This document shows, piece by piece, positions 1 through 64,000 of a stretch of 64,000 bases of DNA. The position numbers and the translations under genes are program-made. The DNA is from an uncultured Lachnospiraceae bacterium (GTDB lineage Bacteria > Bacillota > Clostridia > Lachnospirales > Lachnospiraceae), in NCBI GenBank assembly GCA_947625015.1, contig CANQMR010000003.1, forward strand, positions 62,001 to 126,000, written 5' to 3'. The notes under the pieces were generated by a model, which was not told the DNA's origin, ran no database searches, and saw only the letters and a program-made list of their open reading frames with translations. Numbering within the stretch: position 1 is the first letter of the stretch; each line of letters begins with the position of its first letter.

Positions 1-2
1 TT

Positions 3-2531
3 TCCGAGGGGGCCTCTACCATTACGCAACAGCTGATTAAAAATCAAATTTTCAATGTGGGCTTAAATGAAAGCACCTTTATGGATTCCTTAAAACGTAA
101 GATTCAGGAGCAGTATCTTGCAATCGAATTGGAAAAACAGATAGACAAAAAAGATATATTGGAACTTTACTTAAACGCCATTTATCTAGGCTCCGGCGCT
201 AACGGAATCCAGACTGCCTCTGAAATCTATTTTGACAAAGAAAATCTTAATGATCTTACCATTTCAGAATGTGCAGTAATTGCTGCAATTACCCAAAGTC
301 CCACTGAATATGACCCCACGCTTCATCCTGAAAATAATCAAAAACGTAAAAATATAGTTTTACAGAAAATGTTGGAGCAAAACCTGATTACCCAGGCAGA
401 ATATGATGAGGCCATGGCAGATGACGTATACGCCAGGATTTCAACCAAGAACGAAGACGATTCTCAAAAGAAGAAATCCTATAATTCTTATTATATTGAC
501 GCCGTAATCAAATCCCTGACTACTCAGCTTGTAGAGGAGCTGGACTATACAGAGACCCAGGCATACAATGCCATCTATTCCGGCGGTCTCAGCATTTACA
601 TCAATCAAGATGCGGCAATTCAGAAAATATGCGACAATGAAATTAACAATCCCGACAATTATCCTGCCGGTACCAGTGTTGCGCTTAATTATGCGCTGAC
701 TTTAAACGATCCGAGAACCGGCAACTTATATAATTATTCCAGCAATAATCTGTTAGCTTACTATCAGGAAAAAACCGGCAATCCCAAATACAACCTGATT
801 TACTCCAGCGAGGAAACCGCCCGGGCAGCGGCAGACGAATACAAGGAATACATTAAAGAAAAAACCGGGTATCAGGAATTTGCTGAATCTTTTTCTACGG
901 TAATACAGCCGCAGACTTCCTTTATCGTTATTGATCAGGCAACCGGCTATGTAAAAGCGGTTTGCGGGGGCAGAGGAGAAAAAAACGGCAACCTCACGCT
1001 TAACCGCGCAACCGAATCTAAACGGCAGCCCGGTTCCACTTTTAAAGTGTTAGCCGCATATGTACCCGCGCTTGATACCGCCGGCATGACTTTGGCAACC
1101 AGCTTTGTAGACGAGCCGACAAACTACAGCAACGGTACGCCAATTAAAAACTGGTATGCCGGATACCGGGGACAGCAAACCATACGAACTGCAATCAAAG
1201 ATTCCATGAACATCATTACTGTAAAATGTTTTCAGGAGGTAACTCCACAGGTAGGATATGACTATCTGTGCAACATGGGCATCACTACCCTGAAAAATGG
1301 CGAATCCTCTGTTAATGGCATAGCAGAAAATGACATCAATGAATCCATGTGTCTGGGCGGACTGACAGAAGGCGTGACTAACCTGGAGCTTACCGCCGCC
1401 TATGCATCTATCGCTAACGCCGGTACCTACGTTGAGCCCACCTTTTATTCCAAAGTGCTTGATCATGACGGCAACATTCTAATTGATAACACGCCTGACA
1501 CCAAACAGGTAATGAAAGAGACCACCGCGTGGCTGATTAACGACGCCATGCAGGATGTCGTTACTTCCGGTACCGGCACTGCCGCAAGACTTTCCAGCGG
1601 CATGGTAGTAGCCGGGAAAACAGGAACGACGTCAAATAATTATGATTATTGGTTCTGTGGTTCCACCCCTTACTATACTGCCGGAATATGGATGGGTTAC
1701 GATTCCAATACCGATTTTTCCAATGGCAATTACCACAAGGCAATCTGGCGCAAAATCATGGATGAAATTGTAGCCAAAGAAGAGCAGGACACTTCCGCTT
1801 CCTTTGATAAGCCAAGCGACATTGTGACTGCCCAGGTATGCTCTACTTCCGGTATGCTTCCCGCCAAGGGACAATGCAAAAGCACGATTACAGAATATTT
1901 TTCAAAAGATACGGTTCCCACCGAGACCTGCGATCAGCATCAGGTAATAGAACTTTGTAACCAAAGTCATTACAAAGCTACAGAAAACTGTCCTGAAACC
2001 ACCAAATATCACTATTCTGTAAATGAAGATGGGGAAATCACACTCAAGGACGCCGATTTCACTTTACCGGTTGATTTTAATACGATCGATTGTCCTATTC
2101 ATGCAAAAGATGACGGAGACGATAATGAAAATGACAATGCCGATAGTGACAACAATTCCCCAAGCAACACATACAGTGACGTCTTTACTATCTCGACAAT
2201 GGTAGAAGGCGGCGGCAGTATATCTGGACCAACAGAGGCAGGATTTGGAGAAACCATAACGCTTACCTTTATACCAAACAGCGGATATACCATTTCCAAT
2301 ATTACTGTAGACGGTATTGCAAAGGGGGCAATCGAATCCTATACTTTTGAAAACATTACCAGCAACCACTCCGTTATCGCCACCTTTGCCGCCAATGAAC
2401 AGGCACAGCCCGTTCCCACAGAGGAAGTCGTTCCGGGGAATGCGGTTTTCAGGGAAAATCCCCCCTGGAAAAAGCACAACATTTTTGCCAGGCTTACGTT
2501 AGCCGCTAAAAATATTTTGCATTTATCTTGA
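3..2531 (+). CDS. Class A penicillin-binding protein (PBP1A type), 5' end cut by window
   Basis: Bifunctional peptidoglycan glycosyltransferase/transpeptidase anchored outside the membrane. The reading frame is open to the window edge and begins inside the GT51 domain, with its GASTITQQLIKN motif at bases 9-44, so the N-terminal anchor is missing. Counting from the internal GTG at base 57, the transpeptidase motifs are STFK (327-330), SMN (383-385) and KTGT (521-524). A cysteine-containing linker (about 600-690) follows, then a domain at about 715-785 that resembles divergent InlB B-repeat or bacterial-repeat folds, and a short basic hydrophobic tail. An extra C-terminal wall or surface-binding module is common in clostridial PBPs; its role here is inferred. 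The gene converges on spoVAE, with a hairpin between them. The enzyme assignment is secure. Confidence 0.95.
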   Translation, partial: SEGASTITQQLIKNQIFNVGLNESTFMDSLKRKIQEQYLAIELEKQIDKKDILELYLNAIYLGSGANGIQTASEIYFDKENLNDLTISECAVIAAITQSPTEYDPTLHPENNQKRKNIVLQKMLEQNLITQAEYDEAMADDVYARISTKNEDDSQKKKSYNSYYIDAVIKSLTTQLVEELDYTETQAYNAIYSGGLSIYINQDAAIQKICDNEINNPDNYPAGTSVALNYALTLNDPRTGNLYNYSSNNLLAYYQEKTGNPKYNLIYSSEETARAAADEYKEYIKEKTGYQEFAESFSTVIQPQTSFIVIDQATGYVKAVCGGRGEKNGNLTLNRATESKRQPGSTFKVLAAYVPALDTAGMTLATSFVDEPTNYSNGTPIKNWYAGYRGQQTIRTAIKDSMNIITVKCFQEVTPQVGYDYLCNMGITTLKNGESSVNGIAENDINESMCLGGLTEGVTNLELTAAYASIANAGTYVEPTFYSKVLDHDGNILIDNTPDTKQVMKETTAWLINDAMQDVVTSGTGTAARLSSGMVVAGKTGTTSNNYDYWFCGSTPYYTAGIWMGYDSNTDFSNGNYHKAIWRKIMDEIVAKEEQDTSASFDKPSDIVTAQVCSTSGMLPAKGQCKSTITEYFSKDTVPTETCDQHQVIELCNQSHYKATENCPETTKYHYSVNEDGEITLKDADFTLPVDFNTIDCPIHAKDDGDDNENDNADSDNNSPSNTYSDVFTISTMVEGGGSISGPTEAGFGETITLTFIPNSGYTISNITVDGIAKGAIESYTFENITSNHSVIATFAANEQAQPVPTEEVVPGNAVFRENPPWKKHNIFARLTLAAKNILHLS

Positions 2532-2538
2532 TAAATAT

Positions 2539-2590
2539 AACGGGTAGTTCCTGAATGCACTTGTGCACAAATTCGAAACTACCCGTTTTT
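2539..2590. terminator. Bidirectional terminator between PBP1A and spoVAE
   Basis: Perfect 11-bp inverted repeat, AACGGGTAGTT at 2539-2549 and AACTACCCGTT at 2577-2587, followed by a T run on the plus strand. It sits between two convergent genes, so it probably serves both. A minor GCAC/GTGC hairpin lies in the loop. Confidence 0.85.
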
Positions 2591-2594
2591 CATT

Positions 2595-2951
2595 CTATTT
2601 TGCCATCTTCGGCTGGAAGATTAAAGACGCCAGATAGGCAAAGACCAGCGCAGCCGAAGTTCCCACCGCAGCCATCTTAAAGCCGCCCCGGAACACGCCG
2701 ATAAATCCGTCGCTGTCAATGGCCTCCTTGATTCCCTTCCACAGGTTATATCCAAACCCGGTCAGGGGAACAGAAGCCCCGCTGCCGGCAAAATCCAGGA
2801 AAGGTTCATAGATTTGCAAAGCCCCAAGAATCGCTCCTGTGCAGACTAAAATTACCATAATCCTGCCGGGCATCAACTTCGTTTTCTCCATAAGCACCTG
2901 CGCCGCTGCGCAGATTAATCCGCCAATAATAAATGCTTTAATATAATCCAT
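2595..2951 (-). CDS. spoVAE: Stage V sporulation protein AE (SpoVAE/SpoVAEb)
   Basis: Small integral membrane subunit of the SpoVA channel, which moves Ca-dipicolinic acid into the forespore and releases it at germination. The 118 residues hold several hydrophobic segments and the conserved family region around GSGASVPLTGFGYNLWKG (57-74). Length is normal for the family. It starts 11 bp after spoVAD, so the two are cotranscribed. spoVAA, AB and AC, which often sit beside these genes, are about 12 kb away on the other strand. SpoVA genes are usually sigma-G controlled; I could not assign a convincing sigma-G promoter here. Confidence 0.93.
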   Translation of the reverse strand: MDYIKAFIIGGLICAAAQVLMEKTKLMPGRIMVILVCTGAILGALQIYEPFLDFAGSGASVPLTGFGYNLWKGIKEAIDSDGFIGVFRGGFKMAAVGTSAALVFAYLASLIFQPKMAK

Positions 2952-2962
2952 ATTTCCTCCTT

Positions 2963-3988
2963 CTATGCATTTTTTCGTTTTTCCAGCACCACAGCATGGG
3001 CAATGCCGGGAACAGACTGCCCTTCGTTAAAGCTGACTGTGGAAAGCAATGCTCCTGTCGGCACAAATAAAATCCGGTTAGTGGTGCCCTTTTTAAGCTC
3101 TCCCATCAGCTTTCCCGCCAGTGTGACTGCCGAACATCCGCAGCCCGAACCGCCCGCATGGGTATCCTGTTCCGGATCGTCGTAAATTTCCATACCGCAG
3201 TCCATATGCACCTTGGAAATGTCATATCCCTGATCCTTTAATAGTTTACATAATATTTCTTTTCCTATTTTGCCTAAATCTCCGGTAACAATCCGGTCAT
3301 AATCCTCCGGCTGCCTTTTGAAATCCTTTAAATGCTGATAGATGACGTCGGCTGCCGCAGGCGCCATGCAGGCTCCCATATTCAGGGAATCCTTTACGCC
3401 GTAATCCACTACCTTTCCTGTGGTAATCCCCGGAATCATTACATCTCCATATTCCTTGGAAAGCACAAATGCGCCGCAGCCTGTCACTGTCCAGGTGGAC
3501 GACATCGGCCTCTGGTTGCCATATTCTAACGGAAACCGGAACTGTTTTTCCGCGCTGCCGAAGTGGCTGGAGGCAACAGCCATCACTGTGTCCGCATACC
3601 CGCCATGGACCGTCATGGCCGCCAAAGACAGGGCTTCCCCCATAGTAGAGCACGCTCCGTAAAGGCCGAACAGCGGGATATTAAAATCCATTAAGCCAAA
3701 GGTAGTGGCAATCAACTGTCCCAACAAATCCCCGGCAAAGAGATAACGCACATCCTCCGTCTTTAACTTTGCCTTGCGGATAGCCAAAAGGGAAGTCTGC
3801 TTCATCAGCTCGCTTTCTCCCTCCTCCCAGGAATCCTTTCCAAAGGTGGGGTCCTCTATCACTTCATCAAAGGTATCCTTAAGCGGCCCTTCGCCTTCCT
3901 TCTGGCCCACAATACATGCGGAAGACATAACATATACCGGCTTTTCAAAGGCTAAGCTCTGTTTTCCCACTTGTAATTCCGTAACCAT
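2963..3988 (-). CDS. spoVAD: Stage V sporulation protein AD (SpoVAD)
   Basis: Thiolase-fold protein of the SpoVA complex; the family is known to bind dipicolinic acid and to act in DPA uptake and release. The 341 residues are full length, with the characteristic GLYGACSTMGEALSLAA region and the glycine/cysteine-rich GGSGCGCSAVTLAGK stretch. A GAGGTG ribosome site precedes the ATG. First gene of a two-gene unit with spoVAE. Upstream, toward the lipoprotein gene, lies a rho-independent terminator and no spoVAC, which marks one end of the apparent spoVA break. Confidence 0.95.
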   Translation of the reverse strand: MVTELQVGKQSLAFEKPVYVMSSACIVGQKEGEGPLKDTFDEVIEDPTFGKDSWEEGESELMKQTSLLAIRKAKLKTEDVRYLFAGDLLGQLIATTFGLMDFNIPLFGLYGACSTMGEALSLAAMTVHGGYADTVMAVASSHFGSAEKQFRFPLEYGNQRPMSSTWTVTGCGAFVLSKEYGDVMIPGITTGKVVDYGVKDSLNMGACMAPAAADVIYQHLKDFKRQPEDYDRIVTGDLGKIGKEILCKLLKDQGYDISKVHMDCGMEIYDDPEQDTHAGGSGCGCSAVTLAGKLMGELKKGTTNRILFVPTGALLSTVSFNEGQSVPGIAHAVVLEKRKNA

Positions 3989-4044
3989 ACATTCACCTCA
4001 ATTCTGCATATAATACCCTTTCGGAATCTCTCTCCGAAAATGCA

Positions 4045-4074
4045 AAAAGGCGCTATCTTTCGATAACACCTTTT
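4045..4074 (-). terminator. Terminator upstream of spoVAD
   Basis: On the minus strand an 11-bp stem (4062-4072 pairing with 4047-4057, one G-T pair) with a GAAA loop and a following T run. It ends transcription of the small lipoprotein gene, so spoVAD-spoVAE must have its own promoter in the remaining 60 bp. Confidence 0.75.
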
Positions 4075-4171
4075 CCTCACTTTTAGTATAACAACAGATT
4101 GTCTTTTTATGCAGTTTTTCAGACAGAATAAAATGATTTCCAAATAATGCCATGCAAAAAGCGAATGGAAA

Positions 4172-4378
4172 TTATTCTTCCTCTATCTGGCTCGCATTCT
4201 GTTCAAACTGCTTTGTCTGTTCATTTACATCCTCCACAGCATCCTCTGCTTTTTCCTTTTGCTCAATGGCAATCTCCTCCGCCGAACGAATCCGTTCTTC
4301 ATCCGCATTACTGCCGCAGCCCACAGACATACCCATGACAAGCAAAAGCAACAAGCCCAGACCAAATTTTTTAATCAT
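4172..4378 (-). CDS. Small predicted lipoprotein
   Basis: A 68-residue product with a basic N-terminus (MIKKFG), a hydrophobic run (LGLLLLLVMGMSV) and a possible lipobox ending in GC at residues 20-21, which would be cut and lipidated by Lgt/Lsp. The mature part is short, acidic and helical (EEIAIEQKEKAEDAVEDV), compatible with a coiled-coil linker on the outer face of the membrane. I chose the ATG at 4378 because the signal peptide begins there; an earlier in-frame start exists at 4411. No function is recognised. It lies 79 bp downstream of the CbiT-like gene and is followed by a terminator. Confidence 0.7.
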   Translation of the reverse strand: MIKKFGLGLLLLLVMGMSVGCGSNADEERIRSAEEIAIEQKEKAEDAVEDVNEQTKQFEQNASQIEEE

Positions 4379-4457
4379 AACCGTTCTCCTTTTTGATAAA
4401 TCCGTTCCCAAAACCTTCCCTGCATAACAGACGGCTGTGTAGGAAACGCCGCCAATA

Positions 4458-5375
4458 TCATCCTGCCTCGCCGCTGATCATCCAGGGCGACGGCTGCGCC
4501 ACCATGACGCTCCGCTTGTCGGTCTTAGATACTGCAATCTGCAATACCTCCGTATTATTAATATTATATTTTGTGAAAATATTTTTAATGCTTACCAGCA
4601 TATCCAACTCTAAGGTATAGATAATAAACTGGCATTTGGGATTGACCTTTAACAATACCTTAATCTCATCCTCCAAACGCTTAGAGGCCACGATAAACGC
4701 AAGTCTCGGCTTGGGCACCTTCGCCATATGCTCCTCGGTAACGCCCGGAATGATTTCTATGTTATGTACGCCGAATTTGCTTACATTGTCCTGCAAAGAA
4801 CGCATATCCCGCTCATCCGGCTCCACAGCAATAATCGTGCCCTCGCTGGCTTCAATGGCCGCCTCAATCGCAATACTCTCGCCGCTCACAATACAGATGG
4901 TGTCGCCTACATCACAGGATAACATATTCATAATGACGGCCCGAATCTCATGTCCCACATAATTGACAGAGCCCTTGGAGAAAAATTCATTCTTAATGCC
5001 GTACCGGGAAGCCTCCCTTGTATTCTCATTGATAATGAAAATGACCACAGGCTCCGTAATCTTCTTGTCCATAAATTCCTTGACCTTGCAGTTTTCCACC
5101 TTGCCATCCTTGCTTAAGCCTCTGCCAATCCACATATCCAACTCGCCGTAGTCCCCTTCCCACAGCTCGTAGAACAAATCCGGCTGGCTTTCATCTGCAA
5201 AAATCATCACCCGCTTGTGCGTCTCAATGGTAGGCAGCACATTTTTCTTTTTGCCGCAGATATTGAGCATCTTAATCTTTTCCGGACTCACCCCCATACG
5301 GTCCGCAAAGCTGCCCACCCAGGCAAGCATCTCCCCTGTGGTATACAATTCCATTCCGCTTGACTCCATAACCAT
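4458..5375 (-). CDS. Orphan CbiE/CbiT-like methyltransferase homologue, degenerate SAM motif
   Basis: The C-terminal half (about 125-304) follows precorrin-6Y C15-methyltransferase (CbiT/CobL) in order: a VGHEIRAVIM entry helix, a GD-x-I-x-I strand, AVEPDE for the ribose-binding acidic residue, NVSKFGVHNIEII and a terminal ISGE. The first 120 residues look like an eroded CbiE domain. The glycine-rich SAM loop, normally DIGAGTG, reads IVSGESIAIEAA (162-173), so it lacks the usual DxGxGxG pattern. No other cobalamin gene is near, and the protein may no longer methylate a corrinoid. AGGAGGAGGT precedes the start; an ATG two codons later is also possible. The fold is fairly sure, the function is not. 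Confidence 0.65.
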   Translation of the reverse strand: MVMESSGMELYTTGEMLAWVGSFADRMGVSPEKIKMLNICGKKKNVLPTIETHKRVMIFADESQPDLFYELWEGDYGELDMWIGRGLSKDGKVENCKVKEFMDKKITEPVVIFIINENTREASRYGIKNEFFSKGSVNYVGHEIRAVIMNMLSCDVGDTICIVSGESIAIEAAIEASEGTIIAVEPDERDMRSLQDNVSKFGVHNIEIIPGVTEEHMAKVPKPRLAFIVASKRLEDEIKVLLKVNPKCQFIIYTLELDMLVSIKNIFTKYNINNTEVLQIAVSKTDKRSVMVAQPSPWMISGEAG

Positions 5376-5462
5376 ACCTCCTCCTATCTACCGGATACAC
5401 AAATGTATCCTTCCCTGTTTTATCTGTATTTTACTCCTGCAAAAGCCATCTGTCAAAGACAA

Positions 5463-7169
5463 CTACTGAATATGCAGCAGTCCCCGGCAGCGGTTCAATG
5501 TCTCGTATATTTCCTGTTTTCTGGGAATAACGAGATTACCGGCAATGCCGCCGTCGCAAAATGCGGCAAACCCCTTTTGTTCTATGGCAGTGTAAAGCCG
5601 CTCTACCGCCTGTCCTAAAGTCTGCTTTCCGTCAAAGCAATGCAGTTTCATATGTTTTACAATCAGCACTAAGGCGGATAGCTGTTCCGTATCCACAAGC
5701 TGTTCCACATAGCGCAAATCCACCGTTTCCTTATTGATGGAAATGCTCTCTTTCCCTAACACCTTGGTCTTAATCCGGTTCTCCTTTAAAAATGCTTGAT
5801 CCCTTGCCACAACGCGCTGGAATATGGGTTCCTCCGCAGCCGTTACCCCTTCCTCTGCCATCGGGAAATCACTCGCCTCCCTTTTGGCAATCTTCGTAAT
5901 CTCCACAGGCTGGTAGCGGTTCATCTGTACCACGCAGTCCGCCTTATGGAAATAGGAGCCGGAGCTTCCTGCCACCAAAATCGTGGAAATGCCAAACCGT
6001 TCATACAATTCCTGCACCCTGTCAATAAAGGGAATGATCGGCTCCACATCTCTATGTACCACACGCTGCATCAGTTCATCCCGAATCATAAAGTTGGTGG
6101 CGCTGGTATCCTCATCAATCAGGAACACTTTGGAACCGGCTTCTATCGCCTCCACCATATTGGCAGCCTGAGAGGTACTGCCGCTGGCATCTTCGGAATA
6201 AAATGCCGCCGTATCCTTTCCGTTCGGCAGATTGCGGATAAACATGGAGATATCCACCTTCTGGATATTTCTTCCGTCCTCTGCCCTTAACTTGACTGCC
6301 GAAGCGTCTGTAATCACATATTCCCTGCCATCTCCGGCAATATGGTTATATACGCCTGTTTCCAACGCTTTTAGCAGGGTGGATTTGCCATGATATCCGC
6401 CGCCCACAATCAGGGTAACGCCACGCTTAATCCCCATTCCCTTTAAGAGTCCCGCATGGGGAAGATTAAGCGTTACCTCCATGGAAGCTGGGCTTGTAAA
6501 TACGACTGCATCTTTCATTGGCTGCATGGACACCCCGGATTTTCTGGGCAGCACCGCGCCGTTGGCCACAAAAGCCGCCAGTCCCAGTTCCGGCAGTTGC
6601 CGTCTTATATATTCCTGGTCCTCCGCCAGGTTCGCCGTCTTGATTAGCTCCTCTTTCCGATAGGCGCTAAAAAACAAAGTCTGCTTTACACAGACCGGTA
6701 AAAAATCAAACAATATCTTTTCTAACTCGCCGGAATTAATGGTTCTCCCGTTAGCCGGAAATCCGATCTCCATGCGGACGGTAAGGCTGCCGTCCCTCTC
6801 CTCTATCACGCAGGCGCTCCGGTTAAGAATCTCCTGTCCCGGCTGACTTATGCCAATCAGTCCGCTTTTGCCGGAACCCTTTGCCTTAAAGGAAAACTCC
6901 CGCACCTTAGAAGCCATGCGCCGCAATAAATGGTCCTGCAAGGCAATCCGCTTACAAACGCTGTCATATAAAGCCCTGTCAAACCCCGCCTTTGCGCCGG
7001 CAATCTCCACGCTGACCTTAGAGGGCGCGGCAAACGGATCGCCCTGCACATGATCGATGGATAACACATAATCCGAAAACTGATATTTCCCCTTTGTATC
7101 CTTGTAAGCGGGATATCCCCTGTGGTCAATCCTCCGCAAAAGCTCCCTTAAATCTGTCGCTGATTTCAT
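5463..7169 (-). CDS. ABC-ATPase of the MRB1590/ABC_ATPase (PF09818-like) family
   Basis: A 568-residue stand-alone ATPase with Walker A GGGYHGKST at 256-264, a signature-like SGSTSQAANMVEA at about 329-341 and a Walker B-like LIDEDTSATNF at 350-360. No membrane segment is present. The family is defined by this unusual ABC-type P-loop flanked by N-terminal and C-terminal domains. The trypanosome member MRB1590 acts in RNA editing; the bacterial role is unknown, so nucleic-acid binding here is inference. The start codon overlaps the end of the small gene upstream by four bases (ATGA), which implies translational coupling. Confidence 0.85.
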   Translation of the reverse strand: MKSATDLRELLRRIDHRGYPAYKDTKGKYQFSDYVLSIDHVQGDPFAAPSKVSVEIAGAKAGFDRALYDSVCKRIALQDHLLRRMASKVREFSFKAKGSGKSGLIGISQPGQEILNRSACVIEERDGSLTVRMEIGFPANGRTINSGELEKILFDFLPVCVKQTLFFSAYRKEELIKTANLAEDQEYIRRQLPELGLAAFVANGAVLPRKSGVSMQPMKDAVVFTSPASMEVTLNLPHAGLLKGMGIKRGVTLIVGGGYHGKSTLLKALETGVYNHIAGDGREYVITDASAVKLRAEDGRNIQKVDISMFIRNLPNGKDTAAFYSEDASGSTSQAANMVEAIEAGSKVFLIDEDTSATNFMIRDELMQRVVHRDVEPIIPFIDRVQELYERFGISTILVAGSSGSYFHKADCVVQMNRYQPVEITKIAKREASDFPMAEEGVTAAEEPIFQRVVARDQAFLKENRIKTKVLGKESISINKETVDLRYVEQLVDTEQLSALVLIVKHMKLHCFDGKQTLGQAVERLYTAIEQKGFAAFCDGGIAGNLVIPRKQEIYETLNRCRGLLHIQ

Positions 7170-7372
7170 ATATCCCTCCCGTACTTCTTCTTAAACGTCT
7201 CGATATCCTCCGGGCTGTAGGCTAACTCCGCATATTTTAATTTGCCGGTTGCCGGGTCCCGAAAGCCTACTAACATTTCCCGGTTACAGGTATTCCGGTC
7301 CACCTCGATGGGAAAATCCCTGCACTCCTCCGGAACCTCAAGTTGTTTTTCTTTTCTTTTAAAAATTCCCAT
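7166..7372 (-). CDS. Small conserved-looking hypothetical protein coupled to the ABC-ATPase
   Basis: A 68-residue soluble product beginning MGIFKRKEK, charged throughout and without signal peptide or recognised domain. The ATG at 7372 has GGAGG four bases upstream; an in-frame TTG at 7384 is an alternative. Its stop overlaps the ABC-ATPase start by four bases, and the phosphate transporter gene ends 24 bp upstream, so all three are probably cotranscribed. The tight overlap argues that it is a real gene functionally linked to the ATPase, but I do not recognise it. Confidence 0.6.
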   Translation of the reverse strand: MGIFKRKEKQLEVPEECRDFPIEVDRNTCNREMLVGFRDPATGKLKYAELAYSPEDIETFKKKYGRDI

Positions 7373-7396
7373 GGCTCCTCCCAACTTTGCAATCCG

Positions 7397-9094
7397 TCAT
7401 CCTGCGGAACGGATATAATCTTCCGGAAGGTAACGAAGGTACATATCCTCTGCGACAGCCTCGGTGATATTGTTGCAGTTCTCGCCAATCCTTTCCATGC
7501 TATGGAAAATATTTGCAAAAATATTGGTAAACTCCGGCTTGCATTTGCCTTCCTTAATCCGCTTCTTATGATTCTTACGCACATTTTTTTCCAGCTTGGC
7601 AATCCGCTTCATATATTGCTCCACATCCGCTACGGCAGATTTATCGCCATAGACAATGAGATGGACGGATTCCTGATACATGGCCGTAACCACCTGAAAG
7701 CTCTCCTCAATCTCCTCCATGGCCTTCTTGGAAAATACAAAATCCTTCTCGATTTTTTCCCTGGCGCTCTCTAACAAATCCTTCATGCATTTGCTAATCC
7801 GCTCTAAATCCTCCACGATGTACATTAACTCTGTGGTGTGGGCGGACTGATCCTCATTCAGGCTTCCGGAAGCAAACATGCCGATTAAATAGTTGTAGAT
7901 ATCCGTCTGTATATTGCCTACCCGTCTTGCCGATTTGTCGGCCTTCGCCAAATTGTCCTCGCCGCCCTCTAACATCGCTTTTTTGATATCTGCCAAAAAT
8001 TCACCTAAGCGGGTTGTATAGTTCATAATCTCCTTAGAGGCCAAATGCAAGGCAACCGTCGGCTGGTTCATGACATTGACGTCTAAGAACTGGGAATGTT
8101 TCTCCTCATGGGCCTCATTTTCCGTCACCGGAAGAATCCACATGACAATCTTAACCATCAGCCAGATTAGCGGAATCCAGATTACCGTATTAATCAGGTT
8201 AAACACCGTATGGGCGTTTGCAATCTGCCTTTGTATTACATCCACCTCCGCCCCACTGGGTGAAAATGCCTGAATGACTCTGGTAAACCAGGGAATGATA
8301 CACATAAACACAATGGTACCGCTTACATTAATCAATGTATGGGCAACGGCGGTACGCTTGGCATTCCTAGTCTGCCCAATGGAGGCCAGCATAGCGGTAA
8401 TGGTGGTTCCGATATTACTGCCCAGCAAAATGGGAATTGCCCCCTGCAAACCTAAAATTGAAGTAATCCCGTCCGGTCCCGCCTGCGCCGCAAAATTCTG
8501 TAACACCGCAATGACCGCAGCCGAACTTTGCACCAGCATAGTAATCCCCACGCCTAACAAAAGTCCCAAAACCGGCACATCAGCCACCTTGCCAATCATG
8601 CTCAAAAAGGTAGGGCTCGAAGCCAAAGGCTTCATCGTACTGCCCATCGTCTCAATTCCCAGAAATAAAAATCCAAAGCCGAAAATCATATATCCGATAT
8701 TCTTAGCGATTTCCTTCTTGGCCACAAACACAATCAGAAAGCCGATAAATAAAATCGGGTAAATGTAATCGCTGATATCAAAGGCAATAATCTGCGCCGT
8801 AATGGTCGTACCGATATGGGCGCCTAATATAATGGAAATTGCCTGGGGCAGATCCATTAATCCCGCACTGACAAAACCAATAACCATAACCGTAGTGGCG
8901 CTGCTGCTCTGCAAAACCGCAGTCACAATCGCTCCGGCGACCACACCCATAATGGGGTTTTTCGTCAGCAGGCCCAAAATATATCTCATCTTCTCGCCCG
9001 CTGCCTTCTGGAGACCATCGCTCATCATCTGCATACCAAACAGAAACAACGCCAAACCGCCGAATAATCCGGACAATGTATTCACTAAATCCAT
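7397..9094 (-). CDS. Na/Pi cotransporter family protein with PhoU-like domain (NptA/YjbB type)
   Basis: A membrane transporter of 565 residues. It has the duplicated Na/Pi signature, QSSSAT at 62-67 and a second QSSAA near 188, each inside a hydrophobic repeat, with GAHIGTT and GSNIGTT loops between. After about residue 340 the chain becomes a soluble helical PhoU-like domain, typical of the bacterial NptA branch and probably regulatory on the cytoplasmic side. Likely substrate is inorganic phosphate moved with sodium, in or out. It lies 78 bp downstream of aspS with no clear terminator between. Family assignment is strong, transport direction open. Confidence 0.9.
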   Translation of the reverse strand: MDLVNTLSGLFGGLALFLFGMQMMSDGLQKAAGEKMRYILGLLTKNPIMGVVAGAIVTAVLQSSSATTVMVIGFVSAGLMDLPQAISIILGAHIGTTITAQIIAFDISDYIYPILFIGFLIVFVAKKEIAKNIGYMIFGFGFLFLGIETMGSTMKPLASSPTFLSMIGKVADVPVLGLLLGVGITMLVQSSAAVIAVLQNFAAQAGPDGITSILGLQGAIPILLGSNIGTTITAMLASIGQTRNAKRTAVAHTLINVSGTIVFMCIIPWFTRVIQAFSPSGAEVDVIQRQIANAHTVFNLINTVIWIPLIWLMVKIVMWILPVTENEAHEEKHSQFLDVNVMNQPTVALHLASKEIMNYTTRLGEFLADIKKAMLEGGEDNLAKADKSARRVGNIQTDIYNYLIGMFASGSLNEDQSAHTTELMYIVEDLERISKCMKDLLESAREKIEKDFVFSKKAMEEIEESFQVVTAMYQESVHLIVYGDKSAVADVEQYMKRIAKLEKNVRKNHKKRIKEGKCKPEFTNIFANIFHSMERIGENCNNITEAVAEDMYLRYLPEDYIRSAG

Positions 9095-9172
9095 CTCTTT
9101 ACCTCACAAGTTCTCCCTATATGCTCGCTATCCATACGGCAAGCATGGTTTCGTGCTACTTTTTTGTACCGC

Positions 9173-10924
9173 CTACTGTCTTACCTTTATATGCACCTCT
9201 CGCAACTGCTGCTCTGTCACCTCTCCCGGCGCCCCGCACATCAAATCCTGTGCATTTCCATTCATCGGGAACGGAATTACCTCCCGGATATTTTCCTCGT
9301 TGCGAAGCAGCATAATCATACGGTCAACCCCCGGCGCCATACCGGCATGGGGCGGCGCGCCGAACTGAAATGCATTGTAAAGGGCGCCAAACTTGGCCTT
9401 CAAATCCTCCTGCGTATATCCGGCAATCTCAAAGGCTTTTACCATAATATCCAAATCGTGGTTGCGCACCGCTCCGGAGGATAATTCCACGCCGTTGCAG
9501 ACAATATCATACTGGTACGCGAGAATCTCCAACGGATCTTTTTCCTCTAAAGCCGCCAAACCGCCCTGCGGCATGGAAAATGGATTATGGGTAAAAATAA
9601 TCTTCTTGCTCTCCCTGTCATACTCATACATCGGAAAATCATTAATATAGCAGAACCGGTAAGCATTCTTTTCCAGCAGATCCAGCCGGTTCGCAATCTC
9701 TGTGCGAAGCTGTCCCGCATAGGAGGCAGCCAGCTCCTCCGTATCGGCGATGAAGAAAATGGTATCTCCCTGGCAAAGTCCCGCCAGCTCCCTGATTTCT
9801 GTCTTCATGTCCTCCGGAATGAACTTATCAATCGGTCCCTTGTAACTCATATCCTCCAATACTTCGAGATAACCTAATCCGCCCATGCCAATGGACTGCG
9901 CATATTTCAACAGCTTTTCATGCTGACCCTTCGAGAGCTTGGCATGTACATTGATTGCCCGGACCGTCTTATCGTGGAAGGGCTTAAAGGTACATCTTGA
10001 GAAAAATTCCGTCACATCAATAATCCGCAGTGGGTTGCGCAAATCCGGCTTATCAGTACCAAACTCAAGCATGGCCTGCTTATAGCTGATAATCGGGAAC
10101 GGCAGTTCCGTCACTTTAGCCCCCTCCGGCGCAAACTTAGTAAAGGTCTCATGCAAAACCTCTTCCCCTACCTTAAACACATCCTCCTGGGTAGCAAAGC
10201 TCATCTCAAAATCCAACTGATAAAACTCTCCCGGAGAGCGGTCTGCCCTGGCGTCCTCGTCCCGGAAACATGGTGCAATCTGAAAATATTTATCAAAGCC
10301 GGACACCATCAAAAGCTGCTTGTACTGCTGTGGAGCCTGGGGAAGCGCATAGAATTTCCCCTTAAATTTACGGGACGGCACAATGTAATCCCTTGCCCCC
10401 TCCGGTGAGGAAGCGCAAAGAATCGGCGTCTGTATCTCCAAAAATCCCATTTCAGTCATTTTCTGCCGTAAAAAGCTGATCACCTTAGAACGGAAAATCA
10501 TATTGTCCCGCACCTTCACATTCCGCAAATCCAGATAGCGGTATTTTAAACGGACATCCTCTCTGATTTCCTTTGAGGTCATAATTTCAAAGGGAAGCTG
10601 ACGGTGGACTTTTCCGAGAACCTCTACGCTGTGCGCCTCTAACTCAATAGTTCCCGTCGGAATCTTGGGATTATAAGTCTCCTCGTCCCGATGTTCCACC
10701 ACGCCTTCAATGGAAATGCAGTCTTCCTTGTTCAGTCCGTCTAACAGGGAGGTATCCCGCATAACCACCTGCATAATTCCATACATATCTCTTAAATCAA
10801 TAAAGGATACGCCGCCATGGTCCCGGATATTCTCAATCCAGCCCGCAATTTTCAAGGTTGCTCCTACATCTCCCTCGCCAATCCGGTCAAGGGTACGGTT
10901 TCTGTAAATATTGTTTGTATTCAT
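9173..10924 (-). CDS. aspS: Aspartyl-tRNA synthetase
   Basis: Class II synthetase charging tRNA-Asp in the cytoplasm. The 583 residues show the bacterial layout: N-terminal OB-fold anticodon domain (GWIENIRDHGGVSFIDLRD), the class II core with motif 2 (FRDEDARADRSPGEFYQLD), the bacterial insertion (GAD) domain, and motif 3 (GMAPGVDRMIML) near the C-terminus. Whether it also charges tRNA-Asn (non-discriminating) cannot be decided here. The leader is a T-box element with its own sigma-A promoter, so expression should rise when uncharged tRNA-Asp accumulates. Confidence 0.97.
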   Translation of the reverse strand: MNTNNIYRNRTLDRIGEGDVGATLKIAGWIENIRDHGGVSFIDLRDMYGIMQVVMRDTSLLDGLNKEDCISIEGVVEHRDEETYNPKIPTGTIELEAHSVEVLGKVHRQLPFEIMTSKEIREDVRLKYRYLDLRNVKVRDNMIFRSKVISFLRQKMTEMGFLEIQTPILCASSPEGARDYIVPSRKFKGKFYALPQAPQQYKQLLMVSGFDKYFQIAPCFRDEDARADRSPGEFYQLDFEMSFATQEDVFKVGEEVLHETFTKFAPEGAKVTELPFPIISYKQAMLEFGTDKPDLRNPLRIIDVTEFFSRCTFKPFHDKTVRAINVHAKLSKGQHEKLLKYAQSIGMGGLGYLEVLEDMSYKGPIDKFIPEDMKTEIRELAGLCQGDTIFFIADTEELAASYAGQLRTEIANRLDLLEKNAYRFCYINDFPMYEYDRESKKIIFTHNPFSMPQGGLAALEEKDPLEILAYQYDIVCNGVELSSGAVRNHDLDIMVKAFEIAGYTQEDLKAKFGALYNAFQFGAPPHAGMAPGVDRMIMLLRNEENIREVIPFPMNGNAQDLMCGAPGEVTEQQLREVHIKVRQ

Positions 10925-11007
10925 GGTAATCTCCTTTTTTAATCTGTCTGCGGCAGCCGCCTTCCCTTCCGTCTGCCTGCATTTTCCGCAGACAAAATGG
11001 AATCATA

Positions 11008-11331
11008 GAAAAAGCCGCCCGCCCAAACGAAAGTCGTTCAGGACGAACAGCTATATGTCCGCGGTACCACCTGAATTACTGCATTGCAGTCGCTCTGTGA
11101 TTCCTGCTGCCAGAAATCCTGCTGCTTATCGCGCAGCCTACGGCGCACCTACTAATATCCCGGCAAAAACCGTATCGCATTATGCAAAAGGTTCCATACG
11201 CCAACAGGACAGGTTCAGCTTGCGGCTGGTAAAGTGTTATTCACAAAAATTCACTCTGCGGGGTTCCCACTGTCTCCCGCTCACTGGAAGCGATAATTCC
11301 TGCTACTTCTCTTCGTCATTGCCATTTGTGC
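11008..11331 (-). promoter_or_regulatory. T-box riboswitch leader of aspS
   Basis: The roughly 440-bp gap between aspS and fliB is filled by this leader. The T-box core (AGGTGGTACCGCG on the minus strand, 11060-11073) is followed by a terminator hairpin at 11012-11044, stem near GTCCTGAACGA/TCGTTTGGGC, and a T run. The 5' part holds a long structured stem I region beginning GACGAAGAGAAGTAG. Uncharged tRNA would stabilise the antiterminator. The specifier is expected to be an Asp codon from the downstream gene; I did not assign the specifier loop base by base. Confidence 0.93.
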
Positions 11332-11332
11332 T

Positions 11333-11361
11333 ATTATAGCCCAGTGGATTTTGCTTGTCAA
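11333..11361 (-). promoter_or_regulatory. Sigma-A promoter of the aspS T-box transcript
   Basis: TTGACA (11356-11361), 17-bp spacer, TATAAT (11333-11338) on the minus strand: a perfect consensus directly upstream of the T-box RNA. Confidence 0.88.
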
Positions 11362-11367
11362 TGCTAA

Positions 11368-12639
11368 TTATGACAGCAAACCCACTAAAATATTCTCCAG
11401 GCCCAAAATAGGATGAGCCGAAAGCACCAGTTGCAGGGACTCAAAATTATTATAGGAATGTTCCACCTCTTTGGAATAGGCATGCGCCACTTTTACCTGA
11501 TCCTCATAGAGAAATTCCTTATGCTGGGTAAGCCAAACAGAAATATCCAGTTCTAAAATGACCAAGCAGGACACCACTGCAAACTTTACCTTGGTAAACA
11601 CATCATGGTCATAAGACGCCCCCAACATATAATTAAATATGTAATACACCAGAATATGTTCAAACTCATAAACCTGTTCCTTATAATAGTTGGCAAACTC
11701 CCGGTAAGACAGGGTATAATTTCTTAAAAAACTGCTGCCTTCCTCTCCGGCCGACTCCTCTGTCAGCATACCGGCCGACACTAACATTCCTTTAAGGTCG
11801 TTCTCCCCATGCATAATTTTCATGCCTTCCGAGAGGAGTTCCCGCCATTCCGGCTTAATGTTCTCTAAGCCCTCGTACATGTTGAGAATCTGCCGCATCC
11901 AGTTCTCCTTTTCCGTCACCCGGTTCCGGAAACGCCCGAAATATTCCTCCAGCTGTCTCCGCTTATCCGGCTGCCCATAATCTTCTATGGCCCCTAAGAT
12001 ATTGTCATACCGCCCCCCGTCTATATATTCCTGCATGGCGGAGGCAAAGACCAGCGCAGTTGCCGCCCGTTTTGCTATGGGCTCCTGCCGGTCTTGTAAA
12101 ATGGAAAAGATAAATTCCCTGGCAGAAAAAAGCGCGTCAAACAAAGGCTTGTCCAGCTTATTGACATGCCCCCTTTTCCAGAAGGCAAAGGAATGTACCG
12201 GCGCAATATGTTTAAGCCCATATTCCTCATCCGTCCCTTCCTCACAGGAAAAGGTCATCTTTTCCTTCTTTGCCAGCATAATCCGGCTGGCCTCCGGACA
12301 GGACATGGTCAGGCTCACTTCTTTTAAATTGTCAAATTCTTCAATATGTCTTGGAAAATTGGTACAGGTTTCACAGAGGCTTTCCTCTCCCATCTCAATA
12401 TAGATATCGCAGAGATTGTCCTCGTTTAAAAAGGGACACCGGGTTCCCTTATTGATAAACTGCTTTTCCTTAACTCTTGTATTTTCCTTAAGCCGCTTTC
12501 CAAATTCGCCGCCCTGTTTCATATATTTTTTCAGGGAAGCGTCGTCCACATCAATTTCCCAGTTCTCGCAGCAGGAATCCTCGCAGATTCCGCCTATACA
12601 GTGAAATTCCCCGTAATAGGATACTGTTCTGTATTTCAT
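11368..12639 (-). CDS. fliB: Flagellin lysine-N-methylase (FliB-like)
   Basis: A 423-residue soluble protein with the cysteine signature of FliB/YkgJ-type proteins: C14, C19, C23-C24 (ICEDSCCENW), then CPFLNEDNLCDIY, SLCETCTNFPR and SCPEASR. These are thought to hold a metal or Fe-S centre. In Salmonella FliB methylates surface lysines of flagellin. No flagellin gene lies in this window, so the substrate is inferred. It follows proB by about 100 bp in the same direction and its 3' end is next to the aspS promoter. The annotation rests on the cysteine pattern and length. Confidence 0.8.
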   Translation of the reverse strand: MKYRTVSYYGEFHCIGGICEDSCCENWEIDVDDASLKKYMKQGGEFGKRLKENTRVKEKQFINKGTRCPFLNEDNLCDIYIEMGEESLCETCTNFPRHIEEFDNLKEVSLTMSCPEASRIMLAKKEKMTFSCEEGTDEEYGLKHIAPVHSFAFWKRGHVNKLDKPLFDALFSAREFIFSILQDRQEPIAKRAATALVFASAMQEYIDGGRYDNILGAIEDYGQPDKRRQLEEYFGRFRNRVTEKENWMRQILNMYEGLENIKPEWRELLSEGMKIMHGENDLKGMLVSAGMLTEESAGEEGSSFLRNYTLSYREFANYYKEQVYEFEHILVYYIFNYMLGASYDHDVFTKVKFAVVSCLVILELDISVWLTQHKEFLYEDQVKVAHAYSKEVEHSYNNFESLQLVLSAHPILGLENILVGLLS

Positions 12640-12670
12640 CTGTTCTTCCTTTTCAATCTCTCTAAATCAG

Positions 12671-12770
12671 ACCGACGCTTTTCTTCAAACCTTAATAACG
12701 GCGCATAAAATGAGCGTCGGCCGCCGCTTTCCGTCAAGTCTTAATAACGGCGCACAAAATGCGTACCGAC
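12671..12770. repeat. Imperfect 49-bp tandem duplication at the proB 3' end
   Basis: A motif around CTTAATAACGGCGCA at 12691 recurs at 12740 (period 49 bp). The second copy contains the last codons and stop of proB; the first lies just downstream. It looks like a small slipped-strand duplication of the gene end. Confidence 0.65.
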
Positions 12771-13532
12771 CGCTTCTCCTTCCATAATCCGGTAAATATT
12801 TGACGGATCGCTGCCATGGGCGATATGCATATCAATGCCATGATTGACCGCATACTCCGCAGCCTCTAATTTAGTTACCATGCCGCCGGTTCCCCTGTTG
12901 GAGCTGGTGCCCGCCCCTAACTGCCGGATCTCGTCGGTAATCTCCGGCACCCGGTGGATAAGTCTGGCGTCCTTATTCTCATGGGGATTGCTGTCATAAA
13001 GCCCTTCAATGTCGGATAAAATAATCAACCTGTTCGCTTCACACAGATTAGCCACAATGGCGGACAGCATATCGTTATCGCCAAAAACCTTCTTGTCCGA
13101 TTCAATCTCCGCATGGCTCACAGAGTCGTTCTCATTTACCACCGGTATCATTCCGTTCTCTAACAGCGCCTCAAAGGTGTTCCGCAGATTGCGCCGCTTT
13201 ACCTTTACCGCAATATCCTCCGGGGCCAGCAAAATCTGTCCCACAATATTGCCGTATTCTCCAAAACATTTGTCATAGATATGTATCAGCTCGCACTGTC
13301 CCACCGCTGCCGCCGCCTGTTTCATACAGACATCCGCAGGCTTAAAAGAAAGCCGCATTTTATTGACGCCCACAGCAATAGCGCCGGAGGATACTAAAAT
13401 CACCTGATTTCCCTCATTGTGCAGAGCAGATAATACCTGCGCTAATTTATCAATGGTGCGGAGGCTTGGGGCTCCGTTTTCTCCGGTTAATGTGGAGGTC
13501 CCCACCTTCACCACAATCCTTTGTTTCTCCAT
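12741..13532 (-). CDS. proB: Glutamate 5-kinase
   Basis: Cytoplasmic kinase making gamma-glutamyl phosphate, the first step of proline synthesis. Amino-acid-kinase fold with VKVGTSTL near the N-terminus, LVSSGAIAVG, NENDSV and GTGGMVTKL. At 263 residues it stops after the kinase domain and lacks the C-terminal PUA domain of long ProB proteins, a known short form. The expected partner proA is not adjacent. The start lies 5 bp after the DHH phosphoesterase stop, so the two are cotranscribed. Its last codons are duplicated downstream. Confidence 0.93.
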   Translation of the reverse strand: MEKQRIVVKVGTSTLTGENGAPSLRTIDKLAQVLSALHNEGNQVILVSSGAIAVGVNKMRLSFKPADVCMKQAAAAVGQCELIHIYDKCFGEYGNIVGQILLAPEDIAVKVKRRNLRNTFEALLENGMIPVVNENDSVSHAEIESDKKVFGDNDMLSAIVANLCEANRLIILSDIEGLYDSNPHENKDARLIHRVPEITDEIRQLGAGTSSNRGTGGMVTKLEAAEYAVNHGIDMHIAHGSDPSNIYRIMEGEAVGTHFVRRY

Positions 13533-13537
13533 GTCTG

Positions 13538-14512
13538 TTACTCCTTCTGCTTAATGGCTTCCAAAAACCGGCGCCTGATTTCAAAATCAACGTCCGAATG
13601 AGCCTGTAATTCCTTCATTCCCTCCGGGGTAATCACGCCGCCCGCCATGGTAAAATGGCCGCCACCGCCGCCTATCCCTTCAAGCGCCTTCTGGGTAATG
13701 GTTCCCGCATGGTAGTGCGCAGTCTCATTGCGCACAGAGAACTTGTAACCTCCGGCCCGCTTTGCGTACACCACAGACAACTGCACCACATCCAGTCCCA
13801 ATATAAAATCAGATATCATGGCAATCAAGCCATCCGGGCAGTCAAAGGAAATTCTGGCAAATCCCACATTTTCATATATCTGAATATTCCGAATCGCCTC
13901 ACCATAGGCATGAAGGTCTTCAATCTCCATATTATTGTTATACATGGAAACAATCTTCTGGTTATCCGCCAGCTTGTGAAGATAGGCAAACATCTCAATG
14001 TCAAAGTCTGTCACGCCCCGGTTAAAAGAATCGGTATCCATCTTAATCCCATAGAGCAGCGCCGTCGCCGTATTGGTATCAAGCGTGGTATCGCTCTCCA
14101 CAAAATAACTGGCCACAATGGAACAACAAGCCCCGCAAATCCGTATATCGCTGTACGCATAATTGCAGGGAACCATGGTAGGATGATGGTCAATACACGC
14201 CACCTCGTCTCCAGGGAAATCCGTTATGTTGGAATTATACTTCTGCGCATCTATCGTCACAATATAATCCGCCTCCGCCATATTCGGCAGCTCGTCAATG
14301 TGTACGGCCTCAATTCCAAACTCCTCTATCATCCGTCTGGTACTGTTCTTCTCAATCTTTCCCGCATAGCATATAATACTGTCCACACCATTCGCACCCA
14401 AAAACACCTGCATGCCATAAGCTGCCGCCAGTGCATCCGGGTCCGGAAAATTATGCGTCTGCAAATACACCATATGATCCTTCAGTAAATCAATCAACCT
14501 TTTCCATTCCAT
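13538..14512 (-). CDS. DHH/DHHA1 family phosphoesterase (NrnA-like)
   Basis: A soluble hydrolase with the N-terminal DHH motifs HNFPDPDALAAA (motif I), VTIDAQ (II), IDHHPT (III, the DHH triad) and a conserved aspartate in GIKMDTDSF, then the DHHA1 substrate-binding motif GGGGGHFTMAGG near the C-terminus. This is the plan of nano-RNase/pAp phosphatase NrnA and related c-di-NMP or pGpG-degrading enzymes. The exact substrate cannot be read from sequence. I prefer the ATG at 14512 (AGGGA six bases upstream) to one at 14533. Upstream lies the large inverted repeat shared with spoVAA. Confidence 0.85.
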   Translation of the reverse strand: MEWKRLIDLLKDHMVYLQTHNFPDPDALAAAYGMQVFLGANGVDSIICYAGKIEKNSTRRMIEEFGIEAVHIDELPNMAEADYIVTIDAQKYNSNITDFPGDEVACIDHHPTMVPCNYAYSDIRICGACCSIVASYFVESDTTLDTNTATALLYGIKMDTDSFNRGVTDFDIEMFAYLHKLADNQKIVSMYNNNMEIEDLHAYGEAIRNIQIYENVGFARISFDCPDGLIAMISDFILGLDVVQLSVVYAKRAGGYKFSVRNETAHYHAGTITQKALEGIGGGGGHFTMAGGVITPEGMKELQAHSDVDFEIRRRFLEAIKQKE

Positions 14513-14602
14513 ATCGTATCCCTGTACCTCCATCTGGACCCCAGTCCCAATTCATCATTTTACCATAAACCCCAAAACTTCACAATCATTTCCTTACACT
14601 TT

Positions 14603-15168
14603 CGCCCCGCTCCCGCCCATTCCCCACGCCAATATCATTTCCCGCCGGACGGCTCTCTTTCTATTATCCGCCGAAACATTTGTGGATAACCGCCACAGAT
14701 AATCCTTTTCCCGATTTTCCCGACACGCGGTTTTTTAGAAATCCGCCGCCGGGCCCTCCTGCATATTGCACGTGCGAAGAAGTGTTTGAGCACCGGGTCT
14801 GGGGTGCTGGGCAAACATTTTGCAGCCACGCTTGCGCTCTGTCGAAAACGCAGCGGTACATAAGCGAAGGCCCCGTTAATTATGTTTAACGGTAGATTTA
14901 TTATAGGGCCTTTGCAAGTACCGGCGTTTTCAAAGGGGCTGCAAATGTTTCCCAGACACCCCTTCCCGGTGCGAGTTCTTCGTAAGCACGTGCAATCTAA
15001 TATGCAGGAGGGCCAGGCAGCAGGATTTCTTAAAACCGATGGCAGTGCGGGAAAATCGGGAAAAGGATTATCTGCGGCGGTTTTACAAATATAAATTTAC
15101 GGATAATAGAAAGAGAGCCGTCCGGATTAAAAAATTATTCTGCGTGGGGAATGGACGGGAGCGGCGCT
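14603..15168. repeat. Large imperfect inverted repeat, arms about 265-270 bp
   Basis: This repeat fills the 715-bp divergent gap between the DHH gene and spoVAA. The left arm (about 14603-14874) is the reverse complement of the right arm (about 14905-15168), with small indels. Perfectly conserved blocks of about 25 bp occur, for example around GGGAAAATCGGGAAAAGG (15049-15066) and GGATAATAGAAAGAG (15101-15115). The centre carries a further perfect 7-bp hairpin CCGTTAA/TTAACGG (14873-14892). Each gene sees the same upstream sequence in the same orientation. The four 60-70-codon reading frames inside it mirror one another across the arms and are not credible genes. No transposase or known RNA family is recognised. 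Confidence 0.88.
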
Positions 15169-15227
15169 TACCGTATATTTTGTGAAGGATTGCAGATACT
15201 ATGCAAAAGTTTAGGAGTGGGATGATT

Positions 15228-15854
15228 ATGGAAAAAATAATTTATATTAAGGCGCCTCAATTGGCGGCCATCAAAAATCCGGAGGTAAGGCTTAAGGATT
15301 TTTTGACTATATATGTGAAAGAGCCGGAGTTAAAGCAGCATTTGGAAAATATGCATTTTTATTCTTTTGTTCCGGGGAAAAAGGAAAAACGGGTGGTATC
15401 CATCTTAAAAATTATTGAGATGATCAGCAAAGAGGCGCCGGATGCTACAGTGGAAAATCTGGGAGAGGAGGATTTGATTATATCTTATGAACCCCTGTCA
15501 AGGTTTGAAAAATTGAAGGAAAATCTGTTTACTTTTTTTATCTGTCTGGTCGCCTTTTTTGGGGGCGGTTATGCCATTATGGCCTACAACACAGATATCG
15601 GGGCTAAGGAACTGTTTACCTATCTGTCCATGCTGTTTTTGGGAAATCCCAAAACCGGCGTCACCTATATTGTCATTGCCTATGCGATTGGGCTTACCCT
15701 TGGCATGCTGCTGTTTTTCAACCATCTGGGCAACAAAAAGCTGACGGAAGAACCCACTCCGTTAGAGGTGCAGATGCGGCTTTATGAAAATGATATCAGC
15801 ACCACAGTCATCAAAAATGTCAGCCGCCAGGGCAGCTCCATTGATGTGGATTAA
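15228..15854 (+). CDS. spoVAA: Stage V sporulation protein AA (SpoVAA)
   Basis: Membrane subunit associated with the SpoVA dipicolinate channel. The N-terminal 100 or so residues form a soluble domain (IYIKAPQLAAIKNPEVRLKD), followed by two hydrophobic segments (FFICLVAFFGGGYAIMAY and TYIVIAYAIGLTLGMLLFF) and a short tail. Length matches the family. Two ATGs compete, 15222 and 15228, four and ten bases after AGGAG; I chose the second. First gene of spoVAA-AB-AC, reading away from the large inverted repeat. Many clostridia keep only spoVAC-AD-AE, so the presence of AA and AB is notable. Confidence 0.88.
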   Translation: MEKIIYIKAPQLAAIKNPEVRLKDFLTIYVKEPELKQHLENMHFYSFVPGKKEKRVVSILKIIEMISKEAPDATVENLGEEDLIISYEPLSRFEKLKENLFTFFICLVAFFGGGYAIMAYNTDIGAKELFTYLSMLFLGNPKTGVTYIVIAYAIGLTLGMLLFFNHLGNKKLTEEPTPLEVQMRLYENDISTTVIKNVSRQGSSIDVD

Positions 15855-15865
15855 GGAGGGCGTTT

Positions 15866-16324
15866 ATGCAGTTTTTCAATTACGGTCTTCTTCTATTATG
15901 CGGCTTTGCCGCCGGTTTTATTACTGCGGCGGCCTATGTAGCCTTTGTCGCCATGCTGGGGATTTTCCCAAAGGTTGCCGCAAAAACCAAAACCGCAGAT
16001 GAATGTATATTATATGAAAACTGCCTGATGCTTGGGATTCTTCTTTCCGTTCTGGTACAGTTTTTCCTGTCCTACGAGTCTGCCGGAATGATTGCCCCCG
16101 CTGCCATGCAAAACTTCTTAGGGATTCTTGTTCTGTGTCTCATTGGCCTGTTTGGCGGCATTTATATCGGCTTTTTAATCGGCGGCCTTTCCGAGGTATT
16201 AAATGTCATTCCAATTTATGCCAAAAAGGCGCATATCAAAAGACGCGCAGGTCTTGTCATTATATGTTTTGCATTGGGAAAAGGACTGTTTATGCTCATC
16301 CAGTTTCTGATATTGGATGCATAA
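15866..16324 (+). CDS. spoVAB: Stage V sporulation protein AB (SpoVAB)
   Basis: A 152-residue polytopic membrane protein with about four hydrophobic segments and the family-typical stretches AAAYVAFVAMLGIFPKVA and GGLSEVLNVIPIYAKK. AAGGAGGG precedes the ATG, and the gene starts 11 bp after spoVAA stops. It belongs to the SpoVA set for forespore dipicolinate handling; the specific biochemical role of AB is unknown. Followed 54 bp later by spoVAC. Confidence 0.9.
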   Translation: MQFFNYGLLLLCGFAAGFITAAAYVAFVAMLGIFPKVAAKTKTADECILYENCLMLGILLSVLVQFFLSYESAGMIAPAAMQNFLGILVLCLIGLFGGIYIGFLIGGLSEVLNVIPIYAKKAHIKRRAGLVIICFALGKGLFMLIQFLILDA

Positions 16325-16378
16325 AGAAAACGGCTTTTGCCATACTACTAGTAGATATTGAACGCAGGAGGGATTGTT

Positions 16379-16840
16379 TTGGAACAGAAAATCAGTAATG
16401 AAGAGTATAATCAATATGTAGAGCAGGTAACGCCTACCTACAGCCTGTGGAAAAACTGCTTTAATGCTTTCTGGGTAGGCGGCTTAATCTGCCTGATCGG
16501 AGAGGTGATTTTCTCCTTTTTTTCGGGACAGCTTGGAATGAACGAGCAGGATGCGGCCAGCTTTGAGTCCATGGTACTGGTGCTGCTAAGCGTAATCCTT
16601 ACCGGCTTTAACGCCTACGGCCACATTGCAAGGCTCGGCGGCGCGGGCGCCCTGGTGCCCATTACCGGCTTTGCCAACTCTGTGGCGGCGCCGGCTATTG
16701 AATACCAGAAGGAAGGACAGGTATTCGGTATCGGCGTCAAAATCTTTACCATTGCCGGTCCGGTTATCCTCTACGGCATATTTACCAGTTGGATTTTAGG
16801 AATTATCTATTACTTTGGCGGAAGCTTTGGCTGGTGGTAA
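16379..16840 (+). CDS. spoVAC: Stage V sporulation protein AC (SpoVAC), TTG start
   Basis: Core membrane subunit of the SpoVA channel; SpoVAC of Bacillus is reported to act as a mechanosensitive DPA channel. Conserved features are YSLWKNCFNAFWVGGLIC and the loop GGAGALVPITGFANSVAAPAIE. The start is a TTG at 16379: AGGAGG sits seven bases upstream, while the ATG at 16358 lies before that site and has none. The 153 residues are full length. A bidirectional terminator follows. spoVAD, its usual next neighbour, is 12.4 kb away and inverted. Confidence 0.94.
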   Translation: MEQKISNEEYNQYVEQVTPTYSLWKNCFNAFWVGGLICLIGEVIFSFFSGQLGMNEQDAASFESMVLVLLSVILTGFNAYGHIARLGGAGALVPITGFANSVAAPAIEYQKEGQVFGIGVKIFTIAGPVILYGIFTSWILGIIYYFGGSFGWW

Positions 16841-16858
16841 ACAATTTAAACTTAAAAC

Positions 16859-16892
16859 GGGGCAGTTTCAACATATGAGACTGCCCCATTTT
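16859..16892. terminator. Bidirectional terminator after spoVAC
   Basis: GGGGCAGT/ACTGCCCC stem (with internal TTCA/TGAG) and a T run, between spoVAC and the convergent gene at 16909. This marks the right side of the proposed inverted segment. Confidence 0.82.
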
Positions 16893-16908
16893 TATGAATT
16901 ACATCGCT

Positions 16909-17586
16909 TTAAGAAAAATAGTCATACTTAGTGGATTCAAAATTATCGTTGTAGGCCATTCCTTTTGCATTGTACTGGCTGGTAATACTAGAAGCATTGG
17001 CCGCCGCATTTTCCGCCACCTTTAAACCGATATAGGAGGTGATGTCGGTAAAATCCGCCTCGCTGCCAAATACTTTTTTCAGCGTTTCCAAATCTGCGCT
17101 CTCTAATTTTTTGGTATCTACGGTAAGGGAGCCGTCCTTGTTCTGCGTGATTCCTACAGTGTCCAACAGCTCTGCATTATCCCCTGCCGCACCAATCAGC
17201 TCCTTCCGGTAAAATGCGTTTAAGGAGCCGTCTGCATCCTTTAGCAGCTTAAGGGCCTTATTGTAAGACTCCACCATAGTCTGTACTGCCTGAAGAATAT
17301 CCTCTGTGCTCCCGCTTTCCTCTGCCTTGGCAAAAAGGGTGTCCTCCCCGTCTGCAAACAAGGCGGCGGAAGAAAGCGCCAAATCCTCTGCGGCAACCTC
17401 CAATTTCTGGTAGCCCTGCTGCTTTTCAGACACCTGCTGCACATCATTTTTACTGCGGTTCAACGCATCGAAAAGCGAATTAGAACCTCCCTGCTTTTTG
17501 CTCAGCGCGTCCAACAGACTGCTCTGTACCAGAGGAAGTCCGGATTCCCTTGAAGCCTGCATCATCATCTGTGTTGTTATTCGCAT
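16909..17586 (-). CDS. FliD-like hypothetical protein (flagellar cap-related C-terminal segment)
   Basis: A 225-residue protein with no signal peptide. The start MRITTQMMMQ resembles the N-terminus of hook-filament junction protein FlgL, and the region DTVGITQNKDGSLTVDTKKLESADLETLKKVFG resembles the closing part of FliD filament caps, where GI-x5-GTLSLD is typical. It is too short to be a complete FliD or FlgL. The C-terminal 45 residues are rich in Ala, Asn and Tyr. It lies 25 bp downstream of another unknown gene, so the pair is one unit behind a sigma-D-like element. A flagellar or exported role is inferred from these resemblances and from regulation. Confidence 0.6.
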   Translation of the reverse strand: MRITTQMMMQASRESGLPLVQSSLLDALSKKQGGSNSLFDALNRSKNDVQQVSEKQQGYQKLEVAAEDLALSSAALFADGEDTLFAKAEESGSTEDILQAVQTMVESYNKALKLLKDADGSLNAFYRKELIGAAGDNAELLDTVGITQNKDGSLTVDTKKLESADLETLKKVFGSEADFTDITSYIGLKVAENAAANASSITSQYNAKGMAYNDNFESTKYDYFS

Positions 17587-17611
17587 ATCATTATCCTCCT
17601 TTTTTTGTTGC

Positions 17612-18259
17612 TTATCCCGCTGCTCCGGTAAGTGCCGGTGTAAACAGCATCATGGTCGCCGGGGAAGCCGGCGTATTTGAAACCGTAAATTCGCCCTCTC
17701 CCAGCTTTGCCAGTAAATCCTTCTCTAAAGCATGCTGCATCTGCATACGGGCGTATAGCTCCTGCAACATCTCCTTTTTCTTTTTTCTGCGCCTTGCGCT
17801 CCTGTCTTTCTTATCTGCTTTGCGTTCAACGCCATAGCTGCTGGCCCGATACTCTCCCGGAGAACGGCCAATCGTAATAATCTCATTGACCCTGCAAGGA
17901 TATGTGCCTGTCGTATCCCGCTTAATCAGCGACAGCATTTTCTCACGATATTCGGGCTGCTCCTTCATCCTTTTCCAGCCCTCGTCCGTAATCCGCACCG
18001 CAAGGCTGTTAATCCCTCCCGACATGGGAATCTTTGCCACCTCCGCATAAAACTCCTGCTGGAACTGAAACATTTCCTCCTCGCTGGTAAGCCTGCGGGA
18101 AGGAACTTCGTCCTCGCTCTTCATTCTGACTGTCACCGCGCCTGTCTGTTCTTTCCCGTAATCTGTTTCATCCGTTTTGGCCGGTTCTTCCGCCTTTGTA
18201 TCAGACGCCTTAAGATATGCGCTGAAATTGGTGCATGGTCCCGTTCCGTTTACCCTCAT
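17612..18259 (-). CDS. Hypothetical protein, possible member of the 17-37 kb unknown family
   Basis: 215 residues, soluble, no classical signal peptide. The N-terminus MRVNGTGPCTNFSAYLKA has the short N-x(2-5)-Y/F-x2-AY look of its neighbours. The middle (FYAEVAKIPMSGGINSLAVRITDEGWKRMKEQPEYREKM) recalls the paralogues at 20.0 and 34-37 kb, where a short motif is followed by a K/R-M-x-x-x-P helix. A strongly basic KKDRSARRRKKKKEM helix follows. I chose the ATG at 18259 because AGGAGG is seven bases upstream; an ATG at 18265 is too close. A sigma-D-like -10 (ACCGATAT) lies 40 bp upstream. Function unknown. Confidence 0.6.
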   Translation of the reverse strand: MRVNGTGPCTNFSAYLKASDTKAEEPAKTDETDYGKEQTGAVTVRMKSEDEVPSRRLTSEEEMFQFQQEFYAEVAKIPMSGGINSLAVRITDEGWKRMKEQPEYREKMLSLIKRDTTGTYPCRVNEIITIGRSPGEYRASSYGVERKADKKDRSARRRKKKKEMLQELYARMQMQHALEKDLLAKLGEGEFTVSNTPASPATMMLFTPALTGAAG

Positions 18260-18298
18260 TCCCATTCCTCCTGCCCTTCATATTGTCTGCTATAGCTT

Positions 18299-18306
18299 AT
18301 ATCGGT
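18299..18306 (-). promoter_or_regulatory. Sigma-D-like -10 element before the 17.6-18.3 kb gene pair
   Basis: ACCGATAT on the minus strand, seven of eight bases of the flagellar sigma-D consensus GCCGATAT. No good TAAA-type -35 is found at 15 bp (TGCT instead), so this promoter is weaker evidence than those at 21.1 and 38.8 kb. Confidence 0.45.
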
Positions 18307-18387
18307 ACGCTTTCCTAAAAAAGCAACACCAAAAGCACCAATCGACCATTTGCGCATAAAATGATATTTCCCTACATCATAATAACC

Positions 18388-18421
18388 AAAAAGAGTCCCG
18401 AAAATCTTCGGAACTCCTTTT
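18388..18421 (-). terminator. Terminator of the 18.4-19.1 kb gene
   Basis: On the minus strand a stem of AGGAGT-CCGAA against TTCGG-ACTCT with a short loop and a T run, 20-50 bp after the stop codon. The stop-proximal position makes it a standard rho-independent terminator. Confidence 0.8.
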
Positions 18422-18439
18422 GATTATCTGTTACTGAAC

Positions 18440-19078
18440 TTATGCTACAGCGTCTGTCTCCTTTGATGCATAGTAGTCGTCAAACAGCTTGTTGGTAGCT
18501 TTCAGGGTATCCTGAGAAATTCCGGGAAGCTCGCCGCCCCATGCTTTCTCAGCTAACTTGTAGCCCTTCTCAACAGCAGCCTGCATCTCTTTCATCTTGT
18601 CGACATCATCTCCGGCAAGCGCGCTTGCGAAATCAAAAAGACGTTGAGAAGTCTGCTTTACTCCCCAATAACCGTCCTCTGCAATATCCTTCTGCGCCTG
18701 CGCCTTGGTCTCGGCATCTACTGTATAGTTGCCACTGGCGATGAACTTCCAAAAACTGTCATCTGCCTGACTGTATACAGTTCCCTGCTTAGATATCATC
18801 TTATTGACAAGACTCAATAAGCTCTGCTCTCTTGCAGCCTGATCATTCTTAAGCTGCTCTACCAATGCTGCCCGGTCTTCCTTGCTCATCTTGTTGACAG
18901 AATAAGTAGCCTTCTTGGTGTCCTGAGAACCCTTCTCATAGACAACTCCATCAGACTCTTTGCTCTCCACTGCGGATGCTGCTGTGTTCTCTTTAGCAGT
19001 CTCTGCGGCGGCAGCGCTTGTTGCTGTGGTGCCGTAAGCACCTGTGTAATTACTTACACCATTCACTCCTACTGACAT
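18440..19078 (-). CDS. Hypothetical Ala-rich exported-type protein
   Basis: 212 residues. The N-terminal 60 are low complexity, rich in Ala, Thr, Ser and Glu (NGVSNYTGAYGTTATSAAAA), like the disordered ends of flagellar axial or type III-exported proteins. The rest is helical, with KMSKEDRAALVEQLKNDQ and LFDFASALAGDDVDKMKEMQ. No signal peptide and no recognised domain. The leader carries a sigma-A promoter, a small TGTAA-CGGA-TTACA hairpin and an AAGGAGG site, followed by a terminator at the end, so it is a single-gene unit. Function unknown; membership of the surrounding family rests on the N-terminal motif and shared leader element. Confidence 0.65.
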   Translation of the reverse strand: MSVGVNGVSNYTGAYGTTATSAAAAETAKENTAASAVESKESDGVVYEKGSQDTKKATYSVNKMSKEDRAALVEQLKNDQAAREQSLLSLVNKMISKQGTVYSQADDSFWKFIASGNYTVDAETKAQAQKDIAEDGYWGVKQTSQRLFDFASALAGDDVDKMKEMQAAVEKGYKLAEKAWGGELPGISQDTLKATNKLFDDYYASKETDAVA

Positions 19079-19130
19079 GCTATCATCCTCCTTGATTGTT
19101 AGGGCAGACTACAGACATCATGCCCTGCGC

Positions 19131-19144
19131 TGTAATCCGTTACA
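19131..19144 (-). promoter_or_regulatory. Leader hairpin with CGGA tetraloop (possible CsrA site)
   Basis: TGTAA-CGGA-TTACA on the minus strand: a 5-bp stem presenting GGA in a tetraloop, about 45 nt upstream of the GGA in the ribosome site of the 18.4 kb gene. This is the layout CsrA/RsmA proteins bind. Confidence 0.45.
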
Positions 19145-19149
19145 TTTGT

Positions 19150-19178
19150 ATTATGGAATATTTCCACATAAATTTCAA
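19150..19178 (-). promoter_or_regulatory. Sigma-A-type promoter of the 18.4 kb gene
   Basis: TTGAAA (19173-19178), 17-bp spacer, CATAAT (19150-19155) on the minus strand, upstream of the hairpin and ribosome site. Confidence 0.65.
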
Positions 19179-19239
19179 TAGGGATTGCATAAAAATACCA
19201 TTTTATTATACATATATTTGCCTAATGCACTAACAGCCT

Positions 19240-19824
19240 CTAAACTATCCCTGTTATAAATATCTCAAATCCGATGAGGATCAATATTACTCCACCCAGT
19301 ATAGTTGCTTTGCCGGCAAGTTTTGTCCCAAACTTCTTACCGACTGCCAAGCCGGACATACAGATAATAAATGTAACGACAGCAATAATCAGGGAACATA
19401 CCAATGCCATAAAGAAATCATATTCTGCAATCGTAAAACCGACTGACAGGGCATCTATAGAAGTTGCTATTCCCTGTATCAACAATGCCGCTGCGCCGAC
19501 CTGCGGATTTTCCATTTCATCCCCGCCGTTTTGCATCCCTTCGATCAGCATTGTACCTCCTATATACAACAGCATAATCAGGGCGAGCCAGGGAATATAC
19601 TTTTCAAACGTCTCTAAATGCTGAAGAATTGTATGTACACAGTTCCAGCCAATCATTGGCATCAGTGCCTGAAAAAAAGCGAACACACCTGCAACCCCGC
19701 ACATCTTCTTTCGTTTCATTCCGGGTTCATTCAATCCGTTGGCAAGCGACACTGAAAAGGCGTCCATCGCCAATCCAATACCAAGCAGCACACTGTTTAA
19801 AAAAAATAACAGATTCCATTCCAC
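19240..19824 (-). CDS. mntP: Putative manganese efflux pump MntP
   Basis: Six-segment membrane protein of the MntP/DUF204 family, built as two repeats carrying the signature aspartates: GLAMDAFSVSLANG near the N-terminus and IATSIDALSVG in the second half. The family exports Mn(II) and protects against manganese excess. The best start is GTG at 19824, eight bases after GGAGG, giving 194 residues of usual length; a longer frame reaches 19887 without a ribosome site. No yybP-ykoY manganese riboswitch is visible in the short upstream gap. The gene sits between two unknown family members but is not obviously related to them. Confidence 0.88.
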   Translation of the reverse strand: MEWNLLFFLNSVLLGIGLAMDAFSVSLANGLNEPGMKRKKMCGVAGVFAFFQALMPMIGWNCVHTILQHLETFEKYIPWLALIMLLYIGGTMLIEGMQNGGDEMENPQVGAAALLIQGIATSIDALSVGFTIAEYDFFMALVCSLIIAVVTFIICMSGLAVGKKFGTKLAGKATILGGVILILIGFEIFITGIV

Positions 19825-19940
19825 CTTCCGTTCCTCCCCATGTTTTATGCTTATTATACTCCACATAACCATAATTTCACAATACATTTTCTGCTGATAT
19901 TTCTTAGCAGGTATCCGTTTTCTGCCGCCTTTACAAACAC

Positions 19941-19965
19941 AAAAAAGGCCTGATGATCAGGCCTT
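19941..19965 (-). terminator. Terminator of the 20.0 kb gene
   Basis: Perfect AAGGCCTGAT/ATCAGGCCTT stem with a one-base loop centre and a T run on the minus strand, 28 bp after the stop codon. Confidence 0.85.
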
Positions 19966-19992
19966 CCTGTTATACATATAATACAAATCCGT

Positions 19993-21039
19993 CTATATCA
20001 GCATATTGATGGAAAAGGCATCAAAGCCCTCCGTATCGTCTCCGCCGTTGTCCTTCATCACAGCGACTTCTCCCATCCGCTGCATGGCTTTCTGCATCAG
20101 CGCCCTCACCTTGTTGACCTCATTCTCATCGCACATGCCTTTTTCAATTCCCCCCTGACACTGGGCTAAATCTGTGTTTAGAAGCGCCAAAACTGCCTGC
20201 ACCTGCTGGGAATTTTTTGCGGCGGAAATCTGCCTTAACCGTTTGCCCTCATTGACAGAAACACTACCGCCATAGGTTTCCGTCTCCATATTTCCTTCAC
20301 TGTCTATGGTAATCTTCATTCCCTGATAGCCCTTGACATTTTCCTGTGCGTTCGCCTCCATCTCGTCCGCCGCCTTCAAATTCTCAAAAAGTTTCTTCCG
20401 CTTTTCTTCATCATTGACGCACGCTTTCAGATAGCTTTTAGAAATCTTTACCATGCCCTTATTCACCGTCTTATAATTAGAGAACAGGTAATCTGACAAT
20501 TCATCTACATTGGAAAAAGTGACAGTCTGTGATTTCTCCTTTTCTTTCTGTGCGGCAGTTTCCTTTGCCTTTTTCTTCTTTGCCGTATTCAGGCTGTCGA
20601 GAATCTCCTGCATCCAGCTTCCCTTCTTATTCCTTGACAGGGGAATCACGCTCTTTTTGTTATCGCCTGCCTGTGAAATCCCCCATGCCCTAAGTCCGCC
20701 GTCCTCAGTGATAATAAAGCCATGGGCTTTAAGCCCCTTCTGGTTCGCTAAAGATTTCTGCACACTGACGCAGTCATAGATTAACGCCTCATATTCCAGC
20801 CGCTTTTCCGGATCTTTTTCCATCTCCCTCAATATATTCGGGGCAATGGAAATATTATTCAAGCCGCTTCCCTGAAACGGGGCTGTGCCTGCCCGAAAAT
20901 TCGTATCGGAATACTTATCCTGCAAATCCGCTAAAACGCTTTTTCCCTCTTCCTTTTCTTTTTCTTCCTTGTCTACCCTGCTCTTTGCGTAGGCGTACGC
21001 CGCCTCTGATACCCAACTGTTTCCAACTTTTACCGCCAT
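19993..21039 (-). CDS. Hypothetical protein (DUF6033-like), sigma-D promoter
   Basis: 348 residues, no classical signal peptide or membrane segment. The N-terminus (VGNSWVSEAAYAYAKSRV) is followed by an acidic/basic helix. The core is ISIAPNILREMEKDPEKRLEYEALIYD, then GLKAHGFIITEDGGLRAWGIS, and the same order of elements recurs in the three 34-37 kb proteins. From memory these resemble a Lachnospiraceae family labelled DUF6033; I could not check this. The second half is a long KKKKAKETAAQKEKEK helix and an alpha-helical tail. The leader has a sigma-D-type promoter and a GTAA-TGGA-TTAC hairpin. A flagellar-regulon, possibly exported protein is inferred. Confidence 0.65.
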   Translation of the reverse strand: MAVKVGNSWVSEAAYAYAKSRVDKEEKEKEEGKSVLADLQDKYSDTNFRAGTAPFQGSGLNNISIAPNILREMEKDPEKRLEYEALIYDCVSVQKSLANQKGLKAHGFIITEDGGLRAWGISQAGDNKKSVIPLSRNKKGSWMQEILDSLNTAKKKKAKETAAQKEKEKSQTVTFSNVDELSDYLFSNYKTVNKGMVKISKSYLKACVNDEEKRKKLFENLKAADEMEANAQENVKGYQGMKITIDSEGNMETETYGGSVSVNEGKRLRQISAAKNSQQVQAVLALLNTDLAQCQGGIEKGMCDENEVNKVRALMQKAMQRMGEVAVMKDNGGDDTEGFDAFSINMLI

Positions 21040-21067
21040 ATTCTCGTCCTCCTTGATATTTACGTCC

Positions 21068-21079
21068 GTAATCCATTAC
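21068..21079 (-). promoter_or_regulatory. Leader hairpin with TGGA tetraloop (possible CsrA site)
   Basis: GTAA-TGGA-TTAC on the minus strand, about 22 nt upstream of the GGA-containing ribosome site of the 20.0 kb gene. Compared with the 35-37 kb leaders (GAAA-CGGA-TTTC), the second stem pair is exchanged (T-A for A-T), so pairing is preserved. Confidence 0.5.
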
Positions 21080-21115
21080 AGTAAAATAAAAGTGGTTTTG
21101 CTCCTCTATTATACT

Positions 21116-21142
21116 ATATCGGTTTACATCTGTAAATAATTA
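21116..21142 (-). promoter_or_regulatory. Sigma-D (flagellar) type promoter
   Basis: Minus strand TAAT (21139-21142), 15-bp spacer, ACCGATAT (21116-21123). This matches 10 of 12 bases of the consensus TAAA-N15-GCCGATAT with exact spacing, upstream of the 20.0 kb gene. Confidence 0.68.
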
Positions 21143-21171
21143 AGGGCTTTTCCCATTTTAATATGTATTAC

Positions 21172-21220
21172 TAAAAAAATATTCCTCCGAACAACAGATT
21201 TCCATTGTTCAAAGGAATAT
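21172..21220 (-). terminator. Terminator of aroB
   Basis: Minus-strand hairpin with two paired blocks, ATATTCCT/AGGAATAT and GAACAA/TTGTTC, ending in a run of seven T. It lies 27 bp after the aroB stop. Confidence 0.83.
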
Positions 21221-21246
21221 GTATTTTGCCAGTTATATAATACCGG

Positions 21247-22359
21247 CTACATCTCCATGATAATCTCTCTTGCCAGACCTTCCTCAATGGGCGTCGCAAA
21301 CACACCCGGTTCAAACTCCACAATACCGCCGATACTCTTCTGGATTACAAACCGCAGCCTGCCGTCCCTCACCTTTTTGTCGGTATAGAGTTTCCTGACA
21401 AGGGTTTCTCTGTCAATATATTCCGGAATCTTTACCGGAAGTCCTGCTTTTTCCAAAAGGGCAGTTACCCGGTTTTGTTCTTCTTCTGTCATATAACCAA
21501 GGCGGCAGGCCAGCCCTGTCTGGGCGGCTAACCCGATAGCTACCGCCTCCCCATGAAGCAGCCGGTAATCGCTGACCGTCTCTATTGCCCGGCCCACCGT
21601 ATGTCCTAAATTGAGGACCTCCCGGAGTCCGCTTTCCCGTTCATCCTTCATTACCACCTGATATTTCACCTGGCAGTTCTTCTCCGCGATATGTTCGCAG
21701 GCTTTCCGGTCAAGGGCCAGAATATCCTCCATATGGCTTTCCAGATAATCAAAAAATTCCCGGTCTGCCAGACAGGCATGCTTAATGGTCTCCGCCAGTC
21801 CGCTTTTTACCTGGCGCTCAGGCAGCGTCTTCCACGCCGCAATATCAATGTACACCTTTTCCGGCTGGTTAAACAGTCCGATCAGGTTCGTCGCCAACGG
21901 CGTATCCACAGCCGTCTTGCCCCCCACAGAGGCGTCCGCCGCCGCCAAAAGGGTAGTGGCGTAATTGATAAAGGGAACTCCTCTCCCAAAGGTTCCTGCC
22001 ACAAATCCGGCCAAGTCCGTAACCACGCCGCCGCCGACGGCAATCACGCAACAGTCCCGGCGGTAGCCTTTTGCCAGCATGGCGTCCTCTAATTCCTCTT
22101 TTGTTCTGCGGGACTTCTGTTTCTCGCCCTCCGCAAAAGTGAACAGATCAGCCTGATAACCCGCCTCCTGCAACAGATGAAAAATCCGTTCCCCATGCAG
22201 GTCCTTGACAATGCTGTCCGTAATGACTGCAAATTTATGAATCTTTCCCACCAGACCGGACTTTAAGTCCTCAACAAGCTTCTCCTCTAACCCATAACCA
22301 ATTTCTATCTCATAGCTGTCGTCTACAATCTTTTTCAGTTCCACATGAAATGTACGCAT
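21247..22359 (-). CDS. aroB: 3-dehydroquinate synthase
   Basis: Cytoplasmic NAD-dependent enzyme converting DAHP to 3-dehydroquinate in the shikimate pathway. Clear motifs: GEKQKSRRT for phosphate and NAD binding, GGGVVTDLAGFVAGTFGRGVP, TTLLAAADASVGGKTAVD, and metal ligands in GLAETIKHA, NLGHTVGRAIE and HGEAVAIG. The 370 residues are normal length. No other aro gene is adjacent. It lies 74 bp downstream of the diguanylate cyclase gene on the same strand with no clear terminator, so read-through is possible. Confidence 0.96.
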   Translation of the reverse strand: MRTFHVELKKIVDDSYEIEIGYGLEEKLVEDLKSGLVGKIHKFAVITDSIVKDLHGERIFHLLQEAGYQADLFTFAEGEKQKSRRTKEELEDAMLAKGYRRDCCVIAVGGGVVTDLAGFVAGTFGRGVPFINYATTLLAAADASVGGKTAVDTPLATNLIGLFNQPEKVYIDIAAWKTLPERQVKSGLAETIKHACLADREFFDYLESHMEDILALDRKACEHIAEKNCQVKYQVVMKDERESGLREVLNLGHTVGRAIETVSDYRLLHGEAVAIGLAAQTGLACRLGYMTEEEQNRVTALLEKAGLPVKIPEYIDRETLVRKLYTDKKVRDGRLRFVIQKSIGGIVEFEPGVFATPIEEGLAREIIMEM

Positions 22360-22433
22360 ATCTTCTCTGCTCCCGATATATAATCTGTTATTTTATAAAG
22401 CACCTGTCCAAAGCTCACCGGACTGCGGCAGCT

Positions 22434-23918
22434 TTATTTCAAATCGCTGTACCAGAAATGATTCTTCCTGCCATGCTCCTTCACATAGTAAAGCGCCTGG
22501 TCCGCACAGTTTACCAGTTCCGTCAAATCCTTTGCATCCTGGGGATATCTGGCAAGGCCGCCGCTAAAACTGATTGGAAGCGGGGTGCCGTCCTTTAAGA
22601 CCAGTTCACTGAGTCTGGCCCTGACAGCCGCTAACAGGCTGTCAATCTCCTCCACCGTAAGGGGCGCATAGATAAAGACATTAAATTCATCGCCGCCCAC
22701 CCGGCCGACAATACCGGTATCCTTAAAGGTCTCCTCCAATATGGAGGACACAGCGCAAAGTACATAATCCCCTGCTTCATGCCCGTACTGGTCATTGACA
22801 TTCTTAAACAAATCCACATCTAAAAACATATAAGTGCTTTTCCCCAACTCCGCCTTGTTGTTGAACATCTTCTTTAAGGTTCCCTCAAAGCCCCGGCGGT
22901 TCAAAATCTTTGTCAGCGGATCCGCATTGGACAGATTTTTCAGTTTCTCCGACTTGTTGTGCTCATTGTGGTATAATATGGCAGCCACAACAATGGTAGC
23001 CAGAACAAGAAGCCCCGCGCAGACAGATACGCTTATGATAAACCGCTGCATGGTGTCGGAAAGCTCTGCTATCGGAATCCGGATTACCAGCTGCCAGTTA
23101 TTCATACCCTTAATATGAATGTATGCCTGGGAATAGGAAATCCCATTCAGCTGAAAATTAATGATATTATCCGTAGCATTATTTTTCATATCCTCCACCC
23201 AGACATCATAGTCATACCCATTCAGGCATTTGATGTCCTTCTGAATCAGACGGAGATTGCTCCATGTTCCCGGCGGATTCGTGCCGTCCGAAGAACAGTT
23301 TACAAAATTCCCTGAATAGGGATTCATCAAAAGCACCGTAGTCTGGTCGGACAGGACATTGGTATTGGCAAGATTCTGTATGGTTTCCAGATAATAGGTG
23401 GCAAACAGACTTCCCACCTGCTTTCCGCTCTGGTACACAGGCGCAAAAATTGTAATCATATTACCGGCAGTCACGCTGGAGCGGTAAGGCTCAGAAATAT
23501 ATACGCCGTCCGATTGGCTGGCAATCTCCACAAAGCCCTGCTTCTCAATATCCATCCTCTCCCCGTCAGAGCCGTATACCGTACCGTCCGCACTCAACAT
23601 GCCAATGCTGACATAGGGCATATCCCGCAGAGTCTTTTGCAGTTCCTCATAGTTCTCCTGGAAATCAATCTCCTTCTGGGCAGATATGATATCTGCCGCC
23701 TCCGTCGTGTAGTCCACCATCATTTCAAAGGAAGTATTCACCTTTTCCGACATCAGGCTTAAAATGTTATTAATCTGGGTGGTATTATTATTCTTGATAT
23801 ACCGGCTCAACAAAAAGGCCACTACCACCAGGACAATTAAACAGAATGTCATATATCCTGCTAAAAGGCGCAGATATTCACTATTGGATTGTGACTTGTT
23901 ATTGTGTTGCTTTTTCAT
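22434..23918 (-). CDS. Membrane diguanylate cyclase with Cache-like sensor domain
   Basis: 494 residues: a membrane segment at about 20-40, an extracytoplasmic domain of some 240 residues with dCache-like features (YVSIGMLSADGTVYGSDGE, MITIFAPVYQSGKQVGSLFATYY), a second membrane segment at about 295-317 and a C-terminal GGDEF domain. The catalytic motif GGDEF is intact at 408-412 and the DPLTKILNRRGF entry motif is present, so it should make c-di-GMP. The RxxD inhibitory site five residues upstream is absent, so product inhibition is unlikely. Its ATG overlaps the stop of the substrate-binding lipoprotein by four bases, implying stoichiometric coupling. Confidence 0.92.
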   Translation of the reverse strand: MKKQHNNKSQSNSEYLRLLAGYMTFCLIVLVVVAFLLSRYIKNNNTTQINNILSLMSEKVNTSFEMMVDYTTEAADIISAQKEIDFQENYEELQKTLRDMPYVSIGMLSADGTVYGSDGERMDIEKQGFVEIASQSDGVYISEPYRSSVTAGNMITIFAPVYQSGKQVGSLFATYYLETIQNLANTNVLSDQTTVLLMNPYSGNFVNCSSDGTNPPGTWSNLRLIQKDIKCLNGYDYDVWVEDMKNNATDNIINFQLNGISYSQAYIHIKGMNNWQLVIRIPIAELSDTMQRFIISVSVCAGLLVLATIVVAAILYHNEHNKSEKLKNLSNADPLTKILNRRGFEGTLKKMFNNKAELGKSTYMFLDVDLFKNVNDQYGHEAGDYVLCAVSSILEETFKDTGIVGRVGGDEFNVFIYAPLTVEEIDSLLAAVRARLSELVLKDGTPLPISFSGGLARYPQDAKDLTELVNCADQALYYVKEHGRKNHFWYSDLK

Positions 23919-24967
23919 TTTGTCTCCCCTGCCAAATTTTGTTGATATTCTATATGGTTTTCCCTGCTGATGACTCTGGTGCCGGTATCAATAAATTTGT
24001 ATCCGGCGTCTTCTCCATTCATTACCGCATAAGCCTTCATCATACCTTCATACCCCATATTGTACTGGTTCTGTACCACAGTGGACGCCTGCCATTCCTC
24101 AGAGCCCACTAAAGCCGCCGTCTCGTCAGCATAGTCAAAGCCGACCAGAATCACATCCTTCCGGTCCAATTCCGTCAAGCCCTGGACAAAGCCGACAGTA
24201 GAACTGTTATTGCAGCCAAACACACCCTTTATCTCCGGATAGCGTTCAAGAAAATCAACGCAGTTCTGTTTTGCCACAGCCATATCCCCGTCGTTTAACT
24301 TAACCTCGTCTAAAATTGTCCATTGCCGCGGTGCATTGGAAGACCAGTACTGACTGAAACCCGCCAGCCGGTCAATTACGGTCTGGGAAGATATAGAGGC
24401 AATCTGTATGGCAATGCCGGCCGGTTCCTCCTCCGACACGCCCTTATCCCGCAAAAGCCGAATCATCTCCTGCGCCGCTAATTCCCCTGCCTGTAAATTA
24501 TCCGTCATATAACAGGTATCAAAGCTGTCCGTATTATTAAGAATTGTGTCAATCAGCACCACCGGAATCCCCTGATTATGCAAATCTGCCACTGTATCAG
24601 ACAGCATGGTGGAATCGCCGGGCGACATTAATATGGCGTCCGCCTCCCCGGCTGCCGCCTGCTGCAAAAGCTTCTTCTGTATCTCCCAGTCGCCTTCCCC
24701 CACAGAAGCTCCCACATACACATTACAGCCCTTTTCCTCTGCGGCATCTGCAATTCCCCGTACAATATCCTGCCAATACTGGCTGGTCAGAACTTTAAGA
24801 ATTACATACACATTCGGCTGTCCGTCCTTAATCTCTGTGGCCGCCTCGAATGCATAGTATTCTTTCTCCGCCGACTCGTCATCCTCTTTTTCCTGACAGC
24901 CGCCAAGCACCCCCATGGTGCATATTAAAAAGAAACAAAAATACTTTACCCACTTAATTTTCTTCAT
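23915..24967 (-). CDS. Substrate-binding lipoprotein, RbsB-like (periplasmic-binding-protein family)
   Basis: 350 residues with a lipoprotein signal peptide (hydrophobic core followed by VLGGC, Cys24) and a sugar-binding-protein fold of the ribose/LsrB type: YVILKVLTSQYWQDIVRGIADAAEEKG, AILMSPGDSTML, VVLIDT, GVFGCNNSSTVGF and VILVGFDYADE. No ABC transporter genes are nearby; the partner instead is the diguanylate cyclase, whose start overlaps this stop. The likely job is to present a sugar or signal to the Cache sensor of that cyclase, an inference from coupling. A sigma-A promoter lies upstream. Confidence 0.88.
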   Translation of the reverse strand: MKKIKWVKYFCFFLICTMGVLGGCQEKEDDESAEKEYYAFEAATEIKDGQPNVYVILKVLTSQYWQDIVRGIADAAEEKGCNVYVGASVGEGDWEIQKKLLQQAAAGEADAILMSPGDSTMLSDTVADLHNQGIPVVLIDTILNNTDSFDTCYMTDNLQAGELAAQEMIRLLRDKGVSEEEPAGIAIQIASISSQTVIDRLAGFSQYWSSNAPRQWTILDEVKLNDGDMAVAKQNCVDFLERYPEIKGVFGCNNSSTVGFVQGLTELDRKDVILVGFDYADETAALVGSEEWQASTVVQNQYNMGYEGMMKAYAVMNGEDAGYKFIDTGTRVISRENHIEYQQNLAGETK

Positions 24968-25006
24968 AAATATGCTACCTTTACCTTCTAAATATTAGTT
25001 TATATA

Positions 25007-25034
25007 ATTATACCACATTCCGACGGTTTTTCAA
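25007..25034 (-). promoter_or_regulatory. Sigma-A promoter of the binding-protein/GGDEF operon
   Basis: Minus strand TTGAAA (25029-25034), 16-bp spacer, TATAAT (25007-25012), directly after the LytTR gene's terminator. Confidence 0.75.
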
Positions 25035-25080
25035 CAAAAAATGCCCTGTTTCCGCATTTATAAAGCGGAAACAGGGCATT
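25035..25080 (-). terminator. Terminator after the LytTR gene
   Basis: A near-perfect 16-bp stem (ATGCCCTGTTTCCGC and its complement) with an AT loop and T6 on the minus strand, just after the LytTR stop. Confidence 0.92.
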
Positions 25081-25089
25081 GGAGAATCA

Positions 25090-25452
25090 TCATTGCTCCT
25101 GATAGCGGGCGTATGCCTGTTTTACCTTCTGGTAACGGGACTTGGGAACCGAAAGCTCCTCCCCCGTCGTCAGCCGCAGCACGTAACTGCTTATCTTCTG
25201 TATGTAGCGCATATTGACTAAAAAGCTCTGGTGTATCCTCAGAAAATCCATGCCCTCCATGTCTTTTTCAATATCATTTAATTTGCGGTAAATACTGAAT
25301 GTCCCGTCCTTTGTATAAAACAGATTCCTATGCCTGTTGGTTTCGATATAAATGATATCCTCTGCCCGCAAGGTCTGCTCTCCTTCTACAAAGGCGAAGT
25401 TCACCGTAAGCTCCTGCTTTTCCTGTTTTTTCAATCTGTCCTCCACCTGCAC
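25090..25452 (-). CDS. Single-domain LytTR DNA-binding regulator
   Basis: About 120 residues, almost entirely a LytTR domain: IIYIETNRHRNLFYTKDGTFSIYRKL, FLRIHQSFLVNMRYIQKI and LSVPKSRYQKVKQAY. It has no receiver domain, so it is not a standard response regulator. Start is uncertain: GTG at 25452, GTG at 25446 (GAGG eight bases before), or a rare upstream ATA near 25491 that has AGGAG five bases before it. The gene follows the M56/BlaI pair and is preceded by two direct repeats with 21-bp period, the spacing LytTR proteins bind, which suggests autoregulation. Confidence 0.82.
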   Translation of the reverse strand: MQVEDRLKKQEKQELTVNFAFVEGEQTLRAEDIIYIETNRHRNLFYTKDGTFSIYRKLNDIEKDMEGMDFLRIHQSFLVNMRYIQKISSYVLRLTTGEELSVPKSRYQKVKQAYARYQEQ

Positions 25453-25521
25453 TTCCTCATTATCCTTTGCATATATCTTTGGTATTAGTATCGGTTCTCC
25501 TGCCGCCTTTTTTCAACCTTA

Positions 25522-25557
25522 ATTGCACAAAACGACCATATCATTGCACGAAATGAC
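25522..25557 (-). promoter_or_regulatory. Direct repeats, 21-bp period, probable LytTR operator
   Basis: Minus strand GTCATTTCGTGCAAT (25543-25557) and GTCGTTTTGTGCAAT (25522-25536), 13 of 15 bases identical, exactly 21 bp apart, in the gap before the LytTR gene. LytTR dimers typically read two repeats two helical turns apart. Confidence 0.65.
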
Positions 25558-25559
25558 TA

Positions 25560-26813
25560 TTACAGATATTTAAACAGCCAGATCAATATATCCTTGTCTC
25601 CCTTAATATAGGGAATCACCTGCGTTTGTTCTTTGTTCTTAAGGTCAATAATAGCAGCATTGCCACCGCCGCCGATTCCCGGCAGCTTGTAAAAGCCGTC
25701 AAAAAACAGACCCGCCATATCATCTTTCCGGTTCGCCTCCGGCAGCAGTTCCCGAAAAGCCTCCATATCCACATAAACATTCTCTTCATCAATATGAACT
25801 GCGCTATGCAGCTCCTCGCTGTCTTCCACCAATGCCTGCTTGCCGGTCTGGTCATACACCGCCCAGGAATCTATAACGGTATACCGGGGATAGGAAGCCT
25901 TCACGATGCCACCCGCAAGAAAAGCATAGAGCGCAATGCCAAACGCCAGAAAAGCAGCCATTTTCTTTCTGTTATAAGGTCTGTAATCCGCAATCCCCAT
26001 AATTCTGCGCTTAAACTGCCGGTACTGCTGCTCACCGGCAAAGGCGACTGCCCTGCCCATATTCCGGTTATCCTTGGGAACCGCCTTCATACTCTTTATC
26101 AGCAGCCTGCCATAATCATAGGGGCTCTGTCTCCCGTTTTGCATTGTAACCCGGTCGCAAATCTCCTCTAAATCCGTCTGAAAATATTTAACACAGATAT
26201 GTACAAGGGGATTCAGCCATAAAAGCATCCGCACCGCATCCCAGAGCAGATAGAACCACAAATGCCCCAACCGGATATGCGTCTTCTCGTGAAGAATAAT
26301 TGCCTCTAACTCCTCCCGGTTAAAGTTCTCCACCACCTGAGCGGGCAGTACAATGCGGGGACGGAACACTCCCGCAGTAAAGGGGGACATGGCCGTATCG
26401 CTTACATATACCTTCTGCCCGCAAATGGTTGCCGCCGGAAGCGTCCGGATATGCCTTTTCAATCCCTTACGCTGCCTTAAAAGATAGATTCCAACAAACA
26501 GGATTCCGGCAATATACAGCCAGCAAAACCATAGATGCATAGCGCAAAAATCATGCCAGCCAAACAGAAGAACAAAGCCGGTATGCGTCTGATAAATACA
26601 GGTCAGCTTTCCGACAAAAAGGCATAGCGGCAATAACCCCCACAACATTCCCCGCACAAAGACAGCATGGCGAAACAGCGTTCTCCGCAAAAGCAGAATT
26701 ACAAGCATGACTGCGAGGGAAACGGTAACGCCCCTTCCCAGAAGAACAGTGCAGTAATCTACCCAGCCGCAAACACATCTGGCAAATGCATCAAACCACA
26801 GACGAAAAGTCAT
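25560..26813 (-). CDS. M56 (BlaR1/MecR1-type) membrane metalloprotease without beta-lactam domain
   Basis: 417 residues: membrane segments in the first 115, an M56 zinc protease core with HEKTH at 175-179 and the downstream EEICD ligand region, a further membrane segment at about 288-306, then an outer C-terminal domain of about 110 residues. BlaR1 and MecR1 carry a penicillin-binding sensor there; this protein has a short unrelated domain with the motif FYKLPGIGGGG. On sensing its signal the protease should trigger removal of the BlaI repressor encoded upstream, whose gene overlaps this one by four bases. A second such pair occurs at 37-38.7 kb. The ligand is unknown. Confidence 0.85.
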   Translation of the reverse strand: MTFRLWFDAFARCVCGWVDYCTVLLGRGVTVSLAVMLVILLLRRTLFRHAVFVRGMLWGLLPLCLFVGKLTCIYQTHTGFVLLFGWHDFCAMHLWFCWLYIAGILFVGIYLLRQRKGLKRHIRTLPAATICGQKVYVSDTAMSPFTAGVFRPRIVLPAQVVENFNREELEAIILHEKTHIRLGHLWFYLLWDAVRMLLWLNPLVHICVKYFQTDLEEICDRVTMQNGRQSPYDYGRLLIKSMKAVPKDNRNMGRAVAFAGEQQYRQFKRRIMGIADYRPYNRKKMAAFLAFGIALYAFLAGGIVKASYPRYTVIDSWAVYDQTGKQALVEDSEELHSAVHIDEENVYVDMEAFRELLPEANRKDDMAGLFFDGFYKLPGIGGGGNAAIIDLKNKEQTQVIPYIKGDKDILIWLFKYL

Positions 26814-27211
26814 CTCTTATCACATCCTTTGCTTTTTTCAAGAATGGCCTCCAACTCCTTAATCTGTTCCTCCGTCAGCTCACAGTTCTGAATCAGGGCA
26901 GCCAATGCATTGGTCTTATTGCCGGAGAAATAGCTTTCCGTAAAACGGCGGCTCTTGTCCATAAGGCACTCCTTCCTTGAACGGAGTGGAAAATAGTGAT
27001 ATACCCTGGAATCCTTCTTGTCTACCGTATAGTCAATAATCCCCTTTTGATACAGCCGGTTAATCAATACCCGCACCGTCTTGGGAGAAAATTCCTTGGT
27101 TCCTTCTAACCTCTTGATAATCTCCAGTGAAGTCATGGGAATGCTGCTCTCCCATAAAATATCCATAATCAGCCATTCCGTCTCACTGGGCGTCATATCC
27201 TTCTTTAACAT
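26810..27211 (-). CDS. BlaI/MecI/CopY family repressor
   Basis: 133-residue winged-helix repressor: MTPSETEWLIMDILWESSIP, TSLEIIKRLEG, TVRVLINRLYQKGIIDYTVD, then a C-terminal dimerisation helix (ALIQNCELTEEQIKELEAIL). In known systems the partner M56 protease causes its cleavage and induction. The ATG at 27211 has GGAAGG eight bases upstream; the longer frame from 27235 starts with GTG and lacks a site. A consensus sigma-A promoter with an overlapping TACA-N2-TGTT dyad lies upstream, so autorepression is likely. Confidence 0.9.
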   Translation of the reverse strand: MLKKDMTPSETEWLIMDILWESSIPMTSLEIIKRLEGTKEFSPKTVRVLINRLYQKGIIDYTVDKKDSRVYHYFPLRSRKECLMDKSRRFTESYFSGNKTNALAALIQNCELTEEQIKELEAILEKSKGCDKR

Positions 27212-27249
27212 TTGTTCGTCCTTCCCTCTGTACACTTTATCGTAACTGC

Positions 27250-27278
27250 ATTATAGCACAATGGATAACACTTGTAAA
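27250..27278 (-). promoter_or_regulatory. Sigma-A promoter with overlapping BlaI-type operator
   Basis: Minus strand TTTACA (27273-27278), 17-bp spacer, TATAAT (27250-27255). The -35 overlaps TACAAGTGTT, one mismatch from the BlaI/CopY dyad TACA-N2-TGTA. Confidence 0.7.
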
Positions 27279-27287
27279 TTGTTAATG

Positions 27288-28013
27288 CTATTTTTTATTG
27301 AAATATTCCTCCCGCATTTTCAGTAAAATTTTCTTTTCCAGACGACTGACCTGCACCTGGGAAATTCCTATCTCCTTCGCAATTTCCGTCTGCGTCCGGT
27401 TTTCAAAATAGCGGAGCTTTATAATTTTTTCCTCCGTCTCATTGAGTCCGGACATTAATCCTTCTATTACAATGCGGTCTAAAAGCACCCCCTGGGCGTC
27501 TCCCTCGTCTGCAATCTTATCCATGAGATATACCGCATTGCCGTCATTCTGGTAAATGGTCTTATAAATGGATTCCACCTCTACATTGGCCTCTAAGGAG
27601 GCTACGATTTCCTCCACATCAATTTCCAACAGTCTGGACAGTTCTTCAAGCCTTGGCTCAATGCCCGTCCTGTTAATAATTTCCTCCCTCGCCTTCTTTA
27701 CCTTATAGGCCGTCTCCTTAAGCGTCCGGCTCACCTTAATCATGCCGTCGTCCCGGAGAAACCGTTTTATCTCCCCGGTAATCATGGGAACGGCATAGGT
27801 ACTGAATTTTACATCAAAGGAAAGATCAAATTTATCAATGCATTTCATCAGGCCGATACAGCCAATCTGATATAAATCCTCCAGCTCATGCCCCCGTCCG
27901 AGGAACCTTCTCGCCACTGCCCACACCAGTCCGAGGTTCTCGGTCACAAGCTGCTCTTTTGCGTCCTGGTTACCTTCTTTTGCAAGCCTTAATAATTCCA
28001 AAGTCTTGTCCAT
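27288..28013 (-). CDS. sigF: RNA polymerase sigma-F factor (SpoIIAC)
   Basis: Forespore-specific sigma factor, 241 residues. Region 2 (NLGLVWAVARRFLGRGHELEDLYQIGCIGLMKCIDKFD), region 3 (TGEIKRFLRDDGMIKVSRTLKE) and region 4 (LRYFENRTQTEIAKEIGISQVQVSRLEKK) are all clear. It closes the spoIIA operon, 10 bp after spoIIAB, and is held inactive by that protein until SpoIIAA releases it. The downstream BlaI promoter region begins within about 40 bp of another convergence-free boundary, with no obvious terminator seen. Confidence 0.96.
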   Translation of the reverse strand: MDKTLELLRLAKEGNQDAKEQLVTENLGLVWAVARRFLGRGHELEDLYQIGCIGLMKCIDKFDLSFDVKFSTYAVPMITGEIKRFLRDDGMIKVSRTLKETAYKVKKAREEIINRTGIEPRLEELSRLLEIDVEEIVASLEANVEVESIYKTIYQNDGNAVYLMDKIADEGDAQGVLLDRIVIEGLMSGLNETEEKIIKLRYFENRTQTEIAKEIGISQVQVSRLEKKILLKMREEYFNKK

Positions 28014-28023
28014 GACGCCTCCA

Positions 28024-28509
28024 CTATTGATTTTCTTTTATTGTCTCCTCCTCCGCTTCTCCGGTCTCCCAGTCCTCCTTTGTTTTTCCGATTCGTTTCC
28101 ACATGGTGACAACGGTTCCCTTTCCCACAGCAGATTCCACCTTAAGGTCGTCCATAAAGGCTTCCATAAAGGCAAATCCCATTCCGGAGCGTTCTAACTC
28201 CGGCTTAGATGTGTACATAGGTTCCATGGCCTTTTCAATATCCGGAATCCCCACGCCGTAATCCGTAACAATAATTGTAACCAGTTCATTCTCGATGCGG
28301 GTTTCAATCCGGATTCTTCCGTCCTTATTTTCATATCCATGAATGATGGAGTTGGTCACAGCCTCCGACACTGCCGTTTTGATATCCGCCACTTCCTCCA
28401 AGGTGGGATTTAACCTTGTGACGAAAGCCGCCACTACCACTCTTGCAAATCCTTCATTGCGCGACACGCTGTCAAACTCCACTACCATCTGATTGTTATA
28501 CTGTTCCAT
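28024..28509 (-). CDS. spoIIAB: Anti-sigma-F factor / serine kinase SpoIIAB
   Basis: GHKL-fold ATP-binding protein of 161 residues that binds sigma-F and phosphorylates SpoIIAA. N box EAVTNSIIHGYENK, G1 box DYGVGIPD and G2 box GMGFAFMEAFMD are intact. The C-terminal 20 residues are acidic and glutamate rich (EDWETGEAEEETIKE), slightly longer than in Bacillus. It lies between spoIIAA (81 bp upstream) and sigF (10 bp downstream). Confidence 0.95.
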   Translation of the reverse strand: MEQYNNQMVVEFDSVSRNEGFARVVVAAFVTRLNPTLEEVADIKTAVSEAVTNSIIHGYENKDGRIRIETRIENELVTIIVTDYGVGIPDIEKAMEPMYTSKPELERSGMGFAFMEAFMDDLKVESAVGKGTVVTMWKRIGKTKEDWETGEAEEETIKENQ

Positions 28510-28590
28510 AATACTTTCCCCTTTTCCTGTTTTTTAAGTAATCTCTTTTAAGTTCTCCCTTTTATATTATTGATTAAATATTAACTGTAG

Positions 28591-28938
28591 TTAATATTCT
28601 TTTTCAATCACCTCTAACGCCGTCTTGGTATCCTTCTGTGTTCTGGCAATACGGTACAGTCCGGAGATTTCCAAAATTCTGGAAATCTTATCATGCACGC
28701 CGACAATATACACATTGCCGTTTAAATACCGTACCTCCCGATACCGTCCCATCACCAGTCCGATTCCAGAGCTGTCCATAAAATGCGTATGCTCATAATT
28801 AAAAATCACATTGCGGATTTTTTTACCGGTAAACAGCGGGTCTGTCTTTTCCCGCACAATCCCTGCCACATGATGGTCAAGCTCCTCCGGCAGGTCAATA
28901 ATCAGGGTTTCTCCCTTTACTTGAAATAACTGCTTCAT
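28591..28938 (-). CDS. spoIIAA: Anti-sigma-F antagonist SpoIIAA
   Basis: STAS-domain protein of 115 residues; the phosphorylated serine lies in DSSGIGLVMGR. When dephosphorylated by SpoIIE it binds SpoIIAB and frees sigma-F. I start at the ATG at 28938, preceded by AAGGAAAAG. The frame stays open to 29001, but that extension would code through a terminator hairpin (28973-29008) and is not credible. A sigma-H promoter is expected for the operon, but I could not identify one with confidence. Confidence 0.95.
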   Translation of the reverse strand: MKQLFQVKGETLIIDLPEELDHHVAGIVREKTDPLFTGKKIRNVIFNYEHTHFMDSSGIGLVMGRYREVRYLNGNVYIVGVHDKISRILEISGLYRIARTQKDTKTALEVIEKEY

Positions 28939-28972
28939 ATTCTTTTCCTTCACTTTCCTATAATAATAAAAG

Positions 28973-29008
28973 AAAGACAATAACCCTCTAATCAGAGTCA
29001 TTGTCTTT
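28973..29008 (-). terminator. Terminator between the TPR gene and spoIIAA
   Basis: Minus strand AAAGACAAT/ATTGTCTTT 9-bp stem with inner CTCT/AGAG pairing, followed by a T-rich tract. It ends the folC-TPR transcript about 80 bp after its stop. Confidence 0.72.
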
Positions 29009-29084
29009 TCCTTCGTAGCTTATTCTTTTGTCCTTTGTTATCCGTTATCGGATTATTCCGAATATTATCTGCGGTTAAATTTAT

Positions 29085-30401
29085 CTATTCAGAAAGATAG
29101 TCTGAGATTTCTTCTATATGACTACTTTCGGGATAGCTGTCCTTAAGTTTGACAAAGGCTGCCTTTGCTTTCTCCTCATCCTGATTGCCCAGATAGGCTT
29201 TCCCAAGATAGTAATATGCGTCTTCTCCTTCCTGTAACTGAAGGGCTACATTGCACATATTGATTGCCTTTTCAAAATCTTCTTCTGTAATCGCCTTTTG
29301 TGCCTCTGTGCATAAAGTCTCATATGCCGTATTCGGTATATTGTCCTTGATTACCTGAAAGGCTTCCTTAGAATCCTGCTTTTGATCAGCCGCTTCTTTT
29401 TCTTCCGCCTCTTTGTCGGCGGCCTGTTTTTGCAGGGTGCTAAGCTGGCTTTCCAAATCAGAAATCGTAACATTCTTCTGGGAAATCTCATCACTATAGG
29501 TAAGCTGCAAATCCCGGTTTTCCTTATTGGCTGAATTGAGCTTTGTAGGAAGAATCAACAGCCAGAATGATAAAATCCCCAATATCAATCCGACAGATAC
29601 ATAAAGCAGATTGAACTTATTATGGTTAATCTCCTCATAGGAGCCGACGGAAGAATCCGGGTCCTCCACATCATCAATATCATTTTCAAAAAAGGTCTTA
29701 ATATCAGACTTAAGCTGATCCTCGTCCGTATAAGCAGAATCCACATCAATTCTTGTGCTGCTTTCCTTAAGCCCGATAATATCCCGCGGCGTCATTCCCA
29801 TTTCCTTCAGATACTTTACAGCTAACGTATTGTTCTTGTCAATACGCAGAACCCGCTTCAAGGCTTTCTTCGCCTTATCCGGATTCCCATTGTCCATATA
29901 GAGAAGGGCCAGCAATAGATATCCCTTGACAAAATGAGGGTATCCGGAAAGGATTCTCTTTAACTGGATAAAGGCCAAATCCTTGGTTCCCTGTCTGGCA
30001 TGCATAAGCGCCTGATTAAACTGTTTGGCTAATTGATTGGCTTCCTCTAATTCCACAGGGTCCGACTGCACCTGCCTGATATAGTACTGGGCAATGTTGC
30101 CGTCCCCCGGCAGATAGTTGCTGCTCATCACCCATTGGGTAAGCCCTAAAATGGTCTCTCCCATTTCATAGTAAATCAGCCCTAACAAATTGCGGGCGTT
30201 AATATTCTGTTTGTTATACTTTAACGCTAAATTCAATGCATCAATAGCACCGGTTAGATCTCTGACACTGGCTCTGTCTAACCCCAGATTATAATAATAA
30301 CTGGAAGTATTATAGGCCTTTGCCAACAGTCGATGGCTCATGCCGCAATTACTGCAATGTCCGTTCTCTAATACAGGTGCTCCACAATTCAAACACTCCA
30401 T
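29085..30401 (-). CDS. Zinc-ribbon TPR membrane protein
   Basis: 438 residues. An N-terminal zinc ribbon (C3, C6, C16, C19) is followed by TPR-like helices (about 30-200) on the cytoplasmic side, one membrane segment (about 264-285), then an outer coiled coil (SEISQKNVTISDLESQLSTLQKQAADKEAEEKEAADQ region) and further TPR repeats (YYYLGKAYLGNQDEEKAKAAFVKLKD). TPR domains on both sides of the membrane suggest a scaffold that joins cytoplasmic and envelope proteins. No specific function is known to me. It follows a 49-residue gene by 11 bp and folC before that. Confidence 0.8.
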   Translation of the reverse strand: MECLNCGAPVLENGHCSNCGMSHRLLAKAYNTSSYYYNLGLDRASVRDLTGAIDALNLALKYNKQNINARNLLGLIYYEMGETILGLTQWVMSSNYLPGDGNIAQYYIRQVQSDPVELEEANQLAKQFNQALMHARQGTKDLAFIQLKRILSGYPHFVKGYLLLALLYMDNGNPDKAKKALKRVLRIDKNNTLAVKYLKEMGMTPRDIIGLKESSTRIDVDSAYTDEDQLKSDIKTFFENDIDDVEDPDSSVGSYEEINHNKFNLLYVSVGLILGILSFWLLILPTKLNSANKENRDLQLTYSDEISQKNVTISDLESQLSTLQKQAADKEAEEKEAADQKQDSKEAFQVIKDNIPNTAYETLCTEAQKAITEEDFEKAINMCNVALQLQEGEDAYYYLGKAYLGNQDEEKAKAAFVKLKDSYPESSHIEEISDYLSE

Positions 30402-30412
30402 ATTCTCACCAC

Positions 30413-30562
30413 CTATTGCGACTGTCTGTCATTCAACTGTTGTAACATTTCCTCTAATACATCTGTTATATCTTTTACATCATTCTTATATATTGCATCC
30501 TCAGCCTGGGCAATCTCCAGACTGGGCTTAAACTTTCTAATCTCCTCATCGAAATTAATCAT
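30413..30562 (-). CDS. Very small protein (49 aa) between folC and the TPR gene
   Basis: An uninterrupted ATG-to-TAG frame starting MINFDEEIRKFKPSLEIAQA and ending LLQQLNDRQSQ-like (residues 39-49, EMLQQLNDRQSQ). It is acidic and fully helical in appearance, without cysteines or membrane segment. It begins 3 bp after the folC stop with GGGAG in the folC end as ribosome site, and stops 11 bp before the TPR gene. The tight packing makes it a real gene, possibly a small partner of the TPR protein. No family recognised. Confidence 0.7.
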   Translation of the reverse strand: MINFDEEIRKFKPSLEIAQAEDAIYKNDVKDITDVLEEMLQQLNDRQSQ

Positions 30563-30565
30563 AAT

Positions 30566-31894
30566 CTATACTCCCAAACCGAGTAAGTTACCGGCCAGAT
30601 ATAAGGAGCCTACGCAAAATAAATACTGTTCATCAACATGGCTTTTCCCATAGGCAAAGCCTGCTTCTATATCATCAAAAATGGTAATCTTACTACCAGA
30701 AAAATGTCTAAATGCTTCTTCCACATCTGCTGTCCCAGCCGATCTGTCGCCGTCATATCTCACAATAATAATCTCCTGAAAAGGAATCCTGCAAAGCCGC
30801 TTAATCATAGCTTCGTAATCCTTGTCCTTTGAGACAGCAAATAATAAAATCTTCTGTTCCTCCGGGAACAGCACCTCTAAGGTTTTGCAGAAAGCCTCTA
30901 TGGCTTCTTCGTTGTGTGCGCCGTCGATGTATATATGGTTCGCAACACATTCCATTCTGCAGGGCCAGACCATATTCACAAGTCCCGCCTTCACTATATC
31001 TAAATATCTATCGGTTAATCCGTTATCAGCAAAATCCATTCCTGCCTGTCCAAAACAATCCCGGCAGGAGTTTAACAAAATCTCAAATGCCTTTACAGCC
31101 AAAGCTGCATTGTCCAATTGATAAAGAGCGGTTTTTCTTATTTGCAGACCGCTATATTCATAATAACCACTATTGAAAGAAAAATCAATGGTTTTTTTCT
31201 TAATTTTTAATATTTTATACTGAAAATCCCTTACTGCATGGCAATCCGCTTCCATATTTTTACAAAAATCAGTTATAATTTTCGTTTCCGGTCCCTTTCT
31301 GTCAAAAAAAACCACAGGAACCCCCGGTTTGATAATGCCCGCCTTTTCTCTTGCAATCTCCTCAATCGTATTTCCCAAATACTGCATATGGTCAAGTCCT
31401 ACAGATGTGATAATGCATAACGCCGGTTGTACCACATTGGTGGCGTCTAATCTTCCGCCCATGCCGGTTTCAAAAATCATAAAATCCACACCCTGTTTTT
31501 TAAAGTACAGCGCAGACATTAAAAACAGCAATTCAAAAAAAGAGGGGTGGGGTATCCCCTGCCTTTTTGCCGTTTCCATATACCCCATGACCTCCTGGAA
31601 AATTTCCATAAATTTCTCATCAGAAATCACTTCCCTGTCTATCCGGATTCTCTCATTTATTTTTACTAAATGGGGAGAGGTAAAAAGTCCCACCCTGCAT
31701 CCTGCTTCCGTTAATATGGACGCCAAAAAAGAGCAGGTAGAACCTTTCCCATTGGTACCTGCCACATGGACAACCGGACAGCACTGCTCCGGGTGCCCCA
31801 TTAATTCTAATATCTGATTTAAGTTATCCGTTCCCAATTTTTTTCCAAAAAGGGGAACGGACATGATGTAATCTACACATTCCTGATATGTCAT
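30566..31894 (-). CDS. folC: Folylpolyglutamate / dihydrofolate synthase
   Basis: Mur-ligase-type ATP-dependent enzyme that adds glutamate to folates, and in many bacteria to dihydropteroate. 442 residues with the P-loop HVAGTNGKGST, the omega-loop region LFTSPHLVKINERI, FEVGMGG-type ETGMGGRLDATN, SVGLDHMQYLGNTIEEIAREKAGI and DGAHNEEA. Other folate genes are not adjacent. First of a folC-small gene-TPR unit. Confidence 0.94.
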   Translation of the reverse strand: MTYQECVDYIMSVPLFGKKLGTDNLNQILELMGHPEQCCPVVHVAGTNGKGSTCSFLASILTEAGCRVGLFTSPHLVKINERIRIDREVISDEKFMEIFQEVMGYMETAKRQGIPHPSFFELLFLMSALYFKKQGVDFMIFETGMGGRLDATNVVQPALCIITSVGLDHMQYLGNTIEEIAREKAGIIKPGVPVVFFDRKGPETKIITDFCKNMEADCHAVRDFQYKILKIKKKTIDFSFNSGYYEYSGLQIRKTALYQLDNAALAVKAFEILLNSCRDCFGQAGMDFADNGLTDRYLDIVKAGLVNMVWPCRMECVANHIYIDGAHNEEAIEAFCKTLEVLFPEEQKILLFAVSKDKDYEAMIKRLCRIPFQEIIIVRYDGDRSAGTADVEEAFRHFSGSKITIFDDIEAGFAYGKSHVDEQYLFCVGSLYLAGNLLGLGV

Positions 31895-31947
31895 TTTATC
31901 TCAACCTTTTTAACTGGATTCATTGATGAAAATAAATTTTCAATCCG

Positions 31948-32445
31948 TCAACGGTTGTCAACCTTCTCCGGATAGAGGTCATGGTTAGAAAGCCGGTTCC
32001 ATGCAACCTCTTCCCATCTGGTGTCCGGTCTTCCGTAGTTGCAGTAAGGGTCGATGGAGATGCCGCCTCTTGGCGTAAATTTTCCCCATACCTCGATGTA
32101 TTTTGGATTCATTAACTGAATCAAATCTTTCATGATAATGTTGACACAATCCTCATGGAAATCTCCATGATTGCGGAAACTGAAAAGATAAAGCTTCAGG
32201 GATTTGGATTCCACCATCAGCTTATCTGGCACATAGGAGATATAGATTGTGGCAAAATCCGGCTGTCCGGTAATGGGACAGAGGGAAGTAAATTCCGGGC
32301 AGTTGAATTTCACAAAATAATCGTTGTCCGGGTGCTTGTTGACAAAGGTCTCTAATATCTCCGGAGCATAGTTGTCCGGGTATCTGGTGCCCTGATTTCC
32401 CAAAAGGGTAACGCCCTCTAATTCCTCTTTTTTTCTTCCGCTCAT
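31948..32445 (-). CDS. queF: NADPH-dependent 7-cyano-7-deazaguanine reductase QueF
   Basis: Cytoplasmic enzyme reducing preQ0 to preQ1 for queuosine. The unimodular (YkvM) form, 165 residues, with catalytic cysteine in [16 protein letters not shown] and the NADPH-binding [21 protein letters not shown] motif. ATG at 32445 is preceded by GGAGAGAG. queC, queD and queE are not adjacent, so it may serve salvage of preQ0 or act with genes elsewhere. Its leader region contains one arm of a long inverted repeat; I see no preQ1 riboswitch. Confidence 0.94.
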
Positions 32446-32475
32446 ACACACTCTCTCCTTAGATTTTATTTCCCC

Positions 32476-32662
32476 GGTTCTGTGTTTTTTATATTATCAT
32501 GGGGAGGGGATTTTGGATTAGCGTATTCCCAACAACACCGGCGCTCGGTTATGGAATTTTTCAAAACAAGTTTTGCAAAATTCCATAAAGGTCGCGCCTT
32601 GTGTTTTGGGAAATACGCTAATCCTATTTACGCTCCGATGAGGATATAAAAAACGCAGAACC
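32476..32662. repeat. Long imperfect inverted repeat, about 92-bp arms and 2-base loop
   Basis: This lies in the 419-bp divergent gap between queF and the TauE gene. Left arm 32476-32567 pairs with right arm 32570-32662. Exact blocks include CAAAAC/GTTTTG at the centre, TATGGAATTTT, GATTAGCGTATT and GTTTTTTATAT with complements. The outer rest of the gap holds only the TauE promoter. As RNA this would form a single rod-like hairpin of about 185 nt. No coding frame, transposase or known RNA family is recognised. Its sequence is unrelated to the 14.6 kb inverted repeat. Confidence 0.88.
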
Positions 32663-32805
32663 TCCGCCACGCCCGAAGCCGGTTACTATGTTGCTGCGAT
32701 TCGTAACAGATAAAAACAGTATAGTATTAATGGAAAAAAATTGCAACGATAAATGCGATTGTATCAGTGTGCACAGTGGTTAAATTTCTTAAAATGAATT
32801 CGGGG

Positions 32806-32833
32806 TTTACAAATATTTTATGCGTGATATATT
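32806..32833 (+). promoter_or_regulatory. Sigma-A promoter of the TauE-type gene
   Basis: TTTACA (32806-32811), 16-bp spacer, TATATT (32828-32833), ending about 30 bp before the start codon. Confidence 0.65.
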
Positions 32834-32864
32834 TTAATGATAAATGGATTCGGAGGTGGCTTAC

Positions 32865-33644
32865 ATGCTGTTTAAAATTATTATCTGCTTTCTGGCAGGT
32901 ATAGGCGCCGGATTAGGGACGGGGTTCGCGGGAATGAGCGCCGCAGCGGTCACCAGTCCCATGCTGATTACTTTTCTCCACCTGCCCGCCTATGAAGCGG
33001 TAGGGATTGCACTGGCCAGTGATGTATTGGCAAGCGCCATCAGCGCATATACATATGGGAAAAATAAAAATCTGGATATTAAAAACGGAATGATCATGAT
33101 GATTACCGTATTGCTTTTTACCATGGTCGGCAGCTTTGTTGCCAGCAAAGTACCCAACAGAACCATGGGAAATTTCTCCGTTTTTATGACCTTCTTACTG
33201 GGAATTAAATTCATTGTAAAACCGGTTATGAACACGAAGGAAGCTATGGCTGATGTCAGCGCCAAAAAACGAATTGTCCAGTCCGTAGTAAGCGGCATGC
33301 TTGTCGGATTCATCTGTGGATTTATCGGCGCCGGCGGAGGAATGATGATGCTGTTAATCCTGACCAGTATTCTGGGATACGAGTTAAAGACCGCAGTCGG
33401 CACCAGTGTATTCATTATGGCTTTCACCGCTTTTACCGGTTCCGTCAGCCACTTTGCCATCGGCGGTCTGCCGGATATAAGCTGCCTGATTTTCTGCATA
33501 ATTTTTACTCTGCTTTGGGCGAGAATTGCGGCGCTGTTTGCAAACAGGACAAGCGCCGCCACATTAAACCGGGCGGTGGGCGTCGTGCTCTCCGCACTCG
33601 GTGTGGTTATATTATCTGTCAATCTGCTAAGCGGAACGCCTTGA
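32865..33644 (+). CDS. TauE/SafE family sulfite-type exporter
   Basis: Polytopic membrane permease of 259 residues with about seven to eight segments arranged as two repeats; the glycine-rich loops AGIGAGLGTGFAGMSAAAVTSP-like (first repeat, start of protein) and GFICGFIGAGGGMMML mark the family. Members move sulfite, sulfoacetate or other small organic sulfur anions; substrate here is open. I start at ATG 32865, eight bases after GGAGG; the ATG at 32844 lies before that site. The gene stands alone. Confidence 0.87.
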   Translation: MLFKIIICFLAGIGAGLGTGFAGMSAAAVTSPMLITFLHLPAYEAVGIALASDVLASAISAYTYGKNKNLDIKNGMIMMITVLLFTMVGSFVASKVPNRTMGNFSVFMTFLLGIKFIVKPVMNTKEAMADVSAKKRIVQSVVSGMLVGFICGFIGAGGGMMMLLILTSILGYELKTAVGTSVFIMAFTAFTGSVSHFAIGGLPDISCLIFCIIFTLLWARIAALFANRTSAATLNRAVGVVLSALGVVILSVNLLSGTP

Positions 33645-33666
33645 ATTTACGCCGATGTAAAAGAAT

Positions 33667-33695
33667 TTTGACAGGGGAAAACGTTCCATGTCAAA
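33667..33695. promoter_or_regulatory. Dyad TTTGACA / TGTCAAA upstream of the XRE gene
   Basis: A perfect 7-bp inverted repeat with 15-base spacing inside the 108-bp gap before the XRE regulator. It could be an operator for that protein or a weak hairpin; TTGACA is contained but no good -10 follows. Confidence 0.35.
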
Positions 33696-33752
33696 CGCCT
33701 TTGATTGAAATAAAAACACCGGAGGAATATAGTAACCGCAGGAGGTACGGAA

Positions 33753-34337
33753 ATGGAATTAGGAAATCAAATCAAAAAAATGCGAAACGAATTATCGCTC
33801 TCCCAAGATGAACTGGCTGAAAAAATATTCGTATCAAGACAATCCATTTCTAACTGGGAAAATGATAAGACTTATCCTGATATTAAAAGCCTGATTCTTC
33901 TAAGCGAGGTGTTTTCTGTATCTTTAGATACTTTAGTCAAAGGAGATATACCGGAAATGAAAAAGAAAATTGATGAACAGGAATTTGTGGAATTTCAAAG
34001 GGACAGCAAGATATATACCGCACTGTTTATTGCAGTTCTCCTGCTGCCTCTCCCCCTTGCCAGACTCTTGGACTGGTGGGCGTTTGCAGTTTACCTTCCG
34101 TTACTTGGCGCGGCTATGTATTATGCCTTCCGTCTGGAAAAATACAAAAAAAAATATGATATCCAGACCTACAAAGAAATTGTTGCTTTTACAGAAGGAA
34201 AAAATTTAAATGAGTTGGAAAAAGCCATGGAAAAAGGAAAACGCCCCTATCAAAAGGTAATGCTGGCAATCCTCTCAGCCCTGCTTGCCATTATCGTTTC
34301 CAGCATCATGGCCTGGATCATCAAGTGGCTTTCCTGA
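33753..34337 (+). CDS. XRE-family regulator with C-terminal membrane domain
   Basis: 194 residues. Residues 1-60 form a typical HTH_3 domain (IKKMRNELSLSQDELAEKIFVSRQSISNWEN, SLILLSEVFSVSLDTLVKGD). After a linker come two close hydrophobic segments (about 90-125) and another at the C-terminus (MLAILSALLAIIVSSIMAWII). Such membrane-tethered XRE proteins are common in Firmicutes and often respond to envelope signals. AGGAGGT precedes the ATG. A terminator overlaps the stop codon. Its target is unknown; the neighbouring three-paralogue operon is convergent. Confidence 0.85.
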   Translation: MELGNQIKKMRNELSLSQDELAEKIFVSRQSISNWENDKTYPDIKSLILLSEVFSVSLDTLVKGDIPEMKKKIDEQEFVEFQRDSKIYTALFIAVLLLPLPLARLLDWWAFAVYLPLLGAAMYYAFRLEKYKKKYDIQTYKEIVAFTEGKNLNELEKAMEKGKRPYQKVMLAILSALLAIIVSSIMAWIIKWLS

Positions 34338-34358
34338 AAAGGAAGGCCACTTTCATTT
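34323..34358. terminator. Terminator at the XRE gene stop codon
   Basis: Perfect 12-bp stem AAGTGGCTTTCC/GGAAGGCCACTT (one mismatch position tolerated by G-T) with loop TGAAAA containing the stop, followed by TTTCATTTTT. It may also serve the convergent paralogue operon. Confidence 0.8.
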
Positions 34359-34374
34359 TTCCATTTATAAATTC

Positions 34375-35232
34375 TTATACCTGCATATCAAAATTATTTC
34401 CCGACACAACCGGATTTTTTATCTTATCTGACCGGCCCTGTTCGTCCTCCGTTGCCGCCTGGATTATAAGCTGCATCTCCTCATCATCAATATAAATTTC
34501 TCCGTTATCGGAATGGTTTAACTTTTCTAATAACATCTGCTCCGCTTTATCCTGTAAGGTATCCGGTTGGGCGACGCCGTTATCTTTCAAGGCGTCTGGT
34601 CCGGCGGTAATGTCTGGTTCTTTTTCCTTTTCTGCCTCTTTTACTTCTTCGGCTTTTTCTTCTAATTGTTCCGTAATCTGCTCTGCCTTTTTACGGGCAT
34701 TTTCGCGGGTTTTTTCTATATGCTTTTTGACATTTCCTTCGGCTTCCTTGCGGAGTCGTTCATTCAGTTTATCCTTTTTTACACTAAAAGCAATACAACT
34801 GTATTTTCCATTCGCGTCAATATAACTATGGTGATATACCGTAGTGAATCCCACAGCTTTGTGATAATTATCCAGTATTTTTGTCATTTTTTCAACGCCG
34901 CCAATTAGCTCTTTCATTTTCTTTTCCATTGCAGGATCATTTTGCATTTTCTCCAAAAGTTTCTGGTCGATTGTCAGCGTTTTGCCAGTCTTATCTGTTG
35001 CATAGCTACTTCCCATGCGAAATTCTACGCTCGGCGCAAGTTTAGACAGTTCTTTCATATATTCTGCTGTACTACCTACCTTGCCGCTCCCAACATCAGT
35101 TTTTTTCTGTGTTGCCGCAGTTTCCGATACTTCCTGTTTGGAAACCGCTCTCTGTTTTGCTGTTTCCTGCTGTTTTTGTGCCGCACATGCATTCTCATAT
35201 GCGTTGTAGTTGTTTGTAATTTCCATTGCCAT
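34375..35232 (-). CDS. Unknown paralogue 3 of 3 in the BlaI-M56 operon
   Basis: 285 residues. N-terminus MAMEITNNYNAYENACAAQK is nearly shared by all three copies, then a variable linker and a core with LTIDQKLLEKMQNDPAMEKKMKELI and TTVYHHSYIDANGKYSC. A long charged coiled coil follows (about 160-210), and the last 55 residues, ending VVSGNNFDMQV, are almost identical in all three. No signal peptide, membrane segment or known catalytic motif. The leader holds GAAA-CGGA-TTTC and AAGGAGG. The 20.0 kb protein has a similar core. Export by a flagellar-type route is a guess from regulation. Confidence 0.65.
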   Translation of the reverse strand: MAMEITNNYNAYENACAAQKQQETAKQRAVSKQEVSETAATQKKTDVGSGKVGSTAEYMKELSKLAPSVEFRMGSSYATDKTGKTLTIDQKLLEKMQNDPAMEKKMKELIGGVEKMTKILDNYHKAVGFTTVYHHSYIDANGKYSCIAFSVKKDKLNERLRKEAEGNVKKHIEKTRENARKKAEQITEQLEEKAEEVKEAEKEKEPDITAGPDALKDNGVAQPDTLQDKAEQMLLEKLNHSDNGEIYIDDEEMQLIIQAATEDEQGRSDKIKNPVVSGNNFDMQV

Positions 35233-35265
35233 AATTTTACTCCTCCTTGATTATCAAAATCGCTA

Positions 35266-35277
35266 GAAATCCGTTTC
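35266..35277 (-). promoter_or_regulatory. Leader hairpin GAAA-CGGA-TTTC of paralogue 3
   Basis: A 4-bp stem presenting CGGA in the loop, about 25 nt upstream of the GGA-containing ribosome site. Candidate CsrA-binding element. Confidence 0.42.
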
Positions 35278-35291
35278 CCGTTTATCTGCTC

Positions 35292-36128
35292 TTATACCTG
35301 CATATCAAAATTATTTCCCGACACAACCGGATTTTTTATCTTATCTGACCGCCCCTGTTCGTCCTCCGTTGCCGACTGGATTATAAGCTGCATCTCCTCA
35401 TCATCAATATAGATTTCTCCGTTATCGGAATAGTTTAACTTTTCTAATAACATCTGCTCCGCTTTATCCTGTAAGGCGTCCGGTTGAGTAGCGCCGTTAT
35501 CTTTCGGGGCGTCTGATTCGGCTGTGATGTCCGGCTCTTTTTCCTTTTCTGCTTCTTTTGCTTCTTCGGCTTTTTCTTCTAACTGTTCCGTAAGCTGTTC
35601 TGTTTTTTTACGGGCATTTTCGCGGGTTTTTTCTATCTGCTTTTTAGCATTTTCCTCTGCTTCCTTGCGGAGTTTTTCATTTGCCAAATCTTTTTTTACA
35701 ACAACAGCAAAATGTGAAAATTTTCCATTTTCATCTATATAGCTATGGCTGCACACAACGGTATGTCCCATTGATTTTGAAAAATTATCAGCAAATTTCA
35801 GGGCTCTTTCTACATCTTTCAGACGTTGTGTATATTCCTTAGCTGCGGCAGGATCATTCTGCATTTTTTCCAAGAGTTTCGGGTTAATATCTACAATGTT
35901 TACTTTGCCATCGTTTTGTAGGTTAATTCCCTGTCCAATTTGCAGCTTCATATACGGAACCTGTTTCTGCAAATTTTTAAGATATTCTTCATTGCTGTAT
36001 TTCCCGACTGCACTCTGTTTTACCTCTGTATTGCCGGCAGCCGTTTTGTCCGGATTGCCAGCCCCTTTCTTTTGGGCCGCATAAGTATTTTCATATGCAC
36101 TGTAATTGTTTGTAATTTCCATTGCCAT
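35292..36128 (-). CDS. Unknown paralogue 2 of 3 in the BlaI-M56 operon
   Basis: 278 residues, same plan as its neighbours: near-identical first 20 residues (MAMEITNNYSAYENTYAAQK), variable middle (YMKLQIGQGINLQNDG, VDINPKLLEKMQNDPAAAKE, TVVCSHSYIDENGKFSHFAV), charged coiled coil (EKTRENARKKTEQLTEQLEEK) and the conserved C-terminal module. The coiled coil and C-terminus are closest to paralogue 3, so these two are the younger duplication or have been homogenised. Function unknown. Confidence 0.65.
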   Translation of the reverse strand: MAMEITNNYSAYENTYAAQKKGAGNPDKTAAGNTEVKQSAVGKYSNEEYLKNLQKQVPYMKLQIGQGINLQNDGKVNIVDINPKLLEKMQNDPAAAKEYTQRLKDVERALKFADNFSKSMGHTVVCSHSYIDENGKFSHFAVVVKKDLANEKLRKEAEENAKKQIEKTRENARKKTEQLTEQLEEKAEEAKEAEKEKEPDITAESDAPKDNGATQPDALQDKAEQMLLEKLNYSDNGEIYIDDEEMQLIIQSATEDEQGRSDKIKNPVVSGNNFDMQV

Positions 36129-36160
36129 AGCCTCGTCCTCCTTGATAATTAAAATTATTT

Positions 36161-36172
36161 GAAATCCGTTTC
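36161..36172 (-). promoter_or_regulatory. Leader hairpin GAAA-CGGA-TTTC of paralogue 2
   Basis: Same element as before paralogues 1 and 3, about 25 nt upstream of AAGGAGGA. The surrounding gap is also duplicated, so identity alone is not independent evidence. Confidence 0.42.
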
Positions 36173-36186
36173 CCGTTTATCTACTC

Positions 36187-37005
36187 TTATACCTGCATAT
36201 CAAAATTATTTCCCGACACAACCGGATTTTTTATCTTATCTGACCGGTCCTGTTCGTCCTCCGTTGCCGCCTGGATTATAAGCCGCATCTCCTCATCATC
36301 AATATAGATTTCTCCATTTTCGGAATGATTTAATTTTTCTAATAGCATCTGTTCCGCTTTTTCCAACGGTGTATCATTTTTGACAATAACAACACCTGAG
36401 TTTTCCTGTTCTCCATCCGCTTTTTTATCTTCTGTTCCTGTTTTATTGTCCTCCAACGCTTCCTGTAATGCTTCCCGTTTTTCTGCCGCTTTTTCCTTTG
36501 ATTTTTCAAGCAGTTCTTCCGCATTTTTCCGTCTTTCTTCCCGTAGCTTATCGCTCAAATTCAACATAAAGTCATTCCTGACAAGTGCAATTTGGCGATA
36601 TTTTCCGTTTTCGTCTATATAATCATGCTTAAATACAACACTCCATCCACTGGCATTCATTACACTGTCCAACATATTTACGGCTGATTCGACACCTTTA
36701 ATCAATTCTTTCATTTCTTTTTCTTTCTCTGGATCTTTCTGCATCTTATCTAAAAGTAATGGATTGATTGTCAAAGTTTTACCGCTTTTTGCGGATGAAA
36801 ATGTATTTCCAATCTTACACTCGACGCTTGGAACAAGCTTTGCCAGTTCATTCATATAATCCGCTGTGCTTTTTGCCTTACTACTCCCCGCAGTTTCCGG
36901 TACTTCCCGTTTGGAAGCCGCTCTCTGTTTTGCTGTCTCCTGCTGTTTTTGTGCCGCATAGGTATTTTCATATGCGTTATAGTTGTTTGTAATTTCCATT
37001 GCCAT
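36187..37005 (-). CDS. Unknown paralogue 1 of 3 in the BlaI-M56 operon
   Basis: 272 residues and the most divergent copy. It shares the N-terminal MAMEITNNYNAYENTYAAQK and the C-terminal module (EIYIDDEEMRLIIQAATEDE to FDMQV). The middle has LTINPLLLDKMQKDPEKEKE and SVVFKHDYIDENGKYRQ, then a shorter charged helix (EERRKNAEELLEKSKEKAAEK). It begins 48 bp after the M56 gene stop, with hairpin and AAGGAGG in between, so it is translated from the same message. No recognised function. Confidence 0.65.
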   Translation of the reverse strand: MAMEITNNYNAYENTYAAQKQQETAKQRAASKREVPETAGSSKAKSTADYMNELAKLVPSVECKIGNTFSSAKSGKTLTINPLLLDKMQKDPEKEKEMKELIKGVESAVNMLDSVMNASGWSVVFKHDYIDENGKYRQIALVRNDFMLNLSDKLREERRKNAEELLEKSKEKAAEKREALQEALEDNKTGTEDKKADGEQENSGVVIVKNDTPLEKAEQMLLEKLNHSENGEIYIDDEEMRLIIQAATEDEQDRSDKIKNPVVSGNNFDMQV

Positions 37006-37037
37006 AGTTTCGTCCTCCTTGATAATTAAAATTATTT

Positions 37038-37049
37038 GAAATCCGTTTC
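37038..37049 (-). promoter_or_regulatory. Leader hairpin GAAA-CGGA-TTTC of paralogue 1
   Basis: Located between the M56 stop and paralogue 1, with the GGA loop about 25 nt before the ribosome-site GGA. Candidate CsrA site. Confidence 0.42.
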
Positions 37050-37053
37050 TGTT

Positions 37054-38313
37054 CTACAGTAGTTTTAACAGCTTTATCTGCCATTCATTTTCCCGATTAT
37101 CATAAGGCATTTTTACAATCTGCCCTTCCACATTTGGCTCATAACAGCAGCTATAGCTGAAACCTCCAACTCCGGGAAGTTTATAAATTCCCCCAAACAC
37201 AATAAAAATATCCCCCGATGCGTTCTGTTCCTGCAAATACTGTTCAAAGCATTTTCTATCTATATAGACATATCTGTCGTCCCAGGAAATCATCCGATGC
37301 AATGCATTACTGCTGCCAGTGTCCGAGAAAGTCACATTGTTACCGTCAAAGCCATAAACAATCACAATATCATTTTCATTATTTCTGCCATAAGAGTTGC
37401 TTCTAATTCCTGCCATCAACACGACTACAAGCAGAACGGCGCCTGCAAGCGTACCAAATGCCACACCACGCTTATACGGTTTGTACCCTGCAATCCTTGT
37501 CACCCGCCGCCTGATTTTACGGTATTCCTTATCTCCTGCAAATGTGGCGTACATATTAAAATCCTTATTTTCCGTCTGCAAAAGCCGCATAGTTTTCAAC
37601 AAAAGTCGTCCGTATGAGTAGGCGTCCGTCCGGTTCTTTTGGATTGTCGTCCAGTCGCAGATTTCTTCCATATCCTCATGGAGCTGTCTGGCCCCTATGG
37701 CAAGCAGCGGATTTATCCATAACAGCACCCGGAGAATATCCCACATAAAATAGAACACTAAATGCCCCAGACGAATATGCTCTTTTTCGTGCAGAAGAAT
37801 CGCCCGCAGCTCCTCTTTCCCGTACTGTTCCAATATGGTCTGCGGCACCACGATTTTGGGACGAAACACGCCGACTGTAAACGGGGTAACAGGAAGCCTT
37901 GTCACATACACAAGCGTCCCTTCTATCTGCCGTTGCTCCATGCCGTCAATCAGCTTTTTTAATTTTCTTCTCTTAAAAAGCCGCCGGGCAAGACACAAAA
38001 ACATAACGCCAAAATACAGCCAGTTTAACCACATATGCCTGTTGAAAATTCCTGTCCAACAGGTAAACAAAACCGCTCCTATCCTGCTCTCATAAAAAAA
38101 TTTCATTTTCCCGACAAACAGGATTGGAAGAAACAGGCTCCACAATGCGCCTTTTAAAAATACCCTGTTTTTTAGCAGCGTCTTCCGCAGGAGAAAAACC
38201 ACTGCAAATACCGCCGCAGACATCAACGCGCATCTCACAAGCTGTATGGTGTAGTAAAGCGCACCAAAATTCAAAAATCCTTCCATGTGTTCCATAAATT
38301 CCTGTACCCTCAT
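37054..38313 (-). CDS. M56 membrane metalloprotease, second BlaR1-like copy
   Basis: 419 residues with the same plan as the 25.6 kb protein: N-terminal membrane segments, zinc motif HEKEH at 175-179, EEICD downstream, a membrane segment near 285-303 and an outer domain of about 115 residues with IYKLPGVGGFS. There is no penicillin-binding domain. Its start overlaps the BlaI stop by four bases. The operon continues into three paralogues of unknown function, so this protease-repressor pair probably controls them. The sensed signal is unknown. Confidence 0.85.
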   Translation of the reverse strand: MRVQEFMEHMEGFLNFGALYYTIQLVRCALMSAAVFAVVFLLRKTLLKNRVFLKGALWSLFLPILFVGKMKFFYESRIGAVLFTCWTGIFNRHMWLNWLYFGVMFLCLARRLFKRRKLKKLIDGMEQRQIEGTLVYVTRLPVTPFTVGVFRPKIVVPQTILEQYGKEELRAILLHEKEHIRLGHLVFYFMWDILRVLLWINPLLAIGARQLHEDMEEICDWTTIQKNRTDAYSYGRLLLKTMRLLQTENKDFNMYATFAGDKEYRKIRRRVTRIAGYKPYKRGVAFGTLAGAVLLVVVLMAGIRSNSYGRNNENDIVIVYGFDGNNVTFSDTGSSNALHRMISWDDRYVYIDRKCFEQYLQEQNASGDIFIVFGGIYKLPGVGGFSYSCCYEPNVEGQIVKMPYDNRENEWQIKLLKLL

Positions 38314-38720
38314 CTTTTTCTGCGTGCTTTTTTCTTCGGTTTACACTGCTCTAAAATTTCTTCCAGTTCCCGGTACTGTTCTTCGGTCAGCTCTGCATTT
38401 TGCAGCAGGGCCGCCATTGCGGCATTGTCACTGCCGCCAAAATAACTGTCTACAAATTTCCTGCTTTTCTCCTTCTGGCAGTCCTCCCTTGATTTTTCCA
38501 CAGTATAGTGGTACACCCTCGCATCATGTTCGTCCACTGTGTAACTTAACACGCCCTTCTGCCACAAACGATTCAGCAGAACGCGCACCATCCGGGGGGA
38601 CATATCGGAGGTTTCTCTTATTTTTTGAATCACTTCTCTCGCTGTCATGGTTCCGCTTCCCGACCAAAAAATCTCCATAATCAGCCATTCGCTTTGACTC
38701 GGAGTCGTCTCCTTATCCAT
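38310..38720 (-). CDS. BlaI/MecI/CopY family repressor, second copy
   Basis: 136 residues, winged helix (TTPSQSEWLIMEIFWSGSGT, TAREVIQKIRE, MVRVLLNRLWQKGVLSYTVD) and dimerisation helices, ending in a basic KPKKKARRKR tail not seen in the first copy. ATG at 38720 has AGGAG upstream. The promoter ahead of it has sigma-D rather than sigma-A character, unlike the first BlaI pair. Head of a five-gene operon. Confidence 0.88.
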   Translation of the reverse strand: MDKETTPSQSEWLIMEIFWSGSGTMTAREVIQKIRETSDMSPRMVRVLLNRLWQKGVLSYTVDEHDARVYHYTVEKSREDCQKEKSRKFVDSYFGGSDNAAMAALLQNAELTEEQYRELEEILEQCKPKKKARRKR

Positions 38721-38755
38721 GCTCCCATCTCCTTTGTTAAATGATTTCAATCTGT

Positions 38756-38782
38756 ATATCGGATAAAATTTCTAAAATGTTA
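38756..38782 (-). promoter_or_regulatory. Sigma-D (flagellar) type promoter of the BlaI-M56-paralogue operon
   Basis: Minus strand TAAC (38779-38782), 15-bp spacer, TCCGATAT (38756-38763): 10 of 12 consensus bases with exact spacing. It lies about 35 bp upstream of the BlaI start. Confidence 0.68.
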
Positions 38783-38878
38783 ATGTTTGTTCCCAAAATT
38801 TCAAAAAAATAAAAACGCTCCCTTATTTTCGCAATCTGCGCATAAATATCTGCTATCGCCGGCATGCCTTGCAGGCTT

Positions 38879-39427
38879 TCACTCACTGTGTGAAGACAGA
38901 TTTAATTTGTGCAGTTCAGCAGACAGCGCAATAACAAATATACATTCCACCAGAAGAAGCGTGCATGCAACAAAAAACGCCGAAAACATACAGCCGCAAA
39001 TAAGCGATATAATCGGAATCACGATTGCAAACACCCGGTAGCTTACGGATTTATACAACCACGAATACGGCAGTAAATGTGCGCCGAATACCATGGCATA
39101 GACCATTACCATTTTATCCGGAACAGCATTAAATACCCACATCACAATCAATATATACAAAAACTGATTGCAGGTAAACAGAAATCCTACATTGCCAAGC
39201 GGATTACTTTTATCAAAGATATCAACCTTTAGTATTTTACCGATTACCCATGAAATGGGCAATAACGGGCACGAGCAGCAAAACACAAGTAAATTCTCTG
39301 TATTTTGCGGTAAGTCCAACGATATTACAATCAGTATCAACAGCCATATAACAACAGAAGCACATATAAACGGCAATCCCTTTTTTTGCTTTATTGTTAT
39401 ATCGTTTCTTAATTCATCTAAGCTCAT
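38879..39427 (-). CDS. DUF7010-like membrane protein
   Basis: 182 residues with a short polar N-terminus (MSLDELRNDITIKQKKGLPF) and about six hydrophobic segments. From memory this matches a widespread Firmicute membrane family labelled DUF7010; no function is known. ATG at 39427 follows GGGGGAGA; an upstream ATG at 39490 has no site. The gene stands alone downstream of a perfect inverted repeat and is followed by about 130 bp leading to the BlaI promoter. Confidence 0.7.
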   Translation of the reverse strand: MSLDELRNDITIKQKKGLPFICASVVIWLLILIVISLDLPQNTENLLVFCCSCPLLPISWVIGKILKVDIFDKSNPLGNVGFLFTCNQFLYILIVMWVFNAVPDKMVMVYAMVFGAHLLPYSWLYKSVSYRVFAIVIPIISLICGCMFSAFFVACTLLLVECIFVIALSAELHKLNLSSHSE

Positions 39428-39545
39428 TTTTCTCCCCCGTAACCCGTAATTTTTTACAGATATGATACCACAATCACACTCGTATTCCAAATTTTTATAC
39501 TGTATAATATGTGTCAGGTCCTCACTGGAAACTTTTTATATTTGA

Positions 39546-39595
39546 AATTGTAAAGTAAATTTACCTTCTGTTCATGCAGAATTTACTTTACAATT
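39546..39595. terminator. Perfect 16-bp inverted repeat downstream of the macrodomain gene
   Basis: AATTGTAAAGTAAATT (39546-39561) and its exact complement (39580-39595), loop 18 bases. AT-rich and without a clean T run, so it may be a weak terminator or an operator. Confidence 0.5.
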
Positions 39596-39672
39596 CAACT
39601 ATCCGAACTTTCGCAATACAATGCGCTGCCTGCGCTCGCCTCCGATAGCAATAAGCAAAATTTGTATATTTT

Positions 39673-40200
39673 TTAGGATAACATAGCAATCTGCTTTTCA
39701 TAAACCCGATATGTTCTGTCATGAAAAAGCACCCACACGATCCGGTCAAAAGCCCCCTTGTTGGTATCTATATAAGTATGTACTGTCCGCACTGCAATCT
39801 CTGCCGCCTGCTCCAGTGGATATGAATAGACACCTGTAGATATAGACGGAAATGCAATGCTGCGGATTCCGTTTTGCCGGGCAAGCTCCAAGGAGTGGAA
39901 GTAGCAGTCTGCAAGCAGCCCGGCTTCGCCCGACCTCCCGCCATTCCAAATCGGTCCTGCGGTATGAATCACATATTGGCAGGGAAGTTCATAAGCACCA
40001 GTTATTTTTGCCTCTCCTGTCTGACATCCATGCAGTGACCGGCACTCCTTGAGAAGATCCGGTCCTGCCGCCCTGTGAATAGCGCCGTCCACACCGCCTC
40101 CGCCAAGAAGACTGGTATTCGCCGCATTCACAATCGCCTCCACCGTATTGATTTTCGTGATATCTCCCTTGATACACTCTATTCTACATTCACATTCCAT
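39673..40200 (-). CDS. Macrodomain protein, probable O-acetyl-ADP-ribose deacetylase
   Basis: 175 residues, a complete single macrodomain: [35 protein letters not shown] for ADP-ribose binding, then [17 protein letters not shown] and [13 protein letters not shown]. Members of this MacroD-like group remove acetyl or ADP-ribose groups. ATG at 40200 has GGAGG eight bases upstream, overlapping nothing. It starts 31 bp after the AAA-ATPase gene on the same strand. Confidence 0.9.
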
Positions 40201-40231
40201 AGCTTTCCCCTCCTCCATAATATAAAACTGC

Positions 40232-41485
40232 CTAAAACTCCAAACTATCCGCATTAAGCAGAAAATATTTCATACCCATAATCACAAATCCTTCTTCATT
40301 TCTCCAAGGCTTTTTCGTTCCATTTACTATAACAATCTTCTTAAATGAATCTGAAATATTTCGGAGCGAATTAAGTTCCTGTGTCTGCTTTTCCTCAGAA
40401 TCCATATTATAAGCTACTTGAATGTAATATCTCTGACTTCCCTGGTTCACTACAAAATCAACTTCTAACTGCTTACGAACTCTCTTTCCTTCGCCATTCT
40501 TTGCAAATATATCCACAACACCAACATCCACATTATAGCCACGCATAAGCAATTCATTGTAAACAATGTTCTCCATAATATGCGTAGGTTCCTGCTGCCT
40601 GAAGTTTAGCCTGGCATTCCTAAGTCCAATATCAGAAAAATAGTATTTCAAATTTGCCCCCACATACTTTCTGCCTTTAATATCATATCTGTTCGCCTTG
40701 GAAATCAAAAATGCCTCTGCCAGATAATCAATATGGTTAGATATGGTTTTATTGCTATAATTGATACCTCGTTTACTTTTAAAGGTGTTCGATATTTTAG
40801 TTGGATTGGTAGACGCTCCTATGGCAGAAGCAAGAATATCCACTAAAGTTCCGAGTTCATCAATATTTTGAATCCTGTTTCGCTCTACCACATCCTTAAT
40901 ATAAACATTGGTAAAAATATTTTTAAGATATTCCGCTTTTTGGCGTTCCTGAGGAAATTGTGCTACCTGCGGCAGACCGCCATATATCATATATTCCTCC
41001 CAAGCATCATCATAATCTCCATCAAAAGCCGCATAGAACTCTGCAAAGGATAACGAATAAATTCTGATTTCATCTCCTCTGCCCCTAAATTCAGTTACAA
41101 TATCGCTGGATAAAAATTTAGAATTACTGCCGGTTACATACACATCAATGTTACTGATACGAAGCAGGCTGTTTAGCACTTTCTCAAAGCGTGGCATAAA
41201 CTGAACTTCATCCAAAATCAGATAATATTCCCGGTCGTCATTTATTGCATCCTTAATATACTGATAACATTTTTTCGGATCTCTCAGTTCTTCATTTTCA
41301 ATGCCATCTAACGCAATTTCAATGATGTGGTCATTATCTACGCCATTATCCAATAAATATTTCTTAAATAATACAAATAACAGATATGATTTGCCGCATC
41401 TTCTTATTCCTGTGATAACTTTAATCATTCCATTATTTTTTCTTATCTTTAACTGTTCAAGGTATGAATCTCTTTTAATTTCCAC
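40232..41485 (-). CDS. AAA ATPase with DUF4143 domain
   Basis: 417 residues: AAA_14 ATPase with Walker A GIRRCGKS and Walker [10 protein letters not shown], arginine-finger region [18 protein letters not shown], winged helix around [12 protein letters not shown], and a C-terminal DUF4143 domain with nuclease-like [18 protein letters not shown]. These proteins are abundant and poorly understood; a PD-(D/E)XK-like fold is often proposed. I choose GTG at 41485 with AGGAG seven bases upstream; the ATG at 41515 lies within a perfect palindrome and has no site. Confidence 0.85.
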
Positions 41486-41501
41486 AGCGCCGCTCCTTAT
41501 T

Positions 41502-41518
41502 TTTGTGCATTGCACAAA
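41502..41518. promoter_or_regulatory. Perfect palindrome TTTGTGCA-T-TGCACAAA before the AAA gene
   Basis: 8+1+8 bp dyad, 17 bp upstream of the chosen GTG start. It is likely an operator or a short hairpin. Confidence 0.45.
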
Positions 41519-41651
41519 TTTTGGTAATGTTATTTTACCGCTAAATCATTTTTAATTCAATAGATATTACTATTTTTTGTGAATTTGCGCTGTTTTATGT
41601 AGAGCCATGTTCCCATAACCCCTTACGCCCCATTGGGCTCCAATTACATAA

Positions 41652-41685
41652 CGCAGTGTATTCTTCCGATTCAAAACACACTGCG
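41652..41685 (-). terminator. Hairpin after the signal-peptide flavodoxin gene
   Basis: CGCAGTGT/ACACTGCG 8-bp stem 20 bp after the stop codon at the end of the redox island. The T run is poor, so termination strength is uncertain. Confidence 0.5.
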
Positions 41686-41705
41686 CCTGAGTTACTGCTT
41701 CCTAA

Positions 41706-42284
41706 TCATTTTACTTTCGATTCCGCCCATTTTTTCACACTCTTGTAGGATAAATCCGTCAAATCTTTTCCCTTTGCCACCTTTGCGCCTTTGGCACTTG
41801 CTTTGATTCCTTTCATGCTGCCGGAAATGCCGCTTCCGCCGCTGGTGCAAAATGGCACGATCTTTTTCCCTTTCAGATTATAGGATTCTAAAAATGTCCG
41901 GATAATCTTTGGCTCTTTTCCCCACCAGATGGGATAGCCTAAAAATATGACATCATATTTACGGATATTTTTAACTTTTCCCTTTATTTCCGGCCGGACA
42001 GTTTCATCGTTCTGTTCCCTGTTTGCCCGACAGTTATCATTGTCATAGTTTAAATCCGCAGAAGTATAAGGTTTTGCCGCCTTAATCTGGTACAGTGTTC
42101 CTCCTGTTGCCTTTTTTATTTTCTTTGCCGCGCCCTTAGTTGTTCCCGTAGCAGAAAAATAAACCACCAGCACTTTTTTCTTTTTTGCCTTCCTTGCAGC
42201 GCTGACATTTGCCGCAGGCAGCGCCAATCCCATAATTAACGCAAATACCAGTAACAGATTCATCCAAAATATTCTCTTTCTCAT
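41706..42284 (-). CDS. Exported flavodoxin-like protein
   Basis: 192 residues with a signal peptide (MRKRIFW, hydrophobic core, cleavage near VSAA) and a flavodoxin_4-type domain: VVYFSATGTTKGAAKKI for the FMN phosphate loop, FLGYPIWWGKEP and PFCTSGGSGISGS. It probably binds FMN outside the membrane or is surface attached; unusually lysine-rich (the C-terminal half). ATG at 42284 is preceded by GGAAG. Last gene of the redox island, 94 bp after the Fe-S flavoprotein. Confidence 0.85.
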   Translation of the reverse strand: MRKRIFWMNLLLVFALIMGLALPAANVSAARKAKKKKVLVVYFSATGTTKGAAKKIKKATGGTLYQIKAAKPYTSADLNYDNDNCRANREQNDETVRPEIKGKVKNIRKYDVIFLGYPIWWGKEPKIIRTFLESYNLKGKKIVPFCTSGGSGISGSMKGIKASAKGAKVAKGKDLTDLSYKSVKKWAESKVK

Positions 42285-42378
42285 TGTCATCTCTTCCTTT
42301 CTACTTTTATATAATCCAATCTCTGAAATCCAACTTTCTACATCTGACTTTAATAAATTAGCAGGAATTTCTTTCCCG

Positions 42379-42918
42379 TCAATTTACCTGTTCTTTCCCA
42401 AGCGCATACGCCATCTTAAGATACTTTGACTGTTTTGTCATAGACGGACTTCCACATCCCTTTCCCAGTACCATTCCCTGATCTTTCAAATTCAGATACT
42501 TTACTAAAGTATGATAATGCGCCTCTAATGCATCAAACGTCCAATCATCACTGTTCCATGCCACAGTCAGAAGAGCGGACTTCATATGCTTTCTCTGTAT
42601 GCTGCTGTTAAATGCACAGAAACGGTCAATCAAAGTCTTAAGCTGCGCGCTCATCCCGTAATAGTAAAGCGGCGTCACAAATACCATCATATCCGCCTCC
42701 AATATTTTCTGCCGTATTTCATCCATATCGTCTTTCTGGCTGCAAGGTCCTTCATATCCGCAATGAATACAGCCGGTGCAGGGGTGAATATTTGCATGGG
42801 CGGCATCTATTATCTGTACGCTGTGACCGGCTTCTGTCGCTCCTTTTTGAAATTGTTCCGCCAACATATTGGAAGAACCGTTTTTGTTGGGACTGCCTTC
42901 TAATATCACGATCCTCAT
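42379..42918 (-). CDS. Flavodoxin-family NAD(P)H-dependent oxidoreductase with cysteine motif
   Basis: 179 residues of the NADPH-dependent FMN reductase/iron-sulfur flavoprotein type: LEGSPNKNGSSNMLAEQF at the FMN site, then CTGCIHCGYEGPC, a compact cysteine cluster that in related proteins can hold a 4Fe-4S centre, and TPLYYYGMSAQLKTLIDRF. Starts with an ATGA overlap on the flavodoxin gene upstream, so the two are translated together. Electron carrier or reductase; substrate unknown. Confidence 0.85.
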   Translation of the reverse strand: MRIVILEGSPNKNGSSNMLAEQFQKGATEAGHSVQIIDAAHANIHPCTGCIHCGYEGPCSQKDDMDEIRQKILEADMMVFVTPLYYYGMSAQLKTLIDRFCAFNSSIQRKHMKSALLTVAWNSDDWTFDALEAHYHTLVKYLNLKDQGMVLGKGCGSPSMTKQSKYLKMAYALGKEQVN

Positions 42919-43391
42919 AATGTATTCACCCACGCTTTCATCTCGGCAACGGAAGGATTGCCGTTTAACACTTTACCCTCTGTGATCACCGTATCAGCCG
43001 CCACCGAGCCTTTTAATCCATCCACAGCTTTTCCAAACCCGCTGCCGCCGGAGGTGGCGAACAATACAATCTTCTTTCCTGAAAAATCATAACTTTCCAG
43101 AAAGCTATTGATGATCGTCGGCGCTACATACCACCAGATGGGGAAGCCAAGCAGGATTTGGTCATAAGCGCTGATGTCTGCGTCCTTATCTGCCAATGCC
43201 GGACGGCTTGACTTATCATTCATCTCCACAGAGCTGCGGGACTTTTTATCCATCCAGTTTAAGTCTGCCTGCGTATAAGGCACAGCCGGTTTTATCTCAT
43301 ACAAATCCGCTCCTGCCGCATCCGCAAGGCTTTTCGCTGCCTTTGCGGTCGTTCCGCTTGCCGAAAAATAAGCTACCAATGTTTTACTCAT
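42915..43391 (-). CDS. Flavodoxin (flavodoxin_4 type)
   Basis: 158 residues, cytoplasmic, with the FMN loop YFSASGTTAKAAKSLA, substrate-side GFPIWWYVAPTI and FATSGGSGFGKA. ATG at 43391 has AGGAGG eight bases upstream; the longer frame to 43451 lacks a site. It forms an overlapping pair with the Fe-S-type flavoprotein downstream and follows an aldo-keto reductase gene by 86 bp. Confidence 0.9.
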   Translation of the reverse strand: MSKTLVAYFSASGTTAKAAKSLADAAGADLYEIKPAVPYTQADLNWMDKKSRSSVEMNDKSSRPALADKDADISAYDQILLGFPIWWYVAPTIINSFLESYDFSGKKIVLFATSGGSGFGKAVDGLKGSVAADTVITEGKVLNGNPSVAEMKAWVNTL

Positions 43392-43477
43392 GTCTGTTTC
43401 CTCCTGTTCCCATGTCGTTCTTCTGATTATTTTTTTAGCTCTATTCACCAAATATTTCTTTGCACTGTTTCAAATAA

Positions 43478-44422
43478 TTATTTCATTTCTTTTTCCCATC
43501 CGCGTATTACATTCAGCTTCATCTCATCAGCGACAGTTTCCAGCGCTTTAATCTCATCTGCCGTCAGTTCCACAGCCGCCGCTTTTGCCGCATCCTCGAC
43601 CTGTGCGACCTTCGTTACGCCAATGATCGGAAGCGTGCCTTTTGCGATTGCCCATGCCACCGGAATTTGTGCTACATTAACCCCATGGGAATCGGCAATG
43701 TCTTTCATAACAGCTACGATTTTTTCAATCTGCGGCATGAGCGGATTATAGGTTCTTCCTCTTTCGGAATCTGCCGGAAGCGGATGAGCCGTATCATATT
43801 TGCCGGACAATGCTCCCTGTTCCAATACCATATAGGCAAAAAATGTAATATCATTTCCTTTACAGTAGTCCAGTATACCTGAGTCCTCAGAGGAACGGTT
43901 CAAAATACTAAAATGGTTTTGTATCGCCGAAATTTTCAGTCCTTCCCTCGCCAAAATCTCCGCTGCTTCTTTAATCTCTGCAAGATTATGATTGGACAGT
44001 CCTATTTTCCCGATCTTTCCGCTCTTTGCAAGGGGAATCAATTCTGTTACCCACTTCGGAGCGCCTACCGGATTGTGGATCCAGTAGAAATCCATATAAT
44101 CAGTCCCAAGCAATTCTGCGCTGGTGTTGAACATTTCGACAACTGCGTTTTCCGCTTTCGGATTCGCACATTGAGGGGTAAACTTCGCAGAAATATAGTA
44201 ATTCTCTCTTGGCACGGTGCGTAAAAATCCGCCCAGCGTTTTCTCCGATGTTCCCATGCCATAGACAAACGCCGTATCCCAGAGGTTAAGTCCTGCATTC
44301 ATTGCAGCGTCAAAGATCGGATGAAGCTCATCTGCACCAAGTGTTCCCCCAAAGGTTCCATCGTTACCCCATGCCCAGGCGCCCAGTGCAATTTTGGGCA
44401 TTGTTTTGCTTTCCTGTGTCAT
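43478..44422 (-). CDS. Aldo/keto reductase (first of three)
   Basis: 314 residues, TIM-barrel NADPH oxidoreductase with catalytic Tyr in DTAFVYGMGTSEKTLG, Lys in YISAKFTP and His in FYWIHNP, and cofactor site IGLSNHN and PIIGVTKVAQVEDAAKA. Substrate cannot be read from sequence. In the redox island, between the amidohydrolase and the flavodoxin pair. GGAGGT precedes the ATG. Confidence 0.92.
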   Translation of the reverse strand: MTQESKTMPKIALGAWAWGNDGTFGGTLGADELHPIFDAAMNAGLNLWDTAFVYGMGTSEKTLGGFLRTVPRENYYISAKFTPQCANPKAENAVVEMFNTSAELLGTDYMDFYWIHNPVGAPKWVTELIPLAKSGKIGKIGLSNHNLAEIKEAAEILAREGLKISAIQNHFSILNRSSEDSGILDYCKGNDITFFAYMVLEQGALSGKYDTAHPLPADSERGRTYNPLMPQIEKIVAVMKDIADSHGVNVAQIPVAWAIAKGTLPIIGVTKVAQVEDAAKAAAVELTADEIKALETVADEMKLNVIRGWEKEMK

Positions 44423-44497
44423 TATAATCTACCTCCATTTTCATATAATTTTATTTAGAATCCGTTTCCTGGTTTGAAACATTAAACAAACACCAAA

Positions 44498-45481
44498 TTA
44501 TAAATTTGATAAAAGCTGAGAAGCATTTTCCTGATAAATCTGATTAACCAATCCGGCATACTTCTCATTACTTTCAAAATGATTTTTCTTTCCTATGATT
44601 ACTTTAGCCGGAGAGTGCGGAAAATCACTTCCGTAAACAATGTGGCTGTCATTCGCCACCATCCGCAGCATATCCAGTGCAACCGGTTCGGGATCTCCTG
44701 CGATATCGAAATAAAGATTCTTAAATTCCTCTTTCGCATCCACCGTTTCCATCATGCCCATAGATGCAAGTATGCCTGAAACGCCCGTAAACCGCTGAAG
44801 CATATAGGGCAGAAACGAACCGGTATGCGGCACCACAAACCGAATGTGCGGAAACCTCGTCATAATACGGTGGGCAATCATATTTAAAATCGCTCTTGTG
44901 GTATCAGCCGGATATTCATAGAGAGCCGCTACCTTGCCTGTGATCACATTTTCCGGACGCTGCCTCGCGCGGCAGGGGTGGATGATAACCAGCGCATTTC
45001 TGCGGTTCAGTTCTTCCATCAACGGATCAAAGGAAGGATCGCCTAAATATATCCCATTACTATTTGTCACCACCTTGACGCCGACAGCGCCGAGCGTGTC
45101 TATTGCATAGGTCGTTTCCGCTATCGCACCGTCCACACAGGGAAGCGGGAGGACAGCGGCAAACGCAAATTTTTCCGGATGCTCCGCACACATCTTTGCC
45201 GTAGATTCATTGATCCGGCGGGCGGCAGCACAGGACTTTTCATCATCTCCATTGTGGATATGCGGCGTCGGAACGGACAAAACCGTATAGTCGATCCCCG
45301 CTTCCTCCATAAATTGCAGTTGCGCATCGACGCTCCATGCCGGCAGAGGAAAACCGTCCTCAACCATAGGATCAAGTCCTAAAAATTCCATCTCTTGGCG
45401 GAACACATCATCTACCGGGTGCGCATGGAAGTCTACGCACCCATGAAAATTAGCCGCCACTTGGTTAAACTTCGCACGCAT
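44498..45481 (-). CDS. Metal-dependent amidohydrolase/decarboxylase (ACMSD-like)
   Basis: 327 residues of the amidohydrolase-2 type: DFHAHP near the N-terminus, VIIHPCRARQ, VVPHTGSFLPYMLQRF and YGSDFPHSP near the C-terminus, supplying the metal ligands. Close in layout to aromatic-acid decarboxylases such as 6-methylsalicylate or ACMS decarboxylase. It lies between two aldo-keto reductases in the redox island, which suggests a small aromatic or enol substrate, but this is inference. Confidence 0.82.
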   Translation of the reverse strand: MRAKFNQVAANFHGCVDFHAHPVDDVFRQEMEFLGLDPMVEDGFPLPAWSVDAQLQFMEEAGIDYTVLSVPTPHIHNGDDEKSCAAARRINESTAKMCAEHPEKFAFAAVLPLPCVDGAIAETTYAIDTLGAVGVKVVTNSNGIYLGDPSFDPLMEELNRRNALVIIHPCRARQRPENVITGKVAALYEYPADTTRAILNMIAHRIMTRFPHIRFVVPHTGSFLPYMLQRFTGVSGILASMGMMETVDAKEEFKNLYFDIAGDPEPVALDMLRMVANDSHIVYGSDFPHSPAKVIIGKKNHFESNEKYAGLVNQIYQENASQLLSNL

Positions 45482-45516
45482 AAATAACCTCCTCTTTGCA
45501 AAATAGGCAAAAATTT

Positions 45517-46506
45517 TTAATCAATATATTCTGTCGCAAATCCAACATCCTTGCGATTGCCGTATACCGCTATCTTAGAAAGACGATCATCAAGCTCCTT
45601 AAATTCCCTATCGGTCAGTTCGACCTTCCACGCACCGAGGTTTTCGAGTATCCGCTCTTTATTCTTGGAACCAGGGATCGGTACTACATGTGGGTATTTC
45701 TTCAGCATCCATGCCAGAGCGATCTGTGCGTTTGTCACATTTTTGGACTTTGCATAGCTTTCAATCAATTCCAGCACCGGCTGATTGGCGGCTATATTCT
45801 CTTTTTTCATTTGCGGCACCCAGGTACGCACATCATCAAAGCCAAATTTTGTTTCGGTCGTGACCTTTCCGGATAAAAAACCGCTTGCGATAGGGGAAAA
45901 CGCCACAAACCCAATGTTATGTTCCATGCAGTAGGGAATCACCTTTTTCTCATAATCCCGATCCAGCATGGAATAAATATTCTGAACGGCAGTTAGCGGA
46001 GTGACGGGCTGCACCCGCTCAATCAACTCCGTATTGACCATGGACATTCCCCAGCCGCGGATCAGCCCCTCTTTGATAAGACGTCCCATGACATCCGCCA
46101 CATCCTCTACCGGAATATCCGGGTTTACCCGGTGCAGATAATATAAATCAATGTAGTCCGTTCGCAGCTTTTCCATAGACGCCTCCAAATGACGGTGGAT
46201 CGTGTTGTAGAGGGATCCGTCCTGCTTTGGTTCCTCCGTTTCAATGTGTAGCTTGGTAGCAAGAATCACATCCTTTCGAAACGGTTCAATGGCTTTTCCC
46301 ACAAGCCGTTCATTGTGTCCCTTTTCAAACTGCTGCATCCCATAGACTTCCGCTGTATCGAAAAAATTACAGCCAAACTCATAAGCGCGTCGAATTGCCT
46401 CTATGCTATAGCTTTCTTCCGGCACAGCCCCATATCCATGGGAAAATCCCATGCAGCCCATACCGATTTCCGTAACCTCTAAATCTCTTAATTTTCTCTT
46501 TTTCAT
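45517..46506 (-). CDS. Aldo/keto reductase (second of three)
   Basis: 329 residues with FFDTAEVYG, ILATKLH and LYYLHRVNPDIP (catalytic Tyr, Lys, His) and the NADP site PIPGSKNKERILENL. Starts 10 bp after the three-domain fusion gene, so the two are cotranscribed. The closest general type is the AKR11-13-like oxidoreductases; substrate unknown. Confidence 0.92.
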   Translation of the reverse strand: MKKRKLRDLEVTEIGMGCMGFSHGYGAVPEESYSIEAIRRAYEFGCNFFDTAEVYGMQQFEKGHNERLVGKAIEPFRKDVILATKLHIETEEPKQDGSLYNTIHRHLEASMEKLRTDYIDLYYLHRVNPDIPVEDVADVMGRLIKEGLIRGWGMSMVNTELIERVQPVTPLTAVQNIYSMLDRDYEKKVIPYCMEHNIGFVAFSPIASGFLSGKVTTETKFGFDDVRTWVPQMKKENIAANQPVLELIESYAKSKNVTNAQIALAWMLKKYPHVVPIPGSKNKERILENLGAWKVELTDREFKELDDRLSKIAVYGNRKDVGFATEYID

Positions 46507-46516
46507 AAATTTCCTC

Positions 46517-48730
46517 CTATTCTGCTGTGGGTATCTGGTTTAATTCCAGCCAATCTGAAATATCCTGCGGAAGCGCATCGTCGCCTGAGTAATGGATAGA
46601 CATTGGTTCTCCCATGACCGCATCAGGAGCGAGCTTCGCGATTGCCGTAAGGCTCTGCCCGAAACGTCCGCCGCCGTGACTGCAAAACGGAATAATTGTT
46701 TTGCCTGAAAAATCGTATTCCTCCAGGAAAGACGCAATCGGCATAGGAATAGACGCCCACCAGTTGGGATAGCCAAGAATGATAGTGTCGTACTGTTCAA
46801 AATCTTCCACCTGATTCTTGATCTTTGGCCTTGCCTGAATATTCTGGTCGTGCTGCGCCTGATCGAGTACTGTATCGTAATCGTCAGAATAAGGGGTTAC
46901 AAGCTCAATCTCAAAAAGATCTGCACCTGTCTGTGACTGGATTTCCTCTGCAATGCCTCTCGTATTGCCACCCCATGAAAAGAATGCGATCAGCACCCTA
47001 TCCCCATCTGTTGCTTCTCCGCCTGACTCCTTACTGACAATGCTCCCTGTGCCATTTACGGCATTCCGGACAAGGCGGATACCGAGATTGAAACTCCCCT
47101 GATCCTCCGGCAAAGCGGCTCGGTAAGCCGAGCGCATATTTTTGGCAAAGTCATTCCAACCCCCGCCGCGGTAGACACGCCGCGTCCCTGTTTCCGGCCC
47201 GGCAGGATCGTCTTTCTCAGACGGGTTATATTCACCGTAATAGTCCCATACCCATTCGCTGACATTTCCGTGCATATTATAAAGTCCCCACACATTGGGT
47301 GAAAAACTGTCCACAGCAACTGTCGTCTGTCGGTACTCACCTGGTTTCGTTGAAAGATTATCCTGCGAAAAATAGTTATTCTCAATCTCATAAGGATAAT
47401 GACCATAGTAATTGGACTCTTCCGGACTAATGGAAGTTTCTGTATTAAAAGGCGTCGTCGTTCCGGCGCGGCAGGCGTATTCCCACTCCGCCTCCGTTGG
47501 AAGACGGTAGCCGCCTGCGCTCCTATCCCATGTGACAGTTCCGCCATCAACGGTATAAACGGGAGTGAGGTTTTCCCTCTCACTGAGGGCGTTGCAGAAT
47601 GCAATGGCATCCAGCCACGACACATTTTCCACCGGCAGATCGTCTCCGCTGAAATTGGAGGGATTTTCTCCCATTATCCGGACATATTCACTCTGCCTGA
47701 CCTCATAAGAACTCATATAAAAATCACTGACCGCCACAGTATGCCGGGTTTCATCTGCCGAGCGCCATGGTTCGTCATTTGGGCTTCCCATCGCAAAGCT
47801 TCCTCCATGAACCAGCACAAAACCATCCTCCACAGATACCGTCTGCCTGTCCGCCTCTCCGGGTTCCGAAGGGCTTGTTGTGTTTTCAGTTGTGCCCCGG
47901 CTATTTTCCTCTGTCGTCTCTATTGAATTTCCCTGCCATGGCTCGCTTTGCGAGGGAAGGTTCAACCCAACCGCCACAAGAGCACAGACAAGTATCGGGA
48001 TGATAAAAGCCACGACTTTGTGAATTCGTCCACTTATCCCTTCCCTTTCGCTTTTCTGCCCCGCCTTGCAAAGCAGCTTATTTATGTAATATGCCGCTAC
48101 CGCGAACAGACACATCATAGCAACTGTTTCGGTAAAATATGCGGCTGCCGCTTTTGTCTCGTCGAACAACACAAAATGCGTTTGCAGGAACAGATAATCC
48201 GTCATATGCTGCGCAATAAATGCGTAGAGTCCGTACACAGACAGGCCGGCGGCAACAATTCTTAACGCCCATGTTCTCACAATGCTCTTTTCCGAGAGAC
48301 GAAACATTTTTCTAAAAAGTGAAAAAAACTGCTCCATGTGCATTCCAAGATGTGCTGACATAAGAATAAGTCCCCAATAGGAGGAAAACAGGTGAAGCTG
48401 CCTTGCCAAAATCATCCCACCGTTTAAATGCAGAAAGCGGAAAACAAATCCCGACATCATGATCCCGCTGACACACAATGCAATCATATCCAACAAGAGC
48501 AGCAAATCAAGCGCTGTGTAGGAGGCGCGGGACGGAGTGTATTTGCCTTTGAGTAAACCTTTCCACCAGCTCAGATTCAGAAGATGGTGTGTAAAAAACA
48601 GCGCCAGCATAACAGTGCCGAGCCACTCGTGTATTTCCTGCCCGGTCAATATTTCTGCCATCAGAAATGGTAGAAGAACGAGCATAGCAAGGTCAACAAT
48701 TCGTTTAAAAATCTGTTTTGTCTGCTTCAT
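46517..48730 (-). CDS. DUF4405-SUMF1-flavodoxin fusion protein
   Basis: 737 residues. Residues 1-250 form a membrane domain (DUF4405-like) with conserved histidines in FTHHLLNLSWW, QLHLFSSYWG and MSAHLGMH that could ligate haem b. After a membrane segment (about 236-258) and a Ser/Thr/Glu linker comes a formylglycine-generating-enzyme (SUMF1) fold at about 300-555 (GGSFAMGSPNDEP, PVENVSWLDAIAFCNALS, GYRLPTEAEWEYACRAG, MHGNVSEWVWDYYG, GGGWND). A flavodoxin domain at about 578-730 follows (IAFFSWGGNTRGIAEEI, GYPNWWASIPMP). The SUMF1 part lacks the active-site cysteine pair, so FGE chemistry is unlikely. Start chosen at ATG 48730 after GGGAGAA. Confidence 0.85.
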   Translation of the reverse strand: MKQTKQIFKRIVDLAMLVLLPFLMAEILTGQEIHEWLGTVMLALFFTHHLLNLSWWKGLLKGKYTPSRASYTALDLLLLLDMIALCVSGIMMSGFVFRFLHLNGGMILARQLHLFSSYWGLILMSAHLGMHMEQFFSLFRKMFRLSEKSIVRTWALRIVAAGLSVYGLYAFIAQHMTDYLFLQTHFVLFDETKAAAAYFTETVAMMCLFAVAAYYINKLLCKAGQKSEREGISGRIHKVVAFIIPILVCALVAVGLNLPSQSEPWQGNSIETTEENSRGTTENTTSPSEPGEADRQTVSVEDGFVLVHGGSFAMGSPNDEPWRSADETRHTVAVSDFYMSSYEVRQSEYVRIMGENPSNFSGDDLPVENVSWLDAIAFCNALSERENLTPVYTVDGGTVTWDRSAGGYRLPTEAEWEYACRAGTTTPFNTETSISPEESNYYGHYPYEIENNYFSQDNLSTKPGEYRQTTVAVDSFSPNVWGLYNMHGNVSEWVWDYYGEYNPSEKDDPAGPETGTRRVYRGGGWNDFAKNMRSAYRAALPEDQGSFNLGIRLVRNAVNGTGSIVSKESGGEATDGDRVLIAFFSWGGNTRGIAEEIQSQTGADLFEIELVTPYSDDYDTVLDQAQHDQNIQARPKIKNQVEDFEQYDTIILGYPNWWASIPMPIASFLEEYDFSGKTIIPFCSHGGGRFGQSLTAIAKLAPDAVMGEPMSIHYSGDDALPQDISDWLELNQIPTAE

Positions 48731-48840
48731 ATGTTCTCCCTTCTGCCGCCATGCTGACTTTCCAACTCCCCACCAAGCGGCTGGATGAGGAAATGCCCTA
48801 TGCCGAGTTACCGGCACAGGTATCTTAAATCATTCCCCGG

Positions 48841-49575
48841 TTAGTTAATTCCAAGTCCGTCTGCCCATTCCATAACATCCTCGGCAGATGCACCAGCGGA
48901 AAAGCGCTGTCCATCAAGCCATTTAGCGTTGCCTGCGGCTTCTCGCAGCGCTGAATCGCTGCTTCCAAATCCACTGCTTGCGGAGGTGCAGAACGCTGCG
49001 AGCGTCTTACCGGAAAAATCATAGCTCTCCATAAAGGTACTCATGATCCGCGGTGCTTCGCCCCACCAGATTGGATAACCAATAAGTACAACATCATACT
49101 GCTCCATATTTTCCACAGAGCCGGAAATTGCAGGACGGGAGTCAGGATCATTCATTTCCACAGAGGAACGACTCCCTGAATCGTTGTAGTCCAAATCTTC
49201 CTCTGTATAAGGCTGCTCCGGTGTTATTTCATAAATATCTGCGCCAAGTCCATCCGCTAATTTCTGCGCCACTCCCTCAGTGTTGTTGGTCGCTGAAAAA
49301 TAAGCGACAAGAATTTTACTTCCCTCTGTTCCATTATCCGGCTCAGAAGCAGAGTCGTCTGAGCCGGCGTTTGACGCATCATCTGGCTGTCCGATTTCCT
49401 CTCCTGTTTTGGACGATACCCCGAAGCTATCCGACGTCTGAGATTCTTCGGTGATATTCTGCGCCACTCCGTCACTCCCGTTGTTTCCCGTAGTCTCCTT
49501 GCCTCCGGCACAGGCAGTAATGGACAGTCCCATCATAATTGCCAGTAAAATCGCTGTAATCTTTTTCATTTTCAT
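48841..49575 (-). CDS. Flavodoxin-like lipoprotein
   Basis: 244 residues: lipoprotein signal with SITAC (Cys22), a 60-residue Ser/Gly/Asp-rich linker, then a flavodoxin_4 domain (VAYFSATNNTEGVAQKLA, IGYPIWWGEAPRI, FCTSASSGFGSS). It should be anchored to the outer face of the membrane, like the exported flavodoxin at 41.7 kb. ATGA overlap with the CMD-cupin gene. Together with the next gene's flavodoxin domain this gives three flavodoxins outside or at the membrane in this cluster. Confidence 0.87.
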   Translation of the reverse strand: MKMKKITAILLAIMMGLSITACAGGKETTGNNGSDGVAQNITEESQTSDSFGVSSKTGEEIGQPDDASNAGSDDSASEPDNGTEGSKILVAYFSATNNTEGVAQKLADGLGADIYEITPEQPYTEEDLDYNDSGSRSSVEMNDPDSRPAISGSVENMEQYDVVLIGYPIWWGEAPRIMSTFMESYDFSGKTLAAFCTSASSGFGSSDSALREAAGNAKWLDGQRFSAGASAEDVMEWADGLGIN

Positions 49576-50327
49576 TTCAAACCTCCATACTGTTTTTCAT
49601 CCACAGGCTCTAACCATTCATTCGATCCGTTTTCACCCGGCACCTCAATGGCCAGATGAGAAAACCAGCTGTCCGGCGCAGCGCCATGCCAATGCTTGAC
49701 GCCTACGGGAATGTTAATGCAGTCGCCCGGTTTCATCTCAATGGCGTCTTTACCCCACTCCTGATAATACCCGCGTCCGCCGACGCAGATCAAAATCTGT
49801 CCTCCGCCCTTGTCTGCGTTGTGGATATGCCAGTTGTTCCGGCACCCCGGCTCAAAGGTCACATTGAAAATGCCTACCTGTTCTCCCGATATTGGAGCAA
49901 GATAGCTCTGTCCGGAAAAATACTGCGCAAATCCATCGTTAGGCGCACCGATGGGGAACAGAATCGTATTCTGGTATTTGTCCTTCTCGGTCAGTTCCGG
50001 CATTTCTTCATTCCATACATCCTTTGCCAGACGGAACACAGCCCACGCCTTGGGCCAGCCCACATAAAAGCCAACGTGGGTTACAATAGCGGCAATCTCT
50101 GCGCGGGTTACGCCATGAGCTTTGGCATTTTCCAGATGATAGACCAATGAGGAGTCTGTGATTCCGGAGCTCATCAGCGCCACCACCGTAATCATGCACC
50201 GGGTTTTTAAGTCAATGTCCTGATTGTTCCAATTCTCACCAAAGAGAATGTCGTCGTTGAAGTGGGCAAAATCCGGTGCGAATCCGCCAAGCTGATTTCT
50301 GCCCGCAGTTTGTGTAATTTTTTCCAT
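49572..50327 (-). CDS. Carboxymuconolactone-decarboxylase-like/cupin fusion
   Basis: 251 residues. Residues 1-110 are a CMD/AhpD-like helical domain (DLKTRCMITVVALMSSGI, AKAHGVTRAEIAAIVTHVGFYVGWP) that lacks the CxxC of peroxidase members. Residues 130-240 form a cupin (GIFNVTFEPGCRNNWHIHNADKGGGQILICVGGRG, GDCINIPVGVKHWHGAAPD) with metal-binding histidines. Such fusions are common in gut bacteria near aldo-keto reductases and flavodoxins; activity unproven. Follows an AKR gene by 104 bp, with a hairpin between. Confidence 0.87.
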   Translation of the reverse strand: MEKITQTAGRNQLGGFAPDFAHFNDDILFGENWNNQDIDLKTRCMITVVALMSSGITDSSLVYHLENAKAHGVTRAEIAAIVTHVGFYVGWPKAWAVFRLAKDVWNEEMPELTEKDKYQNTILFPIGAPNDGFAQYFSGQSYLAPISGEQVGIFNVTFEPGCRNNWHIHNADKGGGQILICVGGRGYYQEWGKDAIEMKPGDCINIPVGVKHWHGAAPDSWFSHLAIEVPGENGSNEWLEPVDEKQYGGLK

Positions 50328-50374
50328 TTTGTTTTCCTCCTTGTTATTGCATATATTTCTGTTTTCTATGCCAT

Positions 50375-50393
50375 CTGCCGGGTACCCCGGCAG
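50375..50393. terminator. Short GC hairpin between AKR3 and the CMD-cupin gene
   Basis: CTGCCGGG/CCCGGCAG with a 3-base loop and no T run. It is more likely an attenuator or mRNA processing/stability hairpin than a full terminator. Confidence 0.4.
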
Positions 50394-50431
50394 TCTGTGC
50401 CTGCATCATTTCTACAGCTTAAAATGCTTTC

Positions 50432-51442
50432 TTATACTACATTTCCCGCCTTCTGCTTCCCGTTCTGCGCCATCACGCCCACAAGCGCGTGCGGAACATA
50501 CAATTCCTCCAAATAATCTATCTCCTCCTGAGACAATGAGAGGTCCACAGCTTTTACCGCGCCCTCCACATGGGAAAACTTTGTCGCACCCACCACAGGA
50601 GCGGTCACTTTTGTCAAAAGCCATGCCAGGGAAATCTCCGTCATGGAGACGCCGCGCTTGTCGGCAAGCTCCGCCACGCGGGCAATGATCTGTCCGTCCG
50701 CTTCCGCCGTAGCGTCGTATTTCCCTTTTGCATAGGCATCCTGCTCTAACCGCTTCGAGGTCTCGCCGGGACGTTTGGAAAGCCGCCCTCCGGCAAGGGC
50801 GCTGTACGGCGTCATGGCAATGCTCTGGTCGGCGCAGAAAGGCGCCATTTCCCGTTCCTCCTCGCGGGCAATCAGGTTGTAATGTCCCTGAATGGACACA
50901 AACTCCGTCAAGCCATGTTCCATCGCATAAAAATTTGCCTTGGCAAGCTGCCAGGCGAAACAGTTGGAAATACCGATATACCGGGCCTTGCCCTCTCTGA
51001 CCACATTATGCAGCCCCTCCATAATCTCCTCCATCGGCGTGTGGTAATCCCACATATGATAGATGTAGAGATCCACATAGTCCATGCCGAGATTGGTCAG
51101 ACTCTGGTTCAGGTAAGTTTCGATGTGTTTCTGTCCGCTCACGCCCGCATCAATCTCCTCCTGCGTCCGGGGCGTAAACTTCGTGGCAATTACATAATCC
51201 TCCCGCTTTGCGAAATCACGCAGCGCTTTTCCCACATACTGTTCGCTGGTGCCGTTCTGATAGGCGATAGCGGTATCATAGAAATTAATCCCAAGCTCAA
51301 GACCATGCCGGATAATCTCACGACTCTGTTCCTCATCAAGCGTCCAGCTATGCTGCCCTGTAGCTGCATTGCCAAACCCCATGCAGCCCATGCAAATGCG
51401 TGACACTTTTAAATCTGATTTTCCCAAATTCGTATACTTCAT
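50432..51442 (-). CDS. Aldo/keto reductase (third of three)
   Basis: 336 residues, catalytic Tyr in FYDTAIAYQNGTSEQYVG, Lys in YVIATKFTP, His in LYIYHMWD, and NADP site PVVGATKFSHVEGAVKA. It starts 18 bp after the TetR gene and so belongs to the operon that begins with the flavin reductase at 54.7 kb. Confidence 0.92.
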   Translation of the reverse strand: MKYTNLGKSDLKVSRICMGCMGFGNAATGQHSWTLDEEQSREIIRHGLELGINFYDTAIAYQNGTSEQYVGKALRDFAKREDYVIATKFTPRTQEEIDAGVSGQKHIETYLNQSLTNLGMDYVDLYIYHMWDYHTPMEEIMEGLHNVVREGKARYIGISNCFAWQLAKANFYAMEHGLTEFVSIQGHYNLIAREEEREMAPFCADQSIAMTPYSALAGGRLSKRPGETSKRLEQDAYAKGKYDATAEADGQIIARVAELADKRGVSMTEISLAWLLTKVTAPVVGATKFSHVEGAVKAVDLSLSQEEIDYLEELYVPHALVGVMAQNGKQKAGNVV

Positions 51443-51460
51443 TGAAAAACCTCCTTCTTT

Positions 51461-52084
51461 TTAATCTTTCAAGAGACCGCTCACACAGTTGTATGTGATC
51501 TCATAAATCGTCATAAACACATAGTTTACGCCCGCCTGTTCCATCGCCGTCCGCTGCTTCTCATTGACCACCGTATACGGATAGATCCCGAACATGAACG
51601 GGAAAAAGGTGTACAGAAAATGCTGTTTCTCCGTAATCGGCATCTCCGGAAAATACTGTTCCAGACACCGCATGACTGCGCGCAGCGAGCCCCCGTAGGC
51701 CACCTTAAACTCTGTAAGCCGTTCTAACCGGCTGCTGCTTTCCAGGTCATAATGATTCATCGACATAATTTTGAGAAGCTGGGCTCGTTTCTCCAAGGAA
51801 TGGGCCAGTTTATCGGCAAATTCATCTCTGGTAAGCGTTTCATTTTCTTCCATGATCCGATCCAAATCGGTAATCCAAAGTTCATTTTCCCTTTGCAGCA
51901 AAGCGAGGAATATTTCTTCTTTTGTCTGAAAATAATTATATATCGAAGTTCGGGTAAAGCTGGTTGCGTTTGCGATATCCTTCAAAGTGATTTCCTTGAA
52001 GCTTTTTGTCTTATAAAGTTCCTCACAGGCGTTGACAATTTCTTCTTTTCTTGCATTTGTAAGTTCCGGCGATCCCTTTGGCAT
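51461..52084 (-). CDS. TetR/AcrR family regulator
   Basis: 207 residues with an N-terminal HTH (ITLKDIANATSFTRTSIYNYFQTKEEIFLALL) and an all-helical ligand/dimer domain. Embedded between the permease (30 bp) and AKR3 (18 bp) in the redox operon, so it is likely the operon's own redox or metabolite sensor. I did not find a palindrome that I could assign to it. Confidence 0.92.
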   Translation of the reverse strand: MPKGSPELTNARKEEIVNACEELYKTKSFKEITLKDIANATSFTRTSIYNYFQTKEEIFLALLQRENELWITDLDRIMEENETLTRDEFADKLAHSLEKRAQLLKIMSMNHYDLESSSRLERLTEFKVAYGGSLRAVMRCLEQYFPEMPITEKQHFLYTFFPFMFGIYPYTVVNEKQRTAMEQAGVNYVFMTIYEITYNCVSGLLKD

Positions 52085-52114
52085 CTTGTTTCCTCCTTAT
52101 TTTTTATTCCGCAG

Positions 52115-53017
52115 CTATATGATGATGTTCACGATGATTCCGGCTGCAAAGGAAAACACCATGACAAACAACAAATAAAGCAAAAACCTTCTGAACCCCA
52201 GCACAATCTTCAATGCGCCAAGATTTGTAATCTTTGTGGCTGGGCCAGTCAGCATAAAGGACGCTGCGCTGCCCATGTTCATGCCTTCGTAGAGCCATGT
52301 CTGCAAAAGCGGTATCGTACCGCCGCCGCACATATAAAGCGGCACTCCGATCGTAGCGGCCATAAACACGCCAAATGCTTCGTTCCCGCCAAACAGCGCC
52401 GTCATTGCCTCCGCCGGCACATATCTTTGAAAAAGGGCGGAAAGCACAATACCGATCAGAAAATAGAGGCCGGTCGCTTTCACATTTCTTCCTAGATTCT
52501 TCAAAAAGCGGAGCAAAATATTCGGATCTGTATCGCGGCTTTTGGGCTCATCAAATCCATTGAAACGGAAAAACGGCTTTCCCTTATAAAATATCCGTAT
52601 CAGCAGCCCAGCCGTAATCCCACACAGAAAGCAGGTCACGATCCGCACCGTCAGCGCTGTGACGCCAAAAGCCGCACTGTAAATAATAAGCTGCGGATTA
52701 AGAAGGATTGACGACATCATAAAAGCTGCCAGCCAGTCGTCGCTCATCCCACTCCGTGAGAAAGAGGCAGCAATCGGAATCGTCCCGTACATACAAAGGG
52801 GCGAGGCAATCCCAAGGGCGCTGGCGATCACGATACCGAACGCCCCCAGCCTTTTTGAGCTGATGGAACGGAACAGGTTGTGAATATGCTCCTTAATGAA
52901 CACAGATACAAAAGAACCGATCAGCATTCCCAGTACCCAATATCCAAAAATCTGCTCAAACTGTATGCTGAAATAATACCAGAAGTAGATGGCCTCCCGG
53001 TGCAGAATATCAATCAT
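52115..53017 (-). CDS. Permease of the ArsP/SO_0444 (PF03773-like) family
   Basis: 300 residues, about eight membrane segments in two halves. Diagnostic loops SPLCMYGTIPIAASF and MCGGGTIPLLQTWLYEGM each place a cysteine next to GTIP, as in predicted metal or organoarsenical permeases. Start at ATG 53017, which overlaps the DUF362 stop by eight bases; a longer frame to 53110 is inside that gene. Cargo unknown; coupling to DUF362 and a flavin reductase suggests a redox-active or metal substrate. Confidence 0.84.
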   Translation of the reverse strand: MIDILHREAIYFWYYFSIQFEQIFGYWVLGMLIGSFVSVFIKEHIHNLFRSISSKRLGAFGIVIASALGIASPLCMYGTIPIAASFSRSGMSDDWLAAFMMSSILLNPQLIIYSAAFGVTALTVRIVTCFLCGITAGLLIRIFYKGKPFFRFNGFDEPKSRDTDPNILLRFLKNLGRNVKATGLYFLIGIVLSALFQRYVPAEAMTALFGGNEAFGVFMAATIGVPLYMCGGGTIPLLQTWLYEGMNMGSAASFMLTGPATKITNLGALKIVLGFRRFLLYLLFVMVFSFAAGIIVNIII

Positions 53018-54098
53018 CGATGCTCTCCAACCGATAGGTGCGGCTCCCAAGCCCAATGCTTTCTGCATGTTCCAGCGTATGAAGCCCGTTCCGCGATTCG
53101 ATCCGTTCAATCAGCGACTGGCCATCTTCAGCGCTGTACACCAGATCAATACAGGCCTGATCCACCGCCACAGGATCAAAGGAAGCAAGGATTCCGATAT
53201 CGTGCATATCCGGCTCTGCCGGATTGGAATCACAGTCACAGTCCACAGACAGACGGTTCATCACATTGATGTATAGAATATTTCCATCCAGCGCATCCAC
53301 GACCGACTTTCCCGCTTCCGCCATGGATTCCAGAAACGGATCCTGCGCGGCACCCCACATGCTGCCGCCCTGCCCTGCCGTATGAATGTTTGTCTTTCCT
53401 TCCGCGGAAGCAATGCCGATGGAAATATTTTTGATCGCTCCGCCAAATCCCGCCATTGCGTGTCCTTTGAAATGGGAAAGGACAACAAAGTAATCATAAT
53501 CTGCAAAATCTGCGCCTACATAGTTTTCTGTCAGATTGCTTCCGCCTGTTACGGGAAGCGTCATGGAACCGTTTTCATCCATGATGTCCACATCCGCAAT
53601 CTTTGTATATCCATGATCTTCCGCCACCTGATAGTGCATGGCAGTGTTGGAGCGGGAACCGCCATAGGCCGTATTACATTCCACGATTGTCGCATCCAGG
53701 GACTGAACCAGTTCGCCAATCAGATCCGTGCGGAGATAGTTGCTGCCCGGTTCACCTGTGCTTAATTTCACCGCAATATTTCCTTCCGGAGAGGCTCCCA
53801 ATGCTTCATAAATTGCCATCAGTCCATCTGCGCTGATATCCGTCGTCATATAAACAACCGGAGCATCCGAATCTGCGGGAACCGCATTTTCAGAGCTTTC
53901 CTGTTCTTCTTTGGTCTGTCCTGTGGAGGAAGCTGCCGTATCCTTACCACCTTCCTCTGCACTTTGTCCATAGGTGCTATCGTCCGTCTGTGCAACATTA
54001 TTCTCCGCAGCACGATCCTGTGCTGTCTGTGCACATCCTGCAAGCGCCATCATCAGCACAGCAGATATTGTAAGCAAAACCAATATCTTTTGTCTCAT
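53010..54098 (-). CDS. DUF362 domain lipoprotein
   Basis: 362 residues with a lipoprotein signal (MALAGC), a 60-residue Ser/Thr/Glu/Gln-rich linker and a DUF362 domain containing VVYMTTDISADGLMAI, YGGSRSNTAMHY, VVLSHFKGHAMAGFGGAIKN and a VDCDCDSNPAEPDMHDIGILASFDPVAVD motif whose cysteines could bind metal or Fe-S. DUF362 proteins are often fused to ferredoxins; this one is tethered outside the membrane. It starts 8 bp after the flavin reductase. Function unproven. Confidence 0.84.
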   Translation of the reverse strand: MRQKILVLLTISAVLMMALAGCAQTAQDRAAENNVAQTDDSTYGQSAEEGGKDTAASSTGQTKEEQESSENAVPADSDAPVVYMTTDISADGLMAIYEALGASPEGNIAVKLSTGEPGSNYLRTDLIGELVQSLDATIVECNTAYGGSRSNTAMHYQVAEDHGYTKIADVDIMDENGSMTLPVTGGSNLTENYVGADFADYDYFVVLSHFKGHAMAGFGGAIKNISIGIASAEGKTNIHTAGQGGSMWGAAQDPFLESMAEAGKSVVDALDGNILYINVMNRLSVDCDCDSNPAEPDMHDIGILASFDPVAVDQACIDLVYSAEDGQSLIERIESRNGLHTLEHAESIGLGSRTYRLESIDD

Positions 54099-54106
54099 TC
54101 TTCCGT

Positions 54107-54664
54107 TCACTCCTTTGACTGCTTTTCTTTCAGTGAAAGACACTTGCAGATTACATCTCCGGTTCTTAAATAATGATAGGTCGGGAACTCGAACAGCACC
54201 GGCTTTAAGGTATTGTAGTTGATCTTACCCTCCTCATCCAGATGTTCTTCTGCCACATAAGTATTATCAATCGTGCAGATAAAGCTTTCAAAATTCGGCG
54301 TTTCATATATATCTGCAACGCTGCACTCCAATGTCAGCGGCGCATCTTTGATGATCGGCGCTCCTGTTTCTCCCTGTTCATAGGCAAACACTTCTGATTT
54401 ATCCTCCTTGCTGCCACTGACAGAACCAACATAATCCGCCTGCGGCAGTATATTCTCATCTACGAGATTGATGGAAAGTTTCTTCGTTTCCTTGATCTTA
54501 CCGTTAATAAAATGGGGCACAGCAAGGCTTACCATCACATGGTCATGCCCGATAATACCCAAATGTCCCACTAACGTCCATGTAGGTTTATCACCATTCA
54601 TTGCGCCGATAACCGTAATCGGCATTGGATAAAGTGCAAGCTTGGAACCAATATTTTTCTTCAT
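54107..54664 (-). CDS. Flavin reductase family protein
   Basis: 186 residues of the FMN-binding split-barrel flavin reductase-like type: ALYPMPITVIGAMNGDKPTWTLVG at the flavin site, HFINGKIKETKKLSINLVDE, then PLTLECSVADIYET. It likely binds FMN and reduces a flavin or flavoprotein. ATG at 54664 has GGAGG nine bases upstream. It heads the redox operon behind a consensus promoter with two dyad operators. Confidence 0.9.
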   Translation of the reverse strand: MKKNIGSKLALYPMPITVIGAMNGDKPTWTLVGHLGIIGHDHVMVSLAVPHFINGKIKETKKLSINLVDENILPQADYVGSVSGSKEDKSEVFAYEQGETGAPIIKDAPLTLECSVADIYETPNFESFICTIDNTYVAEEHLDEEGKINYNTLKPVLFEFPTYHYLRTGDVICKCLSLKEKQSKE

Positions 54665-54690
54665 AACCATATACCTCCGTTTTTCTATTC

Positions 54691-54738
54691 TGACATCGTG
54701 TCAATATGGAGTATAGCACTATTCTGACACTGTGTCAA
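54691..54738 (-). promoter_or_regulatory. Sigma-A promoter with two TGACA-type operators
   Basis: Minus strand TTGACA (54733-54738), 17-bp spacer, TATACT (54710-54715). A perfect 13-bp dyad TGACACAGTGTCA (54725-54737) overlaps the -35, and a near copy TGACACGATGTCA (54691-54703) lies just downstream of the start point, 34 bp away. The MarR protein encoded next door is the obvious candidate repressor. Confidence 0.78.
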
Positions 54739-54755
54739 TATAATTCTAATTTAAA

Positions 54756-54791
54756 ATAAAAATTTCCGCACGCCGGTAGACATGCGGAATT
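54756..54791 (-). terminator. Terminator of the MarR gene
   Basis: Minus strand hairpin TTCCGCA/TGCGGAA with a T-rich tail, about 50-80 bp after the MarR stop. Confidence 0.72.
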
Positions 54792-54839
54792 GAGTTTCAT
54801 ACGAAATTTATTTTTACCATTCAATTTTGCGTTAGATTC

Positions 54840-55298
54840 TTATTCATTTTTCCCATCATTTTTTCTGGTCAGCGTTCCAATAATCTCATAAAGCGTCTGA
54901 TACAGTTCTGCGGCTTTCTGCGGCTCTAATTTAACGCAGGAGGCGAGCCTTTCAGGAATGGCAACCGCCTTTTCCTTTAAAGCTTCTCCGGCTTCGGTAA
55001 TCGTGATAAAAACATCCCTCTCGTCTGTCGCAGAGCGTTGCCTTTTAATGTACCCTTTTTCCTCTAATTTCTTGAACAGCGGCGTAAGCGTACTGGAATC
55101 AAGAAACAATTTTTCTCCCACTTCTTTGACGCGCAGTTCCTTATGCTCCCACATAACCATCATCGTAATATACTGGGTATAGGTCAAATCCAGTTCGTCC
55201 AGATACGGCTTATATGCTTTTACAATCTCCTTGGAACAGGCATACAGTGGAAAACAGAGCTGATTTTCCAATTTGAGCGCAGCATATTTATCAGTCAT
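54840..55298 (-). CDS. MarR family regulator
   Basis: 152 residues, winged helix: LDLTYTQYITMMVMWEHKELRVKEVGEKLFLDSSTLTPLFKKLEEKGYIKRQRSATDERDVFITIT-type order, here with L/D/S-S-TLTPLFKKLEEKGY recognition helix and the RSATDERDV wing. Two cysteines early (C15 and C21 in NQLCFPLYACSKE) could serve redox sensing, as in OhrR-like members, though the canonical position is Cys15. It overlaps the flavodoxin gene upstream by eight bases. Probable controller of the flavin-reductase operon. Confidence 0.9.
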   Translation of the reverse strand: MTDKYAALKLENQLCFPLYACSKEIVKAYKPYLDELDLTYTQYITMMVMWEHKELRVKEVGEKLFLDSSTLTPLFKKLEEKGYIKRQRSATDERDVFITITEAGEALKEKAVAIPERLASCVKLEPQKAAELYQTLYEIIGTLTRKNDGKNE

Positions 55299-55716
55299 GG
55301 GAAGCCTCCTTTGCTACAATCCGTTTTGCAAATTCCGCCGCCTGCCTACAGTCATTTTCATCCGGCCTTCCCTTGTGCAATACCGTAAAAGAACCCCGGC
55401 AGGAAAATTCTTCTGAAGCGAATGGAATGTTCTTCGCAGCAAGCAGTTTTGCCACCTGCTTGTAGGTGGATTTGATAACGGCTGCGGTACTGATGTTGAC
55501 CACTTTCCCAACCTTTACTGAAATCCCGTTTATGAATGTTTTTACGGCGTCATCCACTCCATAAGCATATACGGAGCTTCCCAAAAACAAAATGTCAACA
55601 TCCTCGGTCAGAGGCTCCGATACGGGCTTTGCCGAAACGCCGACGGCAGCGGCAACTGCCTCCGCCAGCTTTTTTGTATTTCCGCTGCGTGTAAAATATC
55701 TTACTTCAATCTTCAT
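55291..55716 (-). CDS. Flavodoxin-domain protein
   Basis: 141 residues: VRYFTRSGNTKKLAEAVA for FMN phosphate, FLGSSVYAYGVDDAVKTFI in the middle and a C-terminal CRGSFTVLHKGRP segment. Resembles the short flavodoxin-like proteins near protoporphyrinogen oxidase HemG/flavodoxin_5 rather than the flavodoxin_4 set in this cluster. Translationally coupled to the MarR regulator by an 8-bp overlap, so it may take part in the signal the regulator senses. Confidence 0.85.
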   Translation of the reverse strand: MKIEVRYFTRSGNTKKLAEAVAAAVGVSAKPVSEPLTEDVDILFLGSSVYAYGVDDAVKTFINGISVKVGKVVNISTAAVIKSTYKQVAKLLAAKNIPFASEEFSCRGSFTVLHKGRPDENDCRQAAEFAKRIVAKEASHD

Positions 55717-55776
55717 CTTAATTTTTCTCCTTACATATTATTAAAATCTCTCCCGGTTCATTCCGGCCAATCTCCA

Positions 55777-56043
55777 TTATGCAATCTGCTCCGCATCATA
55801 TGCGGCCCGCACCGCTCTCGCAAGCTGGTCGGCACAGGAAGTCGGGCGACGGCCGCATAAAATTCCTGAAAGTTTCTCTTCTATCTGTCCAACCGTCCAG
55901 CCGTCTACCAAAATGGGAATTGCTTTCAGATTCCCGTTGCATCCACCCATAAAGCTGATATTGTGTACCACATCTCCATCTAAATCCAAACTTATAATTT
56001 GGGAACAAGTATTTTGTGTTTTATAATCATAGTGAAACATCAT
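55777..56043 (-). CDS. TSCPD domain protein (TIGR03905-like)
   Basis: 88 residues. A small cysteine-containing domain related to the C-terminal zinc domain of class II ribonucleotide reductase: NTCSQIISLDLDGDVVHNISFMGGC, GNLKAI and GRRPTSCADQLARAV. As a stand-alone protein its role is unknown; metal binding is likely. ATGA overlap with the glutathione peroxidase gene upstream, so both are translated together. Confidence 0.88.
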   Translation of the reverse strand: MMFHYDYKTQNTCSQIISLDLDGDVVHNISFMGGCNGNLKAIPILVDGWTVGQIEEKLSGILCGRRPTSCADQLARAVRAAYDAEQIA

Positions 56044-56582
56044 AGCAATTCCTCCACTTTCGCTTTCAGCGCATCCAAAGACTCTGTCGGTTCAAATCGT
56101 GCGACAATATTTCCATTTCGGTCAATCACGATTTTTGTAAAATTCCATTTGATATTTCCGTTGTTCTTATAGTCCTTATCCATCTTCTTGACAATAGGTT
56201 TCAAAATCAGCGACATCGGACCTTTTCCGAAACCGCCGAAGGTGGTGTTGCTGGTAAGGTACTGATAAAGCGGACTGGCATTTTCTCCATTCACCTCCAC
56301 TTTAGAAAACTGCGGGAATGTAATGCCGTACCTCCCTGTACAGAAAGAGTGAATCTCATCATCACTGCCGGGAGCCTGCTCATTAAACTGATTGCAGGGA
56401 AAATCCAATATCTCTAACCCGTCCTTTTGATGCAGCTCGTAAAGGTCCTGAAGCTCGCTGTACTGTGGCGTAAAACCACATCCAGTCGCTGTGTTGACAA
56501 TGACAAGCACCTTTCCCTTGTATTGCTCTAACGAAACTTCACTGCCGTCCTGCGCTTTTACTGTGAAATCATAAATATTCAT
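56040..56582 (-). CDS. Glutathione peroxidase family (thiol peroxidase, Cys type)
   Basis: 180 residues. Peroxidatic cysteine in NTATGCGFTPQY (where selenocysteine sits in other members), FPCNQF, and WNFTKIVIDRNG. Bacterial Cys-type enzymes usually accept electrons from thioredoxin rather than glutathione, so peroxide removal via thioredoxin is likely. ATG at 56582 has AGGAGG upstream. A perfect promoter with an internal dyad lies ahead. Confidence 0.92.
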   Translation of the reverse strand: MNIYDFTVKAQDGSEVSLEQYKGKVLVIVNTATGCGFTPQYSELQDLYELHQKDGLEILDFPCNQFNEQAPGSDDEIHSFCTGRYGITFPQFSKVEVNGENASPLYQYLTSNTTFGGFGKGPMSLILKPIVKKMDKDYKNNGNIKWNFTKIVIDRNGNIVARFEPTESLDALKAKVEELL

Positions 56583-56612
56583 AATCCTTCCTCCTTTTAA
56601 TCTTTTCAGATT

Positions 56613-56662
56613 CAATCTTGTGAGATTGATTAGATTATATGCTATTCTTTTTCTTCTGTCAA
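56613..56662 (-). promoter_or_regulatory. Sigma-A promoter of the peroxidase gene with overlapping dyad
   Basis: Minus strand TTGACA (56657-56662), 17-bp spacer, TATAAT (56634-56639), then CAATCT-N4-AGATTG (56613-56628) right after the -10. The dyad position suits a repressor; no regulator is assigned. Confidence 0.75.
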
Positions 56663-56684
56663 TAGGGCAACCGAAATTTTTTTC

Positions 56685-57449
56685 TTAAAGAAACCTTGCA
56701 ATCAGTGCCAGAATCAATATATGCAACGGATAAAAGATATAACAGCCATACTGGAGCGCCTTATTTTTCGGCCCCTGCTTTCCGTTATAAAGCCATATGG
56801 GAATCAGGGCCAGCACAGCCAATCCCTGCTCTGGAATCTGCCATACCCTGCCGAAAGCCGGAATCTGGAACACCAGACCGCCAATCATGTACCAGTTAAT
56901 GTATATCATGCCTGCAAGCTGCAAAAGCCAGCCAAAAGGAATATTTTTGGAAAGGTAAAATATCAGAACCATCCATATTCCATATCCGTAATAATCCACG
57001 AATGTGATAAACCCGACAAAAAAGCTGACTACAAAAACTCCCGCTGTTGCCAGTATAAATACAAGCCTTCCCTTCTCCTTTGCTTTTTCCAGCGCCTTTA
57101 AGAACAAAAGCGATAAGCAGAATGTGAACATGACATTTTGATGCATGGGATAGATTAGCCCTCCTCCCGCCATCAGGTTAAAGGGCAGTTCTGAAATCAA
57201 TGCAAACACAAACATTCTTTTCAGATAATTTTTAAAATTGCCGGTATGATAAAAGCCCTCCACAATCTGGAAGGCAAAAATAGGAAAGGCAAGCCTGCCG
57301 ATATAGGTCAGCCAGTTATTTCCTGCAATTACCGTAGACCACATATGGTCGCAGAGCATTAAAATAAGCGCCAGTATCTTCAGTTCCAGGGCGTTCAGGC
57401 ATTTGAGCCTGCTAAATTTGTTTTCTTTAAACTTATCAAAAATACTCAT
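56685..57449 (-). CDS. TraX-family membrane acyltransferase
   Basis: 254 residues with about eight hydrophobic segments and the TraX signature ALELKILALILMLCDHMWSTV, RLAFPIFAFQIVEGFYHT, and LPFNLMAGGG. TraX of the F plasmid acetylates pilin; chromosomal members are widespread and probably acylate envelope molecules. No conjugation genes are near, so a mobile-element link is not supported. Confidence 0.85.
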   Translation of the reverse strand: MSIFDKFKENKFSRLKCLNALELKILALILMLCDHMWSTVIAGNNWLTYIGRLAFPIFAFQIVEGFYHTGNFKNYLKRMFVFALISELPFNLMAGGGLIYPMHQNVMFTFCLSLLFLKALEKAKEKGRLVFILATAGVFVVSFFVGFITFVDYYGYGIWMVLIFYLSKNIPFGWLLQLAGMIYINWYMIGGLVFQIPAFGRVWQIPEQGLAVLALIPIWLYNGKQGPKNKALQYGCYIFYPLHILILALIARFL

Positions 57450-57467
57450 TTTTCAATCCTTCTCTGC

Positions 57468-57860
57468 TTATGATAATGCTTTTTTTAAGTCTTCTATATA
57501 CTGTGCCTGCTGCTTTTTCAGATAGGATTTGACAAAAGGTTTCATTATTAATTTTTTTGCCGTAACATCTTCTGTAAATTCGATTTCAGTCTGTCCGCCA
57601 TTTCCCCGGAATATTCCAATCCAGTGTCCTTTTATGTTGTCATTTTCCATATCAAATTCCCAGCGTTGATACATCTGCGATGAAGTAATTGTAAATCGGG
57701 TGGGATATTCGCCCTTGGTATATTCTATAAATTCATTTTCATTCAAAATTTCAATTCTGCTTAAGTCGCTGCGCCATTCATAGTTTTCAAGGGATGTTAC
57801 AATATCCCAAATCTTCTCTACATTACAATTAAACATAACTTTAATTTTAGAAACAGCCAT
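57468..57860 (-). CDS. SRPBCC family protein
   Basis: 130 residues, START/Bet v1-like cavity fold: VKIMFNCNVEKIWDIVTSLENYEWRSDLSRIEIL-type N-terminus (here KVMFNCNVEKIWDIVTSLEN), GHWIGIFRGNGGQTEIEF strand and a long C-terminal helix (FVKSYLKKQQAQYIEDLKKAL). It probably binds a hydrophobic ligand. Starts 63 bp after the PNPOx-like gene. Confidence 0.82.
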   Translation of the reverse strand: MAVSKIKVMFNCNVEKIWDIVTSLENYEWRSDLSRIEILNENEFIEYTKGEYPTRFTITSSQMYQRWEFDMENDNIKGHWIGIFRGNGGQTEIEFTEDVTAKKLIMKPFVKSYLKKQQAQYIEDLKKALS

Positions 57861-57923
57861 TTTTTCTTCTCCTCATATAATATTCATTAAGCGTTTGCAA
57901 AAAACTTACAACTCCATATTTAT

Positions 57924-58430
57924 TCACATGTGGGCCTCACTCCGTACCGGATTGGCTTTGGCGCTGATTTCCGTCACCGTCAGCCTGCCTACCGCCGTCC
58001 TAGCCATCATGGATTTATTATAATCAAAATTTCTGGTCGCTTCATATCTTGCCATTATGATATCGTCCATCGCCTTCTGCTTTTCTTCTCCTTCCAAAAA
58101 GCATACGTCGGCCTTTCCCATAACGCATTGATAATGCATCGTCACACTCTTCTTTTCCGCCATGCAGACCATTTCCTTAGGAATGTCCATCTCAAAGGAG
58201 CATACCGGATTCGCCTTTAGCAGTTCATATTTTCTTCCCGCCATGGCTCCATGAATGTAAAATTCAATCTGCCTGCCAATTACCCGGTATGCGAAATTTA
58301 CCGGTACAATATAGGGATATTCCCCGTCTGCAAGCCCTAACCGCAGGACATCGCACCGGCCAATTATCTTAAGGATTTCCTCAAAATCCGTTACTTCTCT
58401 GTCCGTTCTTCTCAACCTTCCCACCCTCAC
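57924..58430 (-). CDS. Pyridoxamine-5'-phosphate-oxidase-like protein (NimA type)
   Basis: 168 residues, FMN-binding split barrel of the PNPOx/Nim group: CDVLRLGLADGEYPYIVPVNFAY at the N-terminus, IEFYIHGAMAGRKYELLKANPVCSFEM in the middle. Nim proteins reduce nitroaromatic drugs in anaerobes, but most chromosomal members have unknown substrates. Not adjacent to other antibiotic genes. Confidence 0.85.
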   Translation of the reverse strand: MRVGRLRRTDREVTDFEEILKIIGRCDVLRLGLADGEYPYIVPVNFAYRVIGRQIEFYIHGAMAGRKYELLKANPVCSFEMDIPKEMVCMAEKKSVTMHYQCVMGKADVCFLEGEEKQKAMDDIIMARYEATRNFDYNKSMMARTAVGRLTVTEISAKANPVRSEAHM

Positions 58431-58457
58431 ATTTCCAATATCTACTCTAATATTATT

Positions 58458-58772
58458 TTAACTCATCATATTCTCATAATCCTGCAACTCGTGAAAAATA
58501 TTATCCACAAAAACTGTATTTTCTTCAATTCTATATAACATAAAATACCTATGTGCCATAAAATTAATTCTTCTGTAACCTAATTTATTGAGTTTGGGAT
58601 TATCACACAATTTCAGGCTTCCCGCAACCTTTGATAAACTTATTTTGGTTTTTTCGAAATCATCTAACAAATTCTTTGCCGCCTGTATATTATTTTTATC
58701 AAATATAAGATATGAAATAAAATTATCAAGATCCTTCTCTGCATCTTCTGTCATAACAATCCTATAATCCAT
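58458..58772 (-). CDS. RelE/ParE family toxin
   Basis: 104 residues: YRIVMTEDAEKDLDNFISYL start, LKLCDNPKLNKLGYRRINFMAHRYFMLYRIEENTVFVDNIFHELQDY end, the compact RelE/ParE fold. It would either cut ribosome-bound mRNA (RelE) or poison gyrase (ParE); the sequence does not decide. Overlaps the antitoxin gene by 11 bases, the usual arrangement. Probably active: no frameshift or truncation. Confidence 0.88.
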   Translation of the reverse strand: MDYRIVMTEDAEKDLDNFISYLIFDKNNIQAAKNLLDDFEKTKISLSKVAGSLKLCDNPKLNKLGYRRINFMAHRYFMLYRIEENTVFVDNIFHELQDYENMMS

Positions 58773-59052
58773 ACTTTGACCTCATATCAGAAAGCACATC
58801 ATCTGCATCCCGATACTTTCCCTGTTCTCTGGAATTGTTTAGTTTTGCAATCATCTCGGATTCTGTCATTGGCGCATAGGGATTATTCTCTACTGTGTGC
58901 CTCTTAATTTCAAAAGGAAATCCATTCAAGGCAACTGCCTGTTTCAAAAACATTCTAATAGCAGTTGTTGTATCCGTCCCTAAGTCCTTAAACAAAGAAT
59001 CTGATTTTATTTTTAAATCGTCGTCTACCCTTACTTGAATTGTACTTGCCAT
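58762..59052 (-). CDS. RelB/DinJ family antitoxin
   Basis: 96 residues, ribbon-helix-helix N-terminus (ASTIQVRVDDDLKIKSDSLFKDLGTDTTTAIRMFLKQAV) and a disordered toxin-wrapping C-terminus (MIAKLNNSREQGKYRDADDVLSDMRS). ATG at 59052 has GGAGG upstream; the longer frame to 59139 lacks a site. Forms a type II toxin-antitoxin pair with the downstream RelE/ParE gene and probably represses its own promoter. Confidence 0.88.
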   Translation of the reverse strand: MASTIQVRVDDDLKIKSDSLFKDLGTDTTTAIRMFLKQAVALNGFPFEIKRHTVENNPYAPMTESEMIAKLNNSREQGKYRDADDVLSDMRSKYGL

Positions 59053-59128
59053 AATAACACCTCCATATTTATTATAATGCAATTTCATTATCAAATCAAT
59101 ACATCTGCACTTCATTTTCCTGCAAATA

Positions 59129-59171
59129 AAATACAGCATTTCCTGCTACATTGGCAAAAAATGCTGTATTT
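59129..59171 (-). terminator. Terminator of the TetR gene
   Basis: Minus strand AATACAGCATT/AATGCTGTATT stem with long loop and T run, right after the TetR stop. Confidence 0.75.
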
Positions 59172-59178
59172 CCCTATT

Positions 59179-59811
59179 CTATCTCTCGTCCGCTTCCCCG
59201 CTGTCAGCCCCGGTTATCTCAAAGTTGCTAATCAACTGTCGAATCAGCGGATACAAAACCTCCTTTAATTCAGGCAGCGTTACCGGCTGTTCATAGAGAA
59301 TCACATTGTGGGCTGTGGAATTAACCAGTTCCACAATCATAAAAATCAGCATTTCCTGATTCTTAAATTTCCGGTCCGTTTCCTGAAACAGTTTTTCTAT
59401 AAATTCCTCTGCGTTTAGCGCTTTATCCATAGGCATGCTCATAATGGCATGCCGGAAAATTCCCCAGCTTAGGTTCTTAGCGATAAAGCGGAGCAACACC
59501 TTGTTATCATTTAACTGGTTTAACACATTATCGACCAGAAAAATCACTTTTTCCTCAAAGCCCTTTATCTTTTCCTCATGGAGCGCCAACTGGGCCTTTT
59601 CAAAAATCTGCGATGCCTTTTTCCGGATCAGATAATCCCTTACTTCATATTTATCCTTAAAATACAGATAAAATGTGCCTTTCGCCAGCTTTGCCTTTTC
59701 CATAATATCCGCAATGGAAGTATCGTTTAATCCCTTTTCAATGAACAGAGAAAAGGCCGAATCGACAATGGCGTCTTTCTTTTTTTTCTTATTATCCTCC
59801 AGTTTACCCAT
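59179..59811 (-). CDS. TetR family regulator of the YhgE/MMPL export pair
   Basis: 210 residues: HTH region ALFIEKGLNDTSIADIMEKAKLAKGTFYLYFKDKYEVRDYLI and a helical C-terminal domain. Directly downstream of the YhgE-like and MMPL genes (130 bp, with a hairpin and a possible own promoter). It most likely represses that export pair and senses a membrane-active compound, which is inference. Confidence 0.9.
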   Translation of the reverse strand: MGKLEDNKKKKKDAIVDSAFSLFIEKGLNDTSIADIMEKAKLAKGTFYLYFKDKYEVRDYLIRKKASQIFEKAQLALHEEKIKGFEEKVIFLVDNVLNQLNDNKVLLRFIAKNLSWGIFRHAIMSMPMDKALNAEEFIEKLFQETDRKFKNQEMLIFMIVELVNSTAHNVILYEQPVTLPELKEVLYPLIRQLISNFEITGADSGEADER

Positions 59812-59879
59812 GTGTTACCTCCTCTTGTGCCTGCTCCCGATTCCCCTATCCCATAACGCAAGTATAACACAAACTGTTT

Positions 59880-59920
59880 CTGCCGCAAACCCGCAGCCTG
59901 AAACGGCGGATTTGCGGCAG
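59880..59920 (-). terminator. Perfect 10-bp hairpin after the YhgE-like gene
   Basis: CTGCCGCAAA/TTTGCGGCAG stem with a 21-base loop; TTGCGG-N16-TATACT overlaps its 3' arm, so TetR may have its own promoter here. No T run, so termination is partial at best. Confidence 0.5.
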
Positions 59921-59941
59921 CTTTTGTCAAACAAGTTCTGA

Positions 59942-61906
59942 TTAATCTTCGCTGTCAGAAATCTCAGCAGTCTGGAAAATGAATTTTACTTTTCCGTTCA
60001 TTCCGTCTGCAATGCCGGAATAAGATTTGTAAACCGCCTTGTCTCCGGTGAGGGACTGGAACCGGTCTAATACCGTCTTAATGTTGTCGTTAAATTCATT
60101 CTGAAGCTTGCCTGTTCCCTCATTTTTAAATTTATTCATGCCGGACACGAGGTCTAAAGAACCGCTCTGTAATTTATTGATACCGGCAGTCACATCATTT
60201 GTGGCGGTCTTAAGGCTTCCCACGCCTTTGGAAAGGTCTGTGGCTCCTTTGGAAAGCTCCTTGGCAGAACTGTTAAGGGTTGCAGAGCTTTTGGTAATCT
60301 GGCTGATTCCCTCCGTAATCGTGGTACTGCTTGCCTCTAACTGGGCTGCGCCTTTTAACAGGGCTTCATTATTGCTGCTCAACTGCTGAACACCCGCATA
60401 CAGGTTGGAAACTCCGCCGGCAATGTCTGTAATTCCTGCGCTAATCGTTTCGTCAGATGCTATTAGCTTCTTACCACCCGCTGTGAGGTTGGTAAGCGCA
60501 CTTAAGTCTGGCGCTCCGTTTTGAAGATTAGAAATTGTTTTTCCCATTTTCTGAATCTCTCCTAACATAACACCTATCTCTTCTTTTTGGGTATTATCGG
60601 TCAAGTCGTTTTGTAACTTCAGTAATTCACTCCCCAATGATTGAAGGTCACTCGCTAAGTCTTGCGCTGCCCCATTAATCCCACTTAACGTACCCGTCAC
60701 ATTGCCTGTCAACACATCTACTCCATTAATATAACCCTTCAATCCTTCGGAGAACTGCCCATACTGCGCCGGTAAATCCTTCGTCCCCGCATACAATGTT
60801 CCGATGCCTGCGTCAATCTGTTTCTCCCCTTCCACATAGCTCTTTACGCCCTGGGTAAGAGACTTAGTACCTGTGATATACTGGCCGGTACCGTCTGTCA
60901 GGCTCTTTACACCGGCCGTATATTGGGATATTCCCGTTTTCAGTTTCCCCGCGCCGTCCGCTAAATCCGACGCTCCCGTCTTAGCAGTTCCCACTCCTGC
61001 CGCATAGGTTTTAAAGCTGCTCTGTAGGGTGGTAAGACCGTCGGACAAGTCGGAAGAACCGGTCAGCAATTCATCTGTTGCACCGACTAAATCATTGACC
61101 GCATTTTCCACATCCTGAATATCATTTTCCTCATCTAAATCAATGTCAGAAAACTCATTGGAAGATGCTACGGTATAGATTGCGTCCATGGAAAAATCCT
61201 TTACCTCGGCGGTAATGGTTACGGTATCGCTGATTTTCTTTTCCATTTCCTCCTTGATATCGCCGGACAGCTTCAGGCTATCGGCAAGGCCGGGAACGCC
61301 GTATGCCACCAAAATCTGGTTAGAACCTTCTGACACCACCTTGCCCTGACTGACCTCGACCTCTGAAAACTGGTCCACAGGCAGGATAACGGCGGACGCC
61401 ATTAAAAACGGCGTGTTCAGCTTTGTGGTCTCCCCGTCAATCTTATCCTCATAGGTGGCGTTATTCTCATACTGTATCGTCATTTCCAGCTTACCGCTCT
61501 TGCCCGCCATCTCTGAAGCCTTCATCTGTTTTCCGTCCAGTTTGTAGGAAATCTTTACGCCCACAGGAAGGGCTGCATTGCTTTTCCCCTGATAGTAAAT
61601 GTCTGCGTTGTCCGCTTTCCATGTAAGGGTTCCGTCCTCTTTTTGCTGGAACTCCTCGTCTCCCTTTACATTCTCGATATCCGTCAGGTTAGATACATCC
61701 GAAATATCCTCTTTTCCGGCAACATTTTTTAACCAGTCGGAAACGGTAATCTCATCTACCGTACCGTCGGCGTCCTGATTCACATATACGGTTTCTTCCT
61801 TTTCCACATTGCCCGCCGCATAGGATACATTTCCTGCGGCAGATACCATACTGATTGCCATTGCGGCGCTTAAGGTAAGCGCACATGTCTTTTTTAAATA
61901 TTTCAT
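59942..61906 (-). CDS. YhgE-like repeat protein partnered with an MMPL transporter
   Basis: 654 residues with a signal peptide (cleavage near VSYAAG) and no further membrane segment. The body is dominated by degenerate repeats of about 10-14 residues of the type ADGAGKLKTGISQYTAGVKSLTDG and related G-x-x-x-L units, which form the elongated helical rod seen in YhgE/Pip and phage infection proteins. Here it is secreted rather than membrane anchored. It follows the MMPL gene by 38 bp and so is probably its outer partner in moving lipids or peptides across the envelope. Confidence 0.82.
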   Translation of the reverse strand: MKYLKKTCALTLSAAMAISMVSAAGNVSYAAGNVEKEETVYVNQDADGTVDEITVSDWLKNVAGKEDISDVSNLTDIENVKGDEEFQQKEDGTLTWKADNADIYYQGKSNAALPVGVKISYKLDGKQMKASEMAGKSGKLEMTIQYENNATYEDKIDGETTKLNTPFLMASAVILPVDQFSEVEVSQGKVVSEGSNQILVAYGVPGLADSLKLSGDIKEEMEKKISDTVTITAEVKDFSMDAIYTVASSNEFSDIDLDEENDIQDVENAVNDLVGATDELLTGSSDLSDGLTTLQSSFKTYAAGVGTAKTGASDLADGAGKLKTGISQYTAGVKSLTDGTGQYITGTKSLTQGVKSYVEGEKQIDAGIGTLYAGTKDLPAQYGQFSEGLKGYINGVDVLTGNVTGTLSGINGAAQDLASDLQSLGSELLKLQNDLTDNTQKEEIGVMLGEIQKMGKTISNLQNGAPDLSALTNLTAGGKKLIASDETISAGITDIAGGVSNLYAGVQQLSSNNEALLKGAAQLEASSTTITEGISQITKSSATLNSSAKELSKGATDLSKGVGSLKTATNDVTAGINKLQSGSLDLVSGMNKFKNEGTGKLQNEFNDNIKTVLDRFQSLTGDKAVYKSYSGIADGMNGKVKFIFQTAEISDSED

Positions 61907-61944
61907 AACAATTCCCTCCTATTTCTTAAATCGTTCCAAATCAT

Positions 61945-64000
61945 TTATTCTTTCGTCTTTCCAATGGGAATATGCCGCATATCCCATGTTGTCTTGCAGA
62001 TAACCGGATCAAATACCCAGAGCAGTGCAGGCAGTACGCATACCACCACAATCACGCTGATTATGGCTCCCCTTGCCAACAGGGTACAAATAGAACCAAT
62101 CATATCAATGCTGGAATAAAGCGTAATTCCAAATGTCGCCGCAAAGAAGCAGGAACCGCTGATGATAATGGACTTAATGGAAGTCTTATGGGCAATGGAA
62201 ATCGCCTCCTGCTTGCTTAAGCCCCCGATTCGTTCCTTATAGTAACGGCTGGTCATCAATATCGCATAATCCACCGTTGCCCCTAACTGGATACTGCCGA
62301 TGACAATGCTTGCCACAAACACAAGCGATGTATGGCTGTAATACGGAATCGCCATATTGATAAAAATGGCAAACTCTATGACTGCAACCAAAATGACAGG
62401 CAGGGAAATGGATTTAAACGTAAACAGGATAATGATGAAAATTGCTATAATCGACAGGTAATTGACATTCTTTAAATCCACATTGGTAACATCCATCAAA
62501 TCCTTTGTCAGCGGCGCTTCCCCGATTACCATAGAGGAGGAATCCACCTTTTTCACAATATCGTTAAGCTCTGCAATCTGCCGGTTCACCTCGTCAGAGG
62601 CCGTCTTATAATTGGAACAGATAAACATCAGCTCGTAATTATCGCCGGTAAGCATGCTCCGGTATTCATCAGGTATCATGGACTCCGGTACATTAACGCC
62701 CAAAAAGGAATTCATGCCCACTACCCATTTCACGCCTTTTACCTTTTCCATATCGTTAATCGCTTCCGTTTTTAGCTTGGCGTCCAAACCGGAGGGCATC
62801 ATGACAATGTGCATGACATTCATGTCAAATTCCTCCTCCAGCTTCTTGTTGGCAATGGAAGAAGGAATATCCTCCGGCAGCCCCCTGTCCAGATTATAGT
62901 AAATGGATATATGGTTGTTGCCATAAGCCGCCGGCACCATGCCGATAACAAAGACCAATATGGCAATCCATCTGTATTTAATGATAAAAGCCGACAGCTT
63001 ATGGAACTGAGGCAGCAGCTCTTTATGGGAAAATTTTTCAATGCCCTTATCAAATACAAGAATCAGGCAGGGCAGCAGAGTGACACAGACAATTACTCCG
63101 ATGACAACACCCTTCGACATTACAATTCCCAAATCTTTTCCCAGCGCAAAGGTCATGGCGCAAAGGGCGGCAAATCCTGCTACAGTGGTTAAGGAGCTGC
63201 CGCAGACGGAACGGAAGGTATTGGATATGGCATGGGCCATTGCCCGCTCCCTGTCTTCTGGGAACCGCTCCTTGTTGGCCCGGTAGCTTTCCAACAAAAA
63301 TATGGAATAATCCATGGTAACGCCTAATTGAAGCACCGCCGTTAAGGCAGTCGTGATGTAACTGGTCTCTCCGAGAAAATAATTGCTCCCTAAATTGTAA
63401 ACGACGGCCAGACCGATACCGGACAAAAAGATAACCGGCGTCAGGAAGGAATCCATGGTAATCATCAGCACAAGCAATGTAAGCAGGGCCGCAATCACGA
63501 CATAAATCGGTATCTCGCTTAAAGCTAAGTCCTTTACATCTGTTACCAGTCCCGTCATGCCGGATATAAAGCATTTCTCCCCTACCAGCTTGCGAAGCTC
63601 AGAAACCGCCTGCATGGAATTATCCGCTGAAGTTGTGTCGTCAAACAGCGCAATCAGCATGGTGGCGTCCCCATGAAACAATGTTTCCTGAATCTCCTTT
63701 GGCAGCATTTCGGTGGGTACGGTAATATCCATAACGCTGTCATACCAGAGGACGTCTTTTACATGCTCAACTCCCTTAATCTCCTCCTCCAAAGCGCTGA
63801 CATCCTTCATTGGCATATTCTCAACGATAATCATTGAAAATGCACCCATTCCAAATTCATCTACCATAATATTCTGCCCGGATACCGTTTCCAATGATTC
63901 CGGAAGATAACTCAGCAGATCATAATTGGTTCTGGTCTTCACCATGCCAATAACAGAAGGAATGAGTAACAGAATACTCAAAGCGATAATCAGCGCCTTG
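61945..64000 (-). CDS. MMPL/RND family transporter, 5' end beyond window
   Basis: At least 684 residues. Two halves, each an outer loop domain plus a group of membrane segments: TMDYSIFLLESYRANKERFPEDRERAMAHAISNT in the first, GATVDYAILMTSRYYKERIGGLSKQEAISIAHK in the second, the paired MMPL signature. The frame is open to the last base; the TTG at 63981 is not the true start because the hydrophobic N-terminus (LIIALSILLLIPSVI) continues upstream. Likely exports lipids, glycolipids or peptides with the YhgE-like protein. Confidence 0.92.
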   Translation of the reverse strand, partial: KALIIALSILLLIPSVIGMVKTRTNYDLLSYLPESLETVSGQNIMVDEFGMGAFSMIIVENMPMKDVSALEEEIKGVEHVKDVLWYDSVMDITVPTEMLPKEIQETLFHGDATMLIALFDDTTSADNSMQAVSELRKLVGEKCFISGMTGLVTDVKDLALSEIPIYVVIAALLTLLVLMITMDSFLTPVIFLSGIGLAVVYNLGSNYFLGETSYITTALTAVLQLGVTMDYSIFLLESYRANKERFPEDRERAMAHAISNTFRSVCGSSLTTVAGFAALCAMTFALGKDLGIVMSKGVVIGVIVCVTLLPCLILVFDKGIEKFSHKELLPQFHKLSAFIIKYRWIAILVFVIGMVPAAYGNNHISIYYNLDRGLPEDIPSSIANKKLEEEFDMNVMHIVMMPSGLDAKLKTEAINDMEKVKGVKWVVGMNSFLGVNVPESMIPDEYRSMLTGDNYELMFICSNYKTASDEVNRQIAELNDIVKKVDSSSMVIGEAPLTKDLMDVTNVDLKNVNYLSIIAIFIIILFTFKSISLPVILVAVIEFAIFINMAIPYYSHTSLVFVASIVIGSIQLGATVDYAILMTSRYYKERIGGLSKQEAISIAHKTSIKSIIISGSCFFAATFGITLYSSIDMIGSICTLLARGAIISVIVVVCVLPALLWVFDPVICKTTWDMRHIPIGKTKE

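What the first reader, a model, noticed from the sequence alone, without database searches (positions are those of the whole stretch)
16909..38782. Dispersed family of unknown proteins placed under flagellar-type (sigma-D) promoters
Seen in the sequence: two promoters with TAA(T/C)-N15-(A/T)CCGATAT and exact spacing (21116-21142 and 38756-38782) and one good -10 (18299) stand before genes for small unknown proteins at 17.6, 20.0 and 34.4-37.0 kb. One member begins like FlgL and ends like FliD. Known: this promoter form is used by sigma-D/FliA for late flagellar genes. Inference: these proteins belong to the flagellar regulon and may be exported through the flagellar apparatus or act at the cell surface of motile cells. 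This is the best candidate in the window for an undescribed system.
Basis: partly seen in the sequence, partly recalled or inferred. Interest (0 to 1): 0.75.

Follow-up and report, generated by a model that had tools for sequence, protein, structure and literature searches.

The report
Flagellar-regulon accessory proteins of Lachnospiraceae
A group of undescribed small proteins, read from the same kind of genetic switch as the bacterial flagellum and found almost only in bacteria that build one, is probably shipped out through the flagellum's export channel.

Summary
Both sigma-D boxes are real. One stands directly before a DUF6033 gene (19993-21039); the positional counterpart in a same-genus genome also has a box. 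The other precedes a blaI/blaR1-like pair, with three DUF6033 genes closely behind. The -10 at 18299 lacks a -35.

A strict box lies upstream of 40 of 78 named DUF6033 genes, against 11 of 655 other predicted genes in the same loci. In 299 genomes (298 genera) DUF6033 occurs in 99, of which 98 have FlhA; the exception has flagellin-type domains. Two window neighbours behave alike: the 16909 family (104 of 105) and the 18440 family (127 of 128). A microcompartment control shows no association.

The parts
21116..21142 (-). sigma-D (FliA) promoter TAAT-N15-ACCGATAT, 77 nt before the DUF6033 gene; overlaps a sigma-A-like TTTACA-17-TATAAT
   Evidence: a sigma-D box also stands before the positional counterpart in G188 (L219), where the sigma-A -10 is not seen
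19993..21039 (-). DUF6033 protein, 348 aa (family A)
   Evidence: Pfam PF19498 34.3 bits, cut-off 25
18440..19078 (-). 212-aa orphan (family D); no sigma-D box of its own here, sigma-A-like TTGAAA-17-CATAAT at 19178-19150; paralogue C21:34103 has a sigma-D-like box
   Evidence: family in 128 of 299 genomes, 127 with FlhA
17612..18265 (-). 217-aa orphan, possibly a very distant DUF6033 relative (34 columns only)
   Evidence: no Pfam family over its cut-off; hhalign P 0.005, probability 7%
16909..17586 (-). 225-aa headless FliD-like protein: FlgL-like first residues plus a FliD D1-type domain, no D2-D3 head (family B)
18299..18305 (-). -10-like CCGATAT without a -35 at the right distance; not accepted as a sigma-D promoter
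38756..38782 (-). sigma-D (FliA) promoter TAAC-N15-TCCGATAT, 36 nt before the blaI-like gene
38310..38720 (-). BlaI-like repressor (ATG start at 38720)
   Evidence: Pfam Penicillinase_R 81.8 bits
37054..38313 (-). BlaR1-like M56 metallopeptidase/sensor
   Evidence: Pfam Peptidase_M56 97.3 bits
36187..37005 (-). DUF6033 protein, 272 aa
   Evidence: PF19498 26.0 bits
35292..36128 (-). DUF6033 protein, 278 aa
   Evidence: PF19498 39.2 bits
34375..35232 (-). DUF6033 protein, 285 aa; the three share near-identical ends and a more variable middle
   Evidence: PF19498 28.1 bits

Best explanation
DUF6033 (A), the headless FliD-like protein (B), the 18440 family (D) and a coiled-coil companion (C) are accessory proteins of the late flagellar regulon of Lachnospiraceae. 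Once the hook is finished and FlgM leaves the cell, sigma-D transcribes them together with flagellin (regulon membership: supported here by promoter and co-occurrence data for A, partly for D, weakly for B and C; the FlgM step is established knowledge). They have no membrane segment, most start with a flexible N-terminus low in charge, and canonical A is nearly free of cysteine, so they most likely leave through the flagellar type III apparatus as late substrates (inferred). B probably docks at the filament tip or hook-filament junction through its FliD-type D1 domain; A, C and D are cargo that is released or stays at the filament or cell surface (inferred). In several clusters GHKL/LytTR two-component proteins or BlaI/BlaR1 pairs sit beside them and may set when the variable copies are made (adjacency seen, function inferred).
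Confidence: 0.6

Rival explanations
1. They belong to the sigma-D regulon but stay inside the cell, as regulators, chaperones or RNA/ribosome-associated factors tuning flagellin synthesis.
Confidence: 0.25
2. They are ordinary housekeeping or mobile genes and the boxes are chance or sigma-A promoters; the flagellar link is phylogenetic.
For: Overlapping sigma-A-like promoter at 21116; about half of the DUF6033 genes lack a strict box, and most B genes do.
Against: Odds ratios of 246 to 649 for the three families against 1.05 for an unrelated patchy family. Reversed motif in 0 of 78 upstream regions. Other genes 11 of 655.
Confidence: 0.05
3. The window trio behind blaI/blaR1 is a separate, envelope-stress or antibiotic-induced unit, not flagellar, although its proteins are DUF6033.
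For: BlaI and BlaR1 are the promoter-proximal genes. BlaI genes also lie in the C22 cluster and in L225.
Against: A strict sigma-D box with exact spacing stands before blaI. The genes of the run scanned are BlaI, BlaR1 and DUF6033 only.
Confidence: 0.1

Closest known systems
Campylobacter jejuni Feds and FspA (sigma-28-dependent proteins; discussed as exported through the flagellum)
   Same: Non-flagellar genes under flagellar sigma-28 promoters; Feds are not required for motility; treated in a section on proteins exported by the flagellar apparatus (PMC9856085, passages of section 4.2)
   Different: Another phylum; several families of their own, often clustered and multicopy, some beside GHKL/LytTR or BlaI/BlaR1 regulators; export not shown here; homology to Campylobacter proteins not tested
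Campylobacter FlaC (secreted flagellin-like protein)
   Same: A flagellar-type protein that is secreted and not involved in motility (PMC9856085 passages; PMC4863622, abstract start in a listing)
   Different: FlaC is flagellin-like; family B is FliD-D1-like with an FlgL-like start
FliD, filament cap
   Different: 225 aa, no D2-D3 head, FlgL-like first residues; the genome has a separate 651-aa protein whose best matches are FliD models, and direct profile comparison with it aligns only 28 columns (probability 9%)
Pfam PF19498 (DUF6033)
   Same: Four window proteins over the curated cut-off
   Different: Nothing; Pfam calls it a protein of unknown function, and no paper in the held library names it

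Membership tests
sigma-D (FliA) regulon | promoter TAAA-N15-GCCGATAT type at exact spacing before the gene | tested here: met
   for 19993 and for the blaI run; 40 of 78 related DUF6033 genes. Not met for 16909, 17612 and 18440 in the window
sigma-D (FliA) regulon | genome encodes FliA/SigD and FlgM | tested here: met
   TIGR02479 257.3 bits and TIGR03824 62.4 bits, both over cut-off
sigma-D (FliA) regulon | expression lost without sigma-D | not testable with these tools
   needs a mutant
flagellar type III export substrate | flagellar export gate in the same genome | tested here: met
   FlhA in 98 of 99 DUF6033 genomes, the window's own included; the other has flagellin-type domains
flagellar type III export substrate | flexible, weakly charged N-terminal signal, no Sec signal or membrane segment | tested here: inconclusive
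   composition nearer to 13 known substrates than to background; 0 of 62 A and 0 of 23 own-genome candidates with a hydrophobic 19-mer; residues 1-29 of the A model nearly all at pLDDT under 50. Composition alone does not prove export
flagellar type III export substrate | export shown to depend on the flagellar gate | not testable with these tools
   needs secretome of a mutant
DUF6033 (PF19498) | score over Pfam's gathering cut-off of 25 bits | tested here: met
   34.3, 28.1, 39.2 and 26.0 bits
FliD cap protein | D1 domain fold | tested here: met
   [not shown]
FliD cap protein | FliD_C model over cut-off | tested here: not met
   no FliD_C match of the window protein reported at E<=1; 9 of 13 family members match at E<=0.01
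FliD cap protein | D2-D3 head | tested here: not met
   225 aa; model residues 55-201 align to D1 on both sides of the head
FlgL junction protein | FlgL profile over cut-off | tested here: not met
   only 12 N-terminal residues align, probability 5%; no TIGR02550 match
FlgM anti-sigma factor (for 18440-19078) | FlgM profile over cut-off | tested here: not met
   16.7 bits against 40.75
BlaI/BlaR1 pair | Penicillinase_R repressor next to an M56 sensor | tested here: met
   81.8 and 97.3 bits; no NCBIfam bla/mec cut-off reached

The most novel reading that the evidence does not exclude
Flagellated Lachnospiraceae use the flagellum as a general secretion machine for a large, diversifying set of extracellular proteins: several undescribed families with conserved ends and variable cores, a headless FliD that modifies the filament tip or junction to let them out, and peptide-type (GHKL/LytTR) or BlaR1-type switches that choose which cargo is made.
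Probability: 0.25. Interest if true: 0.87.

Novelty: new variant of a known kind. Interest (0 to 1): 0.68.

Why it matters
Flagellated Lachnospiraceae live in animal guts, and their flagellins are strong immune antigens (both recalled, not from a call). If they export further proteins through the flagellum, these would be an unread layer of host and neighbour contact. Several families now annotated only as unknown would gain a regulon, an export route to test and a phenotype (motile cells), and the headless FliD would give a new handle on how the filament tip can be altered.

Tried and rejected
A chance origin of the boxes was rejected. 'Everything in 16909-38782 belongs together' was rejected: the interval also holds unrelated genes, among them a sporulation sigma factor of the SigF/SigG subfamily, and others recognised only by recall (MntP-like 19240-19887, AroB-like 21247-22359). 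A sigma-D promoter at 18299 was rejected (no -35). Family D as FlgM was rejected. A link of D to DUF5610, which I recalled as a lead, stayed weak: 2 of 16 members, best E 0.071. 17612 as a DUF6033 member: only 34 columns, probability 7%; left open. Fold search for DUF6033 found nothing at E<=0.001; the HPF-like rows are too weak to use. PDB sequence search gave only low-level hits, best a proteasome subunit at E 0.003. In the literature searches for a prior description no listed title or abstract start describes these proteins; I read no full paper. The search for a paper on cysteine avoidance in exported flagellar proteins found none, so that rule rests on recall plus my own comparison. One search's cysteine background of 525 still contained family members; one search removed families A, B and C (417) and is the one to use.

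The N-terminal and cysteine comparisons of family A used 62 of the 79 usable proteins; the 23 own-genome candidates were chosen by place in a cluster or behind a box after I had seen their sequences. Family D boxes: 17 of 20 loci usable; family B: 7 of 8. Close-pair counts rest on the listed rows only: the tables were cut at the end. In one search some matched frames are 390-450 aa long, so a few family B counts may be other FliD-like proteins. Of the three genomes with sub-cut-off DUF6033 matches only, two have flagellin-type domains and G559 has none.
Full report
What is in the window. The one at 21116-21142 stands 77 nt before a 348-aa DUF6033 gene; a sigma-A-like promoter overlaps it. The one at 38756-38782 stands 36 nt before a BlaI-like gene, followed closely by a BlaR1/M56 gene and three DUF6033 genes; weak terminator-like and sigma-70-like matches occur inside this run, so a single operon is likely but unproven. 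All four DUF6033 proteins pass Pfam's cut-off. The -10 at 18299 has no -35.

Genome context. The genome (2.82 Mb, 47 contigs) has FlhA, a FliA/WhiG sigma, FlgM and FlgL over their cut-offs, a flagellin-like protein, and a 651-aa protein whose best matches are FliD models. Of 28 genome-wide TAA-N17-CCGATAT sites, 8 precede a predicted gene properly by the script's rule: flgM, flgL, flagellin, the two window sites, two unknown genes and one frame that I set aside as part of prfB by recall. Eleven DUF6033 matches over the cut-off lie in three places: the window, contig C22 and contig C10. The C22 and C10 clusters are strings of orphan genes with similar N-termini, next to a GHKL kinase and a response regulator that I read as LytTR type (not scanned). 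C22 also has a BlaI gene and a FliD_C orphan over Pfam's cut-off.

Promoter test across species. From one scan I took the best 80 of at least 499 named relatives; more than half of the titles name Lachnospiraceae, Eubacterium or Roseburia, and a few MAG titles name other groups such as Alistipes or Bacteroides. That the window's family is Lachnospiraceae is inferred from these titles. Of 78 with enough upstream sequence, 40 have TAA-N16-18-CCGATA within 300 nt, against 0 for the reversed motif and 11 of 655 other predicted genes. Of those 11, four are family B genes (relatives of window 16909) and one is family C, in loci brought in by DUF6033. Bases not fixed in the search still read TAAA and GCCGATAT. 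Thinning the 62 proteins of alignment A2 at 75% identity leaves 27 of 54 with a box. In G188, of the same genus, the gene in the corresponding position (L219:6690-7367, next to family D and B genes, similar C-terminal ending; no DUF6033 match at E<=0.01) has a sigma-D box at the matching place but not the sigma-A -10. So promoter evidence is strong for A, fair for D and weak for B.

Co-occurrence test. In 299 genomes of 298 genera, FlhA is in 155, DUF6033 in 99 of which 98 have FlhA, family B in 105 of which 104 and family D in 128 of which 127. The same genome, G235, is the exception each time and has flagellin-type domains, so its FlhA is probably missing from the assembly. A patchy unrelated family, BMC shell proteins, shows no link: 48 of 91, odds ratio 1.05. 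Within FlhA genomes A and B also go together, odds ratio 3.1, p 0.0014. In a draw of 291 genomes from the class, 12 are over the DUF6033 cut-off, 4 of them outside the family, and all 4 have flagellin-type domains; of three sub-cut-off genomes one, G559, has none. Close pairs among A, B and D are on the same strand in every listed row: 11 rows in 9 genomes, 7 in 6 (two rows being one overlapping frame) and 14 in 11. So the window's 16909-18440-19993 group is one case of a recurrent grouping. Family B lies in 14 of 80 named loci, 12 of them within 700 bp of DUF6033; a fourth family (C, coiled coil) in 13, 10 of them within 700 bp; all on the strand of DUF6033.

Why export is likely. The first 25 residues are rich in A/G/S/T/N/Q/Y (0.71 in 62 A, 0.64 in 23 own-genome candidates, 0.56 in 13 known exported flagellar proteins, 0.36 in 262 others) and lower in acidic residues than background (0.082, 0.060, 0.048 and 0.116); C is close to background in acidic share. 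None of 62 A, 14 B, 13 C or 23 own-genome candidates has a membrane-like segment. Canonical DUF6033 is cysteine-free in 58 of 62, against 22 of 417 background and 10 of 67 highly charged background proteins. Against this, the window copies have 1 to 4 cysteines each, non-exported flagellar proteins are also fairly low in cysteine, and A has a K/E-rich helix. The trio at 34375-37005 has near-identical ends (last 180 nt 92 to 98% identical, first 60 nt 85 to 92%) and a middle where 25-column windows fall to 16-20%, which fits conserved handling signals around changing cargo; gene conversion would look the same.

Verdict. Membership of DUF6033 in the sigma-D regulon is well supported (about 0.93, my estimate), and the flagellar link of A, B and D is nearly certain in this family. 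Export through the flagellar apparatus is the best mechanism (about 0.6). The working parallel is Campylobacter, where sigma-28-dependent Feds and the flagellum-secreted FspA and FlaC are described (PMC9856085, passages read; PMC5223770, abstract and section list read). The families here are different by name and setting (homology not tested) and, in the searches made, undescribed.

Noticed in passing
G000 C22:6229-8375, C10:94560-96648; L219:2950-4395, L220:347-1054, L221:7292-9417, L223:9906-12113, L224:2521-4245: GHKL (AgrC-type) histidine kinases and/or LytTR regulators repeatedly sit beside clusters of these orphan genes (the C22 and C10 regulators are read by eye). The stretches were chosen for clustering, so no rate is given.
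   Followed up: partly
L225:1063-3288: A BlaR1-like M56 sensor next to a BlaI gene and to family B and D genes carries a C-terminal DUF3879 domain (138.7 bits); no paper in the library names DUF3879.
   Followed up: partly
window 25090-27211: By my reading of the translations, a second BlaI/BlaR1-like pair followed by a LytTR-like protein, without DUF6033 genes beside it.
   Followed up: no
window 34375-37005: Three tandem DUF6033 copies with conserved ends (last 180 nt 92-98% identical) and a middle where 25-column windows fall to 16-20% identity.
   Followed up: partly
G000 C11:1765-2964 and C21:33674-33922: Two further unknown genes (399 and 82 aa) directly behind strict sigma-D boxes.
   Followed up: no
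window 19993-21039; L219:6690-7367; L223:6970-8319: Shared C-terminal ending SINMLI, VINMLI or SINMLM in proteins of different length.
   Followed up: no
G000 C10:84978-85496 and C10:85866-86384: Two identical 172-aa genes in tandem beside the C10 cluster.
   Followed up: no
[not shown]
   Followed up: no
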